Below the pieces are notes generated by a model, which worked only from the letters and a program-made list of their open reading frames with translations, was not told the DNA's origin and did no database searches. A stretch of 64,000 nt of DNA. Origin: Gemmatirosa kalamazoonensis (GTDB taxonomy: Bacteria > Gemmatimonadota > Gemmatimonadetes > Gemmatimonadales > Gemmatimonadaceae). A program made the translations under genes and the position numbers. Location of the stretch: positions 124,001 to 188,000 of the forward strand of contig NZ_CP007128.1 in the NCBI RefSeq assembly GCF_000522985.1, written 5' to 3'. Shown here piece after piece: positions 1-64,000 of the stretch (position 1 is the stretch's first letter; the number at the start of each line of letters is the position of its first letter).

Positions 1-366
1 GCGCGTCCCGACGGCCAGGTTCTGCTTCCCGAGCTCCGTCTCCACGGTGTGCGCCAGCGCGCTCGGGGACAGCCCCGCCGCGACCACATCGCCGAGCAGC
101 GGGATGGAGAGCTTGCCGTCGTCGCGGACCTTCGTCCGACCCGACATCTCGGCGTGGCTGAACACCTGCACCGTCACCACGTCGCCCGGGCCGAGGCGGT
201 ACTCGCCTCCCACCGGGGCCACGTCGCGCTCCGGGATCTGATCCACCCACACGAACGGGCCGGTGCCGTGCGCGCACGCGCCGGTCGCGAGCAACACGAC
301 CGGCGCGCCTAACAGCGCGACGTACCGCCGGCCACGCCGGGCGACGTCAGACAACAGCGACCGCAT
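1..366 (-). CDS. Wza-type polysaccharide export lipoprotein, 3' end outside window
   Basis: Outer-membrane polysaccharide export protein that would form or gate the export channel for the exopolysaccharide made by this operon. Only 122 codons are visible. A hydrophobic signal segment (residues 16-30) ends at Cys31, a plausible lipidation site although the lipobox is not ideal. Residues 54-115 match the Poly_export (Wza N-terminal) domain, with YRLGPGDVVTVQVF followed by a GKLSIPLLGDV-like strand. The ATG at 366 overlaps the 3' end of the flippase gene by 20 bp, so the two are probably coupled. It is the last visible gene of the minus-strand operon. The family assignment is good, but the complete architecture cannot be judged. 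Confidence 0.85.
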   Translation of the reverse strand, partial: MRSLLSDVARRGRRYVALLGAPVVLLATGACAHGTGPFVWVDQIPERDVAPVGGEYRLGPGDVVTVQVFSHAEMSGRTKVRDDGKLSIPLLGDVVAAGLSPSALAHTVETELGKQNLAVGTR

Positions 367-1921
367 GAGAGCTCCTTCGTCGACTCAGAATCCGGCTCGC
401 GACGTTCGCGAGCACGTCGTAATCCCCGGCCCGCCAGAGCAGCGCGAGCGCGCCGTACACCGCCGCGTCGACCGGCAGACGCGCGACACCGTACGGCAGC
501 AGCACGAGCCGATCGAGCGCGGCGACCACCGCGCACACGATCAGCATCTTGGCGAGCATCGCGAGCCCCGATCGATCGAACGCGCGGCCGCCGAGCGCCA
601 GCGTCAGCGCGCCCGCGCTGAACACCTCGTTCAGCGTGAGCGCGACACCGGCGCCGATCCCCGCCCCGCCGGCGCCGAACAGCGCGTGGCCCGCGGGGAT
701 GAGGAACCAGTTCAGCGTCACCGAGATGACCAGCGACGATACCGACACGGCGGTCACCGTCCAGCCGCGGCCGAGCGGGATGAGCGCCGTGCAGCTCACG
801 ATGCTCACATAGCCGAGCACGAAGCACGGCGCCGTGGCGCGCAGGCTGTCCGTCGCGGGTGCGAACTTCGCCCCGAACAGCACGCGCACGATGACGTCGG
901 CCCACAGGCCCATGAACAGCGCGATCGGCACCGACGCCGTGAGCACCAGGCGCATGGAGCGTCGCGTGAGCCGCGTGAACTCGTCCGGCGATCGCGACTC
1001 CGCGCGCGCGCTGAGCGGGAGCAGCACCCAGCCGAGCAGCGGCTCGAGCAACATGCCGATGCCGGCCAGGCTCGCTGCGGCGCCGTACCACCCGAGCTCC
1101 AGATCGCTCGCGCGGAACGAGACCAGCGTCACGTTGATGCGCCCCATCAGCGCCTGCGACAGGCTCGCCACGAAGAACGGCACACTCGCCGTCAGGACAG
1201 CGAGCGTCGCGCGCACGTTCACGCGCGAGCGCACCCTGACGTGTCGCCGAACCAGGACCTGGAGCCCGACGCCCTTGACCACCTCGGAGGCGAGCATCGC
1301 CGCCCCGACGCTCACCACGCCGCCCCCCGCGAGCAGGCCGACGAGCGCGCCGCCCCCCCACAGGATCTTCGACACGACGCCGAGCACCGAGAGGCCGTGC
1401 ACCTCGCCTACCGCGTGCAGCAACGCGCCGAGCGTCGCGTTGTTCACGACGAAGAGCTGCGTGAGCGCGAGCAGGAACACGAGGCGCAGCACCACTGGCG
1501 GGCGCCCCGCGATCGTCAATCCGACGAGCGCGGCGCCGATCAGGAGTACACCCAGGATCACGCGCACGACCACGAGGCCGGCGACGAAGTCACCCGCGTG
1601 CTCGCGCCGCGTCGAGACCTCCTTGCGGATGTACGTCTCGACACCGAGCCCGGCGAGCACGAAGAGTCCCGACGTGAACGCGTCGGCGAACTGGAAGCTG
1701 CCGAACAGCTCCGGGCCGAGCCACCGCGGCAGAAAGACGCGGATCACGAGCTGCACGCCCCACATCGCGACGAGCGACAGCCCGAGCTTCGTGGCGTTGC
1801 GCAGCGCCGCGACGACGTCCGAGTCGAAGCTCGACGTGGCGCTCGCCGCCGCGGTCACGGCGCGCTCGGTCGTCTCCGGCGGGGCCGACGGCTCGGCGAG
1901 AGGGGCGACGGTCGCGCTCAC
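347..1921 (-). CDS. Wzx-type polysaccharide flippase (MATE/MOP superfamily)
   Basis: Integral membrane protein of 524 residues expected to flip lipid-linked oligosaccharide units across the inner membrane. The protein is hydrophobic almost throughout with about a dozen predicted membrane segments, beginning near residue 45 (LRNATKLGLSLVAMWGVQLV), as in the polysaccharide synthesis/oligosaccharide flippase families. I chose the GTG at 1921 because it overlaps the stop of the upstream barrel gene as GTGA and leaves a short hydrophilic cytoplasmic tail. A longer reading frame to 2137 is an out-of-family extension. It could instead belong to a teichoic-acid or O-antigen branch, since substrate specificity is not visible. 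Confidence 0.85.
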   Translation of the reverse strand: MSATVAPLAEPSAPPETTERAVTAAASATSSFDSDVVAALRNATKLGLSLVAMWGVQLVIRVFLPRWLGPELFGSFQFADAFTSGLFVLAGLGVETYIRKEVSTRREHAGDFVAGLVVVRVILGVLLIGAALVGLTIAGRPPVVLRLVFLLALTQLFVVNNATLGALLHAVGEVHGLSVLGVVSKILWGGGALVGLLAGGGVVSVGAAMLASEVVKGVGLQVLVRRHVRVRSRVNVRATLAVLTASVPFFVASLSQALMGRINVTLVSFRASDLELGWYGAAASLAGIGMLLEPLLGWVLLPLSARAESRSPDEFTRLTRRSMRLVLTASVPIALFMGLWADVIVRVLFGAKFAPATDSLRATAPCFVLGYVSIVSCTALIPLGRGWTVTAVSVSSLVISVTLNWFLIPAGHALFGAGGAGIGAGVALTLNEVFSAGALTLALGGRAFDRSGLAMLAKMLIVCAVVAALDRLVLLPYGVARLPVDAAVYGALALLWRAGDYDVLANVASRILSRRRSSHAVAVV

Positions 1922-3144
1922 TGGAGGTCTGTCGTGGGAGGGATGGAGCGCAGCTGCGACCAGCCGTAACCGACACCGAGCGTGACTCGCCGGCCGTCGA
2001 CCGTGAGGACATCGGCGCGCCGGCTCGTGAGTACGCTGAGGTTGTAGACGAGTCCCCGGCGCGCGAGGTAACGCAGCTCGGCGAGACCTTCGGTCGTCTG
2101 GAGTCGGTGGTCGGCGGCACCACGCTGCACCCCCCACACCTGCCGCGCCAGCGCGCGCAGATGCAGGCCCGTCGTCACGGCGCGGTCGTACGCCAGCGAG
2201 ACGGCGTCGGTGGTGAAGAGCTCCGGCGTCTCACGTCCGAACAGCTGGCCGATGCTGCGCTGGTACTCGGCGTCCAGTCGATCACGCGTGCGGTGCAGCC
2301 GCAGCACGGCTCCGCCCACGGTGGCGACGTCGCGCGTCGTCGGCACGTCCGGCGCGTCGATCGCGACCGCGCCGATTCCCTCGAGATCGGCCACTGCGAC
2401 GCCGCCCGTGAACCGCGCGTCGACGCGCTCGCCGAGCCGCAGCTCCCATGCGCCGCTCGCGCGATACGACGACGACGCCCGCGCCGCGATCTCGCTGCGA
2501 CGGGCCTCGTAATCGAGCTGGAGGACCGACCCCCGGCCCGCGCGGCGGCCGAACTGCCCACCCGCCGTCGCCGACCAGCCGCCGAGGAGCCCGGGCGTGT
2601 CGTAGGCGACGTGCTGGTAGCCGCCCCGGAAGCCGACCGTGGTCGCGCGCGAGCTGCGATAGACGAGTGTGCTCACCGCGCTCTGCGTGCGGATCCCGGC
2701 CATGCCAGCGAGCAATGGCCCGTCACCGCCCACACCGATGGTGCGATTCGTCAGCGCCGATTCGCCGCGGAAGTCGAACGTGCCAGTAGCGCGACGGCTG
2801 AGGCGCCGCGTCGCCTGGAGGAGCGCGGTGTAGCTGTCGCGGTCGAGATCTCTCGAAGTGCGGTACCGGACGACCGCGCCGTCGAGCGCGAGCGTCACGC
2901 GCGTCCGCGGGGTCTGCCACAGTCGCGCCGCCTCCGCGCCGAGCCACGACCCGACGTCCGCGTCGCCGCCCGGCCCGGCGAGCCGCACGTTGCTGTCCCA
3001 CGTGCCCGACGAGCGCACGGACGCGCGCCACCCGCTGAGCGTCTTGTCACCGAACAGGTCCGACGGCTGCGCCGCCGCGACGACAGGAACGGCCCCTCCC
3101 ATCGTCGCGAACATCACCACCGCGGCACAGCGATACGATCTCAC
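1918..3144 (-). CDS. Exported outer-membrane beta-barrel-like protein of the polysaccharide operon
   Basis: 408 residues from a GTG that overlaps the upstream stop as GTGA. Residues 1-25 form a signal peptide (hydrophobic core CAAVVMFATMGGAVPVV, probable cut after AAA-Q). The mature part alternates polar and hydrophobic residues and is rich in Arg, Gly, Thr and Tyr, with repeated strand-like segments such as VSTLVYRSSRATTVGFRGGY, typical of an outer-membrane barrel. I do not recognise a named family. Barrel proteins of unknown function are common in exopolysaccharide loci and may aid secretion or surface attachment. Position between the glycosyltransferase and the flippase supports a polymer-export role. 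Confidence 0.75.
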   Translation of the reverse strand: MRSYRCAAVVMFATMGGAVPVVAAAQPSDLFGDKTLSGWRASVRSSGTWDSNVRLAGPGGDADVGSWLGAEAARLWQTPRTRVTLALDGAVVRYRTSRDLDRDSYTALLQATRRLSRRATGTFDFRGESALTNRTIGVGGDGPLLAGMAGIRTQSAVSTLVYRSSRATTVGFRGGYQHVAYDTPGLLGGWSATAGGQFGRRAGRGSVLQLDYEARRSEIAARASSSYRASGAWELRLGERVDARFTGGVAVADLEGIGAVAIDAPDVPTTRDVATVGGAVLRLHRTRDRLDAEYQRSIGQLFGRETPELFTTDAVSLAYDRAVTTGLHLRALARQVWGVQRGAADHRLQTTEGLAELRYLARRGLVYNLSVLTSRRADVLTVDGRRVTLGVGYGWSQLRSIPPTTDLQ

Positions 3145-3962
3145 GCGCCCGCCTCCTTCGTTCGCCACGCCTGCAGCGCGGTTCGCAGCACCACCAGCAC
3201 GAACACGGGATCTCGAAGCAGGTATCGTCGCCACATTCGTCGCGGCTCCTGGCAGAGCCGGAAGAGCCACTCGAGCCCCGCACGGGACATCCACGCCGGC
3301 GCGCGTCGCACGTGCCCCGCGAGGAAGTCGAACGTCGCGCCGACGCCGATCGCGACCGCAGGACCGATCGCGGCGCGAGCGCGGTCGATCCAGACCTCCT
3401 GCTTGGGCGACCCGAATGCGACGAGCACGAGATCCGGCCGCGCGGCGCGCGCACGCGCGAACGACGCGGCGCAAGACTCGGCGTCGCTCAGGTCGACGGT
3501 GCCGTCGTCGACGCCGACCACGTTCAGCCCGTGCTCGCGCTGCGCGCGGCGCGCGACCTCCGCCGCGGCGCCCGGGCGACCGCCGACGAGATAGACACGC
3601 CAGCCGTGCTGCGCGGCGCGCTCGACGAGCGGCCACACGAGATCCGAACCGGACACCTTCGCCGGGACCGGGCGCCCGAGCACGCGCGTCGCCCACACCA
3701 CGAACGCGCCGTCCGCCAGCGTCAGGCTCGCGCGCCGATACGCCGCGTGGAACTCCTGGTGCTTTTCGACTTGGACGATGTGGTCCACGTTCGGCGTGAA
3801 CACCGCGCCGCCCTCGCCGCGCTCGACGAGCTCCGTCACGGCGTCGAGCGCGCCGTTGAACGTCACCGCGTCGATCAGCACGCGACCGAGCTGCACGCGC
3901 CGCGTCGGCACGCGCGTGGGCGTGCGCGTGGGCGCGAGGGCGTCGGAATAGGCCAGAGTCAT
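3141..3962 (-). CDS. WecG/TagA/CpsF family glycosyltransferase
   Basis: 273-residue GT26-family enzyme that adds the second sugar to an undecaprenyl-diphosphate-linked sugar on the cytoplasmic face. Family motifs are clear: TPNVDHI (56-62, including the conserved Asp), ADGAFVVW (83-90), VSGSDL (103-108), YLVGGRPG, VAFGSPKQEVWI and GVGATFDFLAG near the C-terminus, followed by RAPAWMSRAGLEWLFRL. Length is normal. The upstream neighbour is the initiating sugar transferase that would make its acceptor, and the downstream barrel gene starts within its stop codon. The ATG at 3962 is the only sensible start. Confidence 0.93.
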   Translation of the reverse strand: MTLAYSDALAPTRTPTRVPTRRVQLGRVLIDAVTFNGALDAVTELVERGEGGAVFTPNVDHIVQVEKHQEFHAAYRRASLTLADGAFVVWATRVLGRPVPAKVSGSDLVWPLVERAAQHGWRVYLVGGRPGAAAEVARRAQREHGLNVVGVDDGTVDLSDAESCAASFARARAARPDLVLVAFGSPKQEVWIDRARAAIGPAVAIGVGATFDFLAGHVRRAPAWMSRAGLEWLFRLCQEPRRMWRRYLLRDPVFVLVVLRTALQAWRTKEAGA

Positions 3963-4011
3963 GAACGCGCGATGGCGAAAGCTCGGTGAGATGGGCGTCG
4001 GGCGTCGGAAC

Positions 4012-5832
4012 TCAGACCGCCCGGCGGCGGGCGTCGGCGACGCGCATGCGACGCAGGGATCCGCCGCCGACGCTGCTCGGCTCCGTCGACGGCGGGAGCA
4101 CCTCGGCGACGTCGTGCGTGTGGAACTCGGCCACGTTGACCGCGGGCGACGCGATCGTGTCGGGCAGCGCGGCGGGGGCGGCGGGACTCGCCGTGCGCGT
4201 GCCGAGCATCCGCTCCACCGGCACCGGCCACCGGCCGCCGAGCGTACGGAACGTCGCGACCAGCACGCGCAGGTCGACCGCGAGCGAGACGTGCCTAACG
4301 TACAGCAGGTCGTACTGGATCCACTGGTGGAAGTCGCCGTTCGCGCGGTCGTGGCGGCACACCTGCCACAGCCCCGTGAGGCCCGGCCGCACCGAGAGCC
4401 GCGCGTGCCGCCACGGCACGCAGATCTGGTTCTCGCGGAACGGCGACGGGCGCGGGCCGACGAAGCTCATCTCGCCCCGCACGATGTTCCACAGCTGTGG
4501 CAGCTCGTCGACGTTGAGCCGCCGCAGGACGCGCCCGACGCGCGTCACGCGGGGGTCGTGCGCCATCTTGAACTGCGGCCCGTCCATCTGCTGCACCGCG
4601 GCGAGCTGACGCTGCATGTCGTTCGCGTCCGTGCGCATGCTGCGGAACTTCCAGCAGCGGAACACGCGCCCGCCGCGGCCCTCGCGCAGGTCGCCGTAGA
4701 ACACCGGGCCGGGCGACGTGAGCGCGATCAGCGGCATGACGACCGCGAACACCGGCAGCAGGAACAGCAGCGCGAGGGCCGCGAGCACCGGCTCCACGAC
4801 CGCACGGCCCCGCAGGTACGCACTCGGCCGCACGTCGACCGCGGACGCGGCGGGCGCGCTGCTGTGCACGTGACGGCGCTGCAGCACGGGGCGCGCGACG
4901 GGCGGCTCGCCGGATGCCGGCTCCGCGCGGTCGTCATGCCCGGGCGTGCCCGCGGGCGTCACCGCACCCGTCGTGACGACGCGGTGGCGCATCGCCGCGT
5001 CGCGCGGCACCACCGCGTCGGGCGTCACGAGACACTGCGCGACCACCGCGCCGCGCTCCACGCGCGCCCGCGCGCCGACGAGCGACGGGCCGATGATGAG
5101 CGCGCCGGCCTCGACCTCGGCACCCTCGCCGAGCGCGATGCGGCCGAGCAGCCGCGCCGACGGGTGCACGCGCGCGCCCCGGCCGATGACGAGCGACCCC
5201 GCGTCCTCGCCGCGCGCCGCGCCGAGCGCCTGGGACGCCGCGGCCATCGCCTCCACCCGCGACTCCGCCAGCGCGAGCGCGCCCGCTTCGTCGTCGAGGT
5301 GCACGACGCGACCGTGGTACGGCGAGTCCTGGCTCGGAACGCCGCGCGCCGCCATCGCCGTGCGCAGCGCGGCGAGCGACGCCCACGGCAGGTCGGGGAT
5401 CGTGAGCAGGCACGCCACCGGCACGAGCGACGCGACGACGCCGGCGGGGAATGGCCACGTCACCGGCTCGAAGTAGCGCTGGATGCGGCGCACGCGCCCG
5501 CCCTCGCCGGCATGCACGTATTCCTTCGTGCCCGCGGGACTCGTCTCGAACGCGAGCAGGTTGCGCAGCATGCTGCCGTCGCTCGCCGCGCCGCCCACGA
5601 GATCGCGCAGCGGGAGTCCCTCGACCGGGTAGCACTCCGGCGCGATCACGAGCAGGTGGTCCGACGGCTCCCACCGCGCGAGCGGGTCCCGGAACGCCTG
5701 CGTCGGCACGACGTCGACGTCGGGGTGCACCGCGCGCACGGCGGCGGCGTACGCCGCATCGGGGGCGAAGCGCGGCACCACCACCAGGCGGTGCGACGTC
5801 ACCGCCGCGATGGCGAGCGAGATCTCCTCCAT
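4012..5832 (-). CDS. Initiating sugar-1-phosphate transferase with N-terminal nucleotidyltransferase-like and beta-helix domains
   Basis: 606 residues from the ATG at 5832. The C-terminal third is a bacterial sugar transferase (PssY/WbaP-type core): a membrane segment ([19 protein letters not shown]), [36 protein letters not shown] and PGLTGLWQV. It would load a sugar phosphate on undecaprenyl phosphate and start the repeat unit. The N-terminal 230 residues resemble a nucleotidyltransferase fold but lack its GGxGTRL signature, and residues about 230-300 are left-handed beta-helix hexapeptides ([24 protein letters not shown]). Such a fusion is unusual. The sugar transferase part is firm; the function of the rest is open. 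Start codons further upstream are possible. Confidence 0.88.
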
Positions 5833-6028
5833 CAGAACGCCCACGCCAGTCGGCGCAGCAGCAGCGCGACTGCGTCGACTCCGCACCGAGGTACGGAGGG
5901 CGCGTGTCGAGCAGGATGGGGATGATCGTCAAAGGGAGGACGGCACGTCGCGGCGGGGGGCCGGCGACGCGGGAGTGGGGGTGACCATCAGGGGGGAGCC
6001 GGGTCGGCGGCGTCGCCGACACGGGTGG

Positions 6029-7468
6029 CTACTGCAGCGGGAGGTGTGGCGGGGTGGAGAGCGCGGCGCGGCGCACCGAAGCTTCGACCGACAGCGAGGG
6101 GACGACTGGGACGACGACCGACGAGGGGACGTGCGAGGAGGCGCGCGCCGAGGGGACGCGCGTGCCGTTAGGCACCGGCGTGACGCGCGGCGATGCGGTG
6201 AGGACGGCGCCGGAGACGTGTCGACGCGCGCCGACGGCGGCGCCATCGGCCAAGAGCGAGCCATCGACGTTCGCGCCGGTGCCGACGTGTGCATCGGCCC
6301 ATAGCTCGCTCCGCGAGACGACGGCGCCGGCGTCGATGATCGCACCGGGCCCGATGCTCGTCGGGCCGACGACCACGGCGCGCTCGTCGACGAACGCGTT
6401 CGGGCCCACGAGCACGGGACCGATCAGGCGCGCCGTCGGGTGCACGAAGGCGGTCGGGTGCACGAGCGTGTCGCCGTCCTCTGACCATTCGGCGAACGGC
6501 ACGTACGTGCCGCCGTCGTCCGGCGTCGCCTGGCGGCGGGGGCCGGACTCGCGCGCCGGCGCGTCGACGCGCGAGCCGTCGAAGCGCGTCGTCTCGTGCG
6601 TCGACGTCTCGAGCCACAGCGTCTCGATGGCCGACCCGATCACCTCGTCGAGCGCGGCGGCGCGACGGTCGACCGCGCTGGCGATGAGCCACGAGCTCAC
6701 GCCGGCATAGGAGTGCAGGTCGAGGACGCGCGGGGACAGCCCCGCCACCTCGTGCACCGCGACGTGCTCGCCGTGCGCGTAGAGCCGCTCCAGAAGTCCC
6801 TGCTTGATGTCCTGGAAACCGGTCGCGGGGACGCGCTCGAGCACGTGGCGCTCGAACACGTAGACGCCGCCGGGCATCGCGGGCCACGACTGGCGCATCG
6901 CGTTGCGGCGGCGGTCGATCTCGACGACCGTCGTCGCCGCGGCGCCCGACTCGCGATGCGCGGCGAGCAGCGCGCGGAGATCGAGCGTGGGAATGAACGC
7001 ACCTTCGACGACGACGAAGCGCTCCGCGGTCGTCGCGAGCGCGGCATCGCGCGCGCACCCGGCCGGGCCGCGCGGCGCGGCGTCCTCGTAGTAGCTCAAC
7101 GTCATGCGCAGCGACGAGCCACCGCCGAACCGCTCGCGCACCGCGCCGGTCGCGGCGCCCGCGCACACCGCGGCGCCGCGCACGCCGCCCGCGCGCAGCC
7201 ATCGCAGCGGATAACTGAGGAGCGGCTCCTGCGCGACGGGGAGGAGCGGCCCGCGCAACGTGCGCTCGAACGCGCCGCCTCCCCACGCCGACACGCCGGC
7301 GAGCACGACACCCGCCACGGCGGCGCTCGCGTCCGGGTTGCGATCGACGGGCGCGCCGAGCGTGAGCCGCTCGTTACGGCGCTCGCGGTCGGACGTCATG
7401 AGGTGCGGTGACGAGCGATGCGCCGCGGTGCTCACGTGCGACGTGCTGGCGGCGTTCGGTTCGTTCAT
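6029..7468 (-). CDS. Nucleotidyltransferase-like protein with left-handed beta-helix C-terminus, catalytic signature degenerate
   Basis: 479 residues. Residues about 50-270 follow the sugar-1-phosphate nucleotidyltransferase fold, starting GVVLAGVSAWGG and continuing LPVAQEPLLSYPLRWL, but the expected GGxGTRLxPLT and the PKP lysine are missing. Residues 330-430 are hexapeptide repeats (VHPTAFVHPTARLIGPVLV, GPTSIGPGAIIDAGAVV) typical of the beta-helix of GlmU/GDP-mannose pyrophosphorylases. It is the first gene of the exopolysaccharide operon. It may be a non-catalytic regulator or scaffold, or an active enzyme with altered chemistry. An alternative start is Met24. Its fold resembles the N-terminal half of the next gene, suggesting a diverged pair. 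Confidence 0.7.
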   Translation of the reverse strand: MNEPNAASTSHVSTAAHRSSPHLMTSDRERRNERLTLGAPVDRNPDASAAVAGVVLAGVSAWGGGAFERTLRGPLLPVAQEPLLSYPLRWLRAGGVRGAAVCAGAATGAVRERFGGGSSLRMTLSYYEDAAPRGPAGCARDAALATTAERFVVVEGAFIPTLDLRALLAAHRESGAAATTVVEIDRRRNAMRQSWPAMPGGVYVFERHVLERVPATGFQDIKQGLLERLYAHGEHVAVHEVAGLSPRVLDLHSYAGVSSWLIASAVDRRAAALDEVIGSAIETLWLETSTHETTRFDGSRVDAPARESGPRRQATPDDGGTYVPFAEWSEDGDTLVHPTAFVHPTARLIGPVLVGPNAFVDERAVVVGPTSIGPGAIIDAGAVVSRSELWADAHVGTGANVDGSLLADGAAVGARRHVSGAVLTASPRVTPVPNGTRVPSARASSHVPSSVVVPVVPSLSVEASVRRAALSTPPHLPLQ

Positions 7469-8148
7469 CGACGGCCACGGCGAGGGGGGAACCGTTGGTG
7501 CAGCCTCGCCATCGCGTCCGGCTCGCCCGGTGAAGGCACGAGGACGGACTCGCGCTCGCCGGAAAGGCGAGCGCCGGGGGCGAGCCGACGGGGGGTCACG
7601 GGAACTGGTGGCGGGACTCGCGACGAGATACGACGCGAGGGGCCGAGGTGGATTGCGACGAGCGTGGCGGTGCTACGTGAGGCGCCCCGTGACGGCGCCG
7701 AGAGTGCGCGAGCCCGCAGCGGGAGCGGGATCGGTGACCGTGTCGCGCGAGGAGGGATCGGCGGAGGGGCACTGTCGGCGCGGCATTGCGCCGGCGAAGT
7801 GCGGCAGGCGGGGGCGCGCCGAAGCGCTTCCAGCCTGTGGGGGGTGAACAAACCCGACGTGCTTCCGCTGCGACATCCCGAGCTACGAACGGCTTCCCGA
7901 ACTCGTCAACGCTGCCTACCCTGCACCGCTCCGGTGCCTGCGCTGCTGCTCTGCTGCGCTCGGAACGTCTGAGGCGAGGCTATTCTGTGACTAATCTCAC
8001 GAAAATGCAATAGTTCGGAGACGGGGTCACTGGTGCAGGCTCCGTACGCCTTATCCACCGTTGCGTAAGCGCCACGCGTCGACCGTCATCACGCTGGGAT
8101 CCCAAGGGTATGGCCCGCCGCACCGGGCCACACCGACGCGTCGGCTGC
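7469..8148. other. 680-bp non-coding leader of the exopolysaccharide operon
   Basis: No convincing gene on either strand. The stretch from 7910 to 8050 is distinctly less GC-rich than its surroundings and contains a sigma-70-like promoter reading leftwards, which would give a leader of roughly 500 nt before the first gene. I saw no ops/JUMPstart sequence, riboswitch or clear terminator in it. Confidence 0.5.
7982..8010 (-). promoter_or_regulatory. Candidate sigma-70-type promoter of the exopolysaccharide operon
   Basis: On the minus strand TTGCAT (8010-8005) is followed after 17 bases by CAGAAT (7987-7982), embedded in an AT-richer pocket of an otherwise GC-rich region. It points towards the nucleotidyltransferase-like gene. 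The -10 box matches the consensus only moderately, so this is a candidate. Confidence 0.4.
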
Positions 8149-9783
8149 TCAGCGCGCGATGCCGTCCGACGGCCGGCTCGCCGTGCGGAGCGACGTATCG
8201 ACGTGGAAGTCGCTCCCCACGCGTGTGAGCGCGTACGGGTACTGCCAGCTCGAGAAGTACATGTCGTCGGGAAGCGACGGCAGGTCGGCGCCGAAGTAGT
8301 AGCCGAACACGTAGCGCAGCACGTTCACGACGCTCACGGAGTCCGGCATCGCCGCCGCGCCGCCGTCCGGCAGATAGTAGGCGCCGAACGCGCGGAACCG
8401 CTCCCGCGCCTGCGCGACGGTCAACGCCTCCGGTGCGTTGTCGAACGTGTGCAGCGACTGCGTCCCGTGATCGCCCTGCAGGATGATGATCGGCGGCGTC
8501 GACGACTGCGCGAGGATCGACCGCACCGCCCGCAGCGTGAGCCGGTTCACGCACTGCACGTGTCCCGCGAAGTCGGTCGAGTCCCAGCTCGCGTTCGCGA
8601 GCGGCCGGCACGACGCGTCCACCGTGAACGGGACGTGCGGCATCAGTACGTGCGCGAAGACGAACTTGGGCCCCGGACGCCGCGGCACCGTCGTCAGGCC
8701 GTTCAGCGTGCGGGCGGCATGCTCGAAGCGCACCGCGGTGTATGGCCGGAAGAGCGGCCGCAGGCGCGCGAGCGGCGTGTTCGTCACGAGCTCGAAGGCG
8801 AACTCCGACCCGTACGTCGCGCGCGCCACGTCGATGCCGGTGTACGGGTCGTACTCCTCGTCCGCCTCCGCGCTCTCGCGCGTCGGGGCGAAGAAGCGCG
8901 CCGGGAAGAACAGGAAGCGGTAGCCCTGCCCCTTCAGGAAGCGCGCGGCTCGGTTGTGCTCCAGCACGTACGACGCGGGCGCCCAGTCCTTGGTGTGCGA
9001 CGGCATGCCGGCGCCGAGCGAGTCCATGCGCGCGAAGTTCAGCAGCGACGGCACCGACAGCGTGGTGACGGCGTAGTTGCTCCGCACGCTCGTCGGGATC
9101 GTGAACCCGATCGCCCGCAGGCTGTCCTCGAACGGCCGGTTGTCGAACCCGAACCGCTCGCGCAGCACCTCGGCGCTCGCGTACTCGTCGAGCACGACGA
9201 CGTAGATGTCGCGCTTCGGGAGTCGCGCATGCGCCCCGGCGCGCAGCGGCACCGGGCGGTCCAGCTCGCGCACGAGCGGGTTGCGCGCGATGACCTGCGC
9301 GTCGCGCACGTGGACGAACGTGAGCTGTGCCAGCGCGCCGACGACGAGGAGCGCGCCCGCGAGGCTCAGCCGACGTCCGACGCCGGCCGCCGAGGGCACG
9401 CGGACGCGCCAGCCGCGGCGCCGCGCGACCCAGGTCGCGACGGCGAGCAGCGCGACGACCGCCACGACCGCGGCAACGGCCGGCGAGCGCGCGCCACCGG
9501 CGCGGAGGCGCGCGTATGCCGACCGAAGGACGGGATAGGCGTAGAACAGCGCTACCCCCACGAACGTCGCGAGCGCCGCGCGATCGGCCGCGCCTTCCCG
9601 GCGGCGCCACCGCGCCACCGCGTACGCCACGACATATCCGAGCGCGACGCCGGCCACGGCGACGAGGCAGATCAGCAGCGCGGTGCGCGCACGAAAGCGC
9701 CCCGGGTTCTGCACCCCGAGGGACAGGATCGGGAACACCGCGAACAGCGCGGGATGGATTCGCCGCAGCCAAGTCGTGCGCAC
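8149..9783 (-). CDS. Membrane-anchored alkaline-phosphatase-superfamily (sulfatase-like) hydrolase/transferase
   Basis: 544 residues from the GTG at 9783. The N-terminal 180 residues hold about four membrane helices (LLICLVAVAGVALGYVVAYAV and others). The remaining 350 residues form a periplasmic hydrolase domain of the alkaline phosphatase/sulfatase superfamily, with DIYVVVLDEYAS near its start, NYAVTTLSVPSLLN (probable nucleophile Ser/Thr region), AHVLMPHVPF and ILQGDHGTQS near the metal site. Related enzymes transfer phosphoglycerol or phosphoethanolamine to envelope glycans, which fits a position next to polysaccharide genes. A 46-codon membrane gene precedes it by 58 bp. Substrate is unknown. 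A longer start at 9939 would overlap that gene and is less likely. Confidence 0.75.
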   Translation of the reverse strand: MRTTWLRRIHPALFAVFPILSLGVQNPGRFRARTALLICLVAVAGVALGYVVAYAVARWRRREGAADRAALATFVGVALFYAYPVLRSAYARLRAGGARSPAVAAVVAVVALLAVATWVARRRGWRVRVPSAAGVGRRLSLAGALLVVGALAQLTFVHVRDAQVIARNPLVRELDRPVPLRAGAHARLPKRDIYVVVLDEYASAEVLRERFGFDNRPFEDSLRAIGFTIPTSVRSNYAVTTLSVPSLLNFARMDSLGAGMPSHTKDWAPASYVLEHNRAARFLKGQGYRFLFFPARFFAPTRESAEADEEYDPYTGIDVARATYGSEFAFELVTNTPLARLRPLFRPYTAVRFEHAARTLNGLTTVPRRPGPKFVFAHVLMPHVPFTVDASCRPLANASWDSTDFAGHVQCVNRLTLRAVRSILAQSSTPPIIILQGDHGTQSLHTFDNAPEALTVAQARERFRAFGAYYLPDGGAAAMPDSVSVVNVLRYVFGYYFGADLPSLPDDMYFSSWQYPYALTRVGSDFHVDTSLRTASRPSDGIAR

Positions 9784-9841
9784 CCTGCTCGCCTCGTGAA
9801 GCTGTCCGGGTCGCGAGGACGACCCGTCGACCGACGTCACA

Positions 9842-9982
9842 CTACTGCGGGCGGCGCGTGAACAGCGATTGCAGGAGCGTCCGGATCCCGTGTCGCACTC
9901 GGCCGGCGAAGGCCAGCGTGGACACGAGAACGGCAGCACCGACCTGGATGATCGTGCTGCCTGCGGCGGGATCGATGTACAT
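9842..9982 (-). CDS. 46-residue membrane protein starting MYIDPAAGS
   Basis: A small gene below usual annotation cut-offs. It encodes MYIDPAAGSTIIQVGAAV at the N-terminus, then a membrane helix to about residue 27, then a basic tail (RVRHGIRTLLQSL, FTRRPQ). From memory, small proteins beginning MYLDPG-S and ending in a basic tail are recurrently found beside sulfatase-like membrane enzymes in polysaccharide loci. This one lies 58 bp upstream of such an enzyme on the same strand. The ATG at 9982 gives exactly the family-like start; no strong ribosome-binding site is seen. It may be a small partner subunit of the enzyme, but its function is unknown. Confidence 0.65.
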   Translation of the reverse strand: MYIDPAAGSTIIQVGAAVLVSTLAFAGRVRHGIRTLLQSLFTRRPQ

Positions 9983-10190
9983 CGGCGTGAAGCGGAGGGA
10001 GATGCGGTCGTGCAGGGCGGAGCGCGCGCCGACGGACCCGCCGGCGGCTCCGGTTCGCCCGCCCGGCGACTCAGGGCGCGCGCCTTACTGGGTGGGGATG
10101 GTGCGTGGCATTCTGCGACGGCGCGAGCGGCGGTGCAAGAGCCGTTGAGGGGAATTCACGCGAGATCGGCCCGCACGTCGACGACGCTCC

Positions 10191-10270
10191 GTACGTCGCC
10201 GTACGTCGCCGTACGTCGCCGTACGTCGTCGTACGTCGTCGTACGTCGTCGTACGTCGTCGTACGCCGTC
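10191..10270. repeat. Eight tandem copies of a 10-bp unit, GTACGTCGYC
   Basis: Exact period of 10 bp: three GTACGTCGCC, four GTACGTCGTC and a final GTACGCCGTC. Each unit contains the palindrome GTAC. The array is in the non-coding region (9983-10566) between the leftward small membrane gene and ugd. A 10-bp period is not a codon multiple, and it places each copy on the same face of the helix. Confidence 0.95.
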
Positions 10271-10437
10271 GATGCGATCGCTCGACGCGCTCGAGACGGA
10301 CGACATCAGTGACGGGGCACGAGAGGCGCGCGGGAGGGAGTGCGGTCATAGGATGCGTCTTCGCTACGTCGAACGACCGGCCGCCGGGAGGGTCCGTTGC
10401 ATCCACGCCACGGTTCCGGCTCCGCGTTTCATGCCGA

Positions 10438-10466
10438 TTGCTTAATGATCCAGCCGACATTATCGT
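10438..10466 (+). promoter_or_regulatory. Candidate ugd promoter with overlapping inverted repeat
   Basis: TTGCTT (10438-10443), a 17-base spacer and TATCGT (10461-10466), about 100 bp upstream of the ugd start. The inverted repeat GCCGAC-ATTATC-GTCGGC (10453-10470) covers the -10 region and could be an operator. The rest of the region between 10271 and 10566 shows nothing else I can name. Confidence 0.45.
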
Positions 10467-10566
10467 CGGCCCGCTGCTCCGCGGTTCCCTCCATCCGCCG
10501 GTGCTCACCACCCCGGCCCGCCGGACTACGGTCCGTCCCCGGCGTCCCCTCGTTACAACCGTCGCA

Positions 10567-11901
10567 ATGCAGATCCTGGTCATCGGCACCGGCTACGTCG
10601 GCCTCGTCGTCGGCGCGTGCCTGGCAGAAACGGGCAACGACGTCGTCTGCGCGGACATCGACGCGCAGAAGATCGCCGACCTGCAGAACAACATCCTTCC
10701 GATCTACGAGCCGGGGCTCGAGGAGCTCGTCCGCCGAAACCAGGAGCAGGGGCGGCTGCGGTTCAGCACCGACTCGGCGACCGCCGCGGCGACCGCCGAG
10801 GTGGTGTTCCTCGCCGTCGGCACGCCACCGGGTGAGGACGGCTCGGCGGATCTGCGCCACGTGCTCGCCGCCGCGGAGACGGTCGGGAAGAACCTGCGGC
10901 GCGAGACCGTCGTCATCACCAAGTCCACCGTGCCGGTGGGCACCGCGAAGAAGGTGTCGGATTGCCTCGCGCGCCACGCGCGCGTGCCGTTCCACGTCTG
11001 CAGCAACCCGGAGTTCCTGAAGGAAGGCGCCGCGGTCGAGGACTTCATGCGCCCCGACCGCGTAGTGCTCGGCGTGGAGACGGACTTCGCGCGCTCGGTG
11101 CTCGCGGAGCTCTACGCGCCGTTCGTGCGCACGGGGAAGCCGATCCTGTTCATGGACATCGCCTCGGCCGAGCTGACGAAGTACGCGGCGAACGCGATGC
11201 TCGCCACGCGCATCTCGTTCATGAACGAGCTCGCGCTGCTGTGCGAGCGCGTGGGCGCGGACGTCGACAACGTGCGGCGCGGCGTCGGCAGCGACGCGCG
11301 CATCGGCTCGAGCTTCCTCTTCCCCGGCCCGGGGTACGGCGGCTCGTGCTTCCCGAAGGACGTGAAGGCGCTGCTCGCGACCGCGGGCGACAACGACGTG
11401 CCGCTGCGCGTCGTCGCGGCGGTGCACCAGGCGAACGAGCGGCAGAAGCACGTCATGTACGACCGGCTCGTCGCGGCGCTCGACGGCGACGTGAAGGGGA
11501 CGCGTGTCGCGGTGTGGGGCCTCGCGTTCAAGCCGCAGACCGACGACATGCGCGAGTCGCCCGCGCTGACGCTCATCGAGGCGCTGCTCGCGGCCGGCGC
11601 CGACGTGGTGGCACACGACCCCGTCGCGATGACGCACGCGCAGAAGGTCCTCGGCGACCGCATCACGTACGCGGCGACGAGCTACGACGCGGTTGAGGGC
11701 GCCGACGCGCTCGCCGTGGTGACCGACTGGAACGAGTACCGGCACCCCGACTTCGAGCGCGTGCGCGGGGCGCTCGCCCGCCCGATCGTCGTCGACGGAC
11801 GCAACCTGTACCAGCCGCGCAAGATGGAGGCGCTCGGCTTCGAGTATCACTCGATCGGGCGTCCACTGGGCGGCCGGCCGGCGGCACAGACCGTCGCATG
11901 A
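10567..11901 (+). CDS. ugd: UDP-glucose 6-dehydrogenase
   Basis: 444 residues, standard length. It oxidises UDP-glucose to UDP-glucuronate with two NAD+. The N-terminal Rossmann motif is [16 protein letters not shown], the catalytic cysteine lies in [15 protein letters not shown] (near residue 261), and the C-terminal UDP-binding domain includes [19 protein letters not shown]. The ATG at 10567 begins exactly at the Rossmann strand. Its last four bases overlap the start of the decarboxylase gene (ATGA), so the two act as one unit making UDP-glucuronate and then UDP-xylose, presumably for the exopolysaccharide locus to the left. No strong ribosome-binding site is visible before the ATG. Confidence 0.95.
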
Positions 11902-12842
11902 AGGTCCTCATCACCGGCGGCGCCGGCTTCCTCGGCTCGCACCTGACGGACCGCTTCCTGCGCGACGGGCACGAGGTGGTGGGGATGGACAACTTCATCA
12001 CCGGGAGCCCCGACAACATCGCGCACCTCGCGGGGCACCCGGGGTACCGGTTCATCCGCCACAACGTCTCGGACTACGTCTTCATCGACGGACCGCTCGA
12101 CGGCGTGCTGCACCTCGCGTCGCCGGCGAGCCCGATCGACTACCTCGAGCACCCGATCCCCACGCTCAAGGTCGGCGCGTTAGGCACGCACAACGCGCTC
12201 GGCGTGGCGAAGGCGAAGGGCGCGCGCTTCTTCCTCGCGTCGACGTCCGAGGTGTACGGCGACCCGCTCGTGCACCCGCAGCCGGAGAGCTACTGGGGAA
12301 ACGTGAACCCCGTCGGCCCGCGCGGCGTGTACGACGAGGCGAAGCGATTCGCCGAGGCGCTGACGATGGCGTACCACCGCTACCATGGGGTGGACACGCG
12401 CATCGTGCGCATCTTCAACACGTACGGTCCGCGCATGCGGCCGAACGACGGCCGCGTCGTGTCGAACTTCATCGTGCAGGCGCTCCGCGGCGAGCCGCTC
12501 ACGATCTACGGCGACGGCTCGCAGACGCGCAGCTTCTGCTACGTGGAGGACGAGGTCGAGGGCCTCTACCGCCTGTTCATGCACGGCGACCCGGAGCCGA
12601 CGAACATCGGCAACCCGGTGGAGTTCACGGTGCGCCAGCTGGCCGAGCTGGTCGTGGAGCTGACGGGCACGTCGGCGCCGATCGAGTACCGCGACCTGCC
12701 CGTCGACGACCCGAAGGTGCGCCAGCCGGACATCACCCGCGCGCGCGGGATGCTCGGCTGGGAGCCCAAGGTGCCGCTGCGGGAGGGGCTGGAGCGCACG
12801 ATCGCGTTCTTCGAGCGCGCGCTGGAGACGGTCGACGCCTGA
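11898..12842 (+). CDS. uxs: UDP-glucuronate decarboxylase (UDP-xylose synthase), SDR family
   Basis: 314 residues of the extended short-chain dehydrogenase family. NAD-binding [10 protein letters not shown] (residues 7-16), catalytic Tyr145 and Lys149 in [25 protein letters not shown], and [15 protein letters not shown] all match bacterial UDP-glucuronate decarboxylases closely. It converts UDP-glucuronate from Ugd to UDP-xylose. The start overlaps the ugd stop as ATGA. dTDP-glucose 4,6-dehydratase is a possible misreading, but the PASPIDY and RMRPNDGRV signatures favour the decarboxylase. It faces the leftward epimerase gene with only about 10 bp between stops, filled by two tandem GCCTAAC words. 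Confidence 0.92.
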
Positions 12843-12852
12843 CGCCTAACGC

Positions 12853-13746
12853 CTAACGCAGGGCGGCGCGGATCGCGTCGTCGAGCGTGGGGTGCAGGTA
12901 CGCGTAGCCCGCGTCGAGGAGCGCACGGGGCACGGCGCGTTGGCTGACGAGCGCGGTCTCGTCGGCCTGGCGTGCGCCCATGAAGAGGCGCAGCGCGGTG
13001 CGCGGCACCTGGAGGAACGCCGGCCGGTGCAGCGCGCGGGCGAGCGCCTCGGTGAACTCCGCGTTCCGCGCCGGCGCCGGCGCGACGACGTTCACCGGGC
13101 CGCGCACCGCGTCCGTCGCGAGCGCGAAGTCGATCGCGCCGACGACGTCGTCGAGCGACACGTAGCTCATCCACTGTCGTCCGTCGTCGAGCGTGCCGCC
13201 GAGGCCGAGCCGGAACGGCAGCAGCAGCCGCGGCATCAGGCCACCGTGCTCGCTCAGCACGAGTCCGAAGCGCGTCCGGACGACGCGCACGCCGCCCTCC
13301 TCCGCCGGAGCCGTGGCGGCCTCCCACGCGCGACACACGTCGGCGAGGAACCCGTCGCCGGGCGCGCTCGACTCGTCGAGGACCTCGTCGCCGCGCTCGC
13401 CGTAGTAGCCGACCGCCGACGCGCTCACGAGCACGCGCGGCGGCCGCGCGACGCGCCCCATCGACTCGGCGACGAGCCGCGTTCCCTGCACCCGACTGCG
13501 GAGAATGTCGGCCTTCGTCGCGTCGGTCCACCGATCCGCGATCGAGCGCCCGGCGAGGTTCACCACGCCGTCGACGCCGTCGAGCGCCGCGGGGTCGAGC
13601 CGGCCGGCGGCAGGATCCCAGCCGACGTCGCCCGCGGCGCGCGGGGTGCGCGTGATGCGCCTAACGGTGTGCCCCAGCGCGCCGAGCCGCGCGACGAGCG
13701 CGCCGCCGATGAGCCCCGTGGCGCCGGTGATCGCGATCGTGGTCAT
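12853..13746 (-). CDS. TIGR01777-family NAD-dependent epimerase (YfcH/SulA-like)
   Basis: 297 residues. It begins MTTIAITGATGLIGGALVAR (Rossmann GxxGxxG), with VVNLAGRSIADRW, SASAVGYYG and FLADVCRAWEAA, and ends in the DUF1731 C-terminal segment (VPRTALRLFMG, GYAYLHPTLDDAIRAAL). Members are conserved in many bacteria, but the substrate is unknown. In other organisms relatives are near cell-division or photoprotection genes; no such context exists here. It is probably transcribed alone: the gene upstream on the same strand ends 236 bp away, with a palindromic repeat between. Confidence 0.9.
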   Translation of the reverse strand: MTTIAITGATGLIGGALVARLGALGHTVRRITRTPRAAGDVGWDPAAGRLDPAALDGVDGVVNLAGRSIADRWTDATKADILRSRVQGTRLVAESMGRVARPPRVLVSASAVGYYGERGDEVLDESSAPGDGFLADVCRAWEAATAPAEEGGVRVVRTRFGLVLSEHGGLMPRLLLPFRLGLGGTLDDGRQWMSYVSLDDVVGAIDFALATDAVRGPVNVVAPAPARNAEFTEALARALHRPAFLQVPRTALRLFMGARQADETALVSQRAVPRALLDAGYAYLHPTLDDAIRAALR

Positions 13747-13766
13747 TCGCTCGTGGCTGTGCGGGC

Positions 13767-13972
13767 ATGACGCGGAGCCGCGGAGGACGCGGACAACACC
13801 TGAGGATTTCTCGAATTCTCGAGATTCGCTGAATCGAGCCCCACGTCGTGGAGTCGTCCCGGGCGCGATCCAGTGTCGCCGAGCACGACTCCACGGTCTT
13901 GGGTCTTCAATTCGAGGAATCGTTCGGCGTCGCGGGCTCTCCGCGCCCTCCGCGGCTCCGGGTGACAATGCA
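13767..13972. repeat. Imperfect 206-bp palindromic intergenic element
   Basis: Arms CGGAGCCGCGGAGG-CGCGGA at 13773-13793 and, inverted, TCCGCG-CCTCCGCGGCTCCG at 13941-13960. Inside are a second pair around TCTCGAATT / AATTCGAGG (13809, 13910) and a third, CGTGGAGTCGT / ACGACTCCACG (13847, 13886). The element fills the gap between the glyoxalase-like and epimerase genes. It looks like a non-coding foldback or miniature element. Confidence 0.75.
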
Positions 13973-13982
13973 AGGCCGCGTC

Positions 13983-14369
13983 CTAACGGTCCGTCCAGAC
14001 CGCGAGCTCGTTCCCGTTCGGATCCGTGAAGTGGAAGCGGCGGCCGCCGGGGAACGAGAACGTCGGCGTGACGATCGTGCCGCCGGCTTCCTTCACGCGG
14101 CGCTCGGCGTCGTCGATGTCGACGGCGAACAGGATGACGAGCGCGCCGCCGCGCACGACGGGGGCGCCGGTGTGGAAACCGCCCGTGAGGCGGCCGTCCT
14201 CGAAGCTCGTGTAGTCGGGGCCGTAGTCGGTGAACTTCCAGCCGAACGCCTGCGCGTAGAAGCGCTTCGTGGCCGCGACGTCGGTCGCGGGGAGCTCGAT
14301 GTAGTCGATGCGGCGGTCGTGGGCGGCGTCGACCTTCGGCGTGTCGTGCGCGGCGGCGGTGTCGGTCAT
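13983..14369 (-). CDS. Glyoxalase/VOC-superfamily protein
   Basis: 128 residues with a single vicinal-oxygen-chelate fold. Recognisable elements are IDYIELPATDVAATKRFYAQAFGW (first beta-alpha unit), GGGALVILFAVDDIDD-like strand positions, and FHFTDPNGNELAVWTDR at the C-terminus, as in VOC proteins annotated as glyoxalase or bleomycin-resistance relatives. A metal-dependent small-molecule or antibiotic-detoxifying role is possible, but the substrate cannot be read. A TGGAG ribosome-binding site precedes the ATG. It begins 30 bp after the AraC-type regulator, so it is likely controlled by it. Confidence 0.85.
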   Translation of the reverse strand: MTDTAAAHDTPKVDAAHDRRIDYIELPATDVAATKRFYAQAFGWKFTDYGPDYTSFEDGRLTGGFHTGAPVVRGGALVILFAVDIDDAERRVKEAGGTIVTPTFSFPGGRRFHFTDPNGNELAVWTDR

Positions 14370-14399
14370 GGCTGGCTCCAGTGGGGTGACGCGTGCACG

Positions 14400-15227
14400 T
14401 TAGGCCTCCCCGTCCCCGTCGTATTGAACGAATCCGACACGCCGCCGCTCGGCCGCGTAGGCGGCGGGGGTGACGCCGGCGAGCGCCCGGAACTCGCGCA
14501 CGAGGTGCGCCTGGTCGGCGTAGCCGGCGTCGTACGCCACCGCGGTCCACGGGCGCGGCGCGCCGCGCTGCACGAGCGACACGGCGTGCTGGAGGCGCAC
14601 CACGCGGGCGAGCATCTTCGGCCCGTAGCCGACCTGGCGCGCGAACGCCCGCTCGAGCCACCGCTCGCTCTTTCCGAGCGCGGACGCGACGGCGCGCACG
14701 CCGGCGCCGCCCCGCGAGCGGCGCATGAGCCCCACGGCGCGCCCGACGGTGGCCGTCTCGCGGCCGAGGGCGCCCGTGTGCGTCGACCGCGCGAGGAGGA
14801 TGCGCTCGGCGCACGCGACACGGTCCGCCGGCACGACCGTCGCCAGCGACTCCTCGAGCTCCGCGGCAAGGCGTCCCCACAGCGCGTCGAGCGGGACGTC
14901 GCGGTCGAGGAGCGCGTCGAGCGGCGCGTCGAGGAGCGCCGCGGCGGCGCCGGGGTGGAAGCGCACGCCGAACAGGTCCACGCGTCCGACGAGCGAGACC
15001 ACGCTCGCCGCGCGCATGGGGCCCGCTACGAACGCGTACGGCGCCGCCGCGAGATCGACGATGACGTCGGCGCAGCCGTCGGGGAGCACTCTGTTAGGCA
15101 CCGACCCGGCCGCCGTGCCGCGGATGCTCCAGTAGCACTGCACCCACGGCGCGAGCGCGGGCGACGGCGGCCACTCGACGTAGCCGGGGGTGCCTAACGG
15201 CGCGTCAGCCGCCCTGGCCGTCGCCAT
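14400..15227 (-). CDS. AraC-family transcriptional regulator
   Basis: 275 residues. The N-terminal part (WVQCYWSIRG, VLPDGCADVIVDL, GVRFHPGAAAALL) matches the DUF6597-type sensor domain found in many AraC regulators. The C-terminal part holds two helix-turn-helix units (VASALGKSERWLERAFARQV and AYDAGYADQAHLVREFRAL), ending with the usual GVTPAAYAAERR. It probably controls the glyoxalase-like gene that follows by 30 bp. The ATG at 15227 overlaps the 3' end of alkA by 23 bp. The alkA-araC pairing recalls Ada/AlkA alkylation-repair loci, but this protein has no visible Ada cysteine domain. Confidence 0.88.
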   Translation of the reverse strand: MATARAADAPLGTPGYVEWPPSPALAPWVQCYWSIRGTAAGSVPNRVLPDGCADVIVDLAAAPYAFVAGPMRAASVVSLVGRVDLFGVRFHPGAAAALLDAPLDALLDRDVPLDALWGRLAAELEESLATVVPADRVACAERILLARSTHTGALGRETATVGRAVGLMRRSRGGAGVRAVASALGKSERWLERAFARQVGYGPKMLARVVRLQHAVSLVQRGAPRPWTAVAYDAGYADQAHLVREFRALAGVTPAAYAAERRRVGFVQYDGDGEA

Positions 15228-15831
15228 TCTCGAGGCTCCGCCAGAGGTACCACGACGCGACGCTGCGCCACGGCGCCCACGGCGCCCCGATGCGGAGCAC
15301 GTCCTTCGGCGTGGGGAGCGCGCGCTTGTTGTACGCGAGCTGGATCCCCTTCTGCACGCCGAGGTCGAGCTCGGGGAGCACGTCGGGGCGGCCGAGTCGG
15401 AACATGAGGAACATCTGCGCCGTCCAGCGGCCGACACCCTTCACGCGGGTGAGCGCGGCGACCACCTCCTCGTCGCCGAGCGAGTCGATGTCGTCGAGCG
15501 GCACGTCGCCCGAGGCGACGCGGTCGGCGAGGTCGCGGAGGTAGCCGATCTTCTGCCGCGAGAGCCCCACGCCGCGCAGATCCTCGTCCGGCGCGAGGAG
15601 CAGCTCGCCGGGCTCGGGGCACCGGTCGCCGAACAGTCCGTGGAAGCGCTTGTGGATCGTCCCCGCGGCCTTCCCGGAGAGCTGCTGGAACACGATCGCG
15701 CGAGCCACGGCCTCGAAGTGCGTGCCCTCGGCACGGACGGCGAACCGGCACGGCCCGACGCGCTCGATGACGGCGGCGAGCTTGGGGTCCGCTCGCTTGA
15801 GATGGGTAATCGCGCGGCGATAGTCGGGCAT
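15205..15831 (-). CDS. alkA: DNA-3-methyladenine glycosylase II
   Basis: 208 residues of the HhH-GPD family. It excises alkylated bases. The helix-hairpin-helix is LTRVKGVGRWTAQMFLMF and the catalytic aspartate lies in LPELDLGVQKG just after it. The earlier segment AIVFQQLSGKAAGTIHKRF is the conserved FQQLS-type helix. It lacks the N-terminal domain of E. coli AlkA and resembles the shorter bacterial/yeast MAG1 type. Its start codon is only 17 bp from a 25-copy heptamer array, so its promoter must lie beyond or inside that array. Confidence 0.92.
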   Translation of the reverse strand: MPDYRRAITHLKRADPKLAAVIERVGPCRFAVRAEGTHFEAVARAIVFQQLSGKAAGTIHKRFHGLFGDRCPEPGELLLAPDEDLRGVGLSRQKIGYLRDLADRVASGDVPLDDIDSLGDEEVVAALTRVKGVGRWTAQMFLMFRLGRPDVLPELDLGVQKGIQLAYNKRALPTPKDVLRIGAPWAPWRSVASWYLWRSLENGDGQGG

Positions 15832-15848
15832 GCCGCGAAGATACAGTC

Positions 15849-16067
15849 GGGACTCGGGACTCGGGACTCGGGACTCGGGACTCGGGACTCGGGACTCGGG
15901 ACTCGGGACTCGGGACTCGGGACTCGGGACTCGGGACTCGGGACTCGGGACTCGGGACTCGGGACTCGGGACTCGGGACTCGGGACTCGGGACTCGGGAC
16001 TCGGGACTCGGGACTCGGGACTCGGGGCTGCAGACTCCCGAGTCCCGAGTCCCGAGTCCCGAGTCCC
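15849..16067. repeat. Inverted heptamer array: 25 x GGGACTC, 16-bp core, 4 x GAGTCCC
   Basis: Exactly 25 tandem GGGACTC units (15849-16023), then a core GGGGCTGCAGACTCCC (16024-16039), then four inverted units (16040-16067). The whole can fold into a hairpin. The same element, with core GGCGCTGCGGACTCCC, occurs in the opposite orientation at 42993-43099 with 9 and 4 units. It separates the hydrophilic 140-residue gene from alkA and may terminate transcription between them. Confidence 0.97.
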
Positions 16068-16068
16068 G

Positions 16069-16491
16069 TTACTTGCCCGACTCCCCCGGGCTCTTGAACG
16101 TCTGCCCGCCGTCGTTACGCGCGCGGCCGTGGGGGACCTGGAACTTGCTGCGGTCGTGGCCGTGGACCTCGATGTCGGCGATGAGGTGGTTCTTCGCCTG
16201 GGCGCGGTCGGCCTCGTCGTGCTGCTTGCGCTCCTCGGAGAGGCGGTGGCGCCCGTCGCGCATCGAGGCGTCGCGCAGCTCCCGCTCGTGGAGCTCGGCC
16301 TGCCCGTCGCCGCGGCCGCCGCCCCGGTTCGGGTCGGTCATCGCGCGCTCCGACTGACGCCGCGAGTTGCCGTGGTCGGTGATCTCGGCCCACTTGGCCT
16401 CGAACGCCTTCGGGCCGTACTGCCCCTCGTCGTGCTGCTGGGCGCCCTTCTGCTCGCCCCGGCGGTCGTTGCTGTGCTTCGGCTTGCCCAT
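16069..16491 (-). CDS. Hydrophilic 140-residue protein of unknown function
   Basis: A strongly polar protein rich in Gly, Asp, Arg, His and Gln, with no signal peptide or membrane segment. It starts MGKPKHSNDRRGEQKGAQQH and contains DPNRGGGRGDGQAEL and a Lys/Glu-rich middle. The composition recalls desiccation- or stress-induced disordered proteins, but I recognise no family. A good GGAG ribosome-binding site 8 bases before the ATG supports the start at 16491 rather than the longer frame. The stop codon directly abuts the heptamer array. It diverges from the His-rich gene at 16674 across a 180-bp promoter region. Confidence 0.65.
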   Translation of the reverse strand: MGKPKHSNDRRGEQKGAQQHDEGQYGPKAFEAKWAEITDHGNSRRQSERAMTDPNRGGGRGDGQAELHERELRDASMRDGRHRLSEERKQHDEADRAQAKNHLIADIEVHGHDRSKFQVPHGRARNDGGQTFKSPGESGK

Positions 16492-16673
16492 CGGCTGCTC
16501 CTTCTCTGGTGGGAAACGTCCCCTCCTTCGGGCAAGACGGGTACCGCGGCCCCGAATCCGACCCCGGCCCGCCGGCGTAGACGCGGCGGGCCGATAATCA
16601 GGGAATATCCGACACGGTCGGGTCGTATTACCCATGTGGCCTGGCCGACAAAGCAGCGTATTGTTCCCTCGTT

Positions 16674-17090
16674 ATGAGACACCGTCCCCTCCGGCGGATC
16701 GCCGCGGCGCTCGTGAACCTGCTCTTCCTGCTCGCGTGGGGAGAGCCGGTCGCGCTGCACCCGTGCCCGATGCACGACGGAGTGGTCGCGGCGACGGCGA
16801 CCACGGCGACGGCGGCGACCGCGGCGCATTCGACGGCGAGCCATCATGGCCACATGGCGATGGCGCCCGCGACGGGGCACGACCACGCCGCGCACGAGGG
16901 CGGGCACGTCTGCAGCTGCCTGGGCAGCTGCTCGGTGAGTGTCGGCGCGGTGGCGCCGAGCGCGCAGGCGATCCGCTGGCAGGTCGTGGTCCGGCGGCGC
17001 GTCGCCCCGATCGAGGCCGACGCCGCGGCGCCGCTGGCGTCCGCGCCCCGGCTCCTTCCCTTCGCGAACGGACCTCCGCGCACGGCCTGA
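16674..17090 (+). CDS. Small secreted His/Cys-rich protein
   Basis: 138 residues. A signal peptide (AALVNLLFLLAWGEPVAL) is followed by HPCPMHDG, a His-rich run (ASHHGHMAMAPATGHDHAAH) and CSCLGSCS. The density of His, Met and Cys suggests a periplasmic or surface metal-binding protein, perhaps for copper. It recalls the small DUF2946-like proteins found beside TonB receptors, but the match is by pattern only. It lies 153 bp upstream of the TonB receptor on the same strand, and the propeller protein after that carries a CPCC motif, so the three may form a metal-related unit. Confidence 0.7.
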   Translation: MRHRPLRRIAAALVNLLFLLAWGEPVALHPCPMHDGVVAATATTATAATAAHSTASHHGHMAMAPATGHDHAAHEGGHVCSCLGSCSVSVGAVAPSAQAIRWQVVVRRRVAPIEADAAAPLASAPRLLPFANGPPRTA

Positions 17091-17243
17091 GCCGCCGTGC
17101 CGCGACGCGCGCCCTCCCCTCGAGGGCGATGCGTCCCCTTCCCGCGCACGGTGGCGATCGAGTGACGACCTCCTCACCGCCGCGCGCGCCGCCGTCCCTC
17201 GCTGGACGGGCGTGTCGGCCGGACCTCAGGCCCGAGCCCGTCC

Positions 17244-19634
17244 ATGTACCGATTCGTTCTCCCGCTGCTCGTCGCGCCGTCGATCGCGGCGGCGCAGCAG
17301 CAGCCTCCCGCCCTGCACGCACCGCACGCGACGCCCTCCGCGCGCGCCGCGACCGCCGGCGCGATCGAGGGCCGCGTCACCTCGCCGAAGGGCGAGCCGC
17401 TGAGCGACGTCATGGTCGTCCTGCGCAACGCCGACGGGACCCCCGGCGTGCGCGGCGCGCAGACCGACAACGACGGCCGCTTCGTCATCCCGAACGTGCC
17501 CGCGGGGAGCTGGACGCTCGTCGCGCGCCGCGTGGGGCTGGCCGAGGCGACGCGCACCGTCACCGTCGACGGCGGCGCGCAGACGGTGGAGCTCACGCTC
17601 GCCGAGCAGGCGACGGTCGTCGCGCCGATGGTGGTGAGCGCGTCGAAGGAGCGGCAGCGCCGCACCGAGTCGTCGGCGACGATCGACGTCGTGGACGGCG
17701 CCGAGGTGCGTCTCGCGCGCGCCGCGCACCCCGCGCAGATCATGAAGCGCGTGCCCGGCGTCTACGTCGGCCAGCTCTCGGCGGAGGGGCACAACATGGC
17801 CATCCGCCAGCCGATCGGCACGAAGCCGCTCTACCTCTACCTCGAGGACGGCATCCCGACGCGCGCGACGGGGTTCTTCAACCACAACGCGCTGTACGAG
17901 GTGAACCTGCCGCAGAGCGGCGGCATCGAGGTGCTGAAGGGGCCCGGCACGGCGCTCTACGGCAGCGACGCGATCGGCGGCGTGATCAACGTGCTCACGC
18001 GCCCCGCGCCGACGAAGCCGTCGGGCGAGCTGTCGCTCGAGGGCGGCGACGGCGGCTACCGGCGCATGCTGGCGACGGCGGGCAATACGTGGGGCGCGAA
18101 CGGCCTCCGCACGGACCTCAACCTCACCGACGTCTCCGGCGCCGGACGCCGCGACGACTCGCCGTACCACCGCTACTCGGGCACGGTGCGCTGGGACCAC
18201 TTCGGCACGGTGAACGCGCGCACGGTGGTCACCGGCTCCACGATCGACCAGAACGACGCGCTGTCGCTCGACAGCCTGCGGTGGACGGCGCGCAGCACGG
18301 CGAACCGCAGCCCGCTCGCGTTCCGCAAGGTGCGCGCGCTGCGCGCGTCGACGGCCCTCGAGAAGGAGAGCGGCGCGACGCTCGTGAGCGTGACGCCGTA
18401 CGCGCGCTACGACGTGCTGTCGATCCTCCCGAACTGGCAGCTCTCGTACGACCCGCAGACGTACACGACGCGCAACTATTCGTTGGGCGTGCTGGCGCGC
18501 GTGCGACGTGAGATCGTGCCGCTCAAGACGAAGCTCATCGCCGGCCTGGACGTCGACTACTCGCCGGGGAGCTTCCTCGCGAAGCAGGCGATCCTCACGA
18601 AGTCGGGCACGGGCGGCGCGGCGATCTACCAGTCGTACAAGGACGGCGCGACGCAGTACGACTACGACGTGACGTACCGCAGCGCGTCGCCGTACGTGCA
18701 GGCGGAGCTCTCGCCGCTGCCGACCCTCCACATCGACGCCGGCGTGCGCTACGACGCGTCGGGCTACCTGTACGACACGCACCTCGCGCCGGTGGACACG
18801 GGCGCGCACCGCGTGCCGGCGAGCACGACGCGCGACTACTCGCGCGTGAGCCCGAAGATCGGCGCGAGCTGGGAGCTGTCGCGGGCGGTCGCGCTGTACG
18901 GCTCGTACCGCACGGGCTTCCGCGCGCCGTCGCAGGGGCAGCTGTTCACGCAGGGCTCCGCGCTGAACACGGTGGACCTCAAGCCGGTGAAGGTCGCGAG
19001 CTGGGAGGGCGGCGTACGCGGACAGGTCGGCCGGCGCCTCGTGTACCAGGTCGCGGCGTACGACATGACGCTCAAGGACGACATCATCACGTTCATCGAC
19101 GCGAGCGCGCGGCGGATCGCGACGAACGCCGGCGAGACGCGGCACAAGGGGATCGAGACGAGCGTCGGCGCCGCGCTGCTACCGTCGCTGCGGCTCGACG
19201 TGGCGCAGTCGGTGTCGAGCCAGAAGTACGTGACGTGGGTGCCGCAGGCCGCGCGCGCCGCGACGTCGACGAAGCCCGCGGTGGCCGAGGTGCGCTACGA
19301 CGGCAACACGATCGAGGCCGCGCCGCGCGACCTGTCGAACGTGCTGCTCACCTGGTCGCCGGCGCCGCTGCAGGGCGGCCGTGTGGCCGCGGAGTGGACG
19401 CACACGGGACGCTACTTCACGGACGCGCAGAACACGCACAGCTACGCCGGCTACGACATCGTGAACCTGCACGCGAACTACGTCGTGCGGCCGAACCTCG
19501 AGCTGTTCGGGCGCATGGTGAACGTGACGAACGCCGTGTACGCCGAGGTGGTGTCGTTCGACGCCGTGCAGGGGCAGCAGTTCACGCCGGGCACGCCGCG
19601 GACCATCTATGCCGGCGTGCGGGTCGGGCGCTGA
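17244..19634 (+). CDS. TonB-dependent outer-membrane receptor with N-terminal carboxypeptidase-like domain
   Basis: 796 residues. Signal peptide 1-17; residues 40-115 are a carboxypeptidase regulatory-like beta-sandwich (IEGRVTSPKGEPLSDVMVVL). The plug domain follows (VVSASKERQRR, IMKRVPGVYVGQLSAEG, GGIEVLKGPGTALYGSDAIG), then a 22-strand barrel ending in a typical aromatic/Arg terminus (YAGVRVGR). It imports a chelated metal or other ligand using TonB energy. The substrate is not determined, but the His/Cys-rich neighbours suggest a metal. The ATG at 17244 gives a compact signal peptide. The next gene starts 6 bp after its stop. Confidence 0.93.
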   Translation: MYRFVLPLLVAPSIAAAQQQPPALHAPHATPSARAATAGAIEGRVTSPKGEPLSDVMVVLRNADGTPGVRGAQTDNDGRFVIPNVPAGSWTLVARRVGLAEATRTVTVDGGAQTVELTLAEQATVVAPMVVSASKERQRRTESSATIDVVDGAEVRLARAAHPAQIMKRVPGVYVGQLSAEGHNMAIRQPIGTKPLYLYLEDGIPTRATGFFNHNALYEVNLPQSGGIEVLKGPGTALYGSDAIGGVINVLTRPAPTKPSGELSLEGGDGGYRRMLATAGNTWGANGLRTDLNLTDVSGAGRRDDSPYHRYSGTVRWDHFGTVNARTVVTGSTIDQNDALSLDSLRWTARSTANRSPLAFRKVRALRASTALEKESGATLVSVTPYARYDVLSILPNWQLSYDPQTYTTRNYSLGVLARVRREIVPLKTKLIAGLDVDYSPGSFLAKQAILTKSGTGGAAIYQSYKDGATQYDYDVTYRSASPYVQAELSPLPTLHIDAGVRYDASGYLYDTHLAPVDTGAHRVPASTTRDYSRVSPKIGASWELSRAVALYGSYRTGFRAPSQGQLFTQGSALNTVDLKPVKVASWEGGVRGQVGRRLVYQVAAYDMTLKDDIITFIDASARRIATNAGETRHKGIETSVGAALLPSLRLDVAQSVSSQKYVTWVPQAARAATSTKPAVAEVRYDGNTIEAAPRDLSNVLLTWSPAPLQGGRVAAEWTHTGRYFTDAQNTHSYAGYDIVNLHANYVVRPNLELFGRMVNVTNAVYAEVVSFDAVQGQQFTPGTPRTIYAGVRVGR

Positions 19635-19639
19635 TCGCC

Positions 19640-21046
19640 ATGCATCCGTCGACGACGAACATGCGGAGCGTGGAGCGTGGAGCGTGGAGCGTGGAGCGCT
19701 CTCGCTGGCCTGCCACGCTCCACGCTCTCCGCTCCACGCTCGCTCTCCTCGGCGCGATCGCGTGTGGGACGGCCGAGGGCGCGAGGACGCCGGAGGCGTC
19801 CGTGACCTTCGGCGAGGCGCGTGTCGTGAGCGCGAGCACCGAGGTGGGCGCGGCGCCGACGTTCGCGGTGGGGCCCGATGGCCGCCGCGCCGTGGCGTGG
19901 GTGTCGGCGCCCGGCGGCGGGACGGACGGGCGGCTGTACGTCGCGCCGGTGGGCGCGGACGGCGCGTTAGGCGCGACGGCGGAGCTGCGCGACGCGCTGG
20001 GCCCGATCGAGCCGCACGGCGAGGCGCCGCCGAAGCTGGCGTTCGCGCCGAGCGGCGCGCTCTACGCGCTGTGGGTCGTCGGCAAGGACGTGCCGGGCCG
20101 CCGCTTCCCCATGAGCGCCCTCCGCTTCGCCCGCTCCGACGATGGCGGCCGTACGTGGACGGCGCCGGCGAGCGTGACTGACCTGCCGCAGCCGTTCGGG
20201 AGCTTCAACTTCCACGCGCTGCAGGCGGGGCGCGGCGACACCGTGTACGCGACGTGGCTCGACGGGCGCGCCGGCAAGAGTGCGACGTTCATGACGCGCT
20301 CCACCGACGGCGGCCGCACGTGGGCGCCGAACGTGCGCGTCGACCCCGCCGGCGAGGCGTGCCCGTGCTGCCGCACGGCGGTCGTCGCGGGGCGCGGCGA
20401 CACGGTGTACGCGGCGTGGCGCAAGGTCTTCCCGGGGAACGTGCGACAGGTCGTCGTCGCGCGCTCCGCCGACGGCGGACGCACGTGGGCGGCGCCGGTC
20501 GCCGCACAGCGCGACGGCTGGGTGATCGACGGCTGCCCGCACGCCGGGCCGTCGCTGCAGGTCGACGCCGCGGGGCGCGTGCACGTCGCGTGGTGGACGG
20601 GCAAGGAGGGCGCGGCCGGCGTGTTCTATGCCCGCTCCGACGACGGCGGCCGCACATTCGGCGCGCCCGCGCCGCTGGGCGTGGCGACGTACTCGCGCCC
20701 CGCCCACGTGCAGCTCGCGCTCGATGCCGCGCCTAACGCCGCGCCTAACGCCGAGCCCACCGTGGTGGCGACGTGGGACGACGGGACGGTGCGGCAGCCG
20801 CGCGTGCTCGTGCGCGTGTCGCGCGACGGCGGCGCGACGTTCGGCCCCGCCTCGGAGGCGAGCGCCCCGGGACGCTCGGCGACGTTCCCGGTGCTCGCCG
20901 CGCACGCGGGGCGCGTGACGCTCGCGTGGAACGAGGAGGCCGGCAGCGTGGAAGAGCACCACCACGCCGCGCGCGACACGGAGGCGCACCAGCCGCTGCC
21001 GTCGGTCGGCCGCAAGACGATCGTGATGCGCGACGGGCGCCTCTAG
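19640..21046 (+). CDS. Exported Asp-box (BNR/sialidase-like) propeller protein
   Basis: 468 residues. Five Asp-box repeats are visible (RSDDGGRTW, RSTDGGRTW, RSADGGRTW, RSDDGGRTF and VSRDGGATF), the hallmark of sialidase-type beta-propellers. The sialidase catalytic Arg triad is not evident, and a GEACPCCRT motif suggests a bound metal instead. The N-terminus is odd: its signal-like segment (LHALRSTLALLGAIACG, possible lipidation Cys) is encoded by an inverted GAGCGTG minisatellite. It starts 6 bp after the TonB receptor stop and is probably co-transcribed. Likely a surface or periplasmic accessory of the receptor; sialidase activity is doubtful. Confidence 0.8.
   Translation: MHPSTTNMRSVERGAWSVERSRWPATLHALRSTLALLGAIACGTAEGARTPEASVTFGEARVVSASTEVGAAPTFAVGPDGRRAVAWVSAPGGGTDGRLYVAPVGADGALGATAELRDALGPIEPHGEAPPKLAFAPSGALYALWVVGKDVPGRRFPMSALRFARSDDGGRTWTAPASVTDLPQPFGSFNFHALQAGRGDTVYATWLDGRAGKSATFMTRSTDGGRTWAPNVRVDPAGEACPCCRTAVVAGRGDTVYAAWRKVFPGNVRQVVVARSADGGRTWAAPVAAQRDGWVIDGCPHAGPSLQVDAAGRVHVAWWTGKEGAAGVFYARSDDGGRTFGAPAPLGVATYSRPAHVQLALDAAPNAAPNAEPTVVATWDDGTVRQPRVLVRVSRDGGATFGPASEASAPGRSATFPVLAAHAGRVTLAWNEEAGSVEEHHHAARDTEAHQPLPSVGRKTIVMRDGRL
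19666..19741. repeat. Inverted GAGCGTG minisatellite inside a coding start
   Basis: Four tandem GAGCGTG units (19666-19693), a 20-bp core, and four inverted units CACGCTC, CACGCTC, TCCGCTC and CACGCTC (19714-19741). It lies within codons 9-34 of the propeller gene. A related GAGCGTR array flanks the fliL promoter region at 59600-59793. Confidence 0.92.
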
Positions 21047-21247
21047 CCACCGGGGCGCCGACGGCGCCGCGCGCTGCGGCGGCGGTGAAGCGCTGACGAT
21101 ACGGCGCGATGATGCGCTAGCGACGTCTCACACCGCTCGGCTGCGCCGTACGGCGCCGTTCGACGCTGTGAGACGCCGTCTGCGCTTCACAGCGCAGCAT
21201 CGACAGCGCAGCATCGCCCGCGCCGTCACCGGCGCCGTAATCCTATC
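21047..21247. repeat. Convergent intergenic region rich in inverted repeats
   Basis: Lies between the propeller gene and cheB, which converge. It contains the arms CGTCTCACA (21124-21132) and TGTGAGACG (21167-21175) around a perfect GCGCCGTACGGCGC palindrome (21143-21156), plus a directly repeated ACAGCGCAGCATCG (21189-21202 and 21203-21216). Probably a bidirectional terminator region built from foldback repeats. Confidence 0.7.
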
Positions 21248-22267
21248 TCAACGCGACGCGGATGCCGCGCGCAGCACCGCCGCGGCGATCGCGTCGAGCG
21301 GCAGCACCTCGCACGCCGCGCCGAGCTGGATCGCCGCCTTCGGCATCCCGAACACGACGCACGACTGCTCGTCCTGCGCGAGCGTGTGGGCCCCCGCCTC
21401 GCGCATGGCGAGCAGACCACGCGCGCCGTCGGCGCCCATGCCGGTGAGCAGCACGCCGACGGCGTTGGCGCCGGCGTGGCGCGCGACGCTCTCGAACAGC
21501 ACGTCGACCGCAGGCCGCTGATGGTGCACGAGTGGCCCGTCGCTGAGGCGTACGACGTACGACGTGCCGGCGCGATGGAGCACGAGGTGCCGGTCGCCGG
21601 GCGCGACGAGCGCGAGCCCCGCCGTCACGCGGTCGCCGTCGCGCGCCTCGCGCACGTCGAGCGGGCACGCGTCGCGCAGCCGCTGCGCGAACGACGCGGT
21701 GAAGTGCCGCGGCATGTGCTGCACGATCACGGTGCCCGGAGCGTCCGCCGGCAGCGCGGCGAGCACCGACTCGATGGCGCGCGTACCGCCGGTCGACGCA
21801 CCGATCGCGAGCACGGGTCCCGCGGCCGGTGCGACGGCGCGCGCCGGTTCGCCGGTGCCTGACGCATGGACCGCGTTGCCCGCCGCGGCGCGCACCGCAT
21901 GGGCCAGCGCGTCGGCGAGCGCGGCACGCTCGCGCACCGACGCGGGCTTCGCGACGACCTCCGCGGCGCCCAGCTCGAGCGCGCGACGCGCCGTCTCGCG
22001 TCCGCGGCCGGGGCCCGAGAACGCGCTCACGACGACGGTCGGGATGGGATGATGCTGCATCAGCTTCTCGAGGAAGCTCAACCCGTCCATGCGCGGCATC
22101 GCCACGTCGAGCGTGAGCACGTCGGGACGCAGCCGCACGATCGCCTCGCGCGCCTCGTACGGATCGGACGCCGTGCCGACGACCTCGATGTCCGCATGAC
22201 GCGCGAGCTCACCGGCGAGCACGTGGCGCATGACGGCGGAGTCGTCGACGACGAGGACGCGGATCAC
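21248..22267 (-). CDS. cheB: Chemotaxis protein-glutamate methylesterase CheB
   Basis: 339 residues. Receiver domain 1-120 (VLVVDDSAVMRHVLAGEL, phosphoacceptor Asp in LTLDVAMPRMDG, Lys in VVAKP), linker, then the methylesterase domain with the catalytic Ser in IGASTGGTRAIE, His in VIVQHMPRHFT and Asp in VLLTGMGADGARG. It removes methyl groups from receptors for adaptation. The GTG start at 22267 overlaps the cheX stop as GTGA. It is the last gene of the operon and converges with the propeller gene. Confidence 0.95.
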   Translation of the reverse strand: MIRVLVVDDSAVMRHVLAGELARHADIEVVGTASDPYEAREAIVRLRPDVLTLDVAMPRMDGLSFLEKLMQHHPIPTVVVSAFSGPGRGRETARRALELGAAEVVAKPASVRERAALADALAHAVRAAAGNAVHASGTGEPARAVAPAAGPVLAIGASTGGTRAIESVLAALPADAPGTVIVQHMPRHFTASFAQRLRDACPLDVREARDGDRVTAGLALVAPGDRHLVLHRAGTSYVVRLSDGPLVHHQRPAVDVLFESVARHAGANAVGVLLTGMGADGARGLLAMREAGAHTLAQDEQSCVVFGMPKAAIQLGAACEVLPLDAIAAAVLRAASASR

Positions 22268-22713
22268 GACGCGCGGTCCAGGTAGAGCGCGAGCTCCGCG
22301 CGGCCGCCGTCGACGCCGAACGCCGCCGCGAACGCCGGCGTGCCGCCGACGGGACGCAGATCGAGCGCGCGCGGCGCGGCGAGGTGGAACACCGCCGAGC
22401 GCCCGGCGATCTCGGGGAGCAGGTTGCCGCACACGACGTTCGCCAGCTCGCCGAGCGCGTCGCCGACGAGCGCCGCGTCGGCGTCGTCGGTGCCCAGCAT
22501 GTTCTCGGCGATGCACCGCGCGACGTCGGCCGAGACGCGGAGCTCCAGCCGCCCCTGCAGCGGTCCGGCGAACGCGACGCCCACGGCGTGCGCGTACGGC
22601 GCGGCCGCCTCCGCCGAGGTCAGGCCGGCGGAGGGGAGCAGGAGGGCCAGCGCCTCAAAAGTCGTAGCCGCGGCCGAGTGCAGCGGCGAGTGGAAGCGCG
22701 TCGGAGTCGTCAT
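22264..22713 (-). CDS. CheX/CheC-family chemotaxis phosphatase-like protein
   Basis: 149 residues with a CheC/CheX-like domain. The conserved helix carrying the phosphatase pair reads GDALGELANVVCGNLLP, with the Glu-x-x-Asn spacing used by CheX/CheC/FliY to hydrolyse CheY-phosphate. It lies directly after a single-domain response regulator and shares 59 bp with its 3' end in another reading frame. The ATG at 22713 is kept because the N-terminal helix (TFEALALLLPSAGLTS) seems needed for the fold. Together with cheZ in the same locus this gives two different phosphatase types. Confidence 0.75.
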   Translation of the reverse strand: MTTPTRFHSPLHSAAATTFEALALLLPSAGLTSAEAAAPYAHAVGVAFAGPLQGRLELRVSADVARCIAENMLGTDDADAALVGDALGELANVVCGNLLPEIAGRSAVFHLAAPRALDLRPVGGTPAFAAAFGVDGGRAELALYLDRAS

Positions 22714-23104
22714 ACGGCTGGGCGGGAACACCGGTGATGCGAAGGATGGTCGCGCGGAGATCCTCCGGCGCGAACGGCTTGTGCACGAACGCCGCGCCGA
22801 GCGCCGCGAGCGCGTCGACGCGCGTCGCGCTGCTCTCCGTGGACACGACGATGACGGGGAGGGCGGCGGTCGCCGGGTCGGCGCGCAGGCGGCGCAGCGT
22901 CTGCTCACCGTCGAGCACCGGCATGTTGACGTCGAGCAGCACGAGGTCGACGCGGCGCTCGGCGATCGCGCGCAGGGCTTCGGCGCCGTCGGCCGCCTCG
23001 CGCACGGTGCCTAACGGGACGCGGCTGAGGCGGAGCACGCGCGCCACCATCTTCCGCATCACGGTGCTGTCGTCGACGATGAGGACGTGGAGGGGGGAAG
23101 GCAT
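22655..23104 (-). CDS. CheY-like single-domain response regulator
   Basis: 149 residues. A complete receiver domain (VLIVDDSTVMRKMVARVL, phospho-Asp in VLLDVNMPVLDGEQ, Thr/Ser in VVSTESS, Lys in FVHKPFAP) is followed by about 20 extra residues ending LGRGYDF. It sits between cheD and cheX, so it may be the partner hydrolysed by CheX or an adaptation regulator. A second, more canonical cheY lies at 32068-32442. The ATG at 23104 is 5 bp after the cheD stop. Confidence 0.88.
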   Translation of the reverse strand: MPSPLHVLIVDDSTVMRKMVARVLRLSRVPLGTVREAADGAEALRAIAERRVDLVLLDVNMPVLDGEQTLRRLRADPATAALPVIVVSTESSATRVDALAALGAAFVHKPFAPEDLRATILRITGVPAQPYDDSDALPLAAALGRGYDF

Positions 23105-23109
23105 GCGGG

Positions 23110-23607
23110 TCACAGGGTGGAGGTCCGGCCGTTCGCCTTCACGGTGACCTCGCCGGTGACGAGGTCGAGCCGCATCGTGCGCGACGTCTGCCACCCGCCG
23201 ACGTCGTGGGACTTCAGGAGCACGTCGTTCTTCCACAGCAGCCGGCGCAGCATGAGGAAGTTGCGCTTGCCGATCTCGAACGGATCGTCGTGCTCGACGG
23301 CGCCGTGGTGCGCGCCGCCGGCCACGCGCACGACGATGCGCTCCTTGCGCGCGCCGAGCTCGTAGCTCTGGCGGAACAGCAGCGGCACGCCCGTGTCGAC
23401 GAACATCGCCGGGTTGCGCGCGGCCTTGCCGGCGTCGATGCCGGAGTCGGGCAGCATGACGTGCAGCAGCCCGCCGACGCGCGCCACCGGATCCCACACG
23501 GTGATGCCCAGGCAGCTCCCGAGCGCGTACGTCACGAGGCGCGTCGCACCACGGGCGAGGCGCAGATCCGCCATGCCCACCACGAGGTCGCCCGCCTGCG
23601 GGCTCAC
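23110..23607 (-). CDS. cheD: Chemoreceptor glutamine deamidase CheD
   Basis: 165 residues. The CheD fold is clear: TYALGSCLGITVWDP carries the catalytic Cys, GGLLHVMLPDSG the catalytic His, and RIVVRVAGGAH and KRNFLMLRRLLW follow as expected. It deamidates receptor glutamines and, in Bacillus-type systems, binds CheC. The GTG at 23607 overlaps the cheR stop as GTGA. A later Met (GMADLRLARG) is possible but would trim the first strand. Confidence 0.93.
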   Translation of the reverse strand: MSPQAGDLVVGMADLRLARGATRLVTYALGSCLGITVWDPVARVGGLLHVMLPDSGIDAGKAARNPAMFVDTGVPLLFRQSYELGARKERIVVRVAGGAHHGAVEHDDPFEIGKRNFLMLRRLLWKNDVLLKSHDVGGWQTSRTMRLDLVTGEVTVKANGRTSTL

Positions 23608-24413
23608 CGCCGGTACACCGCGGGCTGGACGTACGTGAGGTCGTGGTCGATCGCCGTCAGGCTCTCGGCGTGCCCGACGAACAGGTGGCCGCCCGGTGCG
23701 AGCAGCGCAGTGAACCGCTCCACGAGCCGCTGCTGCGTGGCGCGGTCGAAGTAGATCATCACGTTGCGGCAGAAGATGGCGTGGAACGGGCCGCGCATCG
23801 GCCACGGCGCCATCAGGTTCAGCCGCGCGAACGTGACGAGCGCGCGGAGCGGCCCGTTCACCTGCCAGCCGTCGGGATGGCGCACGAAGTGGCGGCGGCG
23901 CACGTCCTGCGGCAGCGCGCGCGCAGCGGCATCGGCGTACACGCCGCCCTTCGCGTGGGCGAGCACGCGGCGCGACACGTCGGTGCCGAGCACGCGCACG
24001 TCGCGCAGCCCGAGATCCGGCAGCGCGTCGCGCAGCACCATGGCGAGGGTGTACGGCTCCTCGCCCGTGGAGCACCCCGCGCTCCACACGCGCAGCGGGC
24101 CGGTGCCGAGCGTCGGCAGCACCTCGCGCGCGAGGAAATCGAAGTGCGCGCGCTCGCGGAAGAACTCCGTCTTGTTCGTCGTCAGCGCGTCGATCATCGC
24201 CGAGAGCTCGTCGCCGGCGGGATCGCGCACGAGGTCGAGGTACTCGTCGTACGACGCGGCGCCGAGCGCGCGCAGCCGGCGCGCGAGCCGCGCGCGCACG
24301 AGGCCCTCCTTCCCCGGCGGCAGCACGATCCCGGCGATGTCGTAGGCGAGCGCGCCGATGGCGCGGAACTCGTCCGCGCTCAGCGACGGATCGAGCGCGA
24401 CGGCGAACGTCAC
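23604..24413 (-). CDS. cheR: Chemotaxis protein methyltransferase CheR
   Basis: 269 residues. N-terminal CheR helix bundle, then an S-adenosylmethionine fold with LTTNKTEFFRERAHFDFL, VWSAGCSTGEEPYTLAM, VLGTDVSRRVLAHA and IFCRNVMIYFDRATQQ, ending GGHLFVGHAESL. It methylates chemoreceptor glutamates. The GTG start at 24413 overlaps the cheW stop (GTGA), and its own stop overlaps the cheD start, giving a tightly coupled chain. Confidence 0.95.
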   Translation of the reverse strand: MTFAVALDPSLSADEFRAIGALAYDIAGIVLPPGKEGLVRARLARRLRALGAASYDEYLDLVRDPAGDELSAMIDALTTNKTEFFRERAHFDFLAREVLPTLGTGPLRVWSAGCSTGEEPYTLAMVLRDALPDLGLRDVRVLGTDVSRRVLAHAKGGVYADAAARALPQDVRRRHFVRHPDGWQVNGPLRALVTFARLNLMAPWPMRGPFHAIFCRNVMIYFDRATQQRLVERFTALLAPGGHLFVGHAESLTAIDHDLTYVQPAVYRR

Positions 24414-24937
24414 TCGGCCGCGCCGGCGACGGCCGCCAGCTCGTCGGCGGCGAGCACGCGGTCGATGTCGAGCAGCAGGCGCACGCGTCCCTGCCCGTCG
24501 GCGGTCGGCGCCTTCGCGAGGCCGAGCAGATACTCCGTGCGCACGCCGGCGCCGAAGCTCGGCGCGTCCTCCACGTCGGACTCGCCGACGGCGGCGACCT
24601 CGCTCACGCGGTCCACCACGACGCCCATCGGCACCACGGCGCTCGCCGCCGCGACGTGCACGACGACGATGCACCGCTGCGCGCCCGCGTCGCCCTCGAC
24701 CTCGAGTGGCGGCATGCCGAAGCGCTCGCGCAGGTCGACGATCGGAATGACCTTGCCGCGCAGGTTGATGACGCCGCGCACGAACGCCGGCGTGCGCGGC
24801 ACGCGCGTGATCGGCTGCATGCCGATGATCTCCTGCACCTTCAGGATCTCGGCACCGTACTCCTCGTCGCCGAGGAAGAACGTGAGGAACTTGCCCCCGC
24901 GCGGACGCGCGTCGGTCATGGCGTTAGGCGCGGTCAT
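24410..24937 (-). CDS. cheW: Chemotaxis coupling protein CheW
   Basis: 175 residues forming one CheW-like SH3 domain: [50 protein letters not shown] and a C-terminal [11 protein letters not shown]. It couples the receptor to CheA. The ATG at 24937 overlaps the stop of the receptor gene as ATGA; a second Met seven codons later (MTDARPRGG) is also possible. The gene is embedded in mcp-cheW-cheR with start-stop overlaps on both sides. Confidence 0.94.
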
Positions 24938-26952
24938 CGGAGCGGGAGGAGCGAGGCGAGCCGGTTGGTGGCGGGAGTGCGCGGCCGCTCGACTCGGGGC
25001 GGCGTGGACTCCGACGAGTGGCGCGCGGCGAGGCGGAACGCGCCGACGACCTGCTGCAGCCGCGCCGCCTGCCCCGACAGCTCGGCGGCGGCCGCGGAGC
25101 TCTCCTCGGCGTTCGCCGCGGTCTGCTGCGTGACGCCGTTCATCTGCTCGAGCGACGCGTTGATCTGCCTGACGCCCTCCGCCTGGCGCTGCGCGGCGGC
25201 CGCGATCTCCGCCATCACGTCGTCGGTGCGCGCGACGCCGTCGGTGAGGCGCGCGAAGTGATCGCCGGCCTCGAGCCCGAGCCGCGTGCCGGCGAGCGCC
25301 TGCGACTGGCTGCGCTCGATGATCGCCGCCGTCTGTCGCGCGGCGTCGGCGGAGCGCTGCGCGAGCGCGCGCACCTCGTCGGCGACGACGGCGAAGCCGC
25401 GGCCCGCGTCGCCGGCGCGCGCCGCTTCGACGGCCGCGTTCAGCGCGAGGAGGTTCGTCTGGAACGCGATCTCGTCGATCGTCTTCACGATCTTCGCCGT
25501 CTCGTCGGCCGAGCGGCGGATGTCGTCGAGCGCGGAGGCGAGGCGCGTCATGCTCTCGGCGCCGGCCGCGCTGCGCGTGCGGGCCTCGCCGGCGAGCGCG
25601 CGGGCCTCGTGCGCGTTCGCCGTCGTGCGCTCGGTCATCGTCGCGAGCTCGGCGACGCTCGCCGAGACCTCCTCGAGGCTCGCCGCCTGCTCGCTCACGC
25701 CGCCGGCGAGCGTCTCGCTGCCGGCGGAGATCTGCACGCCCGCCGACGCGACCTGCTCGCTCGCCACGCGCACCTCGTCGAGCGCGGTGACGAGCGCGTC
25801 GAGGGCGCCGTTCACGGCGCGCTGCACGCGCGCGTGGTCGCCGGGGAAGTCGCCCTCGACGCGCGCCGAGAGGTCGCGGTCGGCCAGCCGCTCGAGCGTC
25901 GCGGCCGACGCCTCCATGGGCGCGACCACCGCGTCGAGCGTGGCGTTGAGCCCCTCGGCGAGGCCGCGGAACGCGCCCTCGAGCGACGCCGCCTCCGCGC
26001 GCGCGGACAGGTCGCCGGCGCGCGCGCTGGCGACGACGCGCTCGGTCTGCGCGAGCGTGGCGCGGAGCATGGCGCGCGCCGCGCCGTACGCCTCCGCCGT
26101 CGCGCGCGTCTGCTCGATCATGCCGTTGATCGTCCGCGTGAGATCTCCGAGCTCGTCGTTCGACGTCACCGCGAGCGGCTCCGTGGACGTCGTGATCTCG
26201 AGCGACAGGTCGCCGTGCGCGAGCCCGCGCAGCGCGTCGCCGAGGTGCGTGACGCACACGGAGCGCAGACGCTCGGCGCGCGCGCGCACCGCTTCCACCG
26301 CGCCGGTGATCGTACGCGTGAGCACCACCGCGAACGCGAGGCCGAGCGCGAGGCCGACCGCGAGCAGCGCGAGCACGATCACGCGCGCGGAGCCGAACGC
26401 GTGCTTCGTCTCCGCCATGCGTCGTGCCGCGCTCGCGAGCGCGAACGCGCGGAGCTCGGCGTTCGTCGCCTGCGCGGCGGAGAGCTCGGCCTGCGAGCGC
26501 CCGCGCATGAGCGAGTCCGCGGCGGCCATGCGGCCTGCGGCGGCGAGCGCGGCGACGTCGCGCGCCGCGGCGAGGTACCCATCGACGGTGGCGCGCTGCT
26601 TCGCGAGGAGCGCACGGTCGCCATCGTCGCCGCCGAGCGACGCGTAGAAGTCGGCGAGACGGTGCACCGAGTCGCGCGCGGCGGCGAGGAGCGTCAGGCT
26701 CGAGTCGCGCTCGTGCGCCGACGTCGCGATGACGACCTTCAGCTCCTTGATGCGCATCGTGAGGAGCTGCATGTGCATCTCGCCGATCGTGCCGATCGCG
26801 GGCAGCCACTTTCGCGACACCGCCTCGGCCGCCGAGTCGGTGGTGCGGAGCTTCACGAGGCTCGTCGCGCCGACCGCGGCGAGCGCCGCGAGCACCGCGC
26901 CGAACGCGAAGTGGAACTTGGTGCGCAGCCGCACCCGGGCGAGCCAGGTCAT
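24934..26952 (-). CDS. Methyl-accepting chemotaxis protein with 4-helix-bundle sensor
   Basis: 672 residues. Membrane helices at about 13-33 and 191-211 bracket a helical periplasmic domain of the 4HB_MCP type. A HAMP region follows, with further HAMP-like helices to about 390. The signalling hairpin tip [19 protein letters not shown] lies near residue 493, with [19 protein letters not shown] after it. No C-terminal CheR/CheB tethering pentapeptide is seen (it ends ASLLPLR). The ligand is unknown. It is co-transcribed between cheA and cheW and is the only receptor in the window. Confidence 0.93.
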
Positions 26953-26989
26953 GACGAGATCGGTACGGGGAAGACGGTCGTGATTGCGG

Positions 26990-29014
26990 TCAGGCGACGG
27001 CGCGGCGGGCGGCTCCCGGATCGGCGCCCTCGGCGATCGCGCAGATCTCGGGGACGTCGAGAATGAGCCCCACGCGGCCGTCGCCGAGGATCGCGCCGCC
27101 GGCGACGCCGCGCACGCGCGCGAGCCCCTCGCCGAGCGACTTCGCGACGACCTGCTGCTGGCCCAACAGCTCGTCGACGAGCAGCGCGCTCTTGCGGCCG
27201 CCGTCGCCGACGATCATGAGCAGCGCGCGCGACGGGTCCTCGGCCGCGCCGGCGACGGCGAACAGCCGGTGCAGTCTGACGACGGGCATGACCTCGCCGC
27301 GCAACATGGCCATCTCGCCGCGACCGGCCACCGTCTGCAGCATCGACGGCTCGGGGCGGAAGCTCATGTGGATGTTCGTGAGCGGCACGACGTAGCGCTC
27401 GTCGCCGACGCGCACGAGCATGCCGTCGGTGACGGCGAGCGTGAGCGGGAGCCGCAGGAGGAACGTCGTCCCCTGCCCCGGCGTCGACGAGATCTCCACG
27501 CGGCCGCGCACCGCGTCGATGTTGCGCTTCACGACGTCCATGCCGACGCCGCGGCCGGAGACGTCGGTGATCACCTCGGCGGTGGAGAAGCCGGGCGCGA
27601 AGATGAGCTGGAAGACGTCGGCGTCGCTCAACGGGCGGTCGGCGTCGACGAGCCCGCGCTCGATGGCGCGGTGCAGGATGCGCTCGCGCGACAGGCCGCG
27701 CCCGTCGTCGTGCAGCTCGACGACGACGCTGCCCCCGGCGTGGTAGGCGGCGAGGCGGATGCGCCCCTGGCGTCGCTTGCCGGCGCGCTCGCGATCGTCC
27801 GGCGTCTCGAGGCCGTGATCGAGCGCGTTGCGCACCATGTGCACGAGCGGATCGCCGAGAATGTCGACGAGCGTGCGGTCGATCTCGGTGTCCTCGCCCT
27901 CCGTCACGAGCTCGACGTCCTTGCCGAGCTTCGCGGCGCCGTCGCGCACGAGCCGCGCGAGCTTCTGGAACGTCGGCTTCAGCGGGACCATGCGCATCGA
28001 CATGCCGAGGTCCTGCAGCTCGCGCACGATCTTGCCGGCGTGCCCGATCTTCTTCGCCAGCTCGTGGTGCTCGGCGCCGCGGCTGCCTAACGCCTCGTCG
28101 CCGGCGATCATGGAGTGCGCGATCACCAGCTCGCCGACGAGGTCGATGAGCCGGTCGAGACGGTCGGTGCGCACGCGAACGCTCGACGCGTCGTCCGCGC
28201 GGCGGTCCGCGTGACGGCGGTCGCCGCGACGGCGCTCGCCGTGCGACGCCTCGGCCGGGTCCTCGGCCACGGTGTTGGGCACCAGGCCGCGCGCCGCGCC
28301 CGGCGCGGCTGTCGGCGACATCGCGGCGACGAGCGCGTCGTATCCGTCGGGACACGCGACCGGGCATCCTGCCCCCCCGGCGCGGAGCGCGTCGTCGACC
28401 GCCTCGAGCAACGCCCGCAGCATGTCCGCCGACCGGAGCGCGAGGTCGGCACACGCGGGGTCGTACGGCGTCACGCGGTCGCGCACGCGCGCGAGCAGCG
28501 ACTCCGCCTCGTGCGCGAACGCGCTCACGCGCGCGAGGCCGAGGAACGCCGACGTCCCCTTCACCGTGTGGAACGCACGGAAGACGGTGTTCACCGCCTC
28601 CGCGTCGTCGGGCGACTGCTCGAGCGCAAGCAGCGCGGCCTCGGCGGCGGTGAGGCACTCGCGGCTCTCCGTGAGGAAATCGCGACAGAGCTCCGCGTCG
28701 AGATCGTCCGAGAGAACCTCGGGCGCGCAGCTCGCCTCGCTCGGCGCGGCGACGGCGGAGACCTCCGCGTCGGGCTCGAGCAGCGTCTCGACGAGCGCGG
28801 TGAGCTCGGCGAACGCGGCCCCCGGATCGTCGGCGGTGCCGGCGGCGAGCGGGGCGAGCAGGCGCACGGCGCGCGCGACCGTCGGCTGCGCGGCGATGGA
28901 GACGCGGTTCTCGAAGGCCAGCTCTGCGAGCAGCTCGCGCACTCGCGCGAGCTCCTCGCGATCGTCCGGCTCGAGCTGGAGCAGCAGCGAGACGACGTCG
29001 GAAAGCGATTCCAT
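26990..29014 (-). CDS. cheA: Chemotaxis histidine kinase CheA
   Basis: 674 residues. A 100-residue N-terminal extension precedes the Hpt domain, whose phosphorylated His149 lies in [15 protein letters not shown]. After a charged linker come the dimerisation helices ([18 protein letters not shown]), the ATPase domain ([34 protein letters not shown]) and a CheW-like regulatory domain ([17 protein letters not shown]). I see no P2 CheY-binding domain, so phosphotransfer may rely on direct docking. It follows the response regulator by 31 bp and precedes the receptor gene by 37 bp. Confidence 0.95.
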
Positions 29015-29045
29015 GAGAGCGTTGTCCCCGCGCGTGCGCGAGCCG

Positions 29046-29795
29046 CTACCGGCCGAACCCGCCCGCCGCCGCGGCCGAGAAGTAGCTCGACGTGCGACTC
29101 TGGAGCGCCTGCTCGAACGCGCTCAGCTCGATGACGAGCGCGGCGTGCAGGTCGTTGACGTCCTCCTCGCTGCCGCGCCCCGACCAGAGGAAGTCGATGA
29201 GCTGCACCGTGCGCACGGCGCCGACGTTGAGCGCCGCGCCGCGCACGCCGAGCACGCGGGCCGACAGCTCCTCGCGACCGATCTCCTCCACCGTCGCCTT
29301 CTGCTCGCGGATGCGGCCTAACGTCTGCACGAGCTCCGCGAGCTGGTCGCGGGCGAGCGTGAGCAGGGGCTGGAACGTGCGGCTGTCGACGCGCAGGCGC
29401 TTGATCATCTCGCGCCACGACTCCCAGCGCGCCGGCGCGCGCTTCAGCGCGCGCTCGATGCGCCCCGCGAACGCGTCGACGTTGAGCGGTTTCTTCACGA
29501 AGTCCACGGCGCCCACGGCGAGCGCGCGCTCCACCGTCTTCGGGTCGGCGTGGGCGGTGCAGAACATGACCGGGATGTCCTGCAGGTGCGGCCGCACGAG
29601 GATCTGCTCGATGAGATCGAGGCCATTGGTGTCCGGCAGCATCAGGTCGGCGATCATGAGATCGACCGGATACTTGGACACTGCCTCGTTGGCCTCGGCG
29701 CCATTGTGGGCCACGACGTGCGGATGCCGGAGCCGCTTCAGCAGCGCCGTCATGATGTGGCAGGTGACGAGGTCGTCTTCGATGAGAAGAATCAC
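29046..29795 (-). CDS. Response regulator with helical C-terminal domain
   Basis: 249 residues. The receiver domain (ILLIEDDLVTCHIMTALL, phospho-Asp in LMIADLMLPDTNGLD, Lys in VDFVKKPLN) is complete. The C-terminal 110 residues are predicted helical (TFQPLLTLARDQLAELVQTL) with no DNA-binding motif I can identify, so it is more likely a protein-interaction or signal-output module than a transcription factor. It heads the cheA operon. A possible sigma-28 promoter lies just upstream, over the stop codon of the hybrid kinase gene. Confidence 0.82.
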   Translation of the reverse strand: MILLIEDDLVTCHIMTALLKRLRHPHVVAHNGAEANEAVSKYPVDLMIADLMLPDTNGLDLIEQILVRPHLQDIPVMFCTAHADPKTVERALAVGAVDFVKKPLNVDAFAGRIERALKRAPARWESWREMIKRLRVDSRTFQPLLTLARDQLAELVQTLGRIREQKATVEEIGREELSARVLGVRGAALNVGAVRTVQLIDFLWSGRGSEEDVNDLHAALVIELSAFEQALQSRTSSYFSAAAAGGFGR

Positions 29796-29860
29796 GAACG
29801 GCTCCGGGGGGAATTGCGCGAGGCGGGGGCCACGACGCCCACCACTGCCTCTCCGACCGA

Positions 29861-29887
29861 GTATCGGCCGATGGAACGCGTGGGTTA
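29861..29887 (-). promoter_or_regulatory. Possible sigma-28 promoter of the che operon
   Basis: Minus strand: TAACCCAC, 11 bases, GCCGATAC. The -10 part matches the flagellar sigma consensus well, but the -35 part only in its first three bases. It overlaps the stop codon of the hybrid kinase gene and lies 66 bp from the next start. Confidence 0.35.
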
Positions 29888-31270
29888 ACGCGTATTCGCG
29901 CGCTGGAGCTCCTCCCCGGCCACCACCACCGCCCGCTCCAACGCGCGCAGGAGCGACGCGTCGACGTGCCGCGCGTCACGAAGCGCGGCACGCTCCACGG
30001 CACCGGCGAGCGTCGCGGCATGCGCCGCGCCCGCGCTCGCGCTCGACCCGCGCAGCCGATGCGCCGCTTCGACCGCCGCGCGACGGTCGCCGGCGCCGAT
30101 CGCGCGGCGCAGCGCACCGAGCGCCTCGTCGGCGGCCCGCGCGTAGTCGTCGGCGACGCGCGCGAGCAACCCCGGCGCGTCGTTCTCCAAGCGGGCGAGC
30201 GCGTCGAGCGTCGCCGGATCGATGGCGCGCGGCGCGAGGGCGGCGGCGAGGTCCGCCAGATCGGCGGGCTTCACGAGGCACGCGTCGACGCCGGCGTCGA
30301 GGCAGCGGGCGTGCACCGCGGCGTCGGGGCTCGCGGTGAGCGCGACGATGCGCGTGTGCGCGTCGTTCCCTTCCGCGCGGCGCAGCGCGAGCGCGACGTC
30401 GCAGCCGTCGCCGTCGGGGAGCGCGCAGTCGAGGAACAACGCGTCGTACGTCGCGCGATCGAGCGCCGCGCGCGCCTCGGCCACCGTCGCCGCGACGTCC
30501 ACGCGGTGGCCGAGGCGCGCGAGCAGGCCCGCGGTCACCCGGCGGCCGACGGGATCATCGTCGACCACGAGAAGCCTCGCAGTCGCTGCGGCAGAGGGTC
30601 CGTCGCCCGTCGCTGCGCTCGGGGTGACCGCGGTGGAAGCGACGACGGCGGCTCGAACGGTGAACGAGAACACCGTGCCCTCGTGCGGCGTCGAACGCGC
30701 CTCCAGGGTGCCGCCGAGCCGCCTAACGAGGGCCGCGGCGATCGTTAGGCCGAGTCCCGCGCCGCCGTTCGGGGCGGCGGGCTCGAACGCGCGCGGCGTC
30801 GGCGTGGGGAGGCCGGGGCCGGTGTCGTGGACCTCGAGCGCGACCGACGCGCCGTCGCGGCGCACGCGCACCGTGACGCCGCCGGTCGCCGTGTACTTCA
30901 CGGCGTTGCCGACGAGGTTCACGAGGATCTGCCGCAGCGGCCCCGCGGCGGCGCGCACGTGCGCGGGCACGTCGAGGTCGATGCGCGTGAGCAGCGTCAG
31001 CCCCTTCGCCGCGGCGGCCGGCGCGAGCAGCCGGGAGACGCCGTGCACCGTCTCGCGCACGTCGCACGTCGCGTCGGCATCGCGCGCGTCGCGTCCCACG
31101 GTGAGCGCGTCGTCGGCGAGCGCGAGCAGGGCGCGCGCCGCCTCGCGGATCGTCTCCACGTGCCCCCGCTGCTCGGCCGACAGCGCGCCGTCGTCGAGCA
31201 GCTCCGCTGCGGCGAGCACGCCGTGCAGCGGGGTGCGGATCTCGTGGGCGAGCACGGGGTCGTGGATCAT
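29885..31270 (-). CDS. Soluble hybrid histidine kinase (HisKA-HATPase-REC-Hpt)
   Basis: 461 residues from the ATG at 31270. There is no sensor or membrane segment: the protein starts almost directly with the phosphoacceptor helix (LAHEIRTPLHGVLAAAEL). It continues with the ATPase domain (NLVGNAVKYTATGG, GAGLGLTIAAALV), a receiver domain (LLVVDDDPVGRRV, Asp in LFLDCALPDGDG) and a C-terminal Hpt domain (AAHRLRGSSASAG). Input must come from a partner protein. It lies between cheZ and the cheA operon, suggesting chemosensory or flagellar control. An 8-bp repeat array fills its upstream region, and longer starts would translate that array. Confidence 0.88.
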   Translation of the reverse strand: MIHDPVLAHEIRTPLHGVLAAAELLDDGALSAEQRGHVETIREAARALLALADDALTVGRDARDADATCDVRETVHGVSRLLAPAAAAKGLTLLTRIDLDVPAHVRAAAGPLRQILVNLVGNAVKYTATGGVTVRVRRDGASVALEVHDTGPGLPTPTPRAFEPAAPNGGAGLGLTIAAALVRRLGGTLEARSTPHEGTVFSFTVRAAVVASTAVTPSAATGDGPSAAATARLLVVDDDPVGRRVTAGLLARLGHRVDVAATVAEARAALDRATYDALFLDCALPDGDGCDVALALRRAEGNDAHTRIVALTASPDAAVHARCLDAGVDACLVKPADLADLAAALAPRAIDPATLDALARLENDAPGLLARVADDYARAADEALGALRRAIGAGDRRAAVEAAHRLRGSSASAGAAHAATLAGAVERAALRDARHVDASLLRALERAVVVAGEELQRANTR

Positions 31271-31296
31271 GTCCGGAAGTATCGGCACGTATCGCG

Positions 31297-31412
31297 AGGG
31301 CAGGAGGGCAGGAGGGCGCGCGCGAAACGCGCGAGGGCAGGAGAGCCACAAGGTCTCCTGCCCTCCTGCCCTCCTGCCCTCCTGCCCTCCTGCCCTCCTG
31401 CCCTCCTGCCCT
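31297..31412. repeat. Inverted AGGGCAGG/CCTGCCCT octamer array
   Basis: Two AGGGCAGG units (31297-31312) and a third after a GC-rich spacer (31334-31341), then seven tandem inverted CCTGCCCT units (31357-31412). It occupies the gap between cheZ and the hybrid kinase gene. The same family, including the spacer GAGGGCGCG-AA-CG-CGAGGGCAGGAG, recurs at 40086-40284. Confidence 0.94.
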
Positions 31413-31418
31413 CGCCCG

Positions 31419-32063
31419 TCAGCGCGCGAGCCGGAAGATCGCGTCCGCCAGCGCCTGGCGCTGCTCGGGCTGGGCGAGCGTCGCGTGCGCGTCGTAGCTG
31501 CGCGCGTCGGGCGCGCCGACGGCGGTGCGCGCGAACGCGGCCGCGGGGTCGAACAGCTGCGCGAGCGCGAGCAGGCGGTCCTCCATCTCCGTCAGGACGC
31601 TGCCCGCGTACGCGAGCTGCTGCGTCGTGATGTCCTGGAACTGGAGCGAGCCGACCATGCCGAAGATCTCCTCGCGCAGCCGGTCGCGGGTCGCGCGCGC
31701 GCCGTCGCGGTCGCCCGTCGCGTCGGCGGCGTCCAGGTCGTCGACGAGCGCCTGCGCGCGATCGAGCGCGTCGAGCATGTCCGTGGTCGCGCCCTCGGTG
31801 GCCGACGTGACCTCGCGCAGCTTCTCGCTCGTGCGCTGGAGCTGCTCCACCGTCGCCGTCTCGAGCGCGTCGCGGCTGTCGCGCAGGCTCGTGAGCACGG
31901 TCTGGATCTCGGCCGTCACCCGCTCCAGGAGCGCGGGCAGCGACGTTGCCGTCGCCGGGGGCGTCGCCGGCGAATCGTTAGGCGGGCGGTGCTCGCTCAG
32001 CTCGTGGTCGACGAGCCGGAGCGCCGCTTCCGTGTCGTACAGCACCTCGTGACGCACGGCCAT
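31419..32063 (-). CDS. cheZ: Chemotaxis phosphatase CheZ
   Basis: 214 residues, mostly helical. The conserved active-site segment reads FGMVGSLQFQDITTQQL, matching the CheZ helix with the catalytic Gln that dephosphorylates CheY-phosphate. The long coiled-coil hairpin lies before it (TAEIQTVLTSLRDSRDALET). It starts 4 bp after the cheY stop, its natural partner. The C-terminal tail (YDAHATLAQPEQRQALADAI) would be the CheY-tethering peptide. Confidence 0.85.
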   Translation of the reverse strand: MAVRHEVLYDTEAALRLVDHELSEHRPPNDSPATPPATATSLPALLERVTAEIQTVLTSLRDSRDALETATVEQLQRTSEKLREVTSATEGATTDMLDALDRAQALVDDLDAADATGDRDGARATRDRLREEIFGMVGSLQFQDITTQQLAYAGSVLTEMEDRLLALAQLFDPAAAFARTAVGAPDARSYDAHATLAQPEQRQALADAIFRLAR

Positions 32064-32067
32064 GACG

Positions 32068-32442
32068 TCAACCCGCCGTGGCGACGGACAGGAGCGCGTC
32101 GATCTTCTCCTTGAGGATCTGCGGCGTGAACGGCTTCACGATGTAGTTGTTCACGCCCGCCTCCATCGCCTCGATGATGTCGTCGCGCACCGAGCGCGCG
32201 GTCACCATGAGGATCGGGACCTGCTTGCCGTCGGCGCGGCCGCGCAGCGCGCGGGCGAGCTCGGTGCCCGTCATGTTCGGCATGTTCCAGTCGGTGATGA
32301 CGAACGTCACCGACGGGTCGAACTTCTCCAGCGCCTCACGACCGTCCCCCGCCTCGATCGTGTTGTCGAAGCCGATGCGCTGCAGCGAGTTCACGACGAT
32401 GCGCCGCATCGTGGAGGAGTCGTCGACGACCAGGAACTTCAT
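32068..32442 (-). CDS. cheY: Chemotaxis response regulator CheY
   Basis: 124 residues, the canonical CheY length. Acidic pair and first strand FLVVDDSSTMRRIV, phospho-Asp in FVITDWNMPNMTG, Thr in ILMVTA and Lys in YIVKPFTP are all present. It would bind the N-terminal peptide of FliM (fliM is at 60446) to control rotation. cheZ follows by 4 bp and flgM ends 84 bp upstream, so cheY may be transcribed from the flgM promoter. A ribosome-binding AGGA lies before the ATG. Confidence 0.95.
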   Translation of the reverse strand: MKFLVVDDSSTMRRIVVNSLQRIGFDNTIEAGDGREALEKFDPSVTFVITDWNMPNMTGTELARALRGRADGKQVPILMVTARSVRDDIIEAMEAGVNNYIVKPFTPQILKEKIDALLSVATAG

Positions 32443-32526
32443 GAGTGGCTATCCTCGAAAAAGAGCGCGCGGCGGGCGGGCCGGTGCGCGGACGTGCCGC
32501 TGCCGGTCCACCGCGCCGCACCGGGG

Positions 32527-32838
32527 TCAGACGTCACCGCGCTCCAGGATCCGCTGCGCGACCTGGCTCACCACGTGGTTCGCGTTGTACGCACCCTCGA
32601 GCACGCGTCGACGCAGCTCCGCGACACGCTCCGGCGTCAGCGATGAGCTGCCCGACGTCTCGCCGGTCGACAGCGCGCGCCCCGCGTCGGAGATCTGGAC
32701 CGAGTCCGAGCGGCGAGCGCCCGTCCCCGTCGTCCCCCCCTGTGCCGGCTGAGCCTTCGGCTCGGCCGTCGTGCCCTGCACCGCCGGCGTCTGCGTCGCC
32801 GGACGGAGCGCTTCACTGCGTTGACCCTGAATTTTCAT
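32527..32838 (-). CDS. flgM: Anti-sigma-28 factor FlgM
   Basis: 103 residues. The disordered N-terminal half is rich in Gln, Pro and Thr, and the C-terminal sigma-binding helices are SDSVQISDAGRAL and LTPERVAELRRRVLEGAYN, typical of FlgM (PF04316). It holds FliA until the hook is finished and is then exported. An AGGAGG ribosome-binding site and a near-perfect sigma-28 promoter precede the ATG, giving the usual negative feedback. cheY follows. Confidence 0.92.
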   Translation of the reverse strand: MKIQGQRSEALRPATQTPAVQGTTAEPKAQPAQGGTTGTGARRSDSVQISDAGRALSTGETSGSSSLTPERVAELRRRVLEGAYNANHVVSQVAQRILERGDV

Positions 32839-32860
32839 GGCAATGCCTCCTTGCCTCCGA

Positions 32861-32887
32861 TTATCGGACGGCGGCCCGAGAACTTTA
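32861..32887 (-). promoter_or_regulatory. Sigma-28 (FliA) promoter of flgM
   Basis: Minus strand: TAAAGTTC (32887-32880), 11 bases, TCCGATAA (32868-32861). This differs from the classical TAAAGTTT-N11-GCCGATAA at only two positions. The start codon is 22 bp downstream of the -10 box, so the leader is very short. Confidence 0.88.
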
Positions 32888-32909
32888 ACAGCGGCCTGAC
32901 CGGCCGACT

Positions 32910-33557
32910 TCAGAACCGGACGTCGAGGCGCGCGCCGCCGGTCGGCGGTGCCCCCTCGCTGCCCGCGCCCACGACGTCCTTCGCTTCGTGCGGGATGCCG
33001 AACGCCGTCCCGGCGACCACGCCGGGGAACTGCCCGCCGAGCACCCCTCCGACCCCACTCGACCGCGCGGCGACGAGCGCGCCCCCGAACGGGGCGATCC
33101 CATCGACCGGCTCGTCCGCCGCGGACTCCTCGTCGGACGCGTCCGGCGCCATCGGCGGCGCCGGCAGCGCCAGCCCGGGACGCAGCGCTTCCAGGCGCGC
33201 CCGGAGCGCCGCCTCCAGCTCCCGCTGCTGGTCGGCCTCGAGCACCGCGTCGGCGAGCACCGCCCCGAACCCGTCGGGGGACGTCGGCGACGCCTCGTCG
33301 GGCCACCCGCGCAGCTCGTCGTACTGCTCCGCGAGCTCGGCCCGCGCCCGCGCGAGCTCCCGCGTCAGCAGCGCGGCCCGCTCCGGGTCGGCGCTCCACG
33401 CGGCGGCCATCTCCTCGCCGAGCAGCGTGGCGTAGCGCGCGTAGATCGCGAGCCGCGCCTCGACGCGCGCCGCGCGCTGCTCGCTCGCTGGCCGGGAACG
33501 GGGTGAGGAGGCCATACGGTCTCCGACGATCCACCCGTCCGGCCGCAACGCGCTCAC
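32910..33557 (-). CDS. Uncharacterised flagellar-locus protein
   Basis: 215 residues, no signal peptide or membrane helix. The N-terminal half is Ala/Arg/Glu-rich helix, probably coiled coil (RVEARLAIYARYATLLGEEM, ERAALLTRELARARAELAEQ). The C-terminal half is low-complexity Gly/Ala/Val/Asp. It lies 4 bp after a FliT/FlgN-like chaperone gene and upstream of flgM, so it belongs to the fliD-fliS export-chaperone operon. It may be another export chaperone, but I recognise no family. An internal Met at position 15 is an alternative start. Confidence 0.65.
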   Translation of the reverse strand: MSALRPDGWIVGDRMASSPRSRPASEQRAARVEARLAIYARYATLLGEEMAAAWSADPERAALLTRELARARAELAEQYDELRGWPDEASPTSPDGFGAVLADAVLEADQQRELEAALRARLEALRPGLALPAPPMAPDASDEESAADEPVDGIAPFGGALVAARSSGVGGVLGGQFPGVVAGTAFGIPHEAKDVVGAGSEGAPPTGGARLDVRF

Positions 33558-33561
33558 CGAC

Positions 33562-33984
33562 TCAGCGCACCAGCGCGAGCGCGGCGCGCCGCGGCCGGGG
33601 TCGCGCGACCGGCGCCGGAGGCGCCTGCTCGGAGACCTCGTCGGTGAGCCGCGCGTGCAGCAGGTTCGCGTAGCGGAGCGCCTCGTCCACCGGGCCGAGG
33701 ATCGTCGCCACGGCGCGCCGCGAGTACGGGCCGGCGAGCTCCAGCTCCGAGGCGGACAGCCGGGCCGTCGCGAGGTCGGCGAGGAGCGGCTGGAGCTGGG
33801 CCATGAGCCGCTCGCGCTCCGCGAGGGCGGCGGCGAGCGCCTCGTCGTCGCGGCTGCCGACCGCGTCGAGGGCGACCATCACGAGGTCGCCGAACCGCTC
33901 CAGCAGCCCGACCGCCGCCGTGGCCTGCCAGGCGAGCCGGTCGCTCGCCTCGAGCGGGTGCACCGGATACGCGGGAGCGGTCAC
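33562..33984 (-). CDS. Helical FliT/FlgN-like flagellar chaperone
   Basis: 140 residues from a GTG overlapping the fliS stop (GTGA). It is mainly helical: LAWQATAAVGLLERFGDLVM, then AALAERERLMAQLQPLLADL (FliT/FlgN-like pattern) and DEALRYANLLHARLTDEV, ending in a basic tail (RPRPRRAALALVR). In many bacteria the gene after fliS encodes FliT, a FliD chaperone. Position and architecture support that role, but sequence similarity is weak. Confidence 0.6.
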   Translation of the reverse strand: MTAPAYPVHPLEASDRLAWQATAAVGLLERFGDLVMVALDAVGSRDDEALAAALAERERLMAQLQPLLADLATARLSASELELAGPYSRRAVATILGPVDEALRYANLLHARLTDEVSEQAPPAPVARPRPRRAALALVR

Positions 33985-34490
33985 GCGCCGCGCGCCACCG
34001 GCGTCGCGCCCGCGCCGCCCGCCACGACCTGGGCGAACGCGTCGCGCAGCTCGCTCGCCATGCGGATCACGCCGTCGATCTTGCGCGCGTCCTGCTTGCG
34101 GTTCGCGGCGAGCAGCTCGCGCAGCATGAAGCTGTACAACGCGTCGAGCTGCTTCGCGATCGCGCCGCCGTGCTGGTGATCGAGCGACGCGCGCAGCTCG
34201 GCGATCATCTCGCCCGCCTTCAGGATCTGCTCGCACCGCACCTCGATCTGCTTCGCGTCGAACGCGATGCGCGCGCGGCGGAGCGTGAGCAGCATCTTGT
34301 CGTACAGCATCACGACGAGCTGACCCGGCGTCGCCGTCCCCAGCTCCGCGTCGCGGTAGCGCGCGGCCTGCGTGGCGTAGGCCGTGGGCCGAGCGGCGAC
34401 GGGCGTCGGGCGCCGCACGGGCACCGGCGTCTTCGGCGCGAACGGCATCGAGGGGGCGGACGGCGTGTAGGTCGTGGCCGGGTAGCTCAT
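33981..34490 (-). CDS. fliS: Flagellin export chaperone FliS
   Basis: 169 residues. The FliS domain occupies residues 45-160: ATQAARYRDAELGTATPGQL, VVMLYDKMLLTLRRARIAF, AELRASLDHQHGGAIAKQLD and LYSFMLRELLAANRKQD. It binds the C-terminus of flagellin and prevents early assembly. A Pro/Thr-rich 40-residue N-terminal tail is longer than usual. The ATG at 34490 (MSYPATTY) is chosen over an upstream Met that would translate a repeat array. A possible sigma-28 promoter lies 75 bp upstream. Confidence 0.9.
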   Translation of the reverse strand: MSYPATTYTPSAPSMPFAPKTPVPVRRPTPVAARPTAYATQAARYRDAELGTATPGQLVVMLYDKMLLTLRRARIAFDAKQIEVRCEQILKAGEMIAELRASLDHQHGGAIAKQLDALYSFMLRELLAANRKQDARKIDGVIRMASELRDAFAQVVAGGAGATPVARGA

Positions 34491-34563
34491 TCGTGGGGCC
34501 TGCGTTCGTCGGTGAATCGTGGCGGGGTGCCGTGCGCGTCTCGCGTCGCGCCGCTGTACAGCA

Positions 34564-34591
34564 GTATCGGCATCGCTCACAGCGCACTTCA
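34564..34591 (-). promoter_or_regulatory. Possible sigma-28 promoter of fliS
   Basis: Minus strand: TGAAGTGC, 12 bases, GCCGATAC. The -10 box fits the local consensus well and the -35 box at five of eight positions. The -35 overlaps the first unit of a 10-bp repeat array (34587-34626). Confidence 0.45.
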
Positions 34592-34626
34592 CCGCGCTTC
34601 ACCGCGCTTCACCGCGCCTCACCGCG
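34587..34626. repeat. Four tandem copies of a 10-bp unit, CTTCACCGCG
   Basis: Three exact CTTCACCGCG units and one CCTCACCGCG, directly upstream of the possible fliS promoter. Period 10 like the array at 10191-10270, but with an unrelated unit. Confidence 0.9.
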
Positions 34627-34649
34627 GACCGCGCGCCCACGAACGACGT

Positions 34650-34674
34650 GGGGCGCACCGTGCTGGTGCGCCCC
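34650..34674 (-). terminator. Hairpin downstream of the FlgN-like gene
   Basis: Perfect 10-bp stem GGGGCGCACC / GGTGCGCCCC with a GTGCT loop, 3 bp beyond the stop codon of the FlgN-like gene. No T-run follows, as is common in this GC-rich window. Confidence 0.7.
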
Positions 34675-34677
34675 GCG

Positions 34678-35199
34678 TCAGGCCTTCCGATCGAGCAGTC
34701 GCGGCGCCGCGAGCCCCGCGTGGCCGCCGCCGCGCGCGCCGTACGGCGCGGGGCGCGCCGTCGGATCCGCCCCCGGTGGATCGTCGCCGCCACTCCCCTC
34801 GCCCGGCGTGATCCCCAGCTCGGCGAGCTGCCGCCCGTATGCGTCGCGCCACACCTCGAGCTGCGAGCTGAGGTTGTGGATCGCCGCCTCCGCCGACTGC
34901 GCGGCGTGCATCAGCTCCTCGACGCGCTGCTGGATCTCGCGCAGCTGATCGGGGCTCGCCGTCTGCCGCGCGTGATCGAGCGCCGGCGCGAGCTTCTGGG
35001 CGCCCGCCTGCAGCTCACCGAAGCCGCGCGCGGCCTCGTCGACCGCCGACGCCGCACGATCGGGGTCGCCGTCGGTGAGGGTGCCCCGCTGCGCCTCGAG
35101 CGTGCGCGCGTAGCGCCGGTAGGCGGCACGCTGCGCGTCGAGCGCGTCGATGGTGGCGCGGTGCGCCAGCGGGTCGATGGAAGGGGAGACAGGTCGCAT
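34678..35199 (-). CDS. FlgN-like helical export chaperone
   Basis: 173 residues, almost entirely helical over 1-130: ATIDALDAQRAAYRRYARTL, GELQAGAQKLAPALDHARQT, LREIQQRVEELMHAAQSAEA and NLSSQLEVWRDAYGRQLAEL. This pattern and length fit the FlgN family, chaperones for the hook-associated proteins FlgK and FlgL. The C-terminal 45 residues are low-complexity Gly/Pro. It lies 60 bp after fliD and before fliS. The assignment rests mainly on helical pattern and context. Confidence 0.6.
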   Translation of the reverse strand: MRPVSPSIDPLAHRATIDALDAQRAAYRRYARTLEAQRGTLTDGDPDRAASAVDEAARGFGELQAGAQKLAPALDHARQTASPDQLREIQQRVEELMHAAQSAEAAIHNLSSQLEVWRDAYGRQLAELGITPGEGSGGDDPPGADPTARPAPYGARGGGHAGLAAPRLLDRKA

Positions 35200-35258
35200 G
35201 GGTCACTCCCGGCGGCAGCGGCCGCCGACGAGTATCGGGGTGCGCGGGTGGACGTCGG

Positions 35259-36638
35259 TCAACTGTTCTTGGTGCTGTTGATCAGACTCGTGAACTGCGT
35301 GCTCATCGTGTCGCCGATCGACTTCAGCTTGCCGAGCGACGCCTCGAACTTCGCGTAGCGGAGCAGGAGCGCGGTGCGCTTCTTGTCGAGCCGCGAGTTC
35401 AGGGCGTCGATGCGCGCCTGGATGGTCGCGGTCTGCGTGTCCATGTCCGACTCGCGCTTGTCGATGCGGCCGGTGGACGTCGCCGTGATGTCGCGCGCGA
35501 AGTCGTAGAAGTCGCCCATCCGGTCGGCGAGCAGCGCCTTCACGTCCTCCATGCGCGACGGATAGTTCGCGTCGAGCTTCGTGCGGTCGAACGTCAGCGT
35601 GCCGTCCTTCTGCACCGCGACGCCGAGGGTGCCTAACGCCGCGAGGTCGGCCGCGATGCCGGTGGGATTGCCGTTGTCGTCCAGCACCGGCGCGGCGGTC
35701 AGCGTCATCGTGCCGAGCGAAGCGCGGATCGACCGCAGGATCGGATCGTTCTGCAGCGTGGCGCCGCTGACGCTCTGCGACTTGGCGTACGACTGCAGGC
35801 GGTTGTACGCGTCGACGAACGACTGCACCGCGCTGGCGCCGGCGCCCGCCTGGCGGTCCACGGTGATGGTGCTCGTCCCCTTCGCGGTGAGCGTGAGCGT
35901 CACGCCGGGGAGCGCGTCGGTGACGACGTTGGTCGGGCGCGTCACGGGCGTGGTCCCGCCGTCGATCGTGAACGACGCGTCGCCCGCGTCGACCGCGTTG
36001 CTGCCGTCGAAGCCGAGCGAGGCGACGAGCGCGCCGCTCGTGTCGTCGGCGACGGCGAACGCGTTCGCCAGGCCGGTCTTCGTGCCGGTGAGCACGAGCC
36101 GCTGGTCGGTGCCGTTCGCATTCATCGACACGATCGACGCCTGCACGCCGGTGGTGCCGGTCTGCAGGTTGATCCGGTCGCGGACCATCGCCAGCGTGTC
36201 CCCCTGCTTCAGGGCGACGCTCTTGCCGCCGAGGAGCAGGCCGCCGTCCGCGGCGAGCGTCTGCGACGCGCTCCAGCCGGAGGCGGCGACGGTCTTCTGC
36301 GCCGTGGCGAGCGCGGTGACGGCGACGGAGGTCGTGCCGGTGACGGCGCCCGTGCCCACCGACGCCGCGAGCACGCTGCGTCCGCTGCCGTCGGTGCCCG
36401 TGGCGCCGATCGTGAACGCGTCGAGCGCCTTGCCGGTGCGCAGCCCGTCGGCCGCCGTCTGCAGCGCGGACACGGCCTGCCGCAGCAGCTCGAGCGCGTC
36501 GTGCTTCTTGCTGTTGTCGTCGAGCGTCGCCTGCATGCGCGTCGCCGGCTTCTTCTCGACCGCGATGATCTGGTCGACGACGGAAGCCCAGTCGATGCCG
36601 CTCGAGACGCCGGGGATTGTGCTGATCGGGTCTGCCAT
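35259..36638 (-). CDS. fliD: Flagellar filament cap protein FliD
   Basis: 459 residues. The conserved N-terminus (ISTIPGVSSGIDWASVVDQI, EKKPATRMQATL), a Thr/Ala/Val-rich middle with repeated beta segments (LVLTGTKTGLANAFAVADD) and the C-terminal coiled coil (LNSRLDKKRTALLLRYAKFE, followed by FTSLINSTKNS) match FliD. It caps the filament and drives flagellin folding. Its product is served by the FliS/FliT-like chaperones encoded downstream. A possible sigma-28 promoter lies about 100 bp upstream, after the fliC terminator. Confidence 0.93.
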   Translation of the reverse strand: MADPISTIPGVSSGIDWASVVDQIIAVEKKPATRMQATLDDNSKKHDALELLRQAVSALQTAADGLRTGKALDAFTIGATGTDGSGRSVLAASVGTGAVTGTTSVAVTALATAQKTVAASGWSASQTLAADGGLLLGGKSVALKQGDTLAMVRDRINLQTGTTGVQASIVSMNANGTDQRLVLTGTKTGLANAFAVADDTSGALVASLGFDGSNAVDAGDASFTIDGGTTPVTRPTNVVTDALPGVTLTLTAKGTSTITVDRQAGAGASAVQSFVDAYNRLQSYAKSQSVSGATLQNDPILRSIRASLGTMTLTAAPVLDDNGNPTGIAADLAALGTLGVAVQKDGTLTFDRTKLDANYPSRMEDVKALLADRMGDFYDFARDITATSTGRIDKRESDMDTQTATIQARIDALNSRLDKKRTALLLRYAKFEASLGKLKSIGDTMSTQFTSLINSTKNS

Positions 36639-36731
36639 GGGGTCCCTCCTGTCGTGCGGCGCCTCCGTCCGTGGAGGCCTCCTGCGAGGACGACCGGACC
36701 GGCGCGAACGCCACGGTCGGTCCGGCTGAGA

Positions 36732-36759
36732 GTGTCGACCGCAGCGCCACGAAACTGTA
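36732..36759 (-). promoter_or_regulatory. Possible sigma-28 promoter of fliD
   Basis: Minus strand: TACAGTTT, 12 bases, GTCGACAC. Close to the fliC promoter (TCAAGTTT-N11-GTCGATAC) but with one extra spacer base and a C in the -10 box. Confidence 0.5.
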
Positions 36760-36794
36760 GCCCCTCACCCACCGCGGCCCGACGGGCGGAAATG

Positions 36795-36830
36795 CGCGAC
36801 GTCCCCGGGGAGGCCCCCGGGGACGTCGCG
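36795..36830 (-). terminator. fliC transcription terminator
   Basis: Perfect 16-bp stem CGCGACGTCCCCGGGG / CCCCGGGGACGTCGCG with a 4-base loop, 35 bp beyond the flagellin stop codon. It is followed on the minus strand by GCATTTCC, a short T-run. Confidence 0.85.
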
Positions 36831-36864
36831 TCGTGCCTAACCGACCGAACCAGCGGGATCCGGA

Positions 36865-38487
36865 TCAGCCGCGGAGCAGCTGGAGGATGCCCTGCGAGCC
36901 CTGGTTCGCCTGCGCGAGCATGGACTGCGCCGCCTGCTGCAGGATGTTGTTCTTCGTGAACGTCGTCATTTCCTGCGCCATGTCGGCGTCGCGGATCGAG
37001 GACTCGGCGGCCTGCGTGTTCTGCAGCATCGAGTCGACGTTCTGCGTCGCGTAGTCGATTCGCGACTCCGCGGCACCGAGCTTACCGACGAACGTGTTCA
37101 GCGTCTGCAGCGCGGTGTCGAGGCGGGCCAGCGCGTCGCGGGAGCCCGCGGCCGTCGTCAGCGAGACCGCCGACGAGACGGTGTTGCCGGCGCCCATCAG
37201 GTCGTTGATCGCGTTGACGTCGAGCGAGCCGATGTCGAGGCCGATCGAGTCGTCGCTCAGGTAGCCCGCCGCGCCGGCGCCCTGGCTGGCGCTCGTGCCG
37301 ACGAGGATCGACGGAGCACCCGCCGCGATCGCCGCCTTCTGGCCGGTCGAGATGAAGCTGTCGCCGTTCGCGCTGCTGGCCGCAGCCGGCGTCGCCGCCG
37401 CCGCACCCGCGATGTCGAACTGCAGCGTCGCGAGGTCGGTGTTCGCCTTGTCGTAGTTGAAGCCGAGCGTGAGCGTGATGCCGATGCTGTTGCCCGCGGC
37501 ATCCTCGAACGCGGCGACCTGACCGAGCTCGTCACCCGGCGTCGCCGCCGCATGGAGCGTCGACTTGTCGATGCGGCCGACGATGTTCGCCGGGTCCAGC
37601 GTGCCGCTGCCCTGCTTGTACAGGGTGATGAAGTTCGCGTCCTCATCGACCGTGTACTGGCCGTTCGTGTCCACGCCGACGTCGGTCGTGATCGACAGGA
37701 ACGTCGTGTCGCTGGCGTCGATCGGGTTCGTCGCGCCGAGCGTCGACGTGCCCGCCGTGCCCAGGCTCGCCGGGGCCGCGGCGACGAACGAGCTGCTGAT
37801 CTCCACGTCACCGAAGCCGGCGCCGAAGTGGGCCGTCTGCGTCGCGCCCGTCGTCGTCAGCGCGGCGGTCGACGTCGCGAGCTTCGCGGCGTTCGCGCCG
37901 GTCGACCACAGCTCGAGCTTACCGGTGGCGTTGCCCTGCGCGTCCACCTCGTCCTTCAGCTGGTACGTGCCGTCCGCCAGCGCCACGTCGAGCGCCGAGT
38001 TCGCGCCGTCGATCGTGCTGTCCGACGCCCAGCCGATCTGACCGGCGGTCGCGGCGATCGACGACGAGCCGACGAGGTCCTTCAGCACGTTCGTGCCCTG
38101 GTACGACGTGCTCGTCACGATGCGCGTGGCCTCGCTGAAGAGCGCGTCCCACTCGTCCTGCAGCTTCGTGCCCTGGCCGCCGATCGTCGCCGAGGCGCCC
38201 TGCGACGCGAGCTCGCGCATACGATCGAAGATGTTGCCCATCGTCTGCGCGGCACCGTCGGCGACCTGCAGCATCGCGCTCGCCTGCGCCGCGTTCCGCT
38301 GCGCCTGGCCGAGCGTCTTGACGTCGGCGCGGAGCGCGTTCGCGATCGCGAGGCCCGCCGCGTCGTCCGCCGCGCGGTTGATGCGGAAGCCCGAGGAGAG
38401 CTTCTGGATCGAGCGCTCGGTGTTCTGGGCGTTGACCTTCATGTAGCCCAGGGCGCTCGTCGCGGCGGTGTTCGTCTGGATCTTCAT
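36865..38487 (-). CDS. fliC: Flagellin FliC
   Basis: 540 residues. The N-terminal D0/D1 region (MKIQTNTAATSALGYMKVNA, SIQKLSSGFRINRAADDAAG, LAIANALRADVKTLGQAQRN) and the C-terminal one (SRIDYATQNVDSMLQNTQAA, DMAQEMTTFTKNNILQQAAQ, ending GSQGILQLLRG) are both canonical. A long variable middle gives a flagellin of moderate size. It is transcribed alone from a strong sigma-28 promoter and ends at a perfect hairpin. It is the only flagellin gene in the window. FliW, encoded upstream, would bind it. Confidence 0.97.
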   Translation of the reverse strand: MKIQTNTAATSALGYMKVNAQNTERSIQKLSSGFRINRAADDAAGLAIANALRADVKTLGQAQRNAAQASAMLQVADGAAQTMGNIFDRMRELASQGASATIGGQGTKLQDEWDALFSEATRIVTSTSYQGTNVLKDLVGSSSIAATAGQIGWASDSTIDGANSALDVALADGTYQLKDEVDAQGNATGKLELWSTGANAAKLATSTAALTTTGATQTAHFGAGFGDVEISSSFVAAAPASLGTAGTSTLGATNPIDASDTTFLSITTDVGVDTNGQYTVDEDANFITLYKQGSGTLDPANIVGRIDKSTLHAAATPGDELGQVAAFEDAAGNSIGITLTLGFNYDKANTDLATLQFDIAGAAAATPAAASSANGDSFISTGQKAAIAAGAPSILVGTSASQGAGAAGYLSDDSIGLDIGSLDVNAINDLMGAGNTVSSAVSLTTAAGSRDALARLDTALQTLNTFVGKLGAAESRIDYATQNVDSMLQNTQAAESSIRDADMAQEMTTFTKNNILQQAAQSMLAQANQGSQGILQLLRG

Positions 38488-38568
38488 ACCGTGTAACTCC
38501 TTTTACAGTTCGCGGAGCGTCCGTGCTCCGGTGTGCGTCGACAGCCCCTGTTGGCCGTCTGGGTCTAC

Positions 38569-38595
38569 GTATCGACGCGCCCCCGGAAAACTTGA
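38569..38595 (-). promoter_or_regulatory. Sigma-28 (FliA) promoter of fliC
   Basis: Minus strand: TCAAGTTT (38595-38588), 11 bases, GTCGATAC (38576-38569), close to TAAAGTTT-N11-GCCGATAA. The -35 element is two bases from the hairpin that ends fliW, so its TTTT also serves as that terminator's T-run. Confidence 0.87.
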
Positions 38596-38597
38596 GC

Positions 38598-38635
38598 GGG
38601 CCGCGCTCGCACGGTGCTCCGTGCGAACGCGGCCC
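38598..38635 (-). terminator. fliW terminator hairpin
   Basis: Stem GGGCCGCGYTCGCACGG / CCGTGCGARCGCGGCCC, 17 bp with one mismatch and a 4-base loop, 24 bp after the fliW stop codon. It is followed on the minus strand by GCTCAAGTTTT. Confidence 0.85.
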
Positions 38636-38659
38636 GCGCCGGCGCGGAGCCGGTGACGC

Positions 38660-39103
38660 TCAGCTCAGCGCGAACGGCGTCTGCACGGCGTACCGCTCGT
38701 CCACCAGCACCACCTGCCGGCCCACGCGCCGATCCACGTCCAGCACGAGCGGCGCCCGCAGGTTGGCGGTCGGTCCTTCCCCGTCGCGCTGCGGCAGCGT
38801 CACGATGGCGAGCACCATGAGCGTGCCGTCGCTCGACGCGCCGACCTGCGCCAGCTCCGCCGGCGGCACGTCGGCCTCGTAGCCCGGGAAGAAGTGGAAC
38901 GGGTCGGCGACGAGGAACACGAGCTCCGGCCGGTCGGCGGACTGCAGCCACCACAGCTTCTCGCGGCCCGACGGCACGAGCGCGTACGTGCGGCAGCTCT
39001 CGAACCCGTAGACGCCGGCGGGCAGCGTGAAGAGATCGGACCGGCGCGCGGTGACCGACTCCAGAAGGAGCGACGGGAGGACGATCGACTCGTCGGACGA
39101 CAT
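38660..39103 (-). CDS. fliW: Flagellar assembly factor FliW
   Basis: 147 residues. The FliW fold shows as LFTLPAGVYGFESCRTYALV, LWWLQSADRPELVFLVADPF, MVLAIVTLPQRDGEGPTANL and RAPLVLDVDRRVGRQVVL. FliW binds flagellin and, in Bacillus, antagonises CsrA. No csrA gene adjoins it here, although that is the usual arrangement. It lies 53 bp after flgL and just before fliC. The ATG at 39103 starts the first strand sensibly. Confidence 0.9.
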   Translation of the reverse strand: MSSDESIVLPSLLLESVTARRSDLFTLPAGVYGFESCRTYALVPSGREKLWWLQSADRPELVFLVADPFHFFPGYEADVPPAELAQVGASSDGTLMVLAIVTLPQRDGEGPTANLRAPLVLDVDRRVGRQVVLVDERYAVQTPFALS

Positions 39104-39156
39104 CGGCGCCGGGACGGGGGCGAGGGTGAGCGGCACGGGCGTGTGGGGCCCCGCGC

Positions 39157-40077
39157 CTAACGAAGGTAGTCCGTGAGGCTGAGCCCCATGACGCGCGACG
39201 ACGCCTGCATCGCCGCCTGGTAGGCGGTCTGGCGGGCGACCATCTCGGTGATCGCCTCCTCCATGTCCACCTCGGAGAGCGACGACTTCGTGCCCTGGAG
39301 GTTCTGCTCGTACGCGTCGAGGTGCGCCGCCATCGCGTCCAGGCGGTTCTGCCGCGCGCCGACGTCGCCGACGAGCGCCTGCACGGCGTTGAACGCGCCG
39401 TCGAGCTCCCCGAGCGAGGTGGTGACGGCCGAGCCGGAGTTCGCGGTGAGGCCGGCGTAGAGATCCTGCAGCGAGGAGAGCACGCCGGTCTGCAGGAAGA
39501 CCGTGTCGCCGTCGTGCGCGCCGGTCATCGGCTGTCCGGACTCGGTCTCCATCGACCGCATCCCCTGCGGGATCCGCGGCGTCGCGGCGCCCGCCGGGAT
39601 GGCGACGTAGTTCGGGGTCTGCGTCGTCTGGCTCGCGTCGAACGGCGCGACGTTCGTCGAGTTCATGCCGCCGAAGATGTAGCTGTCGCCGAACTTCGTG
39701 TTGCCGATCGACACGACCTGCCCAATGAGCTGCTGCACCTCCGCGGCGGCCGCGGCGCGCGTGGTCGCGTTCGCGTTCACGCCCTGCTGCGCGAAGGCGA
39801 GCTCCTTCGCCCGCATGAGGACGTCGCCGAGCTGCCCGAGCGCCGAATCCTCCGCCGTCACCTCGGCGCTCGCCCGCTGGACGTTCGTGCGGAACTGGCC
39901 GAGCGACCGGAGCGCGCTCGACGTCTGCATGATCGTCGCCGCGGCCGCGGGGTCGTCGGACATCTTCTGCACGCGCAGCCCGGTGGTCACGCGCTCCTGG
40001 GCCTCGGTGAGCCGGGCGCTGGCGCCCGTGAGCTGCGAGATGAGGCCGTGGGTGACGAGAGCGTTGGTGATGCGCAT
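39157..40077 (-). CDS. flgL: Hook-filament junction protein FlgL
   Basis: 306 residues. N-terminus MRITNALVTHGLISQLTGAS and TEAQERVTTGLRVQKMSDDP, with a flagellin-like C-terminus (TKSSLSEVDMEEAITEMVAR, QTAYQAAMQASSRVMGLSLT, ending DYLR), match FlgL. It forms the outer junction ring between hook and filament. flgK, normally directly upstream, is absent: the next gene is a divergent activator. The shared upstream region carries two activator palindromes between inverted octamer arms. Confidence 0.93.
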   Translation of the reverse strand: MRITNALVTHGLISQLTGASARLTEAQERVTTGLRVQKMSDDPAAAATIMQTSSALRSLGQFRTNVQRASAEVTAEDSALGQLGDVLMRAKELAFAQQGVNANATTRAAAAAEVQQLIGQVVSIGNTKFGDSYIFGGMNSTNVAPFDASQTTQTPNYVAIPAGAATPRIPQGMRSMETESGQPMTGAHDGDTVFLQTGVLSSLQDLYAGLTANSGSAVTTSLGELDGAFNAVQALVGDVGARQNRLDAMAAHLDAYEQNLQGTKSSLSEVDMEEAITEMVARQTAYQAAMQASSRVMGLSLTDYLR

Positions 40078-40195
40078 GCCGGGTGAGGGCAGGAGGACAG
40101 GAGGGCGCGAAGCGAGGGCAGGAGAACGCCTCCCATGCCCGCGAGTCTCGGCACGCCGCGCCGAGTCCCGTACCGGCCGGCGTGACGAAGCACAC

Positions 40196-40210
40196 CGGCA
40201 ATCGTTGCAA
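40196..40210. promoter_or_regulatory. Activator palindrome CGGCAA-TCG-TTGCAA (imperfect)
   Basis: Left half matches CGGCAA exactly and the right half in four of six bases. It sits 41 bp, centre to centre, from the better copy at 40237, in the divergent flgL/activator region. Confidence 0.5.
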
Positions 40211-40236
40211 GGACGCAGCGGTACGCCGTTTCGTCA

Positions 40237-40251
40237 CGGCAGGAATTGCCG
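40237..40251. promoter_or_regulatory. Activator palindrome CGGCAG-GAA-TTGCCG
   Basis: One mismatch from a perfect CGGCAA-N3-TTGCCG palindrome. It lies 45 bp upstream of the sigma-54 activator gene and 160 bp upstream of flgL. Related sites precede flgB, fliF and fliL. Confidence 0.65.
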
Positions 40252-40295
40252 CCCTGCCCTCCTGCCCTCGTGCCCTCCTGCCCTATCATTGAGTC

Positions 40296-41732
<1,437 letters not shown>

Positions 41733-41755
41733 CGGCGGCGCTGGAAACACGCGGG

Positions 41756-41815
41756 ATCAGCGCCGCCGTATCAGCGCCGAGTCATCAGCGCCGCCCTTCC
41801 AGCGCCGCCGTCTCT
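41756..41815. repeat. Period-14 repeats TCAGCGCCGNNNNA at the CDF gene 3' end
   Basis: TCAGCGCCG recurs every 14 bp at about 41757, 41771 and 41785, with a fourth partial CAGCGCCG after that. The third copy supplies the stop codon of the cation transporter gene. The opposite orientation, CGGCGCTG, occurs at 41735. The same unit occurs at 44621-44660. Confidence 0.8.
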
Positions 41816-42735
41816 TCGTAAGGCTCCATGTGCACGAGCACTCCCGCCACCGCGGGGATCGCCCGCCGGATGGCGCCCTTCACGCAGCCGCCGATGATGT
41901 GCGCGTCGTGCAGCGACGTCGACGGGTCGGCCTGGACGTGGATGTCGACGAAGTAGTGCATCCCTGCCTTGCGGACGACGAGCTTCTCCACGGCCAGCAC
42001 GCCGGCCACGTCGCGCGCCGCGTCGGCCACGGGGCCGATGACGTCCGTGCCGGGCATGCGGTCCATGAGATCGTGCAGCGCGGGGCGGAACAGGTTCACG
42101 CCGTTGTAGAGGATGACGCCGGCGGCGAACAGCGCCGCCCAGTCGTCCGCCGCCGCCCAGCGCGCGCCGCCGCCGTTGCGGGCTCCGAGGATGGCCACGC
42201 TGATGCCGACGAACGCGGCCGCCGACGTGATGGCGTCGCTCAGGTGGTGTGACGCGTCCGCCTGTACCGCGGTGCTGCCGAGGTCCTCGCCGACCGCGTG
42301 CACTCGGCGCGCGAGCAGCCACTTCACGAGCATCACCACGACGAGCACGACGAGCGTCCACGGTGCGGGCACTTCGTGCGGGGAGCGGATCTGCTGCACG
42401 GCCTCGACGGCGATGCCGACCGCGGCCCCGACGAGCATCAGCGACACCGCCGCGCCGGCGAGCGCCTCCGCCTTTCCGTGGCCGTACGGGTGGTTCTCGT
42501 CGGCGGGCTGGGCGGCGATCGCGAGGCCGCCCCAGACGATGAGCGACGCCAGGATGTCTGCCATCGATTCCGCCGCGTCGGCGACGAGCGCGTAGGCATT
42601 GCCGATCAGGCCGGCGGCGAGCTTGATCGACGCGAGCACCGCGTTCGCGACGAGCCCGGCCTGTGTGGAGCGGATGCCGCGCCGGACGGGGTCGGCGCTC
42701 GAAGCGTGAGAGGGGGCGCTCATCGAGTCGGGCAA
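41785..42735 (-). CDS. Cation diffusion facilitator metal exporter
   Basis: 316 residues. Six membrane helices, metal-site motifs YALVADAAESMADI (Asp/Asp in TM2) and DASHHLSDAIT (His/Asp in TM5), and a cytoplasmic C-terminal domain with GMHYFVDIHVQADPS match the CDF family (zinc, iron or manganese efflux). YGHGKAEALAG is the usual loop. The ATG at 42735 or the Met four codons later may be used. It converges with the activator gene, and its stop codon is formed by a period-14 repeat. Confidence 0.93.
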   Translation of the reverse strand: MPDSMSAPSHASSADPVRRGIRSTQAGLVANAVLASIKLAAGLIGNAYALVADAAESMADILASLIVWGGLAIAAQPADENHPYGHGKAEALAGAAVSLMLVGAAVGIAVEAVQQIRSPHEVPAPWTLVVLVVVMLVKWLLARRVHAVGEDLGSTAVQADASHHLSDAITSAAAFVGISVAILGARNGGGARWAAADDWAALFAAGVILYNGVNLFRPALHDLMDRMPGTDVIGPVADAARDVAGVLAVEKLVVRKAGMHYFVDIHVQADPSTSLHDAHIIGGCVKGAIRRAIPAVAGVLVHMEPYEETAALEGRR

Positions 42736-42821
42736 TCTAAGCGACGCCCTCGGAACGACGCTTGCCCCTGCTACCGGATGATTATCGCACCCCGACTCAA
42801 TCGACCTGGAGGATAGATCCG

Positions 42822-42983
42822 ATGCTCCGTCCCCTCGCTTCCGGCCTGCTGAACCGCACCGCCCAGCGCCGCCTCGCCCGCTGGATCCCGAACCCGCTCC
42901 TCCGCGTCGTCGCCATCGCCGTCGCCGGCTACGCGATCGAGCAGCTCGTCATGCGCGGGACCCGGCGGATGCGCACCGCCTGA
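42822..42983 (+). CDS. 53-residue single-helix membrane protein
   Basis: Small protein with a basic N-terminus (NRTAQRRLARWIPNP), one hydrophobic helix (LLRVVAIAVAGYAIEQLVM) and a basic C-terminus (RGTRRMRTA). A strong ribosome-binding site (CTGGAGGAT) sits 8-14 bases before the ATG, which makes it likely to be translated. No family recognised. It diverges from the CDF gene and is followed by the second heptamer element, which probably terminates it. Confidence 0.65.
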   Translation: MLRPLASGLLNRTAQRRLARWIPNPLLRVVAIAVAGYAIEQLVMRGTRRMRTA

Positions 42984-42992
42984 CAGAATGTC

Positions 42993-43099
42993 GGGACTCG
43001 GGACTCGGGACTCGGGACTCGGGAGTCCGCAGCGCCGAGTCCCGAGTCCCGAGTCCCGAGTCCCGAGTCCCGAGTCCCGAGTCCCGAGTCCCGAGTCCC
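42993..43099. repeat. Inverted heptamer array: 4 x GGGACTC, 16-bp core, 9 x GAGTCCC
   Basis: Reverse-orientation copy of the element at 15849-16067. Read on the minus strand it is nine GGGACTC, the core GGCGCTGCGGACTCCC, then four GAGTCCC. Core length and the four-unit short arm are identical in both copies; only the long arm differs (9 against 25). It lies between convergent genes. Confidence 0.97.
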
Positions 43100-43109
43100 G
43101 ACCACCCAG

Positions 43110-43787
43110 TCACGTACTACGCATGAACACCGCCCCCACCTCCTGCGCCCGCGCCGTCGCGTAGACGCCCGAGGGCTGGAGGATGACGCCGGGGATGAGG
43201 CCCGCGCGGAGCTCGGCCAGCACGTCGTCGGCCTTGAGCCCGCGCTGCTTGGCGATGGCGCGCGACGAGTTGGCGAGGGCGAGGTTGCACACAAGCACGA
43301 TGCCGCCGGAGCGGATCACCCCTTCCACCGTGGGGTCCGTGCCCGGACCGAGCATGTCCTCGACGCCCGTCGGCTTGCCGACCGGGGTGCGCGCCCACGG
43401 GTTGCGTTCGGCCGGCTTCCTGGTGTCCGGGTCGTCGATCTTGCGCAGCGCGCCGATCGGGTACTTGGCCCACAGCGCGTCGTCCGCCGCGACGACCGCC
43501 GCAGCGTGGCGGAGGACCACCACCGGCACGACGTCGCGCGGCGCGGCACCCATCGCCTCGTAGCCGCGGCGGTAGATCCACGACTGCGTGAGCGCGAGCC
43601 CGTCGGTCGGATCGGGCCCGTCGAAGACGGCTTTGTGCTTCGCGGCGGCGACGCGGGCCGTCCACGCGTCGTCGAACGGGGCAGGCGCGGCGGCCCCCGC
43701 GGGCGCGGCGAGACCGGCGAGCGGCACCGCGGCGGCCGTCGCGGCGAGGGAGGCGAGGAAGTCGCGGCGGGAACGCGCGTGCGGCAT
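43110..43787 (-). CDS. Tat-exported protein, possibly DsrE-like fold
   Basis: 225 residues. A twin-arginine signal (ARSRRDFLASLAATAAAVPL) predicts export of a folded protein. The C-terminal half has alternating strands and helices (GIVLVCNLALANSSRAIAKQ, LKADDVLAELRAGLIPGVIL, VYATARAQEVGAVFM) resembling DsrE/DsrF-like sulfur-relay or intracellular-peroxidase folds, but I am not certain of the family. An earlier VVPVVVLRHAAAVVAADDAL segment fits the same fold. It follows the M23 peptidase gene by 11 bp, probably in one operon. Confidence 0.7.
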   Translation of the reverse strand: MPHARSRRDFLASLAATAAAVPLAGLAAPAGAAAPAPFDDAWTARVAAAKHKAVFDGPDPTDGLALTQSWIYRRGYEAMGAAPRDVVPVVVLRHAAAVVAADDALWAKYPIGALRKIDDPDTRKPAERNPWARTPVGKPTGVEDMLGPGTDPTVEGVIRSGGIVLVCNLALANSSRAIAKQRGLKADDVLAELRAGLIPGVILQPSGVYATARAQEVGAVFMRST

Positions 43788-43798
43788 GCGGGACGGGG

Positions 43799-44515
43799 TC
43801 AGGGACCGGACGGGGCGAGCAGCGGATACGGATCGATCGGCGTCCCGCCCCACCACTGCTTCGGGTCGGTGACGCGGGCGATCGCGAAATGGAGGTGCGG
43901 CGCGTCCGGCGACGCGTCGCCGGTGGAGCCGACGTAGGCGAGCACGTCGCCCTTCTTCACCGTCGCGCCCTCGGCCAGGCCGTCCCGGTAGTGGTCGAGG
44001 TGCGCGTAGTAGTACATGAAGCGGCCGTCGGGGCTCACGACGTACACCGTGAGCCCGCCGGCCTTGCTCGTGAACAGCTTCGCGACGCGCCCGTCGTCGG
44101 CCGACAGGACCGGCGTGCCGCGCGGCGCCATGATGTCGAGCGCCTGATGCGGCCGGCCGCCGCCCCGCTTCTCGGCGAAGTTGCTCCGCAGCGACGACGC
44201 GGCCACGCCCTGCACCGGCACGATGAGCCGCCGCGCGCGCAGCGCGTCGAGATCGGACGCCGCCGGCGGGGGCGGCGCGGAGTCGACGCGCACCGCGGCC
44301 GCCGAGTCGCCGCCGGCGCTCGGGTCGAGCGCCCAGAGCGAGTCGCGCGCGAGCCACACGGTGTCGACGCGGACCACCGTGTCGACGCGGACGACGGTGT
44401 CGCGCGCGGCGACCGAGGTGGTCGCCCCGGTGGAGCTGCCCGAGTGCCCGTCGCCGGGCCGGTACTCGACGCCGCACGCGGCCGTCGAGACCAGCAGCAG
44501 GAGGAGTCGTCGCAT
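43799..44515 (-). CDS. M23-family peptidoglycan peptidase lipoprotein (LytM-like)
   Basis: 238 residues. A short signal ends at a lipobox-like VSTAACG. A linker rich in RVDTVVRVDTVW-type repeats spans residues 35-65. The M23 domain has the zinc motif RPHQALDIMAPRGTPV (H and D) and HLHFAIA (second His), with YYYAHLDHYRDG between. It may cut peptidoglycan cross-links. The gene begins after a strong hairpin downstream of the M13 peptidase gene and is followed by the Tat-exported protein gene. Confidence 0.9.
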   Translation of the reverse strand: MRRLLLLLVSTAACGVEYRPGDGHSGSSTGATTSVAARDTVVRVDTVVRVDTVWLARDSLWALDPSAGGDSAAAVRVDSAPPPPAASDLDALRARRLIVPVQGVAASSLRSNFAEKRGGGRPHQALDIMAPRGTPVLSADDGRVAKLFTSKAGGLTVYVVSPDGRFMYYYAHLDHYRDGLAEGATVKKGDVLAYVGSTGDASPDAPHLHFAIARVTDPKQWWGGTPIDPYPLLAPSGP

Positions 44516-44565
44516 GGGTGAATCCTACTCGAACGGCGGCGCCGGCAAGACGGCGCTGGTGGGGC

Positions 44566-44629
44566 GGCGCTGAAAAAGCGGCTCCGACACTGCGAACGAT
44601 CGCAGGTTCGGAGCCGCCGTTTCAGCGCC
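44566..44629 (-). terminator. Long bulged hairpin downstream of the M13 peptidase gene
   Basis: Nested arms GGCGCTGAAA / TTTCAGCGCC, GCGGCTCCGA / TCGGAGCCGC and TGCGA / TCGCA around a short ACGA loop. It is 32 bp beyond the M13 stop codon and 51 bp upstream of the M23 start. Confidence 0.75.
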
Positions 44630-44660
44630 GTGGCATCAGCGCCGCGCCATCAGCGCCGGC
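44621..44660. repeat. Period-14 repeats TCAGCGCCGNNNNA
   Basis: Three 14-bp units beginning at 44622, 44636 and 44650, directly after the M13 stop codon and merging with the hairpin. Same unit as at 41756-41815. Confidence 0.8.
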
Positions 44661-46721
44661 TCACCAGATCTGCGCGCGCTTCTCCGCCGGCCGCACCATC
44701 GCGTCGCCGTCCTTGCAGCCCCACGCCGCCTTGAACTCCGGCATGTTGGACAGCGGGCCGTTCACGCGCCACACCCCCGGCGAGTGCACGTTCGTGAGCA
44801 CGAGGTTGCGCGCCGCCTCGGGCCGCATCGTCTCGCGCCACACCTGCGCCCACCCGAGGAAGAAGCGCTGCTCGGGCGTGAAGCCGTCGATCTTCGTGCG
44901 CGGCTTGTTGCCCAACGCCTTCTCCATCGCCGCGTACGCGATCGTGAGGCCACCGAGGTCGCCGATGTTCTCACCGAGCGTGAGCTGCCCCTTCACGTGC
45001 GTGGCCGAGTCGACCACGGTGTAGCCGTCGAACTGCTCGACGACGCGCTGCGCCTGCGTCTTGTACTTCGCGGCGTCGTCCGCCGTCCACCAGTCGCGCA
45101 GGTTGCCCTCGGCGTCGAACTGGCGGCCCTGGTCGTCGAAGCCGTGCGACATCTCGTGGCCGATCACGGCGCCCATCGCCCCGTAGTTCACCGCGTCGTC
45201 GGCCTGCGGGTTGAAGAACGGGAACTGGAGGATGCCCGCGGGGAACACGATCTCGTTCCAGTCGGGGCGGTAGTACGCGTTCACCTCCGACGGGATCATC
45301 AGCCACTCGGTGCGGTCGATCGGCTTGTTCAGCTTCGCCCAGCTCCGCGCGCGCCCCCACTCCTGCACGCGCTGCAGGTTCGCGTAGTACGAGCCGTCGG
45401 CGATCTGGAGATCGGAGTAGTCCTTCCACTTGTCGGGGTAGCCGATCTTCTGCGTGAACGCGGCGAGCTTCGTGAGCGCCTGGCGCTTCGTCGCGTCGCT
45501 CATCCACGTGAGCCCCTCGATCCGCTCCTTCAGCGCGGCGCGGAGGTTGTTCACGATCGCGTTCGCGCGCGCCTTGTCCTGCTCCGTGAACGTGCGGCGC
45601 ACGTACTCCTGGCCCACCGGATCCGAGAGCGCGGCGCTCGTCGCGCTCGTGCACCGCTTCCAGCGCGGCTGCATCTCCTTCGCGCCGGAGAACAGCTGCC
45701 CGAACTTGAAGTTCTCGTTCACGAACGCGGCGCTCAGCAGCCCCGCCGCGCCGTGCAGCGCGTGCGCGCGGAAGTAGGCGCGCCACGCATCGGCGGGCTC
45801 CTTCACGAGCAGCGAGTCGACCGCCTTGAAGTAGTCCGGCGTCATCACGTTGATGTCCGTGAACGCCGGCGCGCTCTGCGCCTTGAAGAACGCCGCCCAA
45901 TCGATGTTCGGCGTCGTCTTCTGGAACTCGGCGAGCGTCGTCTTGTGGTAGACGGCGTTCGGGTCGCGCATCTGCACGCGCGACATCTGCGCGGCGGCGA
46001 GCTTCGTCTCGAGCGCGAGCACCTTCTGCGCGTCGGCCTGCGCGTCGGCGACCGGCATGCCGGCCATGGTGAACAGGTTCACCATGTGCTGCACGTACGC
46101 GTCGCGGAACTGCTTGAAGCGCGGGTTGTCGACGAGGTACACGTCGCGGTCGGGGAGCCCGAGGCCGCCCTGCGTGGCGATGACGATGAGCGCCTTCGAG
46201 TTCTTCGCGTCGGGGCCGGCGCCGGAGCCGAACGGCGCGAGCCCGGCGTCCGCCTCGAGCGAGGCGAGCGAGCGCTTCACGTCGTCGGTCGTCTTGATCG
46301 CGTCGATGCGCGTGAGCAGCGGCCGGACGGGATCGATGCCGAGGCGCTCGGCCGTCGCCGAGTCCATGCACGAGCGGTAGAACGCGCCGATCTTCTGCAC
46401 GTTCGCCGCGGCGCCCTTCCGGTCGGCCACGGCCACCGGCTTCTGCGCCGCCGACTCCTCGACGATCTGCCGCAGGACGAGCTGGTTCTTGTCGGCCAGC
46501 ATCTCGAAGCTGCCCCAGCGGGGGTACGCCGCCGGGATCTGCGCGGTCTTCAGCCAGCCGCCGTTCGCGAACTGGAAGAAGTCGGTGCACGCGGCGCAGG
46601 TCGTGTCCATGTTCGTGCGGTCGAGCGGCCGCGGGTTCGACGCGGTCTGCGCGCCGAGCGGCAGGGTGACGAGACCGGCGGCCGCGGCGAGCGCGGTGAA
46701 GCGGGAACGACGGAAGGACAT
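44661..46721 (-). CDS. M13-family zinc endopeptidase (neprilysin/PepO-like)
   Basis: 686 residues from the ATG at 46721. A signal peptide ends near PLGAQTA. The N-terminal M13 domain starts CAACTDFFQFANGGWLKTAQ. The catalytic domain has IGHEMSHGFDDQGRQFD (HExxH zinc site) and ENIGDLGGLTIAYAAMEKAL (third ligand Glu), ending WGCKDGDAMVRPAEKRAQIW. It is a secreted peptidase of the normal family length. The promoter should lie in the AT-richer stretch at 46845-46890, but I could not fix its elements. Confidence 0.93.
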   Translation of the reverse strand: MSFRRSRFTALAAAAGLVTLPLGAQTASNPRPLDRTNMDTTCAACTDFFQFANGGWLKTAQIPAAYPRWGSFEMLADKNQLVLRQIVEESAAQKPVAVADRKGAAANVQKIGAFYRSCMDSATAERLGIDPVRPLLTRIDAIKTTDDVKRSLASLEADAGLAPFGSGAGPDAKNSKALIVIATQGGLGLPDRDVYLVDNPRFKQFRDAYVQHMVNLFTMAGMPVADAQADAQKVLALETKLAAAQMSRVQMRDPNAVYHKTTLAEFQKTTPNIDWAAFFKAQSAPAFTDINVMTPDYFKAVDSLLVKEPADAWRAYFRAHALHGAAGLLSAAFVNENFKFGQLFSGAKEMQPRWKRCTSATSAALSDPVGQEYVRRTFTEQDKARANAIVNNLRAALKERIEGLTWMSDATKRQALTKLAAFTQKIGYPDKWKDYSDLQIADGSYYANLQRVQEWGRARSWAKLNKPIDRTEWLMIPSEVNAYYRPDWNEIVFPAGILQFPFFNPQADDAVNYGAMGAVIGHEMSHGFDDQGRQFDAEGNLRDWWTADDAAKYKTQAQRVVEQFDGYTVVDSATHVKGQLTLGENIGDLGGLTIAYAAMEKALGNKPRTKIDGFTPEQRFFLGWAQVWRETMRPEAARNLVLTNVHSPGVWRVNGPLSNMPEFKAAWGCKDGDAMVRPAEKRAQIW

Positions 46722-46955
46722 CGGGGGGACTCTCCGAGGCGTGGCGACCGAGGGCGGCGCGCACGAGGTGGCGGGGCGCCACACCAGGGAGCGCGGTGGG
46801 GCGCGGAAGCGTCTACAGACTGGAAGCTAGTGGCCCAGGTCACACGATCGTCATCCGTTTACACGGTTTCTTTACGAATTCTGAACGGATGGCCAGCGGG
46901 GCGAGGCTCGGTGGCGCCCGACGAGGCGCCGCGTCGGAGCCGGGTTCCTCGAGTG

Positions 46956-47059
46956 TTGGACGCGGATTTCGCGGACACTACGGGATAGGAATGAGGCGTG
47001 AGCCTTCGGCCTCATTCCTATCCGGAAGTGTCCGCGTGATCCGCGTGATCCGCGTCCAA
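46956..47059. repeat. 104-bp nearly perfect palindrome
   Basis: Nested arms: TTGGACGCGGAT / ATCCGCGTCCAA, CGCGGACACT / AGTGTCCGCG and GGATAGGAATGAGGC / GCCTCATTCCTATCC, around an 11-base loop. The 3' side carries an extra TGATCCGCG unit. It could act as a terminator-like structure, a cruciform or a miniature mobile element. Confidence 0.93.
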
Positions 47060-47108
47060 ACCTCGCGGAGCGATGCGGAACCGTAGGTCCTGAACGGCGC
47101 GACGGACC

Positions 47109-47123
47109 CGGCAGGATCTGCCG
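47109..47123. promoter_or_regulatory. Activator palindrome CGGCAG-GAT-CTGCCG upstream of flgB
   Basis: Perfect 6-bp arms with a 3-base centre, 149 bp upstream of flgB. A weaker second half-match (CGGACG-AAC-CTGCCG) follows at 47127. It belongs to the same family as the sites upstream of fliF and fliL. Confidence 0.65.
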
Positions 47124-47271
47124 CTCCGGACGAACCTGCCGGGCGGAGCCATCGTCGGCCGAATCGCTCAAGTCATTGCGCCACAACGCGATCGCCGGTT
47201 CGAGCGGTCGGGTCCGGCCGTTGCCTCGGGACGGTGCCGCACGGTCCCACCTCCTTCCCGCCTCTCCCGCC

Positions 47272-47568
47272 ATGCTCTTCGGCTTCATCAACCGCGTGTC
47301 CAACGCCGGCTCGCTCCGTGAGGGGCTCGACGCCAGCGCGGCCCGCACGCGCGGCATCGCCGATCGGGTGGCGAAGGCCTCGCTCGGCAACGCCGACGGC
47401 TTCGCGCTCCCCGACCCCGCCGCGCCCGGTCAGGCCGCGCAGGGCGAGAAGGTCGACATCGAGGCGGAGATGATGAGCCTCGGCGACGAGCAGCTCCGCT
47501 ACGAGACGACGGCGAAGCTGCTGGAGAAGACGTACGCGCAGCTGCGGACGTCGATCCGCGACCGCTGA
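47272..47568 (+). CDS. flgB: Flagellar rod protein FlgB, short form
   Basis: 98 residues, against about 130 for typical FlgB. The C-terminal helix is well preserved (VDIEAEMMSLGDEQLRYETT, AKLLEKTYAQLRTSI), as is the N-terminal helix position (LREGLDASAARTRGIADRVA), but the usual NIANxNTPGY turn is replaced by KASLGNADGF and the central region is shortened. Position directly before flgC and fliE supports the call. It is the first gene of the plus-strand basal-body cluster, and no strong ribosome-binding site is seen. Confidence 0.82.
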   Translation: MLFGFINRVSNAGSLREGLDASAARTRGIADRVAKASLGNADGFALPDPAAPGQAAQGEKVDIEAEMMSLGDEQLRYETTAKLLEKTYAQLRTSIRDR

Positions 47569-47651
47569 TCCGATAGCCGATGCCCGATTTCCCGAGCTCC
47601 CGCCCGATCGGCCTCCTGCCGGCGATCCTGCCGCAGTCGCCGGTCCGGCCG

Positions 47652-48206
47652 ATGTTCCGCTCGCTCGCCCTCGCGGCGAGCGGCCTCTCCGCCCAGCGCC
47701 AGCGCATCGAGACGATCGCGAGCAACCTCGCGAACGCCGAGACGACGCGGACCGACGGCGGCGGGCCGTACAAGCGGAAGGTGACCGTGCTCCAGGCCGC
47801 GTCGGCGGACACGGACCGGTTCGGCGTGCCGCAGACCGCCGCCACGCTCGGCACGACGGCGCCGCCGAACGTGCCGCCGTTCGGGGTGCCGGCGTTCCAG
47901 GTCCCCGGCCTGTCGGTCGGTGGGCTCGGCGGGGACGATCCGCGGAACATCACCGTTCCGGCGCTTCCGAGCGACGACGGCCAGCACGGCGTGCGCGTCG
48001 CGCAGATCGCCGAGGACGCCTCCGAGGGCCCGCTCGTCTACGACCCCGGGCATCCCGACGCGGACGCGAACGGCTACGTGCGCTACCCGAACGTGCGCGT
48101 CTCGGACGAGATGGTCGATCTCCTCGACGCGAAGCGGATCTACGAGGCCAACGCGACGGTCTTCCAGTCGGCGAAGGCGATGCTCAAGTCGGCGATCTCG
48201 ATCTGA
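47652..48206 (+). CDS. flgC: Flagellar rod protein FlgC
   Basis: 184 residues from the ATG at 47652, where the conserved rod helix begins (MFRSLALAASGLSAQRQRIE, then TIASNLANAETT). The C-terminal rod helix is VRVSDEMVDLLDAKRIYEAN and TVFQSAKAMLKSAI. The centre holds a Pro/Gly-rich insertion. An in-frame ATG at 47580, only 11 bp after flgB, would add 24 residues unlike the family and cannot be excluded; neither start has a clear ribosome-binding site. Confidence 0.9.
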   Translation: MFRSLALAASGLSAQRQRIETIASNLANAETTRTDGGGPYKRKVTVLQAASADTDRFGVPQTAATLGTTAPPNVPPFGVPAFQVPGLSVGGLGGDDPRNITVPALPSDDGQHGVRVAQIAEDASEGPLVYDPGHPDADANGYVRYPNVRVSDEMVDLLDAKRIYEANATVFQSAKAMLKSAISI

Positions 48207-48214
48207 CCCCACCC

Positions 48215-48598
48215 ATGTCCATCTACGGCGTCCAGAACAATCCCCTGCTCGGCAACCTCGGCCGCACGGCCGGCACGAGCCCCGCGCGCCCCGCCCAGAA
48301 CGGCGGCGTGCAGCCCGGCCAGGTGCGGCCGGGCGCGGCCCGGCCCGCCGCGACTCCGGCCGCCCCGGCGCTGAAGCCGCAGCCGTCGCTCGCCGCGCCC
48401 GCCACGACGCTCGCCGCCGAGGCCCCGGCAGGGACCGACCCGGAGCTGTGGAGCGTGCTGACGAGCGACGAGCGGGCGTTCTTCGCGAAGGCCGCGCAGA
48501 GCGGGCCGCTGACCTACGGCCGAGTGGCGGCGCACATCAACCCGATGGCGCAGGCTGCCCCCGCCGTGCGCGGCGGGCGCCTCGACGTCCGCGCCTGA
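48215..48598 (+). CDS. Uncharacterised protein between flgC and fliE
   Basis: 127 residues, inserted where flgC and fliE are usually adjacent. It starts MSIYGVQNNPLLGNLGRTAG, has a Pro/Ala/Gln-rich middle and ends with a more ordered segment (DPELWSVLTSDERAFFAKAA, GPLTYGRVAAHINPM). No family recognised. The small ordered domain and the tight spacing (8 bp after flgC, 14 bp before fliE) suggest a flagellar or export function specific to this lineage. Confidence 0.7.
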   Translation: MSIYGVQNNPLLGNLGRTAGTSPARPAQNGGVQPGQVRPGAARPAATPAAPALKPQPSLAAPATTLAAEAPAGTDPELWSVLTSDERAFFAKAAQSGPLTYGRVAAHINPMAQAAPAVRGGRLDVRA

Positions 48599-48612
48599 GC
48601 CGGAGCCCTTCG

Positions 48613-48954
48613 ATGTCCGATCCGATCTCCGCCCTGTCCGGGCGCATGATGCAGCCGGGCGCGCTCGGCCCGACGCGTCCGCTCGACGGCGCCGGCATCC
48701 AGGTCCCGGTCGTCGGCCCCGGCTCGACCGAGGGCCCGTCGTTCGGCGACACGCTGAAGCGGTTCGTCGGCGACGTCTCGGCGCAGCAGGACGCCGCGGC
48801 CGACCTCCAGGGACGGTTCGTGCGCGGCGAGAACGTCGAGATCCACCAGGTCATGGCGGCGACGGAGGAAGCGAGCCTGTCGCTCGACCTCATGGTGGAG
48901 CTGCGGAACAAGATGACCGAGGCGTACCGCACGCTGGTGAGCATGCAGAGCTGA
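48613..48954 (+). CDS. fliE: Flagellar MS ring-rod junction protein FliE
   Basis: 113 residues. The C-terminal FliE helices are clear: FGDTLKRFVGDVSAQQDAAA, VEIHQVMAATEEASLSLDLM and ELRNKMTEAYRTLVSMQ. It joins the rod to the MS ring and is an early export substrate. It ends the first sub-operon: a hairpin follows and fliF begins 272 bp later with its own control region. Confidence 0.92.
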   Translation: MSDPISALSGRMMQPGALGPTRPLDGAGIQVPVVGPGSTEGPSFGDTLKRFVGDVSAQQDAAADLQGRFVRGENVEIHQVMAATEEASLSLDLMVELRNKMTEAYRTLVSMQS

Positions 48955-48975
48955 CGGCCGGGTCAGGAACGGGAG

Positions 48976-49024
48976 ATGGGGTCGGCGTCGATACGAGCGG
49001 TCAATCGACTCCGACCCCATTTGC
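48976..49024 (+). terminator. Terminator after fliE
   Basis: Arms ATGGGGTCGG (48976-48985) and CCGACCCCAT (49011-49020), with an inner pair GTCGAT / ATCGAC, followed by TTTGC. It separates flgB-flgC-orf-fliE from fliF. Confidence 0.8.
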
Positions 49025-49053
49025 GCGAGCGGCACTTCCGGCCGCTCCGGAGT

Positions 49054-49068
49054 CGGCAACAATTGCCG
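49054..49068. promoter_or_regulatory. Activator palindrome CGGCAA-CAA-TTGCCG upstream of fliF
   Basis: Perfect 6-bp arms around CAA. It lies about 57 bp upstream of a sigma-54-like element (49125-49139), a usual distance for an enhancer-type site. Confidence 0.72.
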
Positions 49069-49124
49069 CCTGGCACATTCGCCCGCTCCGCCCGGCAGCG
49101 CCATCTTCCTCACAAGTCCCGCTC

Positions 49125-49139
49125 CGGCAGCGACTTAGC
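49125..49139 (+). promoter_or_regulatory. Candidate sigma-54 promoter of fliF
   Basis: CGGCAG-CGACT-TAGC keeps the invariant GG and GC with the correct 10-base spacing and agrees with TGGCAC-N5-TTGC at seven of ten positions. It is 87 bp upstream of the fliF start. Confidence 0.5.
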
Positions 49140-49225
49140 CGAAGAGACCTGAACGGTACGGGCCGTGCCTCTGAGGGGTCCGCTTCGAAGTCCCGCCCCG
49201 CTTTCCGCGTCTCCCCCTCCTCGAC

Positions 49226-50869
49226 GTGGCACTCTCCCCAGCTTTCCAGCCCCTGCTCGATCGCGTCGGCGGCCCCCGTCGCGCGGCGATCCTGCTCGTC
49301 GGCCTGCTCGCCGCCGGTCTCGTGTTCGGGATCTCGCGCTGGGCGACCGCGCCGACGTGGGTGCCTGCGTTCGCGAACGTGCCGCTCGAGAAGGCCGACA
49401 AGCTGACGCAGAAGCTCACCGAGGTCGGCATCGAGTACCGCCTCGAGAAGGGCGGCACGGAGCTGCAGGTGAAGGCCGAGGACGTCGCCCGCGCCCGCGT
49501 CGCGATCGCGAGCGGCGGCGAGCTGCCGAACGCGGGACGCCCCGGGCTGGAGCTGTTCGACCAGCCGTCGTGGGGGATGACCGACTTCACGCAGCGCATC
49601 AACTACCGGCGCGCGCTCGAGGGGGAGCTGGAGCGCACGATCAGCAAGATGCGCGGGATCGAGCTCGCCCAGGTCCACATCGCGATGCAGGAAGGCACCG
49701 TCTTCCGCGCGTCCGACCGGCCGATCGAGGCGAGCGTGGTGCTGAAGCTCCAGAACGGCGAGACGCCGCCGAACGACGTCGTGCAGGGGATCGCGCACCT
49801 CGTCGCGGCGTCGGTGGACGGGCTGCGGAGCGAGCACGTGACGATCGTGGACGACGGTGGGCGCATGCTCACGCTCGACAACGAGGCCGGATCGCTCGCC
49901 GGCCTCACGAGCCAGCAGCTCGCCGTGCAGCGCGAGGTCGAGAGCTACCTGGAGAAGAAGGCGCAGGCGATCGTCGGCGAGATCGTCGGCCCGAAGAACG
50001 CGCGCGTGCAGGTCTCCGCGGTCGTGAACTTCGACCGCGTCGAGCGCACGACGCAGGCGGTGGATCCGGACAAGCAGGTCGTGTCCACCGAGCAGAAGGC
50101 GGAGGTCACGCCGGGCGCGCAGGGCGGCTCGGCGTCGAGCAACACCGCGACGAGCTACGAGACGACGCGGAGCACCGAGACGTTCAGCGGCGCGATCGGC
50201 AACGTGAGGCGTCTGACCGTCGCGGTGCTCGTGAACGATCGGCTCGTCCCCGGCCCGAAGCCGACGTCGCTGCCGCGGACGGGGCCTGAGCTCGCGCGCA
50301 TCGACACGCTCGTGCGCAACGCGGTCGGCCTCGACTCGGCGCGCGGCGACAAGCTCTCGGTCGTGAACACGGCGTTCGACGGCACGATGGCGCCGATGGC
50401 CCCGATGGCGGAGCAGCGCACGGACCTGCTGTCGCGCGTCGGCGAGATGCAGCGGCCCGTCGTCACGGCCGCCGCGCTGCTCGGCGTGCTGCTCGTCGCG
50501 GTGCTCACGCTGCGCGCGCTGCGGCCGACGAAGGTGACCGAGCTGGCGGCGGGCGAGAGCGTCCCTGCCCTCGCCGCGGGCGCCGGTGGGCCGATGCTGG
50601 AGGGTGCCGGGCACGGTGCCGGATACGGCGCCGGGTACGGCGCCGGGCACGGCGCCGCGCCGGGCGAGCTGTACGACCCGTCGACGGGCCGGCCGCTCAT
50701 CGAGGGCGGCGAGCACCAGACGGTCTACATCACCGGCGGCGCCAACACGAACGAGCCGATGGTGCTGCACGAGGTGCCGAACCCGGTGCGCGACCAGGCG
50801 CTCGCGATCATCGACCAGCGCCCCGAGGCGGCGACGCGCGTCGTCCGCTCGTGGTTGAAGCAGGACTGA
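49226..50869 (+). CDS. fliF: Flagellar MS-ring protein FliF
   Basis: 547 residues from a GTG. First membrane helix AAILLVGLLAAGLVFGISRW; ring-building domains contain RATVASGGELP-like ARVAIASGGELPNAGRPGLE, RALEGELERTISKM and VASSVDGL-type helices. The second membrane helix is TAAALLGVLLVAVLTLRAL near residue 420, followed by a Gly/Ala-rich tail (GAGYGAGYGAGHGA) and a C-terminal FliG-binding helix (VRDQALAIIDQRPEAATRVV). It forms the base ring in the inner membrane. fliG begins 7 bp later. Confidence 0.96.
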   Translation: MALSPAFQPLLDRVGGPRRAAILLVGLLAAGLVFGISRWATAPTWVPAFANVPLEKADKLTQKLTEVGIEYRLEKGGTELQVKAEDVARARVAIASGGELPNAGRPGLELFDQPSWGMTDFTQRINYRRALEGELERTISKMRGIELAQVHIAMQEGTVFRASDRPIEASVVLKLQNGETPPNDVVQGIAHLVAASVDGLRSEHVTIVDDGGRMLTLDNEAGSLAGLTSQQLAVQREVESYLEKKAQAIVGEIVGPKNARVQVSAVVNFDRVERTTQAVDPDKQVVSTEQKAEVTPGAQGGSASSNTATSYETTRSTETFSGAIGNVRRLTVAVLVNDRLVPGPKPTSLPRTGPELARIDTLVRNAVGLDSARGDKLSVVNTAFDGTMAPMAPMAEQRTDLLSRVGEMQRPVVTAAALLGVLLVAVLTLRALRPTKVTELAAGESVPALAAGAGGPMLEGAGHGAGYGAGYGAGHGAAPGELYDPSTGRPLIEGGEHQTVYITGGANTNEPMVLHEVPNPVRDQALAIIDQRPEAATRVVRSWLKQD

Positions 50870-50876
50870 CCGACTC

Positions 50877-51923
50877 ATGACGACCGCCGTCGCCCACACG
50901 AAGCCCACGACCGTCCACGGTCGTCTCATCAGCGGCCGCCAGAAGATCGCCATCGTCTGCATGGCGGTCGGCGCCGAGGCCGCCGCGAAGCTCACGTCGG
51001 GGCTGAGCCCCGACGAGGCCGAGCTGGTCACGTACGAGATCGCGCGGATGGATCGCGTCGCCCCCGAGACGATGGAGGCGGTGCTCACCGAGTGGCTCGA
51101 GTCCACGTTGGGCGTCGCGTCGCTCACGACGGGCGGTCTCGAGTACGCGAAGGAGGTGCTGGAGAAGGCCTACGGCCGCCAGCGCGCCGACTCGATCATG
51201 CGCCGCATCTCGTCGCAGATCGCCGACACCGCGGGGCTGCACCGCCTGCGCAAGGCCGATCCGCAGCAGCTCGCGACGACGCTGCGCGGCGAGCATCCGC
51301 AGACCGCGGCGCTCGTGCTCGCGCACCTCGACACGCAGCACACCGCGGCGATCCTGCGCGAGCTGCCGACGTCGTTCGGCGGCGAGGTGATCTTCCGCAT
51401 GGCGCGCATGGAGAAGGTCGCGCCGGAGATGCTGCAGCTCATCGAACGCGCGCTGTCGAGCGAGGCGGACCTCAACTTCTCGCAGGGCATGAGCGCCGCC
51501 GGTGGTCCGGCCGCCGTGGCGAACGTGCTGAACCTCGTGAGCGGCACGCTGGAGAAGGAGCTGCTCGAGGGCGTGAGCGAGCGCGACGCGTCGCTCTGCG
51601 AGCAAATCAAGAACCTCATGTTCGTCTTCGAGGACCTCGCGGGGCTCGACGACAAGTCGCTGCAGCGCCTGCTGCGCGAGATCGAGGCGAAGCAGCTCGC
51701 GCTCGCGCTGAAGGCGGCGAGCGACGACCTGCGCGACAAGATCATGAGCGCGATGTCGCAGCGCGCGGTCGGTGCGCTGAAGGAAGAGATGGAGTTCATG
51801 GGCCCCGTGAAGATGCGCGACGTCGAGGCGGCGCAGGCGGTGATCGTGACGCAGGTGCGCAAGCTCGAGGAGTCGGGCGAGATCGTGCTGACCTCGGGGA
51901 ATGGCGACGATGTTCTCGTCTGA
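50877..51923 (+). CDS. fliG: Flagellar motor switch protein FliG
   Basis: 348 residues. N-terminal FliF-binding domain (RQKIAIVCMAVGAEAAAKLT), middle domain with the EHPQTAALVLAHLD motif, and C-terminal torque domain with FEDLAGLDDKSLQRLLREIE and the charged helix LRDKIMSAMSQRAVGALKEE. It transmits torque and senses CheY via FliM. Its 3' end overlaps the fliH start by 23 bp in another frame. Confidence 0.97.
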   Translation: MTTAVAHTKPTTVHGRLISGRQKIAIVCMAVGAEAAAKLTSGLSPDEAELVTYEIARMDRVAPETMEAVLTEWLESTLGVASLTTGGLEYAKEVLEKAYGRQRADSIMRRISSQIADTAGLHRLRKADPQQLATTLRGEHPQTAALVLAHLDTQHTAAILRELPTSFGGEVIFRMARMEKVAPEMLQLIERALSSEADLNFSQGMSAAGGPAAVANVLNLVSGTLEKELLEGVSERDASLCEQIKNLMFVFEDLAGLDDKSLQRLLREIEAKQLALALKAASDDLRDKIMSAMSQRAVGALKEEMEFMGPVKMRDVEAAQAVIVTQVRKLEESGEIVLTSGNGDDVLV

Positions 51924-52599
51924 TCGCGGCCGCGCGGCGGCCTGGATGCCGGAGCAGATCCCGGTGGAGGCGTTCGAGCTCCCCGAGCTCGAGATGCCGG
52001 AGCTGGAGCCGACCTACGACGCCGACACCCCGGTCACCGCGCGGGATCTCGAGGACGCGGTGCGCGCGGCGCTCGCGCGGCGCGAGGAGGAGGCGCTCGT
52101 CGAGCGCGAGCAGCTGCAGGCGGACGCGTACGCGGCCGGCGTGGCGCAGGGACGCGCGGAGGCTCAGGAAGCCGGACGCCTCGCGCTCGCGAGCGCGCTG
52201 GAGGCGCTGTGGCTCGCCGCCGAAGCGGTGCGCGAGGGCGAGGCGCGGTGGTTAGGCACGCTGCAGGACAACGTCGCGGCGCTCGCCTCGGCCGCCGCGC
52301 GCGTCGTCGTCGGGCGCGAGGTGCGCGACGACGACGGGCTGGTGCGCGATCTCGCGGCGCGGGCCACGGCGGAGTTCCCGCAGGACCAGTCGCTGCAGGT
52401 GCGCGTGCATCCGTCGGACCTCGACACGCTGAAGTCGACGCTCACCGAGTCGCGGCGCGCCGGCGAGGTGCGGTGGATCCCCGACCCGCGCGTGGAGCGC
52501 GGCGGCGTGGTGGTGGAAGGGCGCGAGCGCATCGTGGACGGGCGCGTGGACACGGCGCTCGAGCGCGTGTACCGCCGGCTGAGCGGCCACCATGCCTAA
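51901..52599 (+). CDS. fliH: Flagellar export ATPase regulator FliH
   Basis: 232 residues. A Pro/Glu-rich N-terminus, a long Ala/Glu helix with the FliH glycine pattern (AYAAGVAQGRAEAQEAGRLA), and a C-terminal domain (VGREVRDDDGLVRDLAARAT, LQVRVHPSDLDTLK, VERGGVVVEGRERIVDGRVD) match FliH/SctL. It tethers FliI to the export gate and C ring. The ATG at 51901 lies inside fliG; the next Met three codons on is equally possible. It overlaps the fliI start by 8 bp. Confidence 0.92.
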   Translation: MATMFSSDRGRAAAWMPEQIPVEAFELPELEMPELEPTYDADTPVTARDLEDAVRAALARREEEALVEREQLQADAYAAGVAQGRAEAQEAGRLALASALEALWLAAEAVREGEARWLGTLQDNVAALASAAARVVVGREVRDDDGLVRDLAARATAEFPQDQSLQVRVHPSDLDTLKSTLTESRRAGEVRWIPDPRVERGGVVVEGRERIVDGRVDTALERVYRRLSGHHA

Positions 52600-54004
52600 C
52601 GCGAATCGGTCCGCGCGCACGGCGCGCCTCACCCCGCCCGGCGGCATCCTCACGGTGTCGCCCGGCGAGGATCCGACCACGGCGCTCCTCGGCCTGCTCG
52701 ACGACTGTCCGCGCTTCGGCACGTACGGCAAGGTGACGCGCGTCGTCGGCCTCGTGATCGAGGCCGCGGGGCTCGACGTCGGGCTCGGGGAGCTGTGCCG
52801 CATCACGTCGCTCGCCGGCGACCAGTCGGTGCTGGCCGAGGTCGTGGGCTTCCACGAGCGCGGCGTGCTGCTCATGCCGCTCGGGGAGATGGACGGGCTG
52901 CACCCCGGCAGCTCGGTGCTGCCGTTAGGCCGCTCGTTCGGGGTCGACGTCGGTCCGGGGCTGCTCGGCCGCATCCTGAACGGCCTCGGCCACCCGATCG
53001 ACGGCAAGGGGAAGCTCGACGTGGAGGAGCGCGTGCCGCTCGCCGCCGAGCCCCCGAATCCGCTCGTGCGCGAGATGGTGAGCGAGCCGATGGAGACGGG
53101 CGTGCGCGCGATCGACGGCACGCTGACGTTCGGGCGCGGCCAGCGCGTCGGCATCTTCGCCGGCTCGGGCGTCGGCAAGAGCACGCTGCTGGGCATGATC
53201 GCCCGCCAGGCGCGCGCCGACGTGAACGTGATCGCGCTGCTCGGCGAGCGTGGCCGCGAGGTGCGCGAGTTCATCGAGCACTCGTTAGGCCCGGAGGGGC
53301 TCGCCCGCTCGGTGCTCGTCGTCGCCACCGGCGACCAGGCGGCGCTCGTGCGGGCCCGCGGCGCGCTCGTCGCCACGGCGATCGCCGAGTACTTCCGCGA
53401 CCAGGGGAAGCAGGTGCTGCTCATGGTCGACTCGGTGACGCGCGTCGCGATGGCGTGGCGCGAGATCGGCCTCGCCGTCGGCGAGCCGCCGACGACGAAG
53501 GGTTATCCGCCGTCGGTGTTCGCCGCCCTGCCCCGGCTCCTGGAGCGCGCGGGCAACGGTGAGCGCGGCGGGATCACCGGCATCTACACCGTCCTCGTGG
53601 ACGGCGACGACTTCAACGAGCCCGTGGCCGACGCCGCGCGCTCGATCCTCGACGGCCACGTCGTGCTCACGCGCAAGCTCGCCGCCGCGGGCCACTTTCC
53701 CGCGATCGACGTGCTCGACTCGAAGAGCCGCGTGCGCGACCAGATCATCACCCCCGAGCACAAGGGCGCGGCGAACGCGCTGCTGAAGCTCGAGGCGGCG
53801 TATCGCGAGAAGGAGGACCTCATCCTCGTCGGCGCGTACCAGCGCGGGAGCGACCCGATGGTCGACGCGTCGATCGCGCTGCGCGAGCAGGCGCTCGGCT
53901 TCCTGCAGCAGCGCCCCGACGAGGCGAGCAAGTACGACATGACGCGCGCGACGCTCGCGCACCTCGGCAAGCAGATCGCCGCGCAGTCGCGGCGGGGAGC
54001 CTAA
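52592..54004 (+). CDS. fliI: Flagellum-specific export ATPase FliI
   Basis: 470 residues, F1-beta-like. Walker A is GIFAGSGVGKSTLLG, Walker B QVLLMVDSVTRVAMAWREIG, and PPTTKGYPPSVFAALPRLLE and GSITGIYTVLVDGDD-type GGITGIYTVLVDGDDFNEP are diagnostic of type III ATPases. It energises export of rod, hook and filament subunits. Two GTTAGGC words lie inside the gene, and both its start and stop codons fall within GCCTAAC. fliJ starts 3 bp after its stop. Confidence 0.97.
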   Translation: MPNANRSARTARLTPPGGILTVSPGEDPTTALLGLLDDCPRFGTYGKVTRVVGLVIEAAGLDVGLGELCRITSLAGDQSVLAEVVGFHERGVLLMPLGEMDGLHPGSSVLPLGRSFGVDVGPGLLGRILNGLGHPIDGKGKLDVEERVPLAAEPPNPLVREMVSEPMETGVRAIDGTLTFGRGQRVGIFAGSGVGKSTLLGMIARQARADVNVIALLGERGREVREFIEHSLGPEGLARSVLVVATGDQAALVRARGALVATAIAEYFRDQGKQVLLMVDSVTRVAMAWREIGLAVGEPPTTKGYPPSVFAALPRLLERAGNGERGGITGIYTVLVDGDDFNEPVADAARSILDGHVVLTRKLAAAGHFPAIDVLDSKSRVRDQIITPEHKGAANALLKLEAAYREKEDLILVGAYQRGSDPMVDASIALREQALGFLQQRPDEASKYDMTRATLAHLGKQIAAQSRRGA

Positions 54005-54007
54005 CGG

Positions 54008-54505
54008 GTGTTCCGGTTCCGACTGCAGCGCGTGCTCGACCTGCGCGAGCGCAAGGAGCGCGACGCCGCCACGGCGCTCGTCGCCGCGGAGGAGATCGCG
54101 GCGGCCGCGCGCGCCGAGCAGGAGCGGCTGGAGGCCGCGCGCGCCGCGCTCGCCCGACAGGCGGCGCCCACCGAGGTGGCGGAGACGGGAGAGTTGAGCG
54201 TGGGCGCGCTGCGCACGCTGCAGTTCCTGCTCGGGCGGCTCGACGAGCGCGTCGAGGAAGCGGCGTCGGCGACGACGTCGGCGGAGGACGTCGTGGCGCA
54301 GCGGCAGGACGACCTGCGCGCCGCGTACCGCGACCGCCGCACGCTCGATCGACTGCGCGAGCGCGCCCAGGAGACCTGGCGGGCCGGCGAGAGCGCCGCC
54401 GACCGCCAGCGCATGGACGAGATCGCGCTCACGCGCTTCACACAGGCGTACACCGCGCACGGCGGCGCCGGACAGCAGTCCCCCACCGATTCGGACGAGT
54501 CGTAA
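54008..54505 (+). CDS. fliJ: Flagellar export protein FliJ
   Basis: 165 residues from a GTG. The typical start FRFRLQRVLDLRERKERDAA is followed by a two-helix coiled coil rich in Ala, Arg and Glu. FliJ links FliI with FlhA and cycles chaperones. Position directly after fliI and length support the call. The C-terminal tail (GAGQQSPTDSDES) is disordered. Confidence 0.9.
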   Translation: MFRFRLQRVLDLRERKERDAATALVAAEEIAAAARAEQERLEAARAALARQAAPTEVAETGELSVGALRTLQFLLGRLDERVEEAASATTSAEDVVAQRQDDLRAAYRDRRTLDRLRERAQETWRAGESAADRQRMDEIALTRFTQAYTAHGGAGQQSPTDSDES

Positions 54506-54508
54506 GCC

Positions 54509-55366
54509 ATGGGCATGGTGCGTTTGATGATGCCGTTCCTCGTCGGGCTGCTGCTCGGCGTCAGCGGCACGACGGCGATGAAGATCCAGCAAGCGAAGAG
54601 CGCCGCGCCGCTGGTCGGCGTGATGCCGACGCGCGCGCCGGCGAAGGCCGCGCCCGCGCACCCGGCGGCGCCGGAAGGCGGCGAGCACGCCGCGGCCGAC
54701 TCGTCGAGCGTGCCCGCGACCGCGCCGGTCGACAGCGCGGCGCACGACGGCGCGGCGCACGACAGCGCGGCGCACGACAGCGCGCGGGCGCCGGCTCCGG
54801 AGAGGACGGCGGGGCCGGTGACGATCGGGACGGTGCCGCGACGCCCGGTGGACCGGCCGCGCACGACGGCGCCGGCGACGCACGCGCCCATCACGCCCAC
54901 GCAGGTCGCGTCGAACGAGACGCCGGCTCCGGCGAGCGGCACGGTGCCGGCCGCGGTGCCTAACGAGCCGTCGAGCGGGACGCCGAACACCGCGTCGCCC
55001 GCCCCGCGCAGCACGCCGCCGGCGCGGACGCCGAAGGAGCCCGCGCACCGCGCCTCCGCGCGCGCGGACTCGGCGGCGGTGATGGTGCGGTCGCCGAAGC
55101 CGCTGGTGGAGACGCGGATCGCGTCGGCCACGGCGGCGGCGCGCGCCGACGGACCGCCGGAGCGCCGCCTCGCGAAGGTGTTCGGCAACATGGCGGCGAA
55201 GGAGGCCGCGCGGGTGCTCGAGCAGATGGAGGATCGCGACGTGCAGACCATTCTCGCCCTGCTCGCCGACCGCCAGGCGGCGGCGATCCTCGCCGCGCTT
55301 CCCGCGCCGCGCGCCGCGGCGCTCGGCAAGCTGGCGCTCCGTACCCCGACCGCGGGAGGCCGCTGA
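54509..55366 (+). CDS. MotE-like protein with C-terminal MgtE N-like domain
   Basis: 285 residues. An N-terminal membrane anchor (MMPFLVGLLLGVSGTTAM) is followed by a very long Pro/Ala/Ser/Thr-rich linker with DSAAHDGAAHDSAAHDS repeats. The C-terminal domain (LAKVFGNMAAKEAARVLEQM, LALLADRQAAAILAALP) is the MgtE-N-like unit of MotE, a periplasmic stator chaperone that often lies between fliJ and fliK. The linker is far longer than in known MotE, a point worth noting. Its last base is the first base of the next start codon. Confidence 0.8.
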   Translation: MGMVRLMMPFLVGLLLGVSGTTAMKIQQAKSAAPLVGVMPTRAPAKAAPAHPAAPEGGEHAAADSSSVPATAPVDSAAHDGAAHDSAAHDSARAPAPERTAGPVTIGTVPRRPVDRPRTTAPATHAPITPTQVASNETPAPASGTVPAAVPNEPSSGTPNTASPAPRSTPPARTPKEPAHRASARADSAAVMVRSPKPLVETRIASATAAARADGPPERRLAKVFGNMAAKEAARVLEQMEDRDVQTILALLADRQAAAILAALPAPRAAALGKLALRTPTAGGR

Positions 55367-55977
55367 TGCAGGTCACGAGTGCGGGGCTGCTCGACACGCT
55401 GAGCGGCGCGTCGACGGGCAGCCGGACGCCTAACGATCACACGTCGCCCGCCGACTCGCCGGCGTTCGCGTCCATGCTGACGGCGGCGATGACGCCGCCG
55501 CCGCGCCCCGAGCCGCCGCCCCGTCAGGAGCCGGCCGCCGAGTCGCTCGGCGATCGCGACGAGGGGACGTCGGAGGAGACGGGCGCCGAGGGCACGTCGA
55601 CGCGCGGCACGACGGCGCGCGCCGACCGGACCGACCGGACCGACCGGACCGACGACGTGGACGCGCGGCGCCAGGTCGGGCGGCACGAGGCGCGCGACGT
55701 GGCAGGCGAGGACGCGCACGGCGACGCGGGCACGCGCGACGACGACGAGACGCGGCGAGCGGCGCGACGACCGCCGCGGGGGCCCCCCCCCGAGAGCACG
55801 ATGCCGCTGCCGCCGCCGACGCGACGAACCATTCCGACGCCGCCGATGCCACGAGCGCGGCACGCGGCCGACGCCACGAGCGCGGCGCGCGCGGCGCGCA
55901 CGACGCGAAGGATGCCGACGGCACCGAGGGCGCCGCGGGCGCCGACGCGACGAACGGCGCGGCCGCGACGGACGTGA
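55366..55977 (+). CDS. fliK: FliK-type hook-length protein, N-terminal part (frame broken at a 9-C tract)
   Basis: 203 codons. Residues 1-138 look like a FliK N-terminal half: MQVTSAGLLDTLSGASTGSR, then acidic low-complexity sequence (EGTSEETGAEGTSTRG, DRTDRTDRTDD). After a run of nine C (55783-55791) the frame becomes Pro/Arg-rich and looks like shadow sequence (PTRRTIPTPPMPRARHA). The neighbouring frame from that point gives a plausible continuation that leads directly into the next entry. One added C would join them. It may therefore be the first part of one gene with the following entry, either switched by slippage or misassembled. Confidence 0.6.
   Translation: MQVTSAGLLDTLSGASTGSRTPNDHTSPADSPAFASMLTAAMTPPPRPEPPPRQEPAAESLGDRDEGTSEETGAEGTSTRGTTARADRTDRTDRTDDVDARRQVGRHEARDVAGEDAHGDAGTRDDDETRRAARRPPRGPPPESTMPLPPPTRRTIPTPPMPRARHAADATSAARAARTTRRMPTAPRAPRAPTRRTARPRRT
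55783..55791. repeat. Homopolymer tract G5C9
   Basis: Five G (55778-55782) followed by nine C (55783-55791). The two halves of the fliK region are in different frames on either side; ten C would make them continuous. Confidence 0.9.
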
Positions 55978-57221
55978 CGCAGATCGCGCGCGCGCTCGAT
56001 GGCGTCGACCCCGAGCTCCGCGCGCGGCTGGAGCGCGTCGTGGAGCGCATGCGCGACGAGACGGGCCACGACGTGCAGGCGGTCGAGAGCACGCGCACGC
56101 AGGAGCGGCAGGACTTCCTGTACGCGCAGGGCCGCACGCGCGACGGCGACGTCGTGACGTGGACGCGCCACTCGCGCCACACCGCCGGCGAGGCGGTGGA
56201 CGTCACCGTGGACGGCGGGTGGAGCGACCGCGCGGGGTTCGAGGCGCTGCAGCGTGTGGCGCGCGAGGAGGGGCTGCGCACGCTCGGCATGCGCGACCCC
56301 GGCCACCTCGAGATGCCTCGCAGCGCGCACCCGTCGGCGGAGCAGGTCGCGGGCGCGCAGGTCGCGGGCGCGCAGGCAGCGGTGGAGTCGACGGTCGACA
56401 CGGCCGCGACGATCGACGGCGCGCGTCACGCATTCGTGCAGGCGGCGCACGCCGCGCTCGCCGCGCAGCGGCAGGGCGACGCGTCGCGTGGCTCCGACGG
56501 CGGCGATCGGCGCGGCGGCTCGCGGCAGGCACCGCGCGACACGAGCGCCGTCACGGCGGGGTCGCGCCGCGCGGGCGAGCCGGCGGGCGACAGCGCGGCG
56601 AGCGCGTTAGGCAGCGGCACGGGCGCGACGACGTTCGCCGACGTGTCCGCCCGCGTGGCGGCCCCCGCCCCAGCGGCGGGCGTCGATGCCGCGATGCGCG
56701 TGGCGCAGCTGCTCGACGCGCGCGAGGCGGCGCCGGCGCAGCCGATGTCGTCGATCACGCTGCGGCTCGAGAACCTCGCCGGCGGCATCGATCGCATCCG
56801 CGTCGGGCTGCGCGGTCTCGAGGTCGGCGCGTCGATCGACCTCGCGGACCACGCTGCGGCGGAGCGGATGCGCGCGAGCGTGAACGAGCTGCGCGGCGCG
56901 CTCGACCGGCACGGCCTGACGACGGACACGGTGCAGATCTCGAGCGTCGGGCGCGGCGCCGAGGCGATCGACGCCGGACGGCTCGTCGCCGCGGCGGCCG
57001 GCACGTCGGGCGCGGAGCGCTCCGGCGCGGGCGGCTCGTCGTCGCAAGGCTCGCAGCAGGGCGCGCAGCAGCAGGGCCGCGACGCGCAAGGGCGCGACGC
57101 GCAGGCGCGCGACGCCCAGCAGCGCGACGCGAACGATCAGCGCCGGCAGCGGCGCGACGCCGACAGCCCGGACGACACCGATCCGCGCGGCGGGCGCCGC
57201 CCGCGACGCGACGGCCGTTAG
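55974..57221 (+). CDS. fliK: M15-type peptidoglycan peptidase domain fused to a FliK C-terminal domain
   Basis: 415 codons from a GTG overlapping the previous stop (GTGA); the true start may be upstream across the C-tract. Residues 15-115 match M15 D-Ala-D-Ala/L-Ala-D-Glu peptidases: HSRHTAGEAVDV gives zinc ligands His69 and Asp76, and DPGHLEMP gives His111. Residues about 240-320 match the FliK C-terminal hook domain (SITLRLENLAGGIDRIRVGL, MRASVNELRGALDRHGLTTD). The tail is Gln/Arg/Asp-rich low complexity (GRDAQARDAQQRDANDQ). It lies where fliK belongs, before flgD and flgE. A dual role in wall penetration and hook-length control is inferred. Confidence 0.75.
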   Translation: MTQIARALDGVDPELRARLERVVERMRDETGHDVQAVESTRTQERQDFLYAQGRTRDGDVVTWTRHSRHTAGEAVDVTVDGGWSDRAGFEALQRVAREEGLRTLGMRDPGHLEMPRSAHPSAEQVAGAQVAGAQAAVESTVDTAATIDGARHAFVQAAHAALAAQRQGDASRGSDGGDRRGGSRQAPRDTSAVTAGSRRAGEPAGDSAASALGSGTGATTFADVSARVAAPAPAAGVDAAMRVAQLLDAREAAPAQPMSSITLRLENLAGGIDRIRVGLRGLEVGASIDLADHAAAERMRASVNELRGALDRHGLTTDTVQISSVGRGAEAIDAGRLVAAAAGTSGAERSGAGGSSSQGSQQGAQQQGRDAQGRDAQARDAQQRDANDQRRQRRDADSPDDTDPRGGRRPRRDGR

Positions 57222-57265
57222 GCATCGGTTAGGCATCCGTCAGGCATCACCCTTCCCCGACCCCC

Positions 57266-57952
57266 ATGGCCACCGGAATCTCCGCCGCGGCGCCGAGCAC
57301 GGCGACGCAGAGCACGACGACGCAGCCCGACAGCCTGACGCGCGGCCCCGGCGGCGCGCTCGGCAAGGACCAGTTCCTCCAGCTGCTCGTCGCGCAGATG
57401 AAGAACCAGGACCCGATGAACCCGATGGACAGCAGCCAGATGGCGGCCCAGCTCGCGCAGTTCTCGAGCGTCGAGCAGCTCACGCAGATCAACGAGACGC
57501 TGTCCACGCAGTCGACTGGCCAGACGGGGCTCGCGACGCTGCTCGCGAACAACGGCGCGCTCGGCGCGGTCGGCAAGTCGGTCGTCGTCGCGGCGGACTC
57601 GGTCGACACGACGAAGGGCGCGCCGGCGTCGGTGCTCGCCGACGTGCCCGCGGGCGCGACGCACGCGACGCTGAAGGTCTACGCGTCGGACGGCACCGAG
57701 GTGGCGTCGCAGGACCTCGGCGCGGTGAGCGCGGGGCGCCACGCCTTCACCGTCGGCTCGTCGGCGAAGTCGCTCGCCGGCGGTACGTACAAGTACGTCG
57801 TGGAGACCGACGCGGGCACGAACGAGACCAACGCCGCGCCGACGTACGTCAGCGGCAAGATCGACGGCGTGCGCTTCTCGTCGCACGGCCCCGTGGTGTC
57901 GATCGGCGGGGTGGAAGTGCCGTACATGTCGGTTACCGAGATCACGGGCTGA
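57266..57952 (+). CDS. flgD: Hook cap/scaffold protein FlgD
   Basis: 228 residues. The N-terminal export and assembly motif LGKDQFLQLLVAQMKNQDPM, NPMDSSQMAAQLAQFSSVEQ and LTQINETL are typical. The C-terminal FlgD Ig/Tudor-like region follows (GRHAFTVGSSAKSLAGGTYK). It caps the growing hook. The ATG lies 44 bp after the fliK stop, behind three tandem GTTAGGCATC-like units (57217-57249). Confidence 0.95.
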   Translation: MATGISAAAPSTATQSTTTQPDSLTRGPGGALGKDQFLQLLVAQMKNQDPMNPMDSSQMAAQLAQFSSVEQLTQINETLSTQSTGQTGLATLLANNGALGAVGKSVVVAADSVDTTKGAPASVLADVPAGATHATLKVYASDGTEVASQDLGAVSAGRHAFTVGSSAKSLAGGTYKYVVETDAGTNETNAAPTYVSGKIDGVRFSSHGPVVSIGGVEVPYMSVTEITG

Positions 57953-57966
57953 TCGTTCATCTGACA

Positions 57967-58036
57967 GCTGCGTGGCTGCGTGCTGCGTGGCTGCGTAAGG
58001 ACACTCACGCTACACGCAGCTACGCAGCCACGCAGC
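57967..58036. repeat. Inverted GCTGCGTG array between flgD and flgE
   Basis: Left arm GCTGCGTG-GCTGCGT twice (57967-57996, period 15), right arm of inverted ACGCAGC units (58014-58036). It fills most of the 114-bp gap. Confidence 0.88.
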
Positions 58037-58066
58037 ACGGCTGCCTAACCCGCATCCCTTTCATCG

Positions 58067-59596
58067 ATGCTTCGTTCCCTCTTCGCCGGCGTGTCGGGCC
58101 TCCGGAACCATCAGGTCCGCATGGATGTTATCGGCAACAACATCGCAAACGTTAACACCGTCGCCTTCAAGGCCGGACGCGTGACGTTCAAGGAAGGCTT
58201 CGCGCAGCTGCTGCAGGGTGCGAGCCGTCCGCCCGGAGACCAGGGCGGCATCAACCCGATCCAGGTCGGGCTGGGCATGCAGATCGGCTCCATCGACCAG
58301 CTCTTCACGCAGGGCAACATCGAGACGACGGGGCAGACGACCGACCTCGCGCTGCAGGGCGACTCGTTCTTCGTCGTGCGCAAGGGGAACCAGAGCTTCT
58401 ACACGCGCTCCGGCAACTTCCAGCTCGACGCCGACGGCCGCATGGTCTCGCCGACGAACGGCTTCGTCGTGCAGGGCAAGGTGTACCAGAACGGCGTGCT
58501 GCAGGACGGCATCCAGGACATCAAGCTCCCGTTCGGCCAGAAGGTCGCCGCGAAGGTGACGTCGACGATGAAGCTCGCGGGCAACCTGAGTGCGGCCGCG
58601 CCGGTGTTCGACACGAGCGATCCGGACGGCGCCGGGCCGCAGCAGAGCGGCTTCAACGCCGGCACCCGCGGCGAGGCCCGCAACGCCGGCGCGTTCAGCG
58701 AGACGTCGATCTCGATCTTCGACTCGCAGGGCACGAAGCACGACGTGAAGATCCAGTTCTACAAGACCGCGGCGAACACGTGGAACTGGCAGATCGACCC
58801 GACGGCGAGCACCGTGACGTCGACGCAGACCGTCGCCAGCGGCAAGGTCACCCTGCCCCGCGCGGACGCGAACTCGGTCGTCGCGCGCGTCGTCACGGCG
58901 AGCGGCACCGTGGTGGACCCGCAGTACATCAGCGGCCCCGACGCGTCGGGCGCCGTCACGATCGATCCGCAGTCGGGCGTCAGCGACGGCGACGCGGTGT
59001 CGGTGGACTACTTCATCCCGCCGGCGGCGACCGGCAACGGCATCAACAGCGGCACGCTCGTCTTCGACACGCAGGGCAACCTCGATCCCACGCAGTCGGA
59101 CCAGATCAACGTCCAGTTCGGCGTCCTCGGCGCCGACGACGTGAACGTGAGCGTCGACTACGGCAGCGGCACGCTCGGGCTCACGCAGTACGCCACGTCG
59201 TCGACCGCGGTGCTGCGCGACCAGGACGGCTACACCGCCGGTACGCTCCAGAACTTCTCGATCGATCGCTACGGCACGATCACCGGCTTCTTCACGAACG
59301 GCACGACGTCGCCGCTCGGCAAGATCGTCCTCGCCGACTTCAACAACCCGTCCGGTCTCCTCCGCACGGGCGACAACATGTACCAGGAGTCGGCCAACTC
59401 CGGCGCCGGGGTCCTCGGCTTCGCGCTCGAGGGGTCGCAGTCGCAGATCACCTCCGGCGCGCTCGAGATGTCGAACGTCGACCTCGCGCAGGAGTTCACG
59501 AACATGATCGTCGCCCAGCGCGGCTTCCAGGCGAACGGCAAGGTGGTCTCGTCGAGCGACGAGATGCTGCAGGAGCTGCTGCAGATCAAGCGGTAA
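58067..59596 (+). CDS. flgE: Flagellar hook protein FlgE
   Basis: 509 residues. The N-terminal rod-hook helix (SLFAGVSGLRNHQVRMDVIG, NNIANVNTVAFKAGRVTFKE) and the C-terminal one (LEMSNVDLAQEFTNMIVAQR, GFQANGKVVSSSDEMLQELL) are canonical. LALQGDSFFVVRKGNQSFYT follows the FlgE/F/G pattern. The variable centre makes it longer than E. coli FlgE. A GAGCGTR repeat array begins 4 bp after the stop. Confidence 0.96.
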   Translation: MLRSLFAGVSGLRNHQVRMDVIGNNIANVNTVAFKAGRVTFKEGFAQLLQGASRPPGDQGGINPIQVGLGMQIGSIDQLFTQGNIETTGQTTDLALQGDSFFVVRKGNQSFYTRSGNFQLDADGRMVSPTNGFVVQGKVYQNGVLQDGIQDIKLPFGQKVAAKVTSTMKLAGNLSAAAPVFDTSDPDGAGPQQSGFNAGTRGEARNAGAFSETSISIFDSQGTKHDVKIQFYKTAANTWNWQIDPTASTVTSTQTVASGKVTLPRADANSVVARVVTASGTVVDPQYISGPDASGAVTIDPQSGVSDGDAVSVDYFIPPAATGNGINSGTLVFDTQGNLDPTQSDQINVQFGVLGADDVNVSVDYGSGTLGLTQYATSSTAVLRDQDGYTAGTLQNFSIDRYGTITGFFTNGTTSPLGKIVLADFNNPSGLLRTGDNMYQESANSGAGVLGFALEGSQSQITSGALEMSNVDLAQEFTNMIVAQRGFQANGKVVSSSDEMLQELLQIKR

Positions 59597-59648
59597 GCCG
59601 AGCGTAGAGCGTAGAGCGATGAGCGTGGAGCGTAGCGCGTAGAGCGCG

Positions 59649-59663
59649 CGGCAACTCTTACCG
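59649..59663. promoter_or_regulatory. Activator palindrome CGGCAA-CTC-TTACCG
   Basis: One mismatch from perfect. First of two sites spaced 24 bp, centre to centre, upstream of fliL. Confidence 0.6.
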
Positions 59664-59672
59664 GGCGTCGGG

Positions 59673-59687
59673 CGGCAATCCTTGCCG
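59673..59687. promoter_or_regulatory. Activator palindrome CGGCAA-TCC-TTGCCG
   Basis: Perfect arms, 186 bp upstream of fliL. No matching sigma-54 element was found between this site and the gene. Confidence 0.7.
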
Positions 59688-59872
59688 CTCGGCGCTTTCG
59701 TTCATCCGGCCACGTCCCGGGCCGGCGACCGGCGTTCGACTTGAACTCGTTGCTGGGTAAATACTTACGCTCCACGCGCCACGCTCCACGCTCATCGCGC
59801 CCCCTGGCACCGGCCCTGCTTTTCCCTCGCCCCGGAAAAGCACGTCCCCCGCCTCTCCCCTCCCGCCCAGAA

Positions 59873-60436
59873 ATGTCCGCCGACGCTCAGACGCCGCCGG
59901 CCGCCGATTCGTCGCCGAGCAAGATGAAGGCGATGATGCCGTTCGCCCTCGCCCTCGTGCTCGGCCTCGCGGTCGGCGGCGCGTCGGGCGTGTTCGTCGT
60001 GGGCCCCGCGATGGCGAAGGGGATCAGCCCCGCCGCCTCCGCCGCGCGCCCTGCCCGCGGAACCGACGCCACGGCGTCCGCCGAGGACGCGTCGGCCGAA
60101 GGCGGCGACGGCGAGGCGAAGCCGGGCGAGAGCACGAACCAGGTCTACACGCTCGACAACCTCGTGCTGAACCCCGCCGAGTCGGGGGGCACGCGCTTCC
60201 TGCTGCTCTCCGTCGCGTTCGAGACGACGAGCGCCGCGCTGCTCGAGGACATGAAGACGCGCGACGCCGAGCTGCGCGACGCGGTGCTCGTGACGTTAGG
60301 CGCGAAGACCGTCGAGCAGCTCGCCGACATGCGGCTCCGCGAGCAGATCAAGGCCGAGCTGACCGTCGCCGCGCGCAAGCTGTTCAAGAAGAAGGCGACG
60401 CTGCGCATCTACTTCCCGCAGTTCGTCATCCAGTAA
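59873..60436 (+). CDS. fliL: Flagellar basal body-associated protein FliL
   Basis: 187 residues from the ATG at 59873. A cytoplasmic tail, one membrane helix (MMPFALALVLGLAVGGASGV), an Ala/Asp-rich linker and the periplasmic stomatin-like domain (VYTLDNLVLNPAESGGTRFL, ELRDAVLVTLGAKTVEQL), ending LRIYFPQFVIQ, match FliL. It surrounds and supports the stators. fliM follows by 9 bp. Confidence 0.93.
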   Translation: MSADAQTPPAADSSPSKMKAMMPFALALVLGLAVGGASGVFVVGPAMAKGISPAASAARPARGTDATASAEDASAEGGDGEAKPGESTNQVYTLDNLVLNPAESGGTRFLLLSVAFETTSAALLEDMKTRDAELRDAVLVTLGAKTVEQLADMRLREQIKAELTVAARKLFKKKATLRIYFPQFVIQ

Positions 60437-60445
60437 GAGCCGCCC

Positions 60446-61480
60446 GTGTCGACCGAGACGCTTTCCCAGTACGACATCGACCGACTGCTCGGCGGCGCCG
60501 GCAACCTCACCGCGCCGATGCCGGCGACGGTGACGGCCGGCGGCAAGACCGTGTCGTCCGACGAGACGGAGGTGCAGACGTACGACTTCCGGCGCCCGCA
60601 CCGCGTCTCGAAGGAGCGACTGCGCACGCTGGAGGCGATGTACGAGCGGATGGTGAAGTCGCTCGAAGGGTGGCTCATCGGCCGCGTGCGCGGTCAGATC
60701 GAGATGCGCCTGCAGAGCGTCGAGCAGTTCAGCTTCGGCGAGTTCACGCTGTCGCTGCCGACGCCGTGCGCGACGTACATCTTCGACGTGCAGAACACCG
60801 GTGGCGCGCAGGGCGCGATCGACATCGGCCACGAGTTCGGCTTCTTCACCGTCGACCGCTTCTTCGGCGGCGGCGGCGCGGCGACGATCCCGAACCGCGC
60901 GTTCTCGCCGGTCGAGCGCATGACGCTGCGCATCGTGGCCGAGCGCGCGGTCGCGCTGCTGACGGAGATCTGGCAGGACCACGTGCCGCTCGAGCTGCAG
61001 ATCACCGGCTTCGAGTCGAGCCCCGAAATCCTGCAGATCGCCAACCGCGAAGATCCGGTGCTCGTCGCGAACGTCGAGGTGGTGGCGGGTCAGACGAGCT
61101 CTCTGCTGCTGATCTGCCTGCCCTTCTCGGTGCTCGAGAAGTTCTTCCAGGGGAGCGGCAACAAGCGCGTCGGCCAGGCGGGCGGCACGGAGCAGGAGCG
61201 CGAGGAGGCGCGCCTGCGCACGGAGGCCGCGCTGCGCGCGACGCCGGTGACGGTCTCGGCGCGTCTGCCGCGCTTCCAGATGTCGCTGCGCGAGCTGAGC
61301 GCGCTCGCGCCCGGCCAGGTGGTCGCGACGGGCATCCCGCGCGACGCCGAGCTCTCGGTGACGGTGGGCGGGCGCACGCGATTCCGCGGCAGCGCGGGCC
61401 GCGTCGGCCGCAAGCTCGCCGTGCGCCTGCTCGACCAGATCGCCCCGCCCGAGAATCTGAACGACGACGACACCGAATAG
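60446..61480 (+). CDS. fliM: Flagellar motor switch protein FliM
   Basis: 344 residues from a GTG. The N-terminal CheY-binding peptide is LSQYDIDRLLGG. The FliM middle domain (YDFRRPHRVSKERLRTLEAM, SLPTPCATYIFDVQNTGGAQ) and a C-terminal SpoA-type domain (VSARLPRFQMSLRELSALAP) follow. It binds CheY-phosphate and switches rotation. fliN lies 34 bp downstream. Confidence 0.96.
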   Translation: MSTETLSQYDIDRLLGGAGNLTAPMPATVTAGGKTVSSDETEVQTYDFRRPHRVSKERLRTLEAMYERMVKSLEGWLIGRVRGQIEMRLQSVEQFSFGEFTLSLPTPCATYIFDVQNTGGAQGAIDIGHEFGFFTVDRFFGGGGAATIPNRAFSPVERMTLRIVAERAVALLTEIWQDHVPLELQITGFESSPEILQIANREDPVLVANVEVVAGQTSSLLLICLPFSVLEKFFQGSGNKRVGQAGGTEQEREEARLRTEAALRATPVTVSARLPRFQMSLRELSALAPGQVVATGIPRDAELSVTVGGRTRFRGSAGRVGRKLAVRLLDQIAPPENLNDDDTE

Positions 61481-61514
61481 CGCCTTCCGCTCCCCGCTCC
61501 CACCTGTCCCGAGT

Positions 61515-61931
61515 ATGAATCCCGCAGAAATCGACGCGCTGGTCGCGAGCGTGCAGGCCGCGAAGGCGACCGGCCAGCCGGTGCCGACGTCGGACGACGC
61601 CGACGGCACGTACAGCCCCGCATCGGATTTCGGCGCCGACTTCGGTGCCGCGCTCGGCGGCTCGACGGAAGTGCCGCTCGGCATGCTGCTCGACCTGTCG
61701 CTGCCGGTGTCGATCGAGCTCGGTCGCACGAGCATGACGGTGCAGGAGATCCTGCGCCTCGGCCGCGGCGCGGTCATCCAGCTCGACCGCCTCGCCGGCG
61801 AGCCGATCGACATCTACGTCGGCGATCGCAAGTTCGCGGAGGGCGAGGTCGTGGTGCTCGGCGAGCACTTCGGCGTGCGCATCAGCCGCATCTTCGCGGC
61901 GACCGGCGCCGTGCCCGCGTCCGCCGCCTGA
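61515..61931 (+). CDS. fliN: Flagellar motor switch protein FliN
   Basis: 138 residues. A variable N-terminus is followed by a canonical SpoA domain: MLLDLSLPVSIELGRTSMTV, QEILRLGRGAVIQLDRLAGE, PIDIYVGDRKFAEGEVVVLG and EHFGVRISRIF. It completes the C ring. The fliOP fusion begins 16 bp later. Confidence 0.95.
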   Translation: MNPAEIDALVASVQAAKATGQPVPTSDDADGTYSPASDFGADFGAALGGSTEVPLGMLLDLSLPVSIELGRTSMTVQEILRLGRGAVIQLDRLAGEPIDIYVGDRKFAEGEVVVLGEHFGVRISRIFAATGAVPASAA

Positions 61932-61947
61932 CCGCCGGACCACTCCG

Positions 61948-63654
61948 ATGACCGCGAGCGCCACCCTCGGCGTCTTCGTCGCGTTAGGCGCCGTCCTCAC
62001 GCTGCTCCTCGTCGCGCTGCGGCTGCTGAAGCGATTCAGCCCCACGCTCGGCGGCGCGCGGAACCGCCTCCCGATGGAGGTGGTGCAGCGGCTGCCGCTC
62101 GGCCCGAAGCAGTCGATCGTCGTCGTGCGCGTCGGCGAGAAGGTGCTGACGATGGCGGTGAGCGACGGCGGCATCCGGCAGCTCGTGGAGCTGGACGGCG
62201 ACGACCGCGCCGCGGTGCTCGCGTCGTCGTCGACGCCGGTGCCGTTCGAGAGCTCGCGCTCGGCGTCGTCGGGCGTGGTCGCGGCGCTCACGGCGCATCC
62301 GGAGCTGCTCGGCCTCCCCGGCGCGGCATGGCTGCGCACGACGCTGGCCCGCCGTGCCGCGGCCGCGCGGTCGGCGCCTGACGCGTCGGCCGACGGCGTC
62401 GGCGAGGCGTCGGGGGCCGGGTCGGCCACCGGGTCGGCCGGCGCAGCCGACGACGCGGCGCCGTCGTGGCTCGCGGCGATCTCGACGCCCCCGGGGGGCG
62501 TGTCGCGGATCATGCTCGACGTCTCGGCGCCCGCGGCTCCGGCGCGCGCCGCGTCTCCGGCCGGCGCCGACGCGTTCCGCTCGATGCTCGGCATGGCGCT
62601 CTCCTCGGCCACGAAGCTCGCGCTCGTCGGCGCGGTGCTCGGCGCGCTCGCCTGGACGCCGTCGCGCGCCGCCGCGCAGGCGCGTCCCGACAGCGCTGCG
62701 CCCAACACGCCTAACGCGCCTAACGTCACCGCCGCACCCGCTCCCGCCGCACCCGCTTCCGCCGCTACGGCTCTTCCAGTCCTTCCCGCCGCGACCCGGG
62801 CGGCCCTGTACCAGAACGCGCTGCGCCAGGCCGCTCCCGCGCGGCTCGGTCGCGGACGCGACACGCAGGCGCCGGCGGGGCCCGGCGGCCAGCGCACCGG
62901 CCCCGCGCCGATGGCGCCGGGTGCGTCGGCGCCCCGTGGCGCGCCGGCGAGCGCGGACACGATGATCGCCCGCCTCGCCCCACAGCTCGATCTGCGCGTC
63001 GCCGGCGGCAAGGGCGACGGCCTGCGGCTGAGCGGCACGGTCGGCATCGTCGTCATGATGGGCGTGCTCACGCTGCTGCCGACGCTCGTGCTCATGATGA
63101 CGGGCTTCACGCGCATCCTCATCGTGCTGCACTTCCTGAAGCAGGCCCTCGGCACGCAGAACGCGCCGCCGAATCACCTCGTCGCCGCGCTCGCGCTGCT
63201 GCTCACGGGGTTCGTCATGGGCCCCACGCTCTCCACGGTGAACCAGACCGCGCTGCAGCCGTGGCTCGCCGGGAAGATCGAGCAGGCCGAGATGATGCAG
63301 GTCGGCGTGCGGCCGTTCCGCGAGTTCATGCTGCGGCAGACGCGCGAGCGCGACCTGCAGACGTTCGTCGAGATGAGCCACGTGGAGCAGGCGCCGAAGA
63401 CGGTCGAGGAGGTGCCGCTCGTCGTCGTCATGTCGGCGTTCGTCACGAGCGAGCTGCGCACCGCGTTCCAGCTCGGCTTCGCGCTCTTCCTGCCGTTCAT
63501 CATCATCGACCTCGTCGTGAGCTCGGTGCTCATGAGCATGGGCATGATGATGCTGCCGCCGGCGATGATCGCCCTGCCGTGCAAGCTGCTGCTGTTCGTG
63601 CTCGTCGACGGCTGGACGCTCGTCATCCAGAGCGTGGTGCAGTCGTTCAAGTGA
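61948..63654 (+). CDS. fliP: FliO-FliP fusion, flagellar export gate protein
   Basis: 568 residues. Residues 1-95 are FliO-like: a membrane helix (GVFVALGAVLTLLLVALRLL) and the cytoplasmic segment LPMEVVQRLPLGPKQSIVVV, VGEKVLTMAVSDGGI. A 250-residue Ala/Pro/Ser-rich linker follows, including a helix ending in a signal-like TPSRAAAQA. Residues about 350-568 are complete FliP: MMTGFTRILIVLHFLKQALG, NAPPNHLVAALALLLTGFVM, TFVEMSHVEQ and VVSSVLMSMGMMMLPPAMIA. One frame covers both with no internal stop. fliQ, fliR, flhB and flhA do not follow. Confidence 0.9.
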   Translation: MTASATLGVFVALGAVLTLLLVALRLLKRFSPTLGGARNRLPMEVVQRLPLGPKQSIVVVRVGEKVLTMAVSDGGIRQLVELDGDDRAAVLASSSTPVPFESSRSASSGVVAALTAHPELLGLPGAAWLRTTLARRAAAARSAPDASADGVGEASGAGSATGSAGAADDAAPSWLAAISTPPGGVSRIMLDVSAPAAPARAASPAGADAFRSMLGMALSSATKLALVGAVLGALAWTPSRAAAQARPDSAAPNTPNAPNVTAAPAPAAPASAATALPVLPAATRAALYQNALRQAAPARLGRGRDTQAPAGPGGQRTGPAPMAPGASAPRGAPASADTMIARLAPQLDLRVAGGKGDGLRLSGTVGIVVMMGVLTLLPTLVLMMTGFTRILIVLHFLKQALGTQNAPPNHLVAALALLLTGFVMGPTLSTVNQTALQPWLAGKIEQAEMMQVGVRPFREFMLRQTRERDLQTFVEMSHVEQAPKTVEEVPLVVVMSAFVTSELRTAFQLGFALFLPFIIIDLVVSSVLMSMGMMMLPPAMIALPCKLLLFVLVDGWTLVIQSVVQSFK

Positions 63655-63666
63655 CGGCGACCTGAC

Positions 63667-63693
63667 GACGGCGACCCTCGCACGGTCGCCGTC
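63667..63693. terminator. Bidirectional terminator between fliOP and the HAD gene
   Basis: Perfect 10-bp stem GACGGCGACC / GGTCGCCGTC with a 7-base loop between convergent genes. The right arm runs into the HAD stop codon. Confidence 0.75.
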
Positions 63694-64000
63694 AGAGCCC
63701 AGCCGCCAGCTCCAGCGCCTCGACGAGCCCCAGCTCGTCCACGTGCCTGACGACGGTGCGCGCGACGGCCAGCGCCTCGGGCTCGGCGTTCCCCATCGCG
63801 ACGGGAAAGCCGACGGCCTGCATCGCGGCCGCGTCGTTCGCCCCGTCGCCGACCATCATCGTGCGCGCGACGGGCACGCCGTACGCCGCCGCCACGAGCC
63901 GCACGGCGTGCGCCTTGTCGACGCCCTCGGCGGTGATGTTCACGAACATGGTGTCGGGCATCACCGGCGACACCGACGGCGAGTAGTGCAGCCCCGCGTG
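63692..64000 (-). CDS. HAD-superfamily phosphatase (Cof-like), C-terminal part
   Basis: About 102 codons are visible; the 5' end lies beyond the window. [17 protein letters not shown] carries the conserved Lys, and [20 protein letters not shown] is the HAD motif IV (GDGxND), typical of Cof-type sugar or flavin phosphate phosphatases. [17 protein letters not shown] completes the pattern. It is unrelated in function to the flagellar cluster it converges with. Confidence 0.85.

What the first reader, a model, noticed from the sequence alone, without database searches (positions are those of the whole stretch)
307..62724. A heptamer, GTTAGGC/GCCTAAC, is strongly over-represented across coding and non-coding DNA
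By hand I count 38 exact copies: + at 6167, 12179, 14399, 15093, 19966, 24923, 30744, 31977, 52251, 52924, 53284, 56606, 57217, 57228, 60295, 61983; - at 307, 4293, 12844, 12851, 13659, 15192, 20731, 20743, 23009, 28085, 29316, 30721, 35631, 36835, 39155, 52594, 53999, 54958, 55428, 58043, 62709, 62718. At about 73% GC I estimate 5-6 by chance. Most extend to CGTTAGGC. Nearly every TTAGG in the window is in this context. Inside genes it is read in different frames (TTA GGC, GTT AGG, CCT AAC), spending very rare codons, so the selection appears to act on DNA. Copies cluster at gene ends, several are tandem, and 30721/30744 form an inverted pair. There is a gap from 39155 to 52251. It could be a DNA-uptake word, a chromosome-organising or recombination site, or a methylation target.
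Basis: partly seen in the sequence, partly recalled or inferred. Interest (0 to 1): 0.85.

Follow-up and report, generated by a model that had tools for sequence, protein, structure and literature searches.

The report
Genome-wide GTTAGGC word, uptake-sequence-like
A soil bacterium and some of its relatives carry the same 8-letter DNA word hundreds to thousands of times, written into genes mostly by silent mutations, with the spacing and lack of direction seen in the tags that some other bacteria use to recognise DNA worth taking up; uptake itself has not been tested.

Summary
In detail: all 38 copies are at the stated places and 38 of 39 TTAGG in the window lie in GTTAGGC. The genome, which matches Gemmatirosa kalamazoonensis, holds 4469 CGTTAGGC, 24 times an order-3 Markov expectation in a 704 kb sample.

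The word arises mostly by silent substitution: 224 of 229 TTA codons in the sample lie in it, and rpoB alignments show CTC GGC changed to TTA GGC. Copies show no replication polarity (E. coli Chi control 74%) and avoid each other at 60-300 b in every orientation. It is not among the published m6A motifs. At least 150 copies occur in 35 of 270 Gemmatimonadales genomes and 0 of 173 others of the phylum.

Best reading: a word of the DNA-uptake-sequence type, outside the two families where such words are known; uptake is untested. The core also equals the integron attC box, and attC arrays in the order carry the same octamer, although dispersed copies are not attC sites. Main rival: an intracellular, orientation-free protein-binding word.

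The parts
307..313 (-). word copy
   Evidence: exact match
4293..4299 (-). word copy
   Evidence: exact match
6167..6173 (+). word copy
   Evidence: exact match
12179..12185 (+). word copy
   Evidence: exact match
12844..12850 (-). word copy, tandem with the next; between two called gene ends
   Evidence: exact match; gene calls
12851..12857 (-). word copy over the end of an epimerase-like gene
   Evidence: exact match; Pfam
13659..13665 (-). word copy in the same gene
   Evidence: exact match
14399..14405 (+). word copy over the end of an AraC-type regulator gene
   Evidence: exact match; Pfam
15093..15099 (+). word copy in the same gene
   Evidence: exact match
15192..15198 (-). word copy in the same gene
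   Evidence: exact match
19966..19972 (+). word copy in a BNR-repeat gene
   Evidence: exact match; Pfam
20731..20737 (-). word copy, tandem pair
   Evidence: exact match
20743..20749 (-). word copy, tandem pair
   Evidence: exact match
23009..23015 (-). word copy, intergenic
   Evidence: exact match; gene calls
24923..24929 (+). word copy
   Evidence: exact match
28085..28091 (-). word copy in a CheA-type kinase gene
   Evidence: exact match; Pfam
29316..29322 (-). word copy
   Evidence: exact match
30721..30727 (-). word copy, inverted pair with 30744 inside a hybrid histidine kinase gene
   Evidence: exact match; Pfam
30744..30750 (+). word copy, inverted pair with 30721; 30 b over all, shorter than attC sites (57-141 b)
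   Evidence: exact match; size range from PMC3053210
31977..31983 (+). word copy
   Evidence: exact match
35631..35637 (-). word copy
   Evidence: exact match
36835..36841 (-). word copy, intergenic, next to a flagellin gene
   Evidence: exact match; Pfam
39155..39161 (-). word copy at a gene end; left border of the 13 kb gap
   Evidence: exact match
52251..52257 (+). word copy; right border of the gap
   Evidence: exact match
52594..52600 (-). word copy over a gene junction
   Evidence: exact match; gene calls
52924..52930 (+). word copy in a FliI-type ATPase gene
   Evidence: exact match; Pfam
53284..53290 (+). word copy in the same gene
   Evidence: exact match
53999..54005 (-). word copy over the end of the same gene
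   Evidence: exact match; gene calls
54958..54964 (-). word copy
   Evidence: exact match
55428..55434 (-). word copy
   Evidence: exact match
56606..56612 (+). word copy in a FliK-like gene (Pfam match below its cut-off)
   Evidence: exact match
57217..57223 (+). word copy over the end of the same gene, tandem pair
   Evidence: exact match
57228..57234 (+). word copy, tandem pair
   Evidence: exact match
58043..58049 (-). word copy, intergenic
   Evidence: exact match; gene calls
60295..60301 (+). word copy
   Evidence: exact match
61983..61989 (+). word copy in a gene with FliO and FliP domains
   Evidence: exact match; Pfam
62709..62715 (-). word copy in the same gene, tandem pair
   Evidence: exact match
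62718..62724 (-). word copy in the same gene, tandem pair
   Evidence: exact match

Best explanation
YGTTAGGC (mostly CGTTAGGC, then often R-C) is a genome-wide recognition word of the DNA-uptake-sequence type. A receptor on the cell surface, probably a type IV pilin-like protein, would bind double-stranded environmental DNA that carries the word; the DNA would enter through the ComEC channel and recombine by homology. Because word-bearing alleles are taken up preferentially, the word would accumulate by drive wherever the protein code allows it by silent change, and with diminishing returns once one copy lies within a few hundred bases. Shown here: excess, mostly silent-substitution origin, lack of polarity, mutual avoidance, lineage pattern, presence of comEC and dprA. 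Inferred: the receptor, uptake bias and recombination.
For: Excess: 4469 CGTTAGGC in 7.48 Mb, about 597 per Mb; top 7-mer and 8-mer of the order-3 test in 704 kb, observed/expected 13 and 24. Present in all samples of chromosome, both megaplasmids and the 21 kb element. Sharp core: of the 24 one-mismatch octamers (order-2 expectation) those above 2.5-fold are TGTTAGGC 46 against 1.5, CGTTGGGC 83 against 29.7, GGTTAGGC 15 against 3.6, CGTTAGTC 9 against 3.0 and AGTTAGGC 6 against 1.2, while the word has 429 against 8.0. Silent substitution: 224 of 229 TTA codons in the word; in other carriers 156 of 202 (G030), 64 of 75 (G020+G211), 48 of 76 (G028+G251), 28 of 51 (G011), 12 of 19 (G019); baseline 0 of 13. 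Leu-Gly slots filled 223 of 1821 and Pro-Asn slots 121 of 332 in G000, 64 of 167 and 15 of 35 in G020+G211, 0 of 499 and 0 of 81 in baseline. rpoB: 34 copies at 8 conserved Leu-Gly sites among 18 word genomes, none in 6 baseline genomes. No polarity, with a Chi control that works. Avoidance at 60-300 b: G000 29 against 72.5, G030 19 against 42.1; also below the slot-matched null; in all orientations, same 50 against 92, convergent 14 against 42, divergent 16 against 42; lowest of 153 7-mers of similar count apart from its own shifted register. These are genome features reported for known uptake sequences: even spacing, no orientation bias, origin by point mutation, few single mismatches (PMC1939737, Introduction read; PMC1626085, abstract and outline). 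comEC and dprA are in G000.
Against: No uptake, binding or transformation data for this organism turned up in the calls made. comEC (73 of 80 genomes), dprA (46 of 52 over cut-off) and GspH-type pilins (38 of 52) occur in word-bearing and baseline genomes alike, so no gene was found that tracks the word. The word is at host density on the 21 kb phage-like element (0.95 per kb), where an uptake word need not be. Avoidance at 60-300 b is not significant in G019, G011 and G020+G211. Copies within 30 b in the same direction exceed chance (32 against 11.0). Slot filling falls again beyond 2 kb from the next copy (11%). Divergent pairs are also short at 500-1000 b (50 against 86), which the uptake model does not predict. 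Some rpoB copies are not silent: one search shows one where relatives have Phe. Words are absent from rpoB in 5 of the 18 word genomes, all four of family f2 among them.
Confidence: 0.5

Rival explanations
1. An intracellular, orientation-free protein-binding word (nucleoid organisation, repair or replication-fork handling) whose copies are kept at a spacing of about 0.5-2 kb.
For: Same sequence facts: no polarity, mutual avoidance, all replicons. Slot filling rises from 3.6% at 100-200 b from the nearest other copy to 26% at 1.2-2 kb.
Against: Relatives do without it: G015, in the clade next to G000, has 26 copies in 5.9 Mb, which is odd for a basic chromosomal function. Copies follow available Leu-Gly and Pro-Asn slots. 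No candidate protein was found, but none was looked for beyond the families.
Confidence: 0.27
2. A HIP1-like word maintained by a base modification or by biased mismatch repair, with no uptake role.
For: HIP1 octamers in cyanobacteria are as dense (300-2700 per Mb) and as patchy across relatives (PMC4390886, abstract and section 2.2 read).
Against: The word is not a palindrome; it is not among the three m6A motifs of this strain's methylome (PMC3974934; m5C open). A per-site repair or mutation process gives no reason for avoidance at 60-300 b.
Confidence: 0.1
3. A polar Chi-, KOPS- or AIMS-like site read by a recombination nuclease or translocase.
For: Short, frequent, in genes.
Against: Best polar split 54.7% against null 54.3%; the same test gives 74.3% for E. 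coli Chi, and Chi shows no avoidance (8 against 5.6 at 60-300 b). Opposite-direction copies avoid each other at least as strongly as same-direction ones.
Confidence: 0.04
4. Relics of integron activity: scattered attC sites or integrase landing sites.
For: The word fits the attC core box GTTRRRY (PMC3053210, passages); attC arrays in G035, G065 and on a G000 megaplasmid near an integron integrase carry CGTTAGGC. Among family f1 genomes at least 95% complete, integrase over cut-off is in 12 of 12 word genomes and 23 of 29 baseline ones (counted; P 0.16).
Against: Outside arrays the scan gave only 8 attC-like hits in 664 kb of G000, both strands, while copies are single and often in frame inside genes such as rpoB. 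Over all 80 genomes integrase over cut-off occurs in 17 of 34 word genomes and 26 of 46 baseline genomes (counted; P 0.65).
Confidence: 0.04

Closest known systems
DNA uptake sequences (DUS of Neisseriaceae, USS of Pasteurellaceae)
   Same: Short non-palindromic word, hugely over-represented, both strands alike, no replication polarity, even spacing, point-mutation origin, sharp core, small flank differences between genera (PMC1939737 Introduction). Largely inside genes here (382 of 496), as for 65% of H. influenzae copies.
   Different: Different phylum and word; uptake and receptor not shown (ComP is the receptor in Neisseria, PMC3868556, passages); patchy among relatives that keep comEC and dprA; core equal to an integron recombination box.
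HIP1 of cyanobacteria
   Same: Octamer, similar density, patchy among relatives.
   Different: HIP1 is a palindrome tied to methyltransferases (PMC4390886 abstract); this word is neither a palindrome nor a reported methylation motif.
Integron attC core sites (GTTRRRY / RYYYAAC)
   Same: Identical heptamer, with C before it, in real arrays of the same order.
   Different: attC sites are paired, folded and in arrays; dispersed copies are single. attC boxes vary more (5 GTTAGAC and 2 GTTGGGC of 15 in the G000 array) than the genome-wide word.
Chi of Escherichia coli
   Same: Over-represented octamer (recalled).
   Different: Chi is polar and not mutually avoiding in the same tests.

Membership tests
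DNA uptake sequence (DUS/USS) | Short word far above expectation, genome-wide | tested here: met
[quoted passage not shown]
   2275/2194; polar split 54.7% against null 54.3% from samples of the chromosome
DNA uptake sequence (DUS/USS) | Even spacing of copies | tested here: met
   significant at 60-300 b in G000, G030 and G028+G251, not in G019, G011 or G020+G211
DNA uptake sequence (DUS/USS) | Arises by point mutation, not by insertion | tested here: met
   34 copies at 8 conserved Leu-Gly sites of rpoB, aligned without a gap there in relatives that keep Leu-Gly; one gene only
DNA uptake sequence (DUS/USS) | Sharp core with few single-mismatch copies | tested here: met
   first base relaxed to T, weakly G or A
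DNA uptake sequence (DUS/USS) | Excess in non-coding DNA and inverted pairs | tested here: inconclusive
   intergenic against coding per kb: G000 0.90/0.59, G030 0.75/0.52, G019 0.64/0.59, but G020+G211 0.88/1.36, G011 0.20/0.27, G028+G251 0.14/0.24; close inverted pairs rare
DNA uptake sequence (DUS/USS) | Competence machinery present | tested here: met
   ComEC and DprA in G000; not specific to word genomes; other competence genes not searched
DNA uptake sequence (DUS/USS) | DNA with the word is preferentially taken up | not testable with these tools
   needs an uptake assay
DNA uptake sequence (DUS/USS) | Surface receptor binds the word (such as ComP) | not testable with these tools
   GspH-type pilins exist but do not track the word
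HIP1 | Palindromic octamer | tested here: not met
   CGTTAGGC differs from its reverse complement GCCTAACG (sequence)
HIP1 | Matching DNA methyltransferase | tested here: inconclusive
   published motif list holds three other m6A motifs (PMC3974934); data not re-analysed, m5C open, methyltransferase genes not searched
Chi / KOPS / AIMS | Strand polarity along replichores | tested here: not met
   control
Integron attC site | Paired inverse and core boxes 57-141 b apart forming a hairpin, in arrays | tested here: not met
   for dispersed copies: 8 attC-like hits in 664 kb, both strands; met only in the array on G000:C3
Restriction-modification or BREX target | Methylated in the host | tested here: inconclusive
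   not in the published m6A motif list; not re-analysed

The most novel reading that the evidence does not exclude
The word is an uptake tag that has converged on, or was chosen for, the integron attC core box: cells that prefer CGTTAGGC DNA would import gene cassettes, many of which carry the word in both outer boxes of their attC site, and the tag then spread through the genome by drive. Uptake specificity and integron cassette capture would be coupled.
Probability: 0.15. Interest if true: 0.93.

Novelty: new variant of a known kind. Interest (0 to 1): 0.8.

Why it matters
Uptake words are described for Pasteurellaceae and Neisseriaceae (PMC1939737, Introduction). A word with the same genomic signature in Gemmatimonadota, with relatives that have and lack it, would give an independent origin and a comparative system to ask why uptake words arise, spread and vanish. 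The identity with the integron attC box makes a link between uptake preference and cassette capture directly testable. It also shows that almost all use of a rare codon (TTA) in a high-GC genome can be dictated by a DNA word. In the open-access library, 'DNA uptake sequence' with 'Gemmatimonad' gave 0 papers; a search for at least three of Gemmatimonadota, natural transformation, competence and uptake gave 1,131, of which I saw 10 in the listing, none on this; a search for the heptamer gave 1,522, of which I saw 40 in the listing, none on this. Subscription papers and preprints are not covered.

Tried and rejected
Reversed word as control: kept only as a rough guide, because CGGATTGC lacks the rare TAG/TTA steps; the Markov figures of orders 0-3 are the ones to use. 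Maximal-order Markov tests and orders 4-5 do not show the word, because its sub-words carry the excess. Association with comEC, dprA, GspH pilins and integron integrase across relatives gave no gene that tracks the word. The RpoB search of genome contigs returned mostly other phyla and gave little. First rpoB alignments and the first tree used wrong or missing reading frames for some genomes; redone with both strands. Site sharing across genera in rpoB (182 against 95 in shuffles) is not used as evidence, since the shuffle ignores which preceding codons can end in G, and common descent. Near-word remnants in word-free genomes were sought in small, partly overlapping samples and not seen. The idea that the window gap is a foreign island was dropped after Pfam; 0 of 26 slots are filled there against about 4.7 expected (the one fill that the call prints is the border copy at 52251, left out here).

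Limits: gene calls are from my own simple script; G000 statistics rest on about 10% of the genome; L001 repeats about 5 kb of itself and most of it recurs in L002, so a few copies in the 704 kb sample are counted twice (477 copies against 35.6 at order 3 without L001); unnamed relatives are identified only by handle; three of the 35 carriers are weak (G103 172, G053 181, G040 168 copies), and in G103 and G053 that is below the reversed word.

Full report
What was checked. The window is position 124001-188000 of contig C2 of a genome of four contigs of 20,952, 5,311,527, 1,106,233 and 1,040,503 b.

Size of the excess. CGTTAGGC occurs 2275 + 2194 times in 7,479,215 b. In a 704 kb sample (32 stretches of 20 kb plus the window) GTTAGGC occurs 496 times against 38.2 by an order-3 Markov model and CGTTAGGC 429 against 18.2; they are the top 7-mer and 8-mer of that test. 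At orders 4 and 5 the model returns 345.7 and 485.7 for the heptamer, because the sub-words are nearly confined to the word. Density is 0.3-1.1 per kb in every stretch, on the chromosome, both megaplasmids and the 21 kb element. The base before is C in 86% and T in 9%; the base after is G 47% or A 34%, then C 49%.

How it is made. In the sample 382 of 496 copies lie inside called genes, 69 between genes and 45 across gene edges; 224 in-gene copies read TTA GGC and 117 CCT AAC. 224 of 229 TTA codons lie in the word (223 of 234 with slightly different gene calls, L001 left out and two stretches added). Of Leu-Gly pairs that could hold the word silently 223 of 1821 do, and of Pro-Asn pairs 121 of 332; in G020+G211 it is 64 of 167 and 15 of 35; in baseline genomes 0 of 499 and 0 of 81. 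In rpoB of 24 genomes 34 copies sit at 8 conserved Leu-Gly sites, in 13 of 18 word-bearing genomes counting all rpoB copies; the other five word genomes and all six baseline genomes have none. Some further rpoB copies lie elsewhere, at least one at a site where relatives have Phe. So the word is written into genes by substitution, mostly silent.

Where it acts. Copies avoid each other at 60-300 b: 29 against 72.5 (sd 7.5) in G000, 19 against 42.1 (sd 5.5) in G030, 0 against 3.6 in G028+G251; not significant in G020+G211 (21 against 26.3), G019 (2 against 4.8) and G011 (2 against 2.9). The deficit remains when copies are dealt out only among usable Leu-Gly and Pro-Asn slots (6 against 14.2 at 60-150 b, 9 against 23.6 at 150-300 b). 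Among 153 7-mers of similar count only the word and its own shifted register are so low. Very close copies (under 30 b, same direction) exceed chance (32 against 11.0 pooled); several are visibly short tandem repeats. Counting all pairs, avoidance holds for same-direction (50 against 92), convergent (14 against 42) and divergent pairs (16 against 42). There is no replication polarity: the best of all origin placements gives 54.7% of 386 sampled chromosomal copies, null 54.3%. The same test on 450 kb of E. coli K-12 finds 74.3% for 101 Chi sites, and Chi shows no avoidance.

Who has it. At least 150 copies of CGTTAGGC occur in 35 of 270 Gemmatimonadales genomes searched, the rest having 0-93 (my count of the table; three of the 35 are weak, at 168-181). 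Outside the order, the highest of 173 sampled genomes of the phylum has 67 (my count). Strands are close to equal in the carriers. On an RpoB tree of 24 genomes the well-supported branches force at least four gains or losses; word-free G015 groups with word-bearing G030 (support 92/90) beside G000 (100/100), and word-free G207 lies near G020 and G211 (87/78). Flanking preferences differ between genera while the core is the same (small samples). comEC is found in 73 of 80 chosen genomes, dprA over cut-off in 46 of 52, GspH-type pilins in 38 of 52, without following the word.

The attC coincidence. attC sites of integrons (57-141 b) lie between RYYYAAC and GTTRRRY boxes (PMC3053210, passages). 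GTTAGGC is one of these. A G000 megaplasmid has an integron integrase (G000:C3:856836-857774) with attC sites of 96-97 b in the adjoining stretch. In the array of G035, a baseline genome, 22 of 24 attC-like sites have GTTAGGC, with C before the box in all 24; in the G065 array 14 of 14; in the G000 array 8 of 15; in two short sets (L066, L078) it is one box of three each. Outside arrays only 8 attC-like hits turned up in 664 kb, both strands, so the dispersed copies are not attC sites. Integrase presence does not follow the word over all 80 genomes (17 of 34 against 26 of 46, P 0.65), though in near-complete family-f1 genomes it is 12 of 12 against 23 of 29 (P 0.16) (my counts). A match to one given heptamer on either strand has a prior chance of about 1 in 8000, but I noticed it after the fact among many motifs one might recall, so it is suggestive only.

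Interpretation. Methylation as m6A is contradicted by the published motif list. Polar sites are contradicted by the polarity test. A site-by-site mutational process does not predict avoidance. What remains is a function that reads the word in either direction and saturates over a few hundred bases. DNA uptake by fragments fits this, and the genome-level properties listed for uptake sequences in PMC1939737 (Introduction) that I tested are met or open; an intracellular binder of unknown kind is the main rival. I put uptake at 0.5 because no uptake or receptor evidence exists here.

Noticed in passing
window 15846-16068 and 42990-43095; also L010, L013, L014, L015, L019, L032: Tandem arrays of the heptamer GGGACTC that turn into the reverse complement GAGTCCC, able to form long hairpins; 0 of 38 copies of the 10-mer ACTCGGGACT in the window are in called genes. 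Possibly slippage-prone terminators.
   Followed up: partly
window 31297-31412 and 40086-40285: A second array family with the unit AGGGCAGG, also in both orientations.
   Followed up: no
window 39155-52251: Longest word-free stretch of the sample (13,096 b) across sigma-54 regulator, cation efflux, peptidase and flagellar genes (rod protein, FliE, FliF, FliG) with no sign of foreign origin in Pfam.
   Followed up: partly
L001 (G000:C1) and L002 (G000:C2:1-20000): The 21 kb contig repeats itself after 14,997 b, so it looks like a circle of about 15 kb read past its end, and most of it is also in the chromosome; it has a phage-type integrase and a DUF5906 protein, and carries the word at host density.
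   Followed up: partly
L061 (G000:C3:836001-856000): Integron cassette array with about 15 attC-like sites on a 1.1 Mb megaplasmid of Gemmatirosa, near an integron integrase with an open frame of 327 aa.
   Followed up: partly
L063 (G035:C95:1-20000), L064 (G065:C5): Long integron cassette arrays, 24 and 14 attC-like sites, in Gemmatimonadales genomes without the genome-wide word; integron integrase is over cut-off in 43 of 80 chosen genomes of the order.
   Followed up: partly
pooled samples of six groups: Divergent pairs GCCTAAC..GTTAGGC (the attC-like order) are also short at 500-1000 b, 50 against 86, while convergent pairs are not, 94 against 86. Gene layout may explain it; not resolved.
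   Followed up: no
L044 (G003:C1:1-20000): About 31 copies of words such as CATTGAAG within 20 kb, an unrelated repeat family.
   Followed up: no

Follow-up and report, generated by a model that had tools for sequence, protein, structure and literature searches.

The Asp-box (BNR) propeller gene of Gemmatirosa kalamazoonensis contains, near its 5′ end, an inverted array of the heptamer GAGCGTG. We propose that this array is probably a copy of a genome-wide family of hairpin elements, inserted in frame at the 5′ end of a gene for a predicted lipoprotein, with the ancestral start codon and lipobox both kept. Positions refer to the window, the whole stretch of 64,000 nucleotides that was analysed (contig NZ_CP007128.1, positions 124,001 to 188,000).

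An inverted heptamer array near the start of the Asp-box gene

The Asp-box gene follows directly on a gene for a TonB-dependent receptor, and 5 nt separate the receptor stop codon from ATG 19640 (Table 1). Its product gave weak matches to sialidases. Further upstream, 5′ of the receptor gene, positions 16674-17090 encode a small His- and Cys-containing protein of 138 aa with no Pfam match, which may belong to the same operon as the receptor gene.

We found that codons 9-34 of the frame 19640-21046 are made up of the array, which extends over positions 19665-19741 and consists of 4.9 units, a loop and four inverted units. The initial annotation had described an inverted GAGCGTG array filling these codons, and this was borne out by the sequence itself, by TRF, by triplet counts and by the fold. 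The array region folded into a single long RNA hairpin of -96.3 kcal/mol, compared with -69.9 ± 3.7 kcal/mol for shuffled sequences (z = -7.1), and the hairpin starts 25 nt past ATG 19640 and 4 nt past ATG 19661. A 21-base triplet of GAGCGTG units was counted over the whole genome (7,479,215 bases, with a main contig of 5,311,527 bases, in a single PacBio-based assembly), and 120 exact matches and 405 matches with at most two mismatches were obtained, while the reversed control gave 0. The triplet counts and the hairpin z-score together rule out a chance repeat. GAGCGTG and its complement are free of stop codons in every frame.

Table 1. Features of the Asp-box locus (positions in the window) and further genes with in-frame arrays (positions in their own loci)
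Feature	Position	Strand	Basis or description
TonB-dependent receptor gene, directly 5′	17244..19634	+	Pfam Plug, beta-barrel and carboxypeptidase-regulatory domains
Asp-box (BNR) propeller gene, predicted lipoprotein	19640..21046	+	ORF, codon-usage gene call, BNR_2, orthologues
Probable start codon ATG	19640..19642	+	Position of orthologous starts; conserved stop-to-start spacing; without Shine-Dalgarno
Left arm	19665..19698	+	4.9 units GGAGCGT, 100% match by TRF
Alternative in-frame start GTG	19691..19693	+	GGAG 8 nt upstream; insensitive to left-arm copy number
Loop, ~15 nt	19699..19713	+	Sequence and fold
Right arm, four inverted units	19714..19741	+	CACGCTC CACGCTC TCCGCTC CACGCTC
Right-arm unit CACGCTC	19714-19720
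Right-arm unit CACGCTC	19721-19727
Right-arm unit TCCGCTC	19728-19734
Right-arm unit CACGCTC	19735-19741
ALLGAIA-C (codons 35-42), hydrophobic core with lipobox, outside the array	19742..19765	+	Sequence; equivalent segment in 15 orthologues
DnaA	L145:9260-10786		In-frame inverted heptamer array
MutS	L136:10314-13007		In-frame inverted heptamer array
ABC-F	L155:8064-10109		In-frame inverted heptamer array
ArgC	L160:8202-9272		In-frame inverted heptamer array

The array belongs to a dispersed family

Arrays were surveyed over the first 1.6 Mb of the chromosome, 90% of which is coding according to a home-made gene caller based on codon usage. Heptamer and octamer arrays outnumber those of other periods; they form 89 groups, and few words are in use, namely ACTCGGG, ACGCTCC (the type of the Asp-box locus), AGGAGGGC, ACGCAGCC and ACGCGGAG. 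Most groups are inverted pairs (75/89), with the G-rich arm first in 70. Noncoding arrays make up 67 of the 89 and are packed into the 10% noncoding DNA, close to the ends of genes: 82 of the 92 gene stops that flank them are at most 30 bp from the array. Placement between convergent genes was enriched (30/66 arrays vs 116/764, p = 3e-8), and placement between divergent genes was rare (4/66 arrays vs 194/764, p = 1e-4). Such a distribution fits a role, or tolerance, at the 3′ ends of transcripts. The TCGGGAC arrays share two recurrent loop types, TGGGGGAGCAGT and GCTGCGGAC, in either orientation, which suggests that the whole inverted TCGGGAC unit is copied as one; the loops of the GAGCGTG arrays, including that of the Asp-box locus, all differ from each other.

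Several further arrays were observed in the window. Two inverted TCGGGAC arrays, at 15847-16068 and 42991-43101, are intergenic and lie beside gene ends, and one of them has 25.7 perfect units. An inverted octamer array of CTCCTGCC occupies 31280-31413. At 59600-59793, degenerate GAGCGTA/GAGCGTG units, with inverted units about 150 bp off, form an array that resembles a decayed copy of the GAGCGTG family. The decamer tandem array CGTACGTCGT at 10171-10271, with about 8 to 10 copies, has a unit length unlike that of the family.

Heptamer arrays inside genes

In-frame insertion is supported by the survey, where 22 of the 89 arrays fell in predicted genes, in frame, and most of these 22 were flanked on either side by strong coding signal in the same frame. 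Except for ArgC, ABC-F, DnaA, MutS, the SLBB export protein and the Asp-box gene, the in-gene cases depend on the home-made gene caller. Within the same 1.6 Mb, arrays in genes accounted for 20 of 47 heptamer arrays vs 2 of 42 octamer arrays (Fisher p = 4e-5). Stop codons were rejected as the cause of this octamer avoidance of genes, since the octamer words, read by eye, are stop-free as well.

The inserts in ArgC, ABC-F, DnaA and MutS are supported both by solved structures and by orthologues, and DnaA carries two arrays, in the linkers on either side of its ATPase domain. An insert in the SLBB export protein is supported by two genomes of the sister genus g16: the site in G015 is without an array, and G042 aligns without the insert. 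A comparison of gamma-glutamyltransferase was set aside, the matches being at most 47% identical and probably paralogues.

The export signal is present in orthologues without the array

We compared 15 Asp-box orthologues with a readable N-terminus, all from outside the genus Gemmatirosa. Every one of them has a lipoprotein-type signal that ends in a Cys before the propeller, and the array was absent from the orthologous site in 15/15; from genus g16 this check covered G015, the G042 contig ending at the start of the Asp-box gene. In Gemmatirosa, ALLGAIAC (codons 35-42, with the Cys42 codon at 19763-19765) is single-copy sequence just 3′ of the array. The PROSITE lipoprotein rule PS51257 describes a small residue before the Cys, an uncharged hydrophobic stretch and a basic residue near the N-terminus. 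In agreement with it, GAIA-C has 6 uncharged residues before the Cys and, counted from ATG 19661, places the Cys at 35 with R2 and R6; the orthologous signals likewise fit. The distance from Met to Cys is 14-29 residues in the orthologues vs 42 here from ATG 19640 and 35 from ATG 19661. A TonB gene is located 5′ in 12 of the 15, with a stop-to-start distance of -4 to 10 nt in 10 of these 12. In the nearest orthologue, that of G015 (75% identical), the alignable flanks are 122 nt apart, compared with 179 nt here.

An equivalent signal exists in every one of the 15 orthologues, none of which has the array, and hence the export signal predates the array. With the ancestral start on its 5′ side and the ancestral hydrophobic core on its 3′ side, the array lengthened the n-region and neither created nor replaced the signal. 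From its absence in 15 lineages we infer that the array was gained in the lineage of Gemmatirosa, not lost elsewhere. The initial annotation had considered that orthologues lacking the repeat and keeping a downstream signal would make the array 5′ untranslated. The orthologues are indeed array-less and have retained the signal, but the orthologous TonB stop-start junction aligns upstream of the array, so that it is not simply a 5′ untranslated region. Provided that the start is the orthologous ATG 19640 (or ATG 19661), the array would indeed be translated within the export-signal region. The further proposal, of a hydrophobic segment encoded by the array, was not confirmed: the stretch that had been named lies only partly in the array, which encodes the long n-region and stops at codon 34, ahead of the core and lipobox.

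We suggest that one member of the dispersed family of inverted heptamer arrays inserted in frame in the Gemmatirosa lineage, and that both ancestral elements, the start beside the TonB-receptor stop and the hydrophobic core with its lipobox, were retained. Translation of the stop-free array would then add about 25 residues to the cytoplasmic n-region, and these would be discarded with the signal peptide on cleavage before Cys42. No Shine-Dalgarno sequence was found at ATG 19640 or at ATG 19661. Translation coupling to the TonB stop is the likely route of initiation; ribosomes that reach the end of the TonB gene would probably resume 5 nt on, opening the hairpin. The lipoprotein identity of the Asp-box protein, its synthesis and its export are predicted from sequence, and we infer coupled initiation, export and cleavage with no important functional effect of the insert. 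Against a tolerated insertion, it may be objected that the n-region would be unusually long, that a hairpin of -96 kcal/mol near both ATGs could hinder initiation and that both ATGs are without a Shine-Dalgarno sequence.

Start codon choice and the switching question

Translation might instead start inside the array, at GTG 19691, and produce a 25-residue signal (MERSRWPATLHALRSTLALLGAIAC), which we consider rather unlikely. The insertion would be the same one, with the array supplying both the ribosome-binding site and the start. Each left-arm unit offers GGAG followed after 8 nt by GTG, GTGs occur in all three frames, and GTG 19691 is in frame with the gene. GTG is the start in 30% of the called genes, GGAG is found upstream of about 21% of them vs 3% in a control stretch, and the resulting 25 residues fall within the orthologue range of 14-29. 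However, the gene has kept the orthologous ATG intact, in frame and 5 nt past the TonB stop, and the hairpin buries the GGAG.

It is improbable that the insertion damaged the gene, in the sense that the hairpin or the long n-region blocks synthesis or export and the gene is decaying. Decay would be consistent with a very stable hairpin at the gene start and a signal longer than that of every orthologue, but the remaining 420 codons are open and still have coding signal.

We regard it as very improbable that gain and loss of 7-bp units switch the lipoprotein on and off. The initial annotation had raised this on the ground that a change of one unit would shift the frame. This premise applies to ATG 19640, from which adding or removing 1 or 2 of the left-arm units, which are perfect, led in silico to a frameshift and a truncated protein. 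It fails if GTG 19691 is used: this codon sits 3′ of the tandem units, and therefore changes in left-arm copy number cannot shift the frame (in silico). Arrays of the same size are found in DnaA, MutS, ABC-F and ArgC, where frequent frameshifting should harm, most members of the family lie past stop codons and touch no frame, and the locus is without a known copy-number variant. We found no evidence of actual switching. Finally, creation or replacement of the export signal by the repeat, as had also been suggested, is hardly credible, since the hydrophobic core and the Cys stand outside the array and 15/15 array-less orthologues have an equivalent signal, even though most residues before the lipobox do come from the array.

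Some sites carry a different word in a sister genus

Nine in-gene sites were tested in genus g16, and heptamer arrays were found at the same protein position in four of them, namely MutS, ArgC, ABC-F and the first DnaA site, where the g16 words are GAGCGTC or GAGCGCC. G042 carries arrays at all four shared sites, and G015 in ArgC, plus one arm only in DnaA. In the other genera compared, the four sites have short plain loops, or an unrelated insert in the case of MutS of G109. The second DnaA site and the sites in SLBB, FlgJ, the histidine kinase and the Asp-box gene showed no array in g16; among the g16 genomes, the Asp-box, FlgJ and kinase sites were tested in G015 only. The GAGCGTG triplet matched 120 times in Gemmatirosa (G000) and 0 times in both G015 and G042, and the GAGCGTC triplet 0, 44 and 121 times, respectively. 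The probability of four in nine by chance would be about 1e-6 at 1% tolerant positions and 6e-4 at 5%, with these rates assumed and the sites not chosen at random. An intergenic case was also observed after one gene, with CCGAGTC (TCGGGAC-type) units at G000:C2:204387-204432 and ACGCAGC units at G015:C3 near 150530.

A tentative reading, which is possible although doubtful, is that arrays persist at fixed positions, even in essential genes, while the heptamer word has been exchanged genome-wide between the sister genera. The words would be GAGCGTG/TCGGGAC in Gemmatirosa and GAGCGTC/GAGCGCC in g16, and the exchange would be driven by copying or conversion among dispersed arrays. The shared sites may reflect common ancestry followed by an exchange of units, or else repeated insertion at loops that tolerate it. 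Exchange of units at shared sites would, if confirmed, be the most unexpected element of these findings.

Meaning and comparison with known repeat families

The in-gene arrays point to in-frame invasion of coding sequence by a simple-repeat hairpin family in a free-living soil bacterium; genes for a replication initiator and a mismatch-repair protein are among those invaded, and, with in-frame insertion as the preferred account of the Asp-box locus, insertion would be tolerated even in an export signal. How repeats are copied and kept uniform has been addressed mainly for eukaryotic satellites and REP elements. Should homogenisation lie behind the different heptamers at shared sites, the copying and uniformity of bacterial dispersed repeats become testable, and word exchange, if true, would parallel in bacteria the concerted turnover of satellites.

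REP/REPIN elements are dispersed extragenic palindromes, and we know of no tandem heptamers in REP elements. The arrays described here resemble them in lying mostly at most 30 bp from stop codons and in being enriched between convergent genes, but differ in consisting of tandem heptamers. In the literature searched, we found no account of dispersed heptamers or in-frame palindromes for Gemmatimonadota.

G-rich heptameric repeats of the form GGGNATC are dispersed by hundreds in Xanthomonas and Nostoc (Rehm et al. 2015, PMC4692102). The Xanthomonas GGGAATC heptamers show an intergenic bias with 7-11% intragenic copies, there are 70 convergent inverted pairs in Xcc and 75 in Xac, few copies lie between divergent genes, and Xcc and Xac share one heptamer unit (PMC4692102). 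Here too, tandem 7-nt units are dispersed genome-wide, prefer noncoding DNA (67/89), form inverted pairs and are rare between divergent genes. In contrast, the words are unlike, and GAGCGTG lacks the GGG tract required for a G-quadruplex, although TCGGGAC of Gemmatirosa has one. Furthermore, about 75 of the 89 groups here are inverted pairs and a quarter are in genes, in frame, and the units vary between sister genera, whereas Xcc and Xac have one. The GAGCGTG array therefore resembles the GGGNATC class in location and pairing without belonging to it.

Rickettsia palindromic elements (RPE) are in-frame palindromes in many unrelated protein genes, tolerated as an extra peptide (PMC10969869). 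A palindromic repeat in frame in protein genes is likewise present here, in ArgC, ABC-F, DnaA, MutS and SLBB; RPE are about 150 bp long with a conserved sequence, whereas the present elements are tandem heptamers of about 60-100 bp, and the two are likened by placement and not by sequence. The Asp-box locus is one instance of its family, and its nearest known kinds are the Xanthomonas GGGAATC heptamers and RPE.
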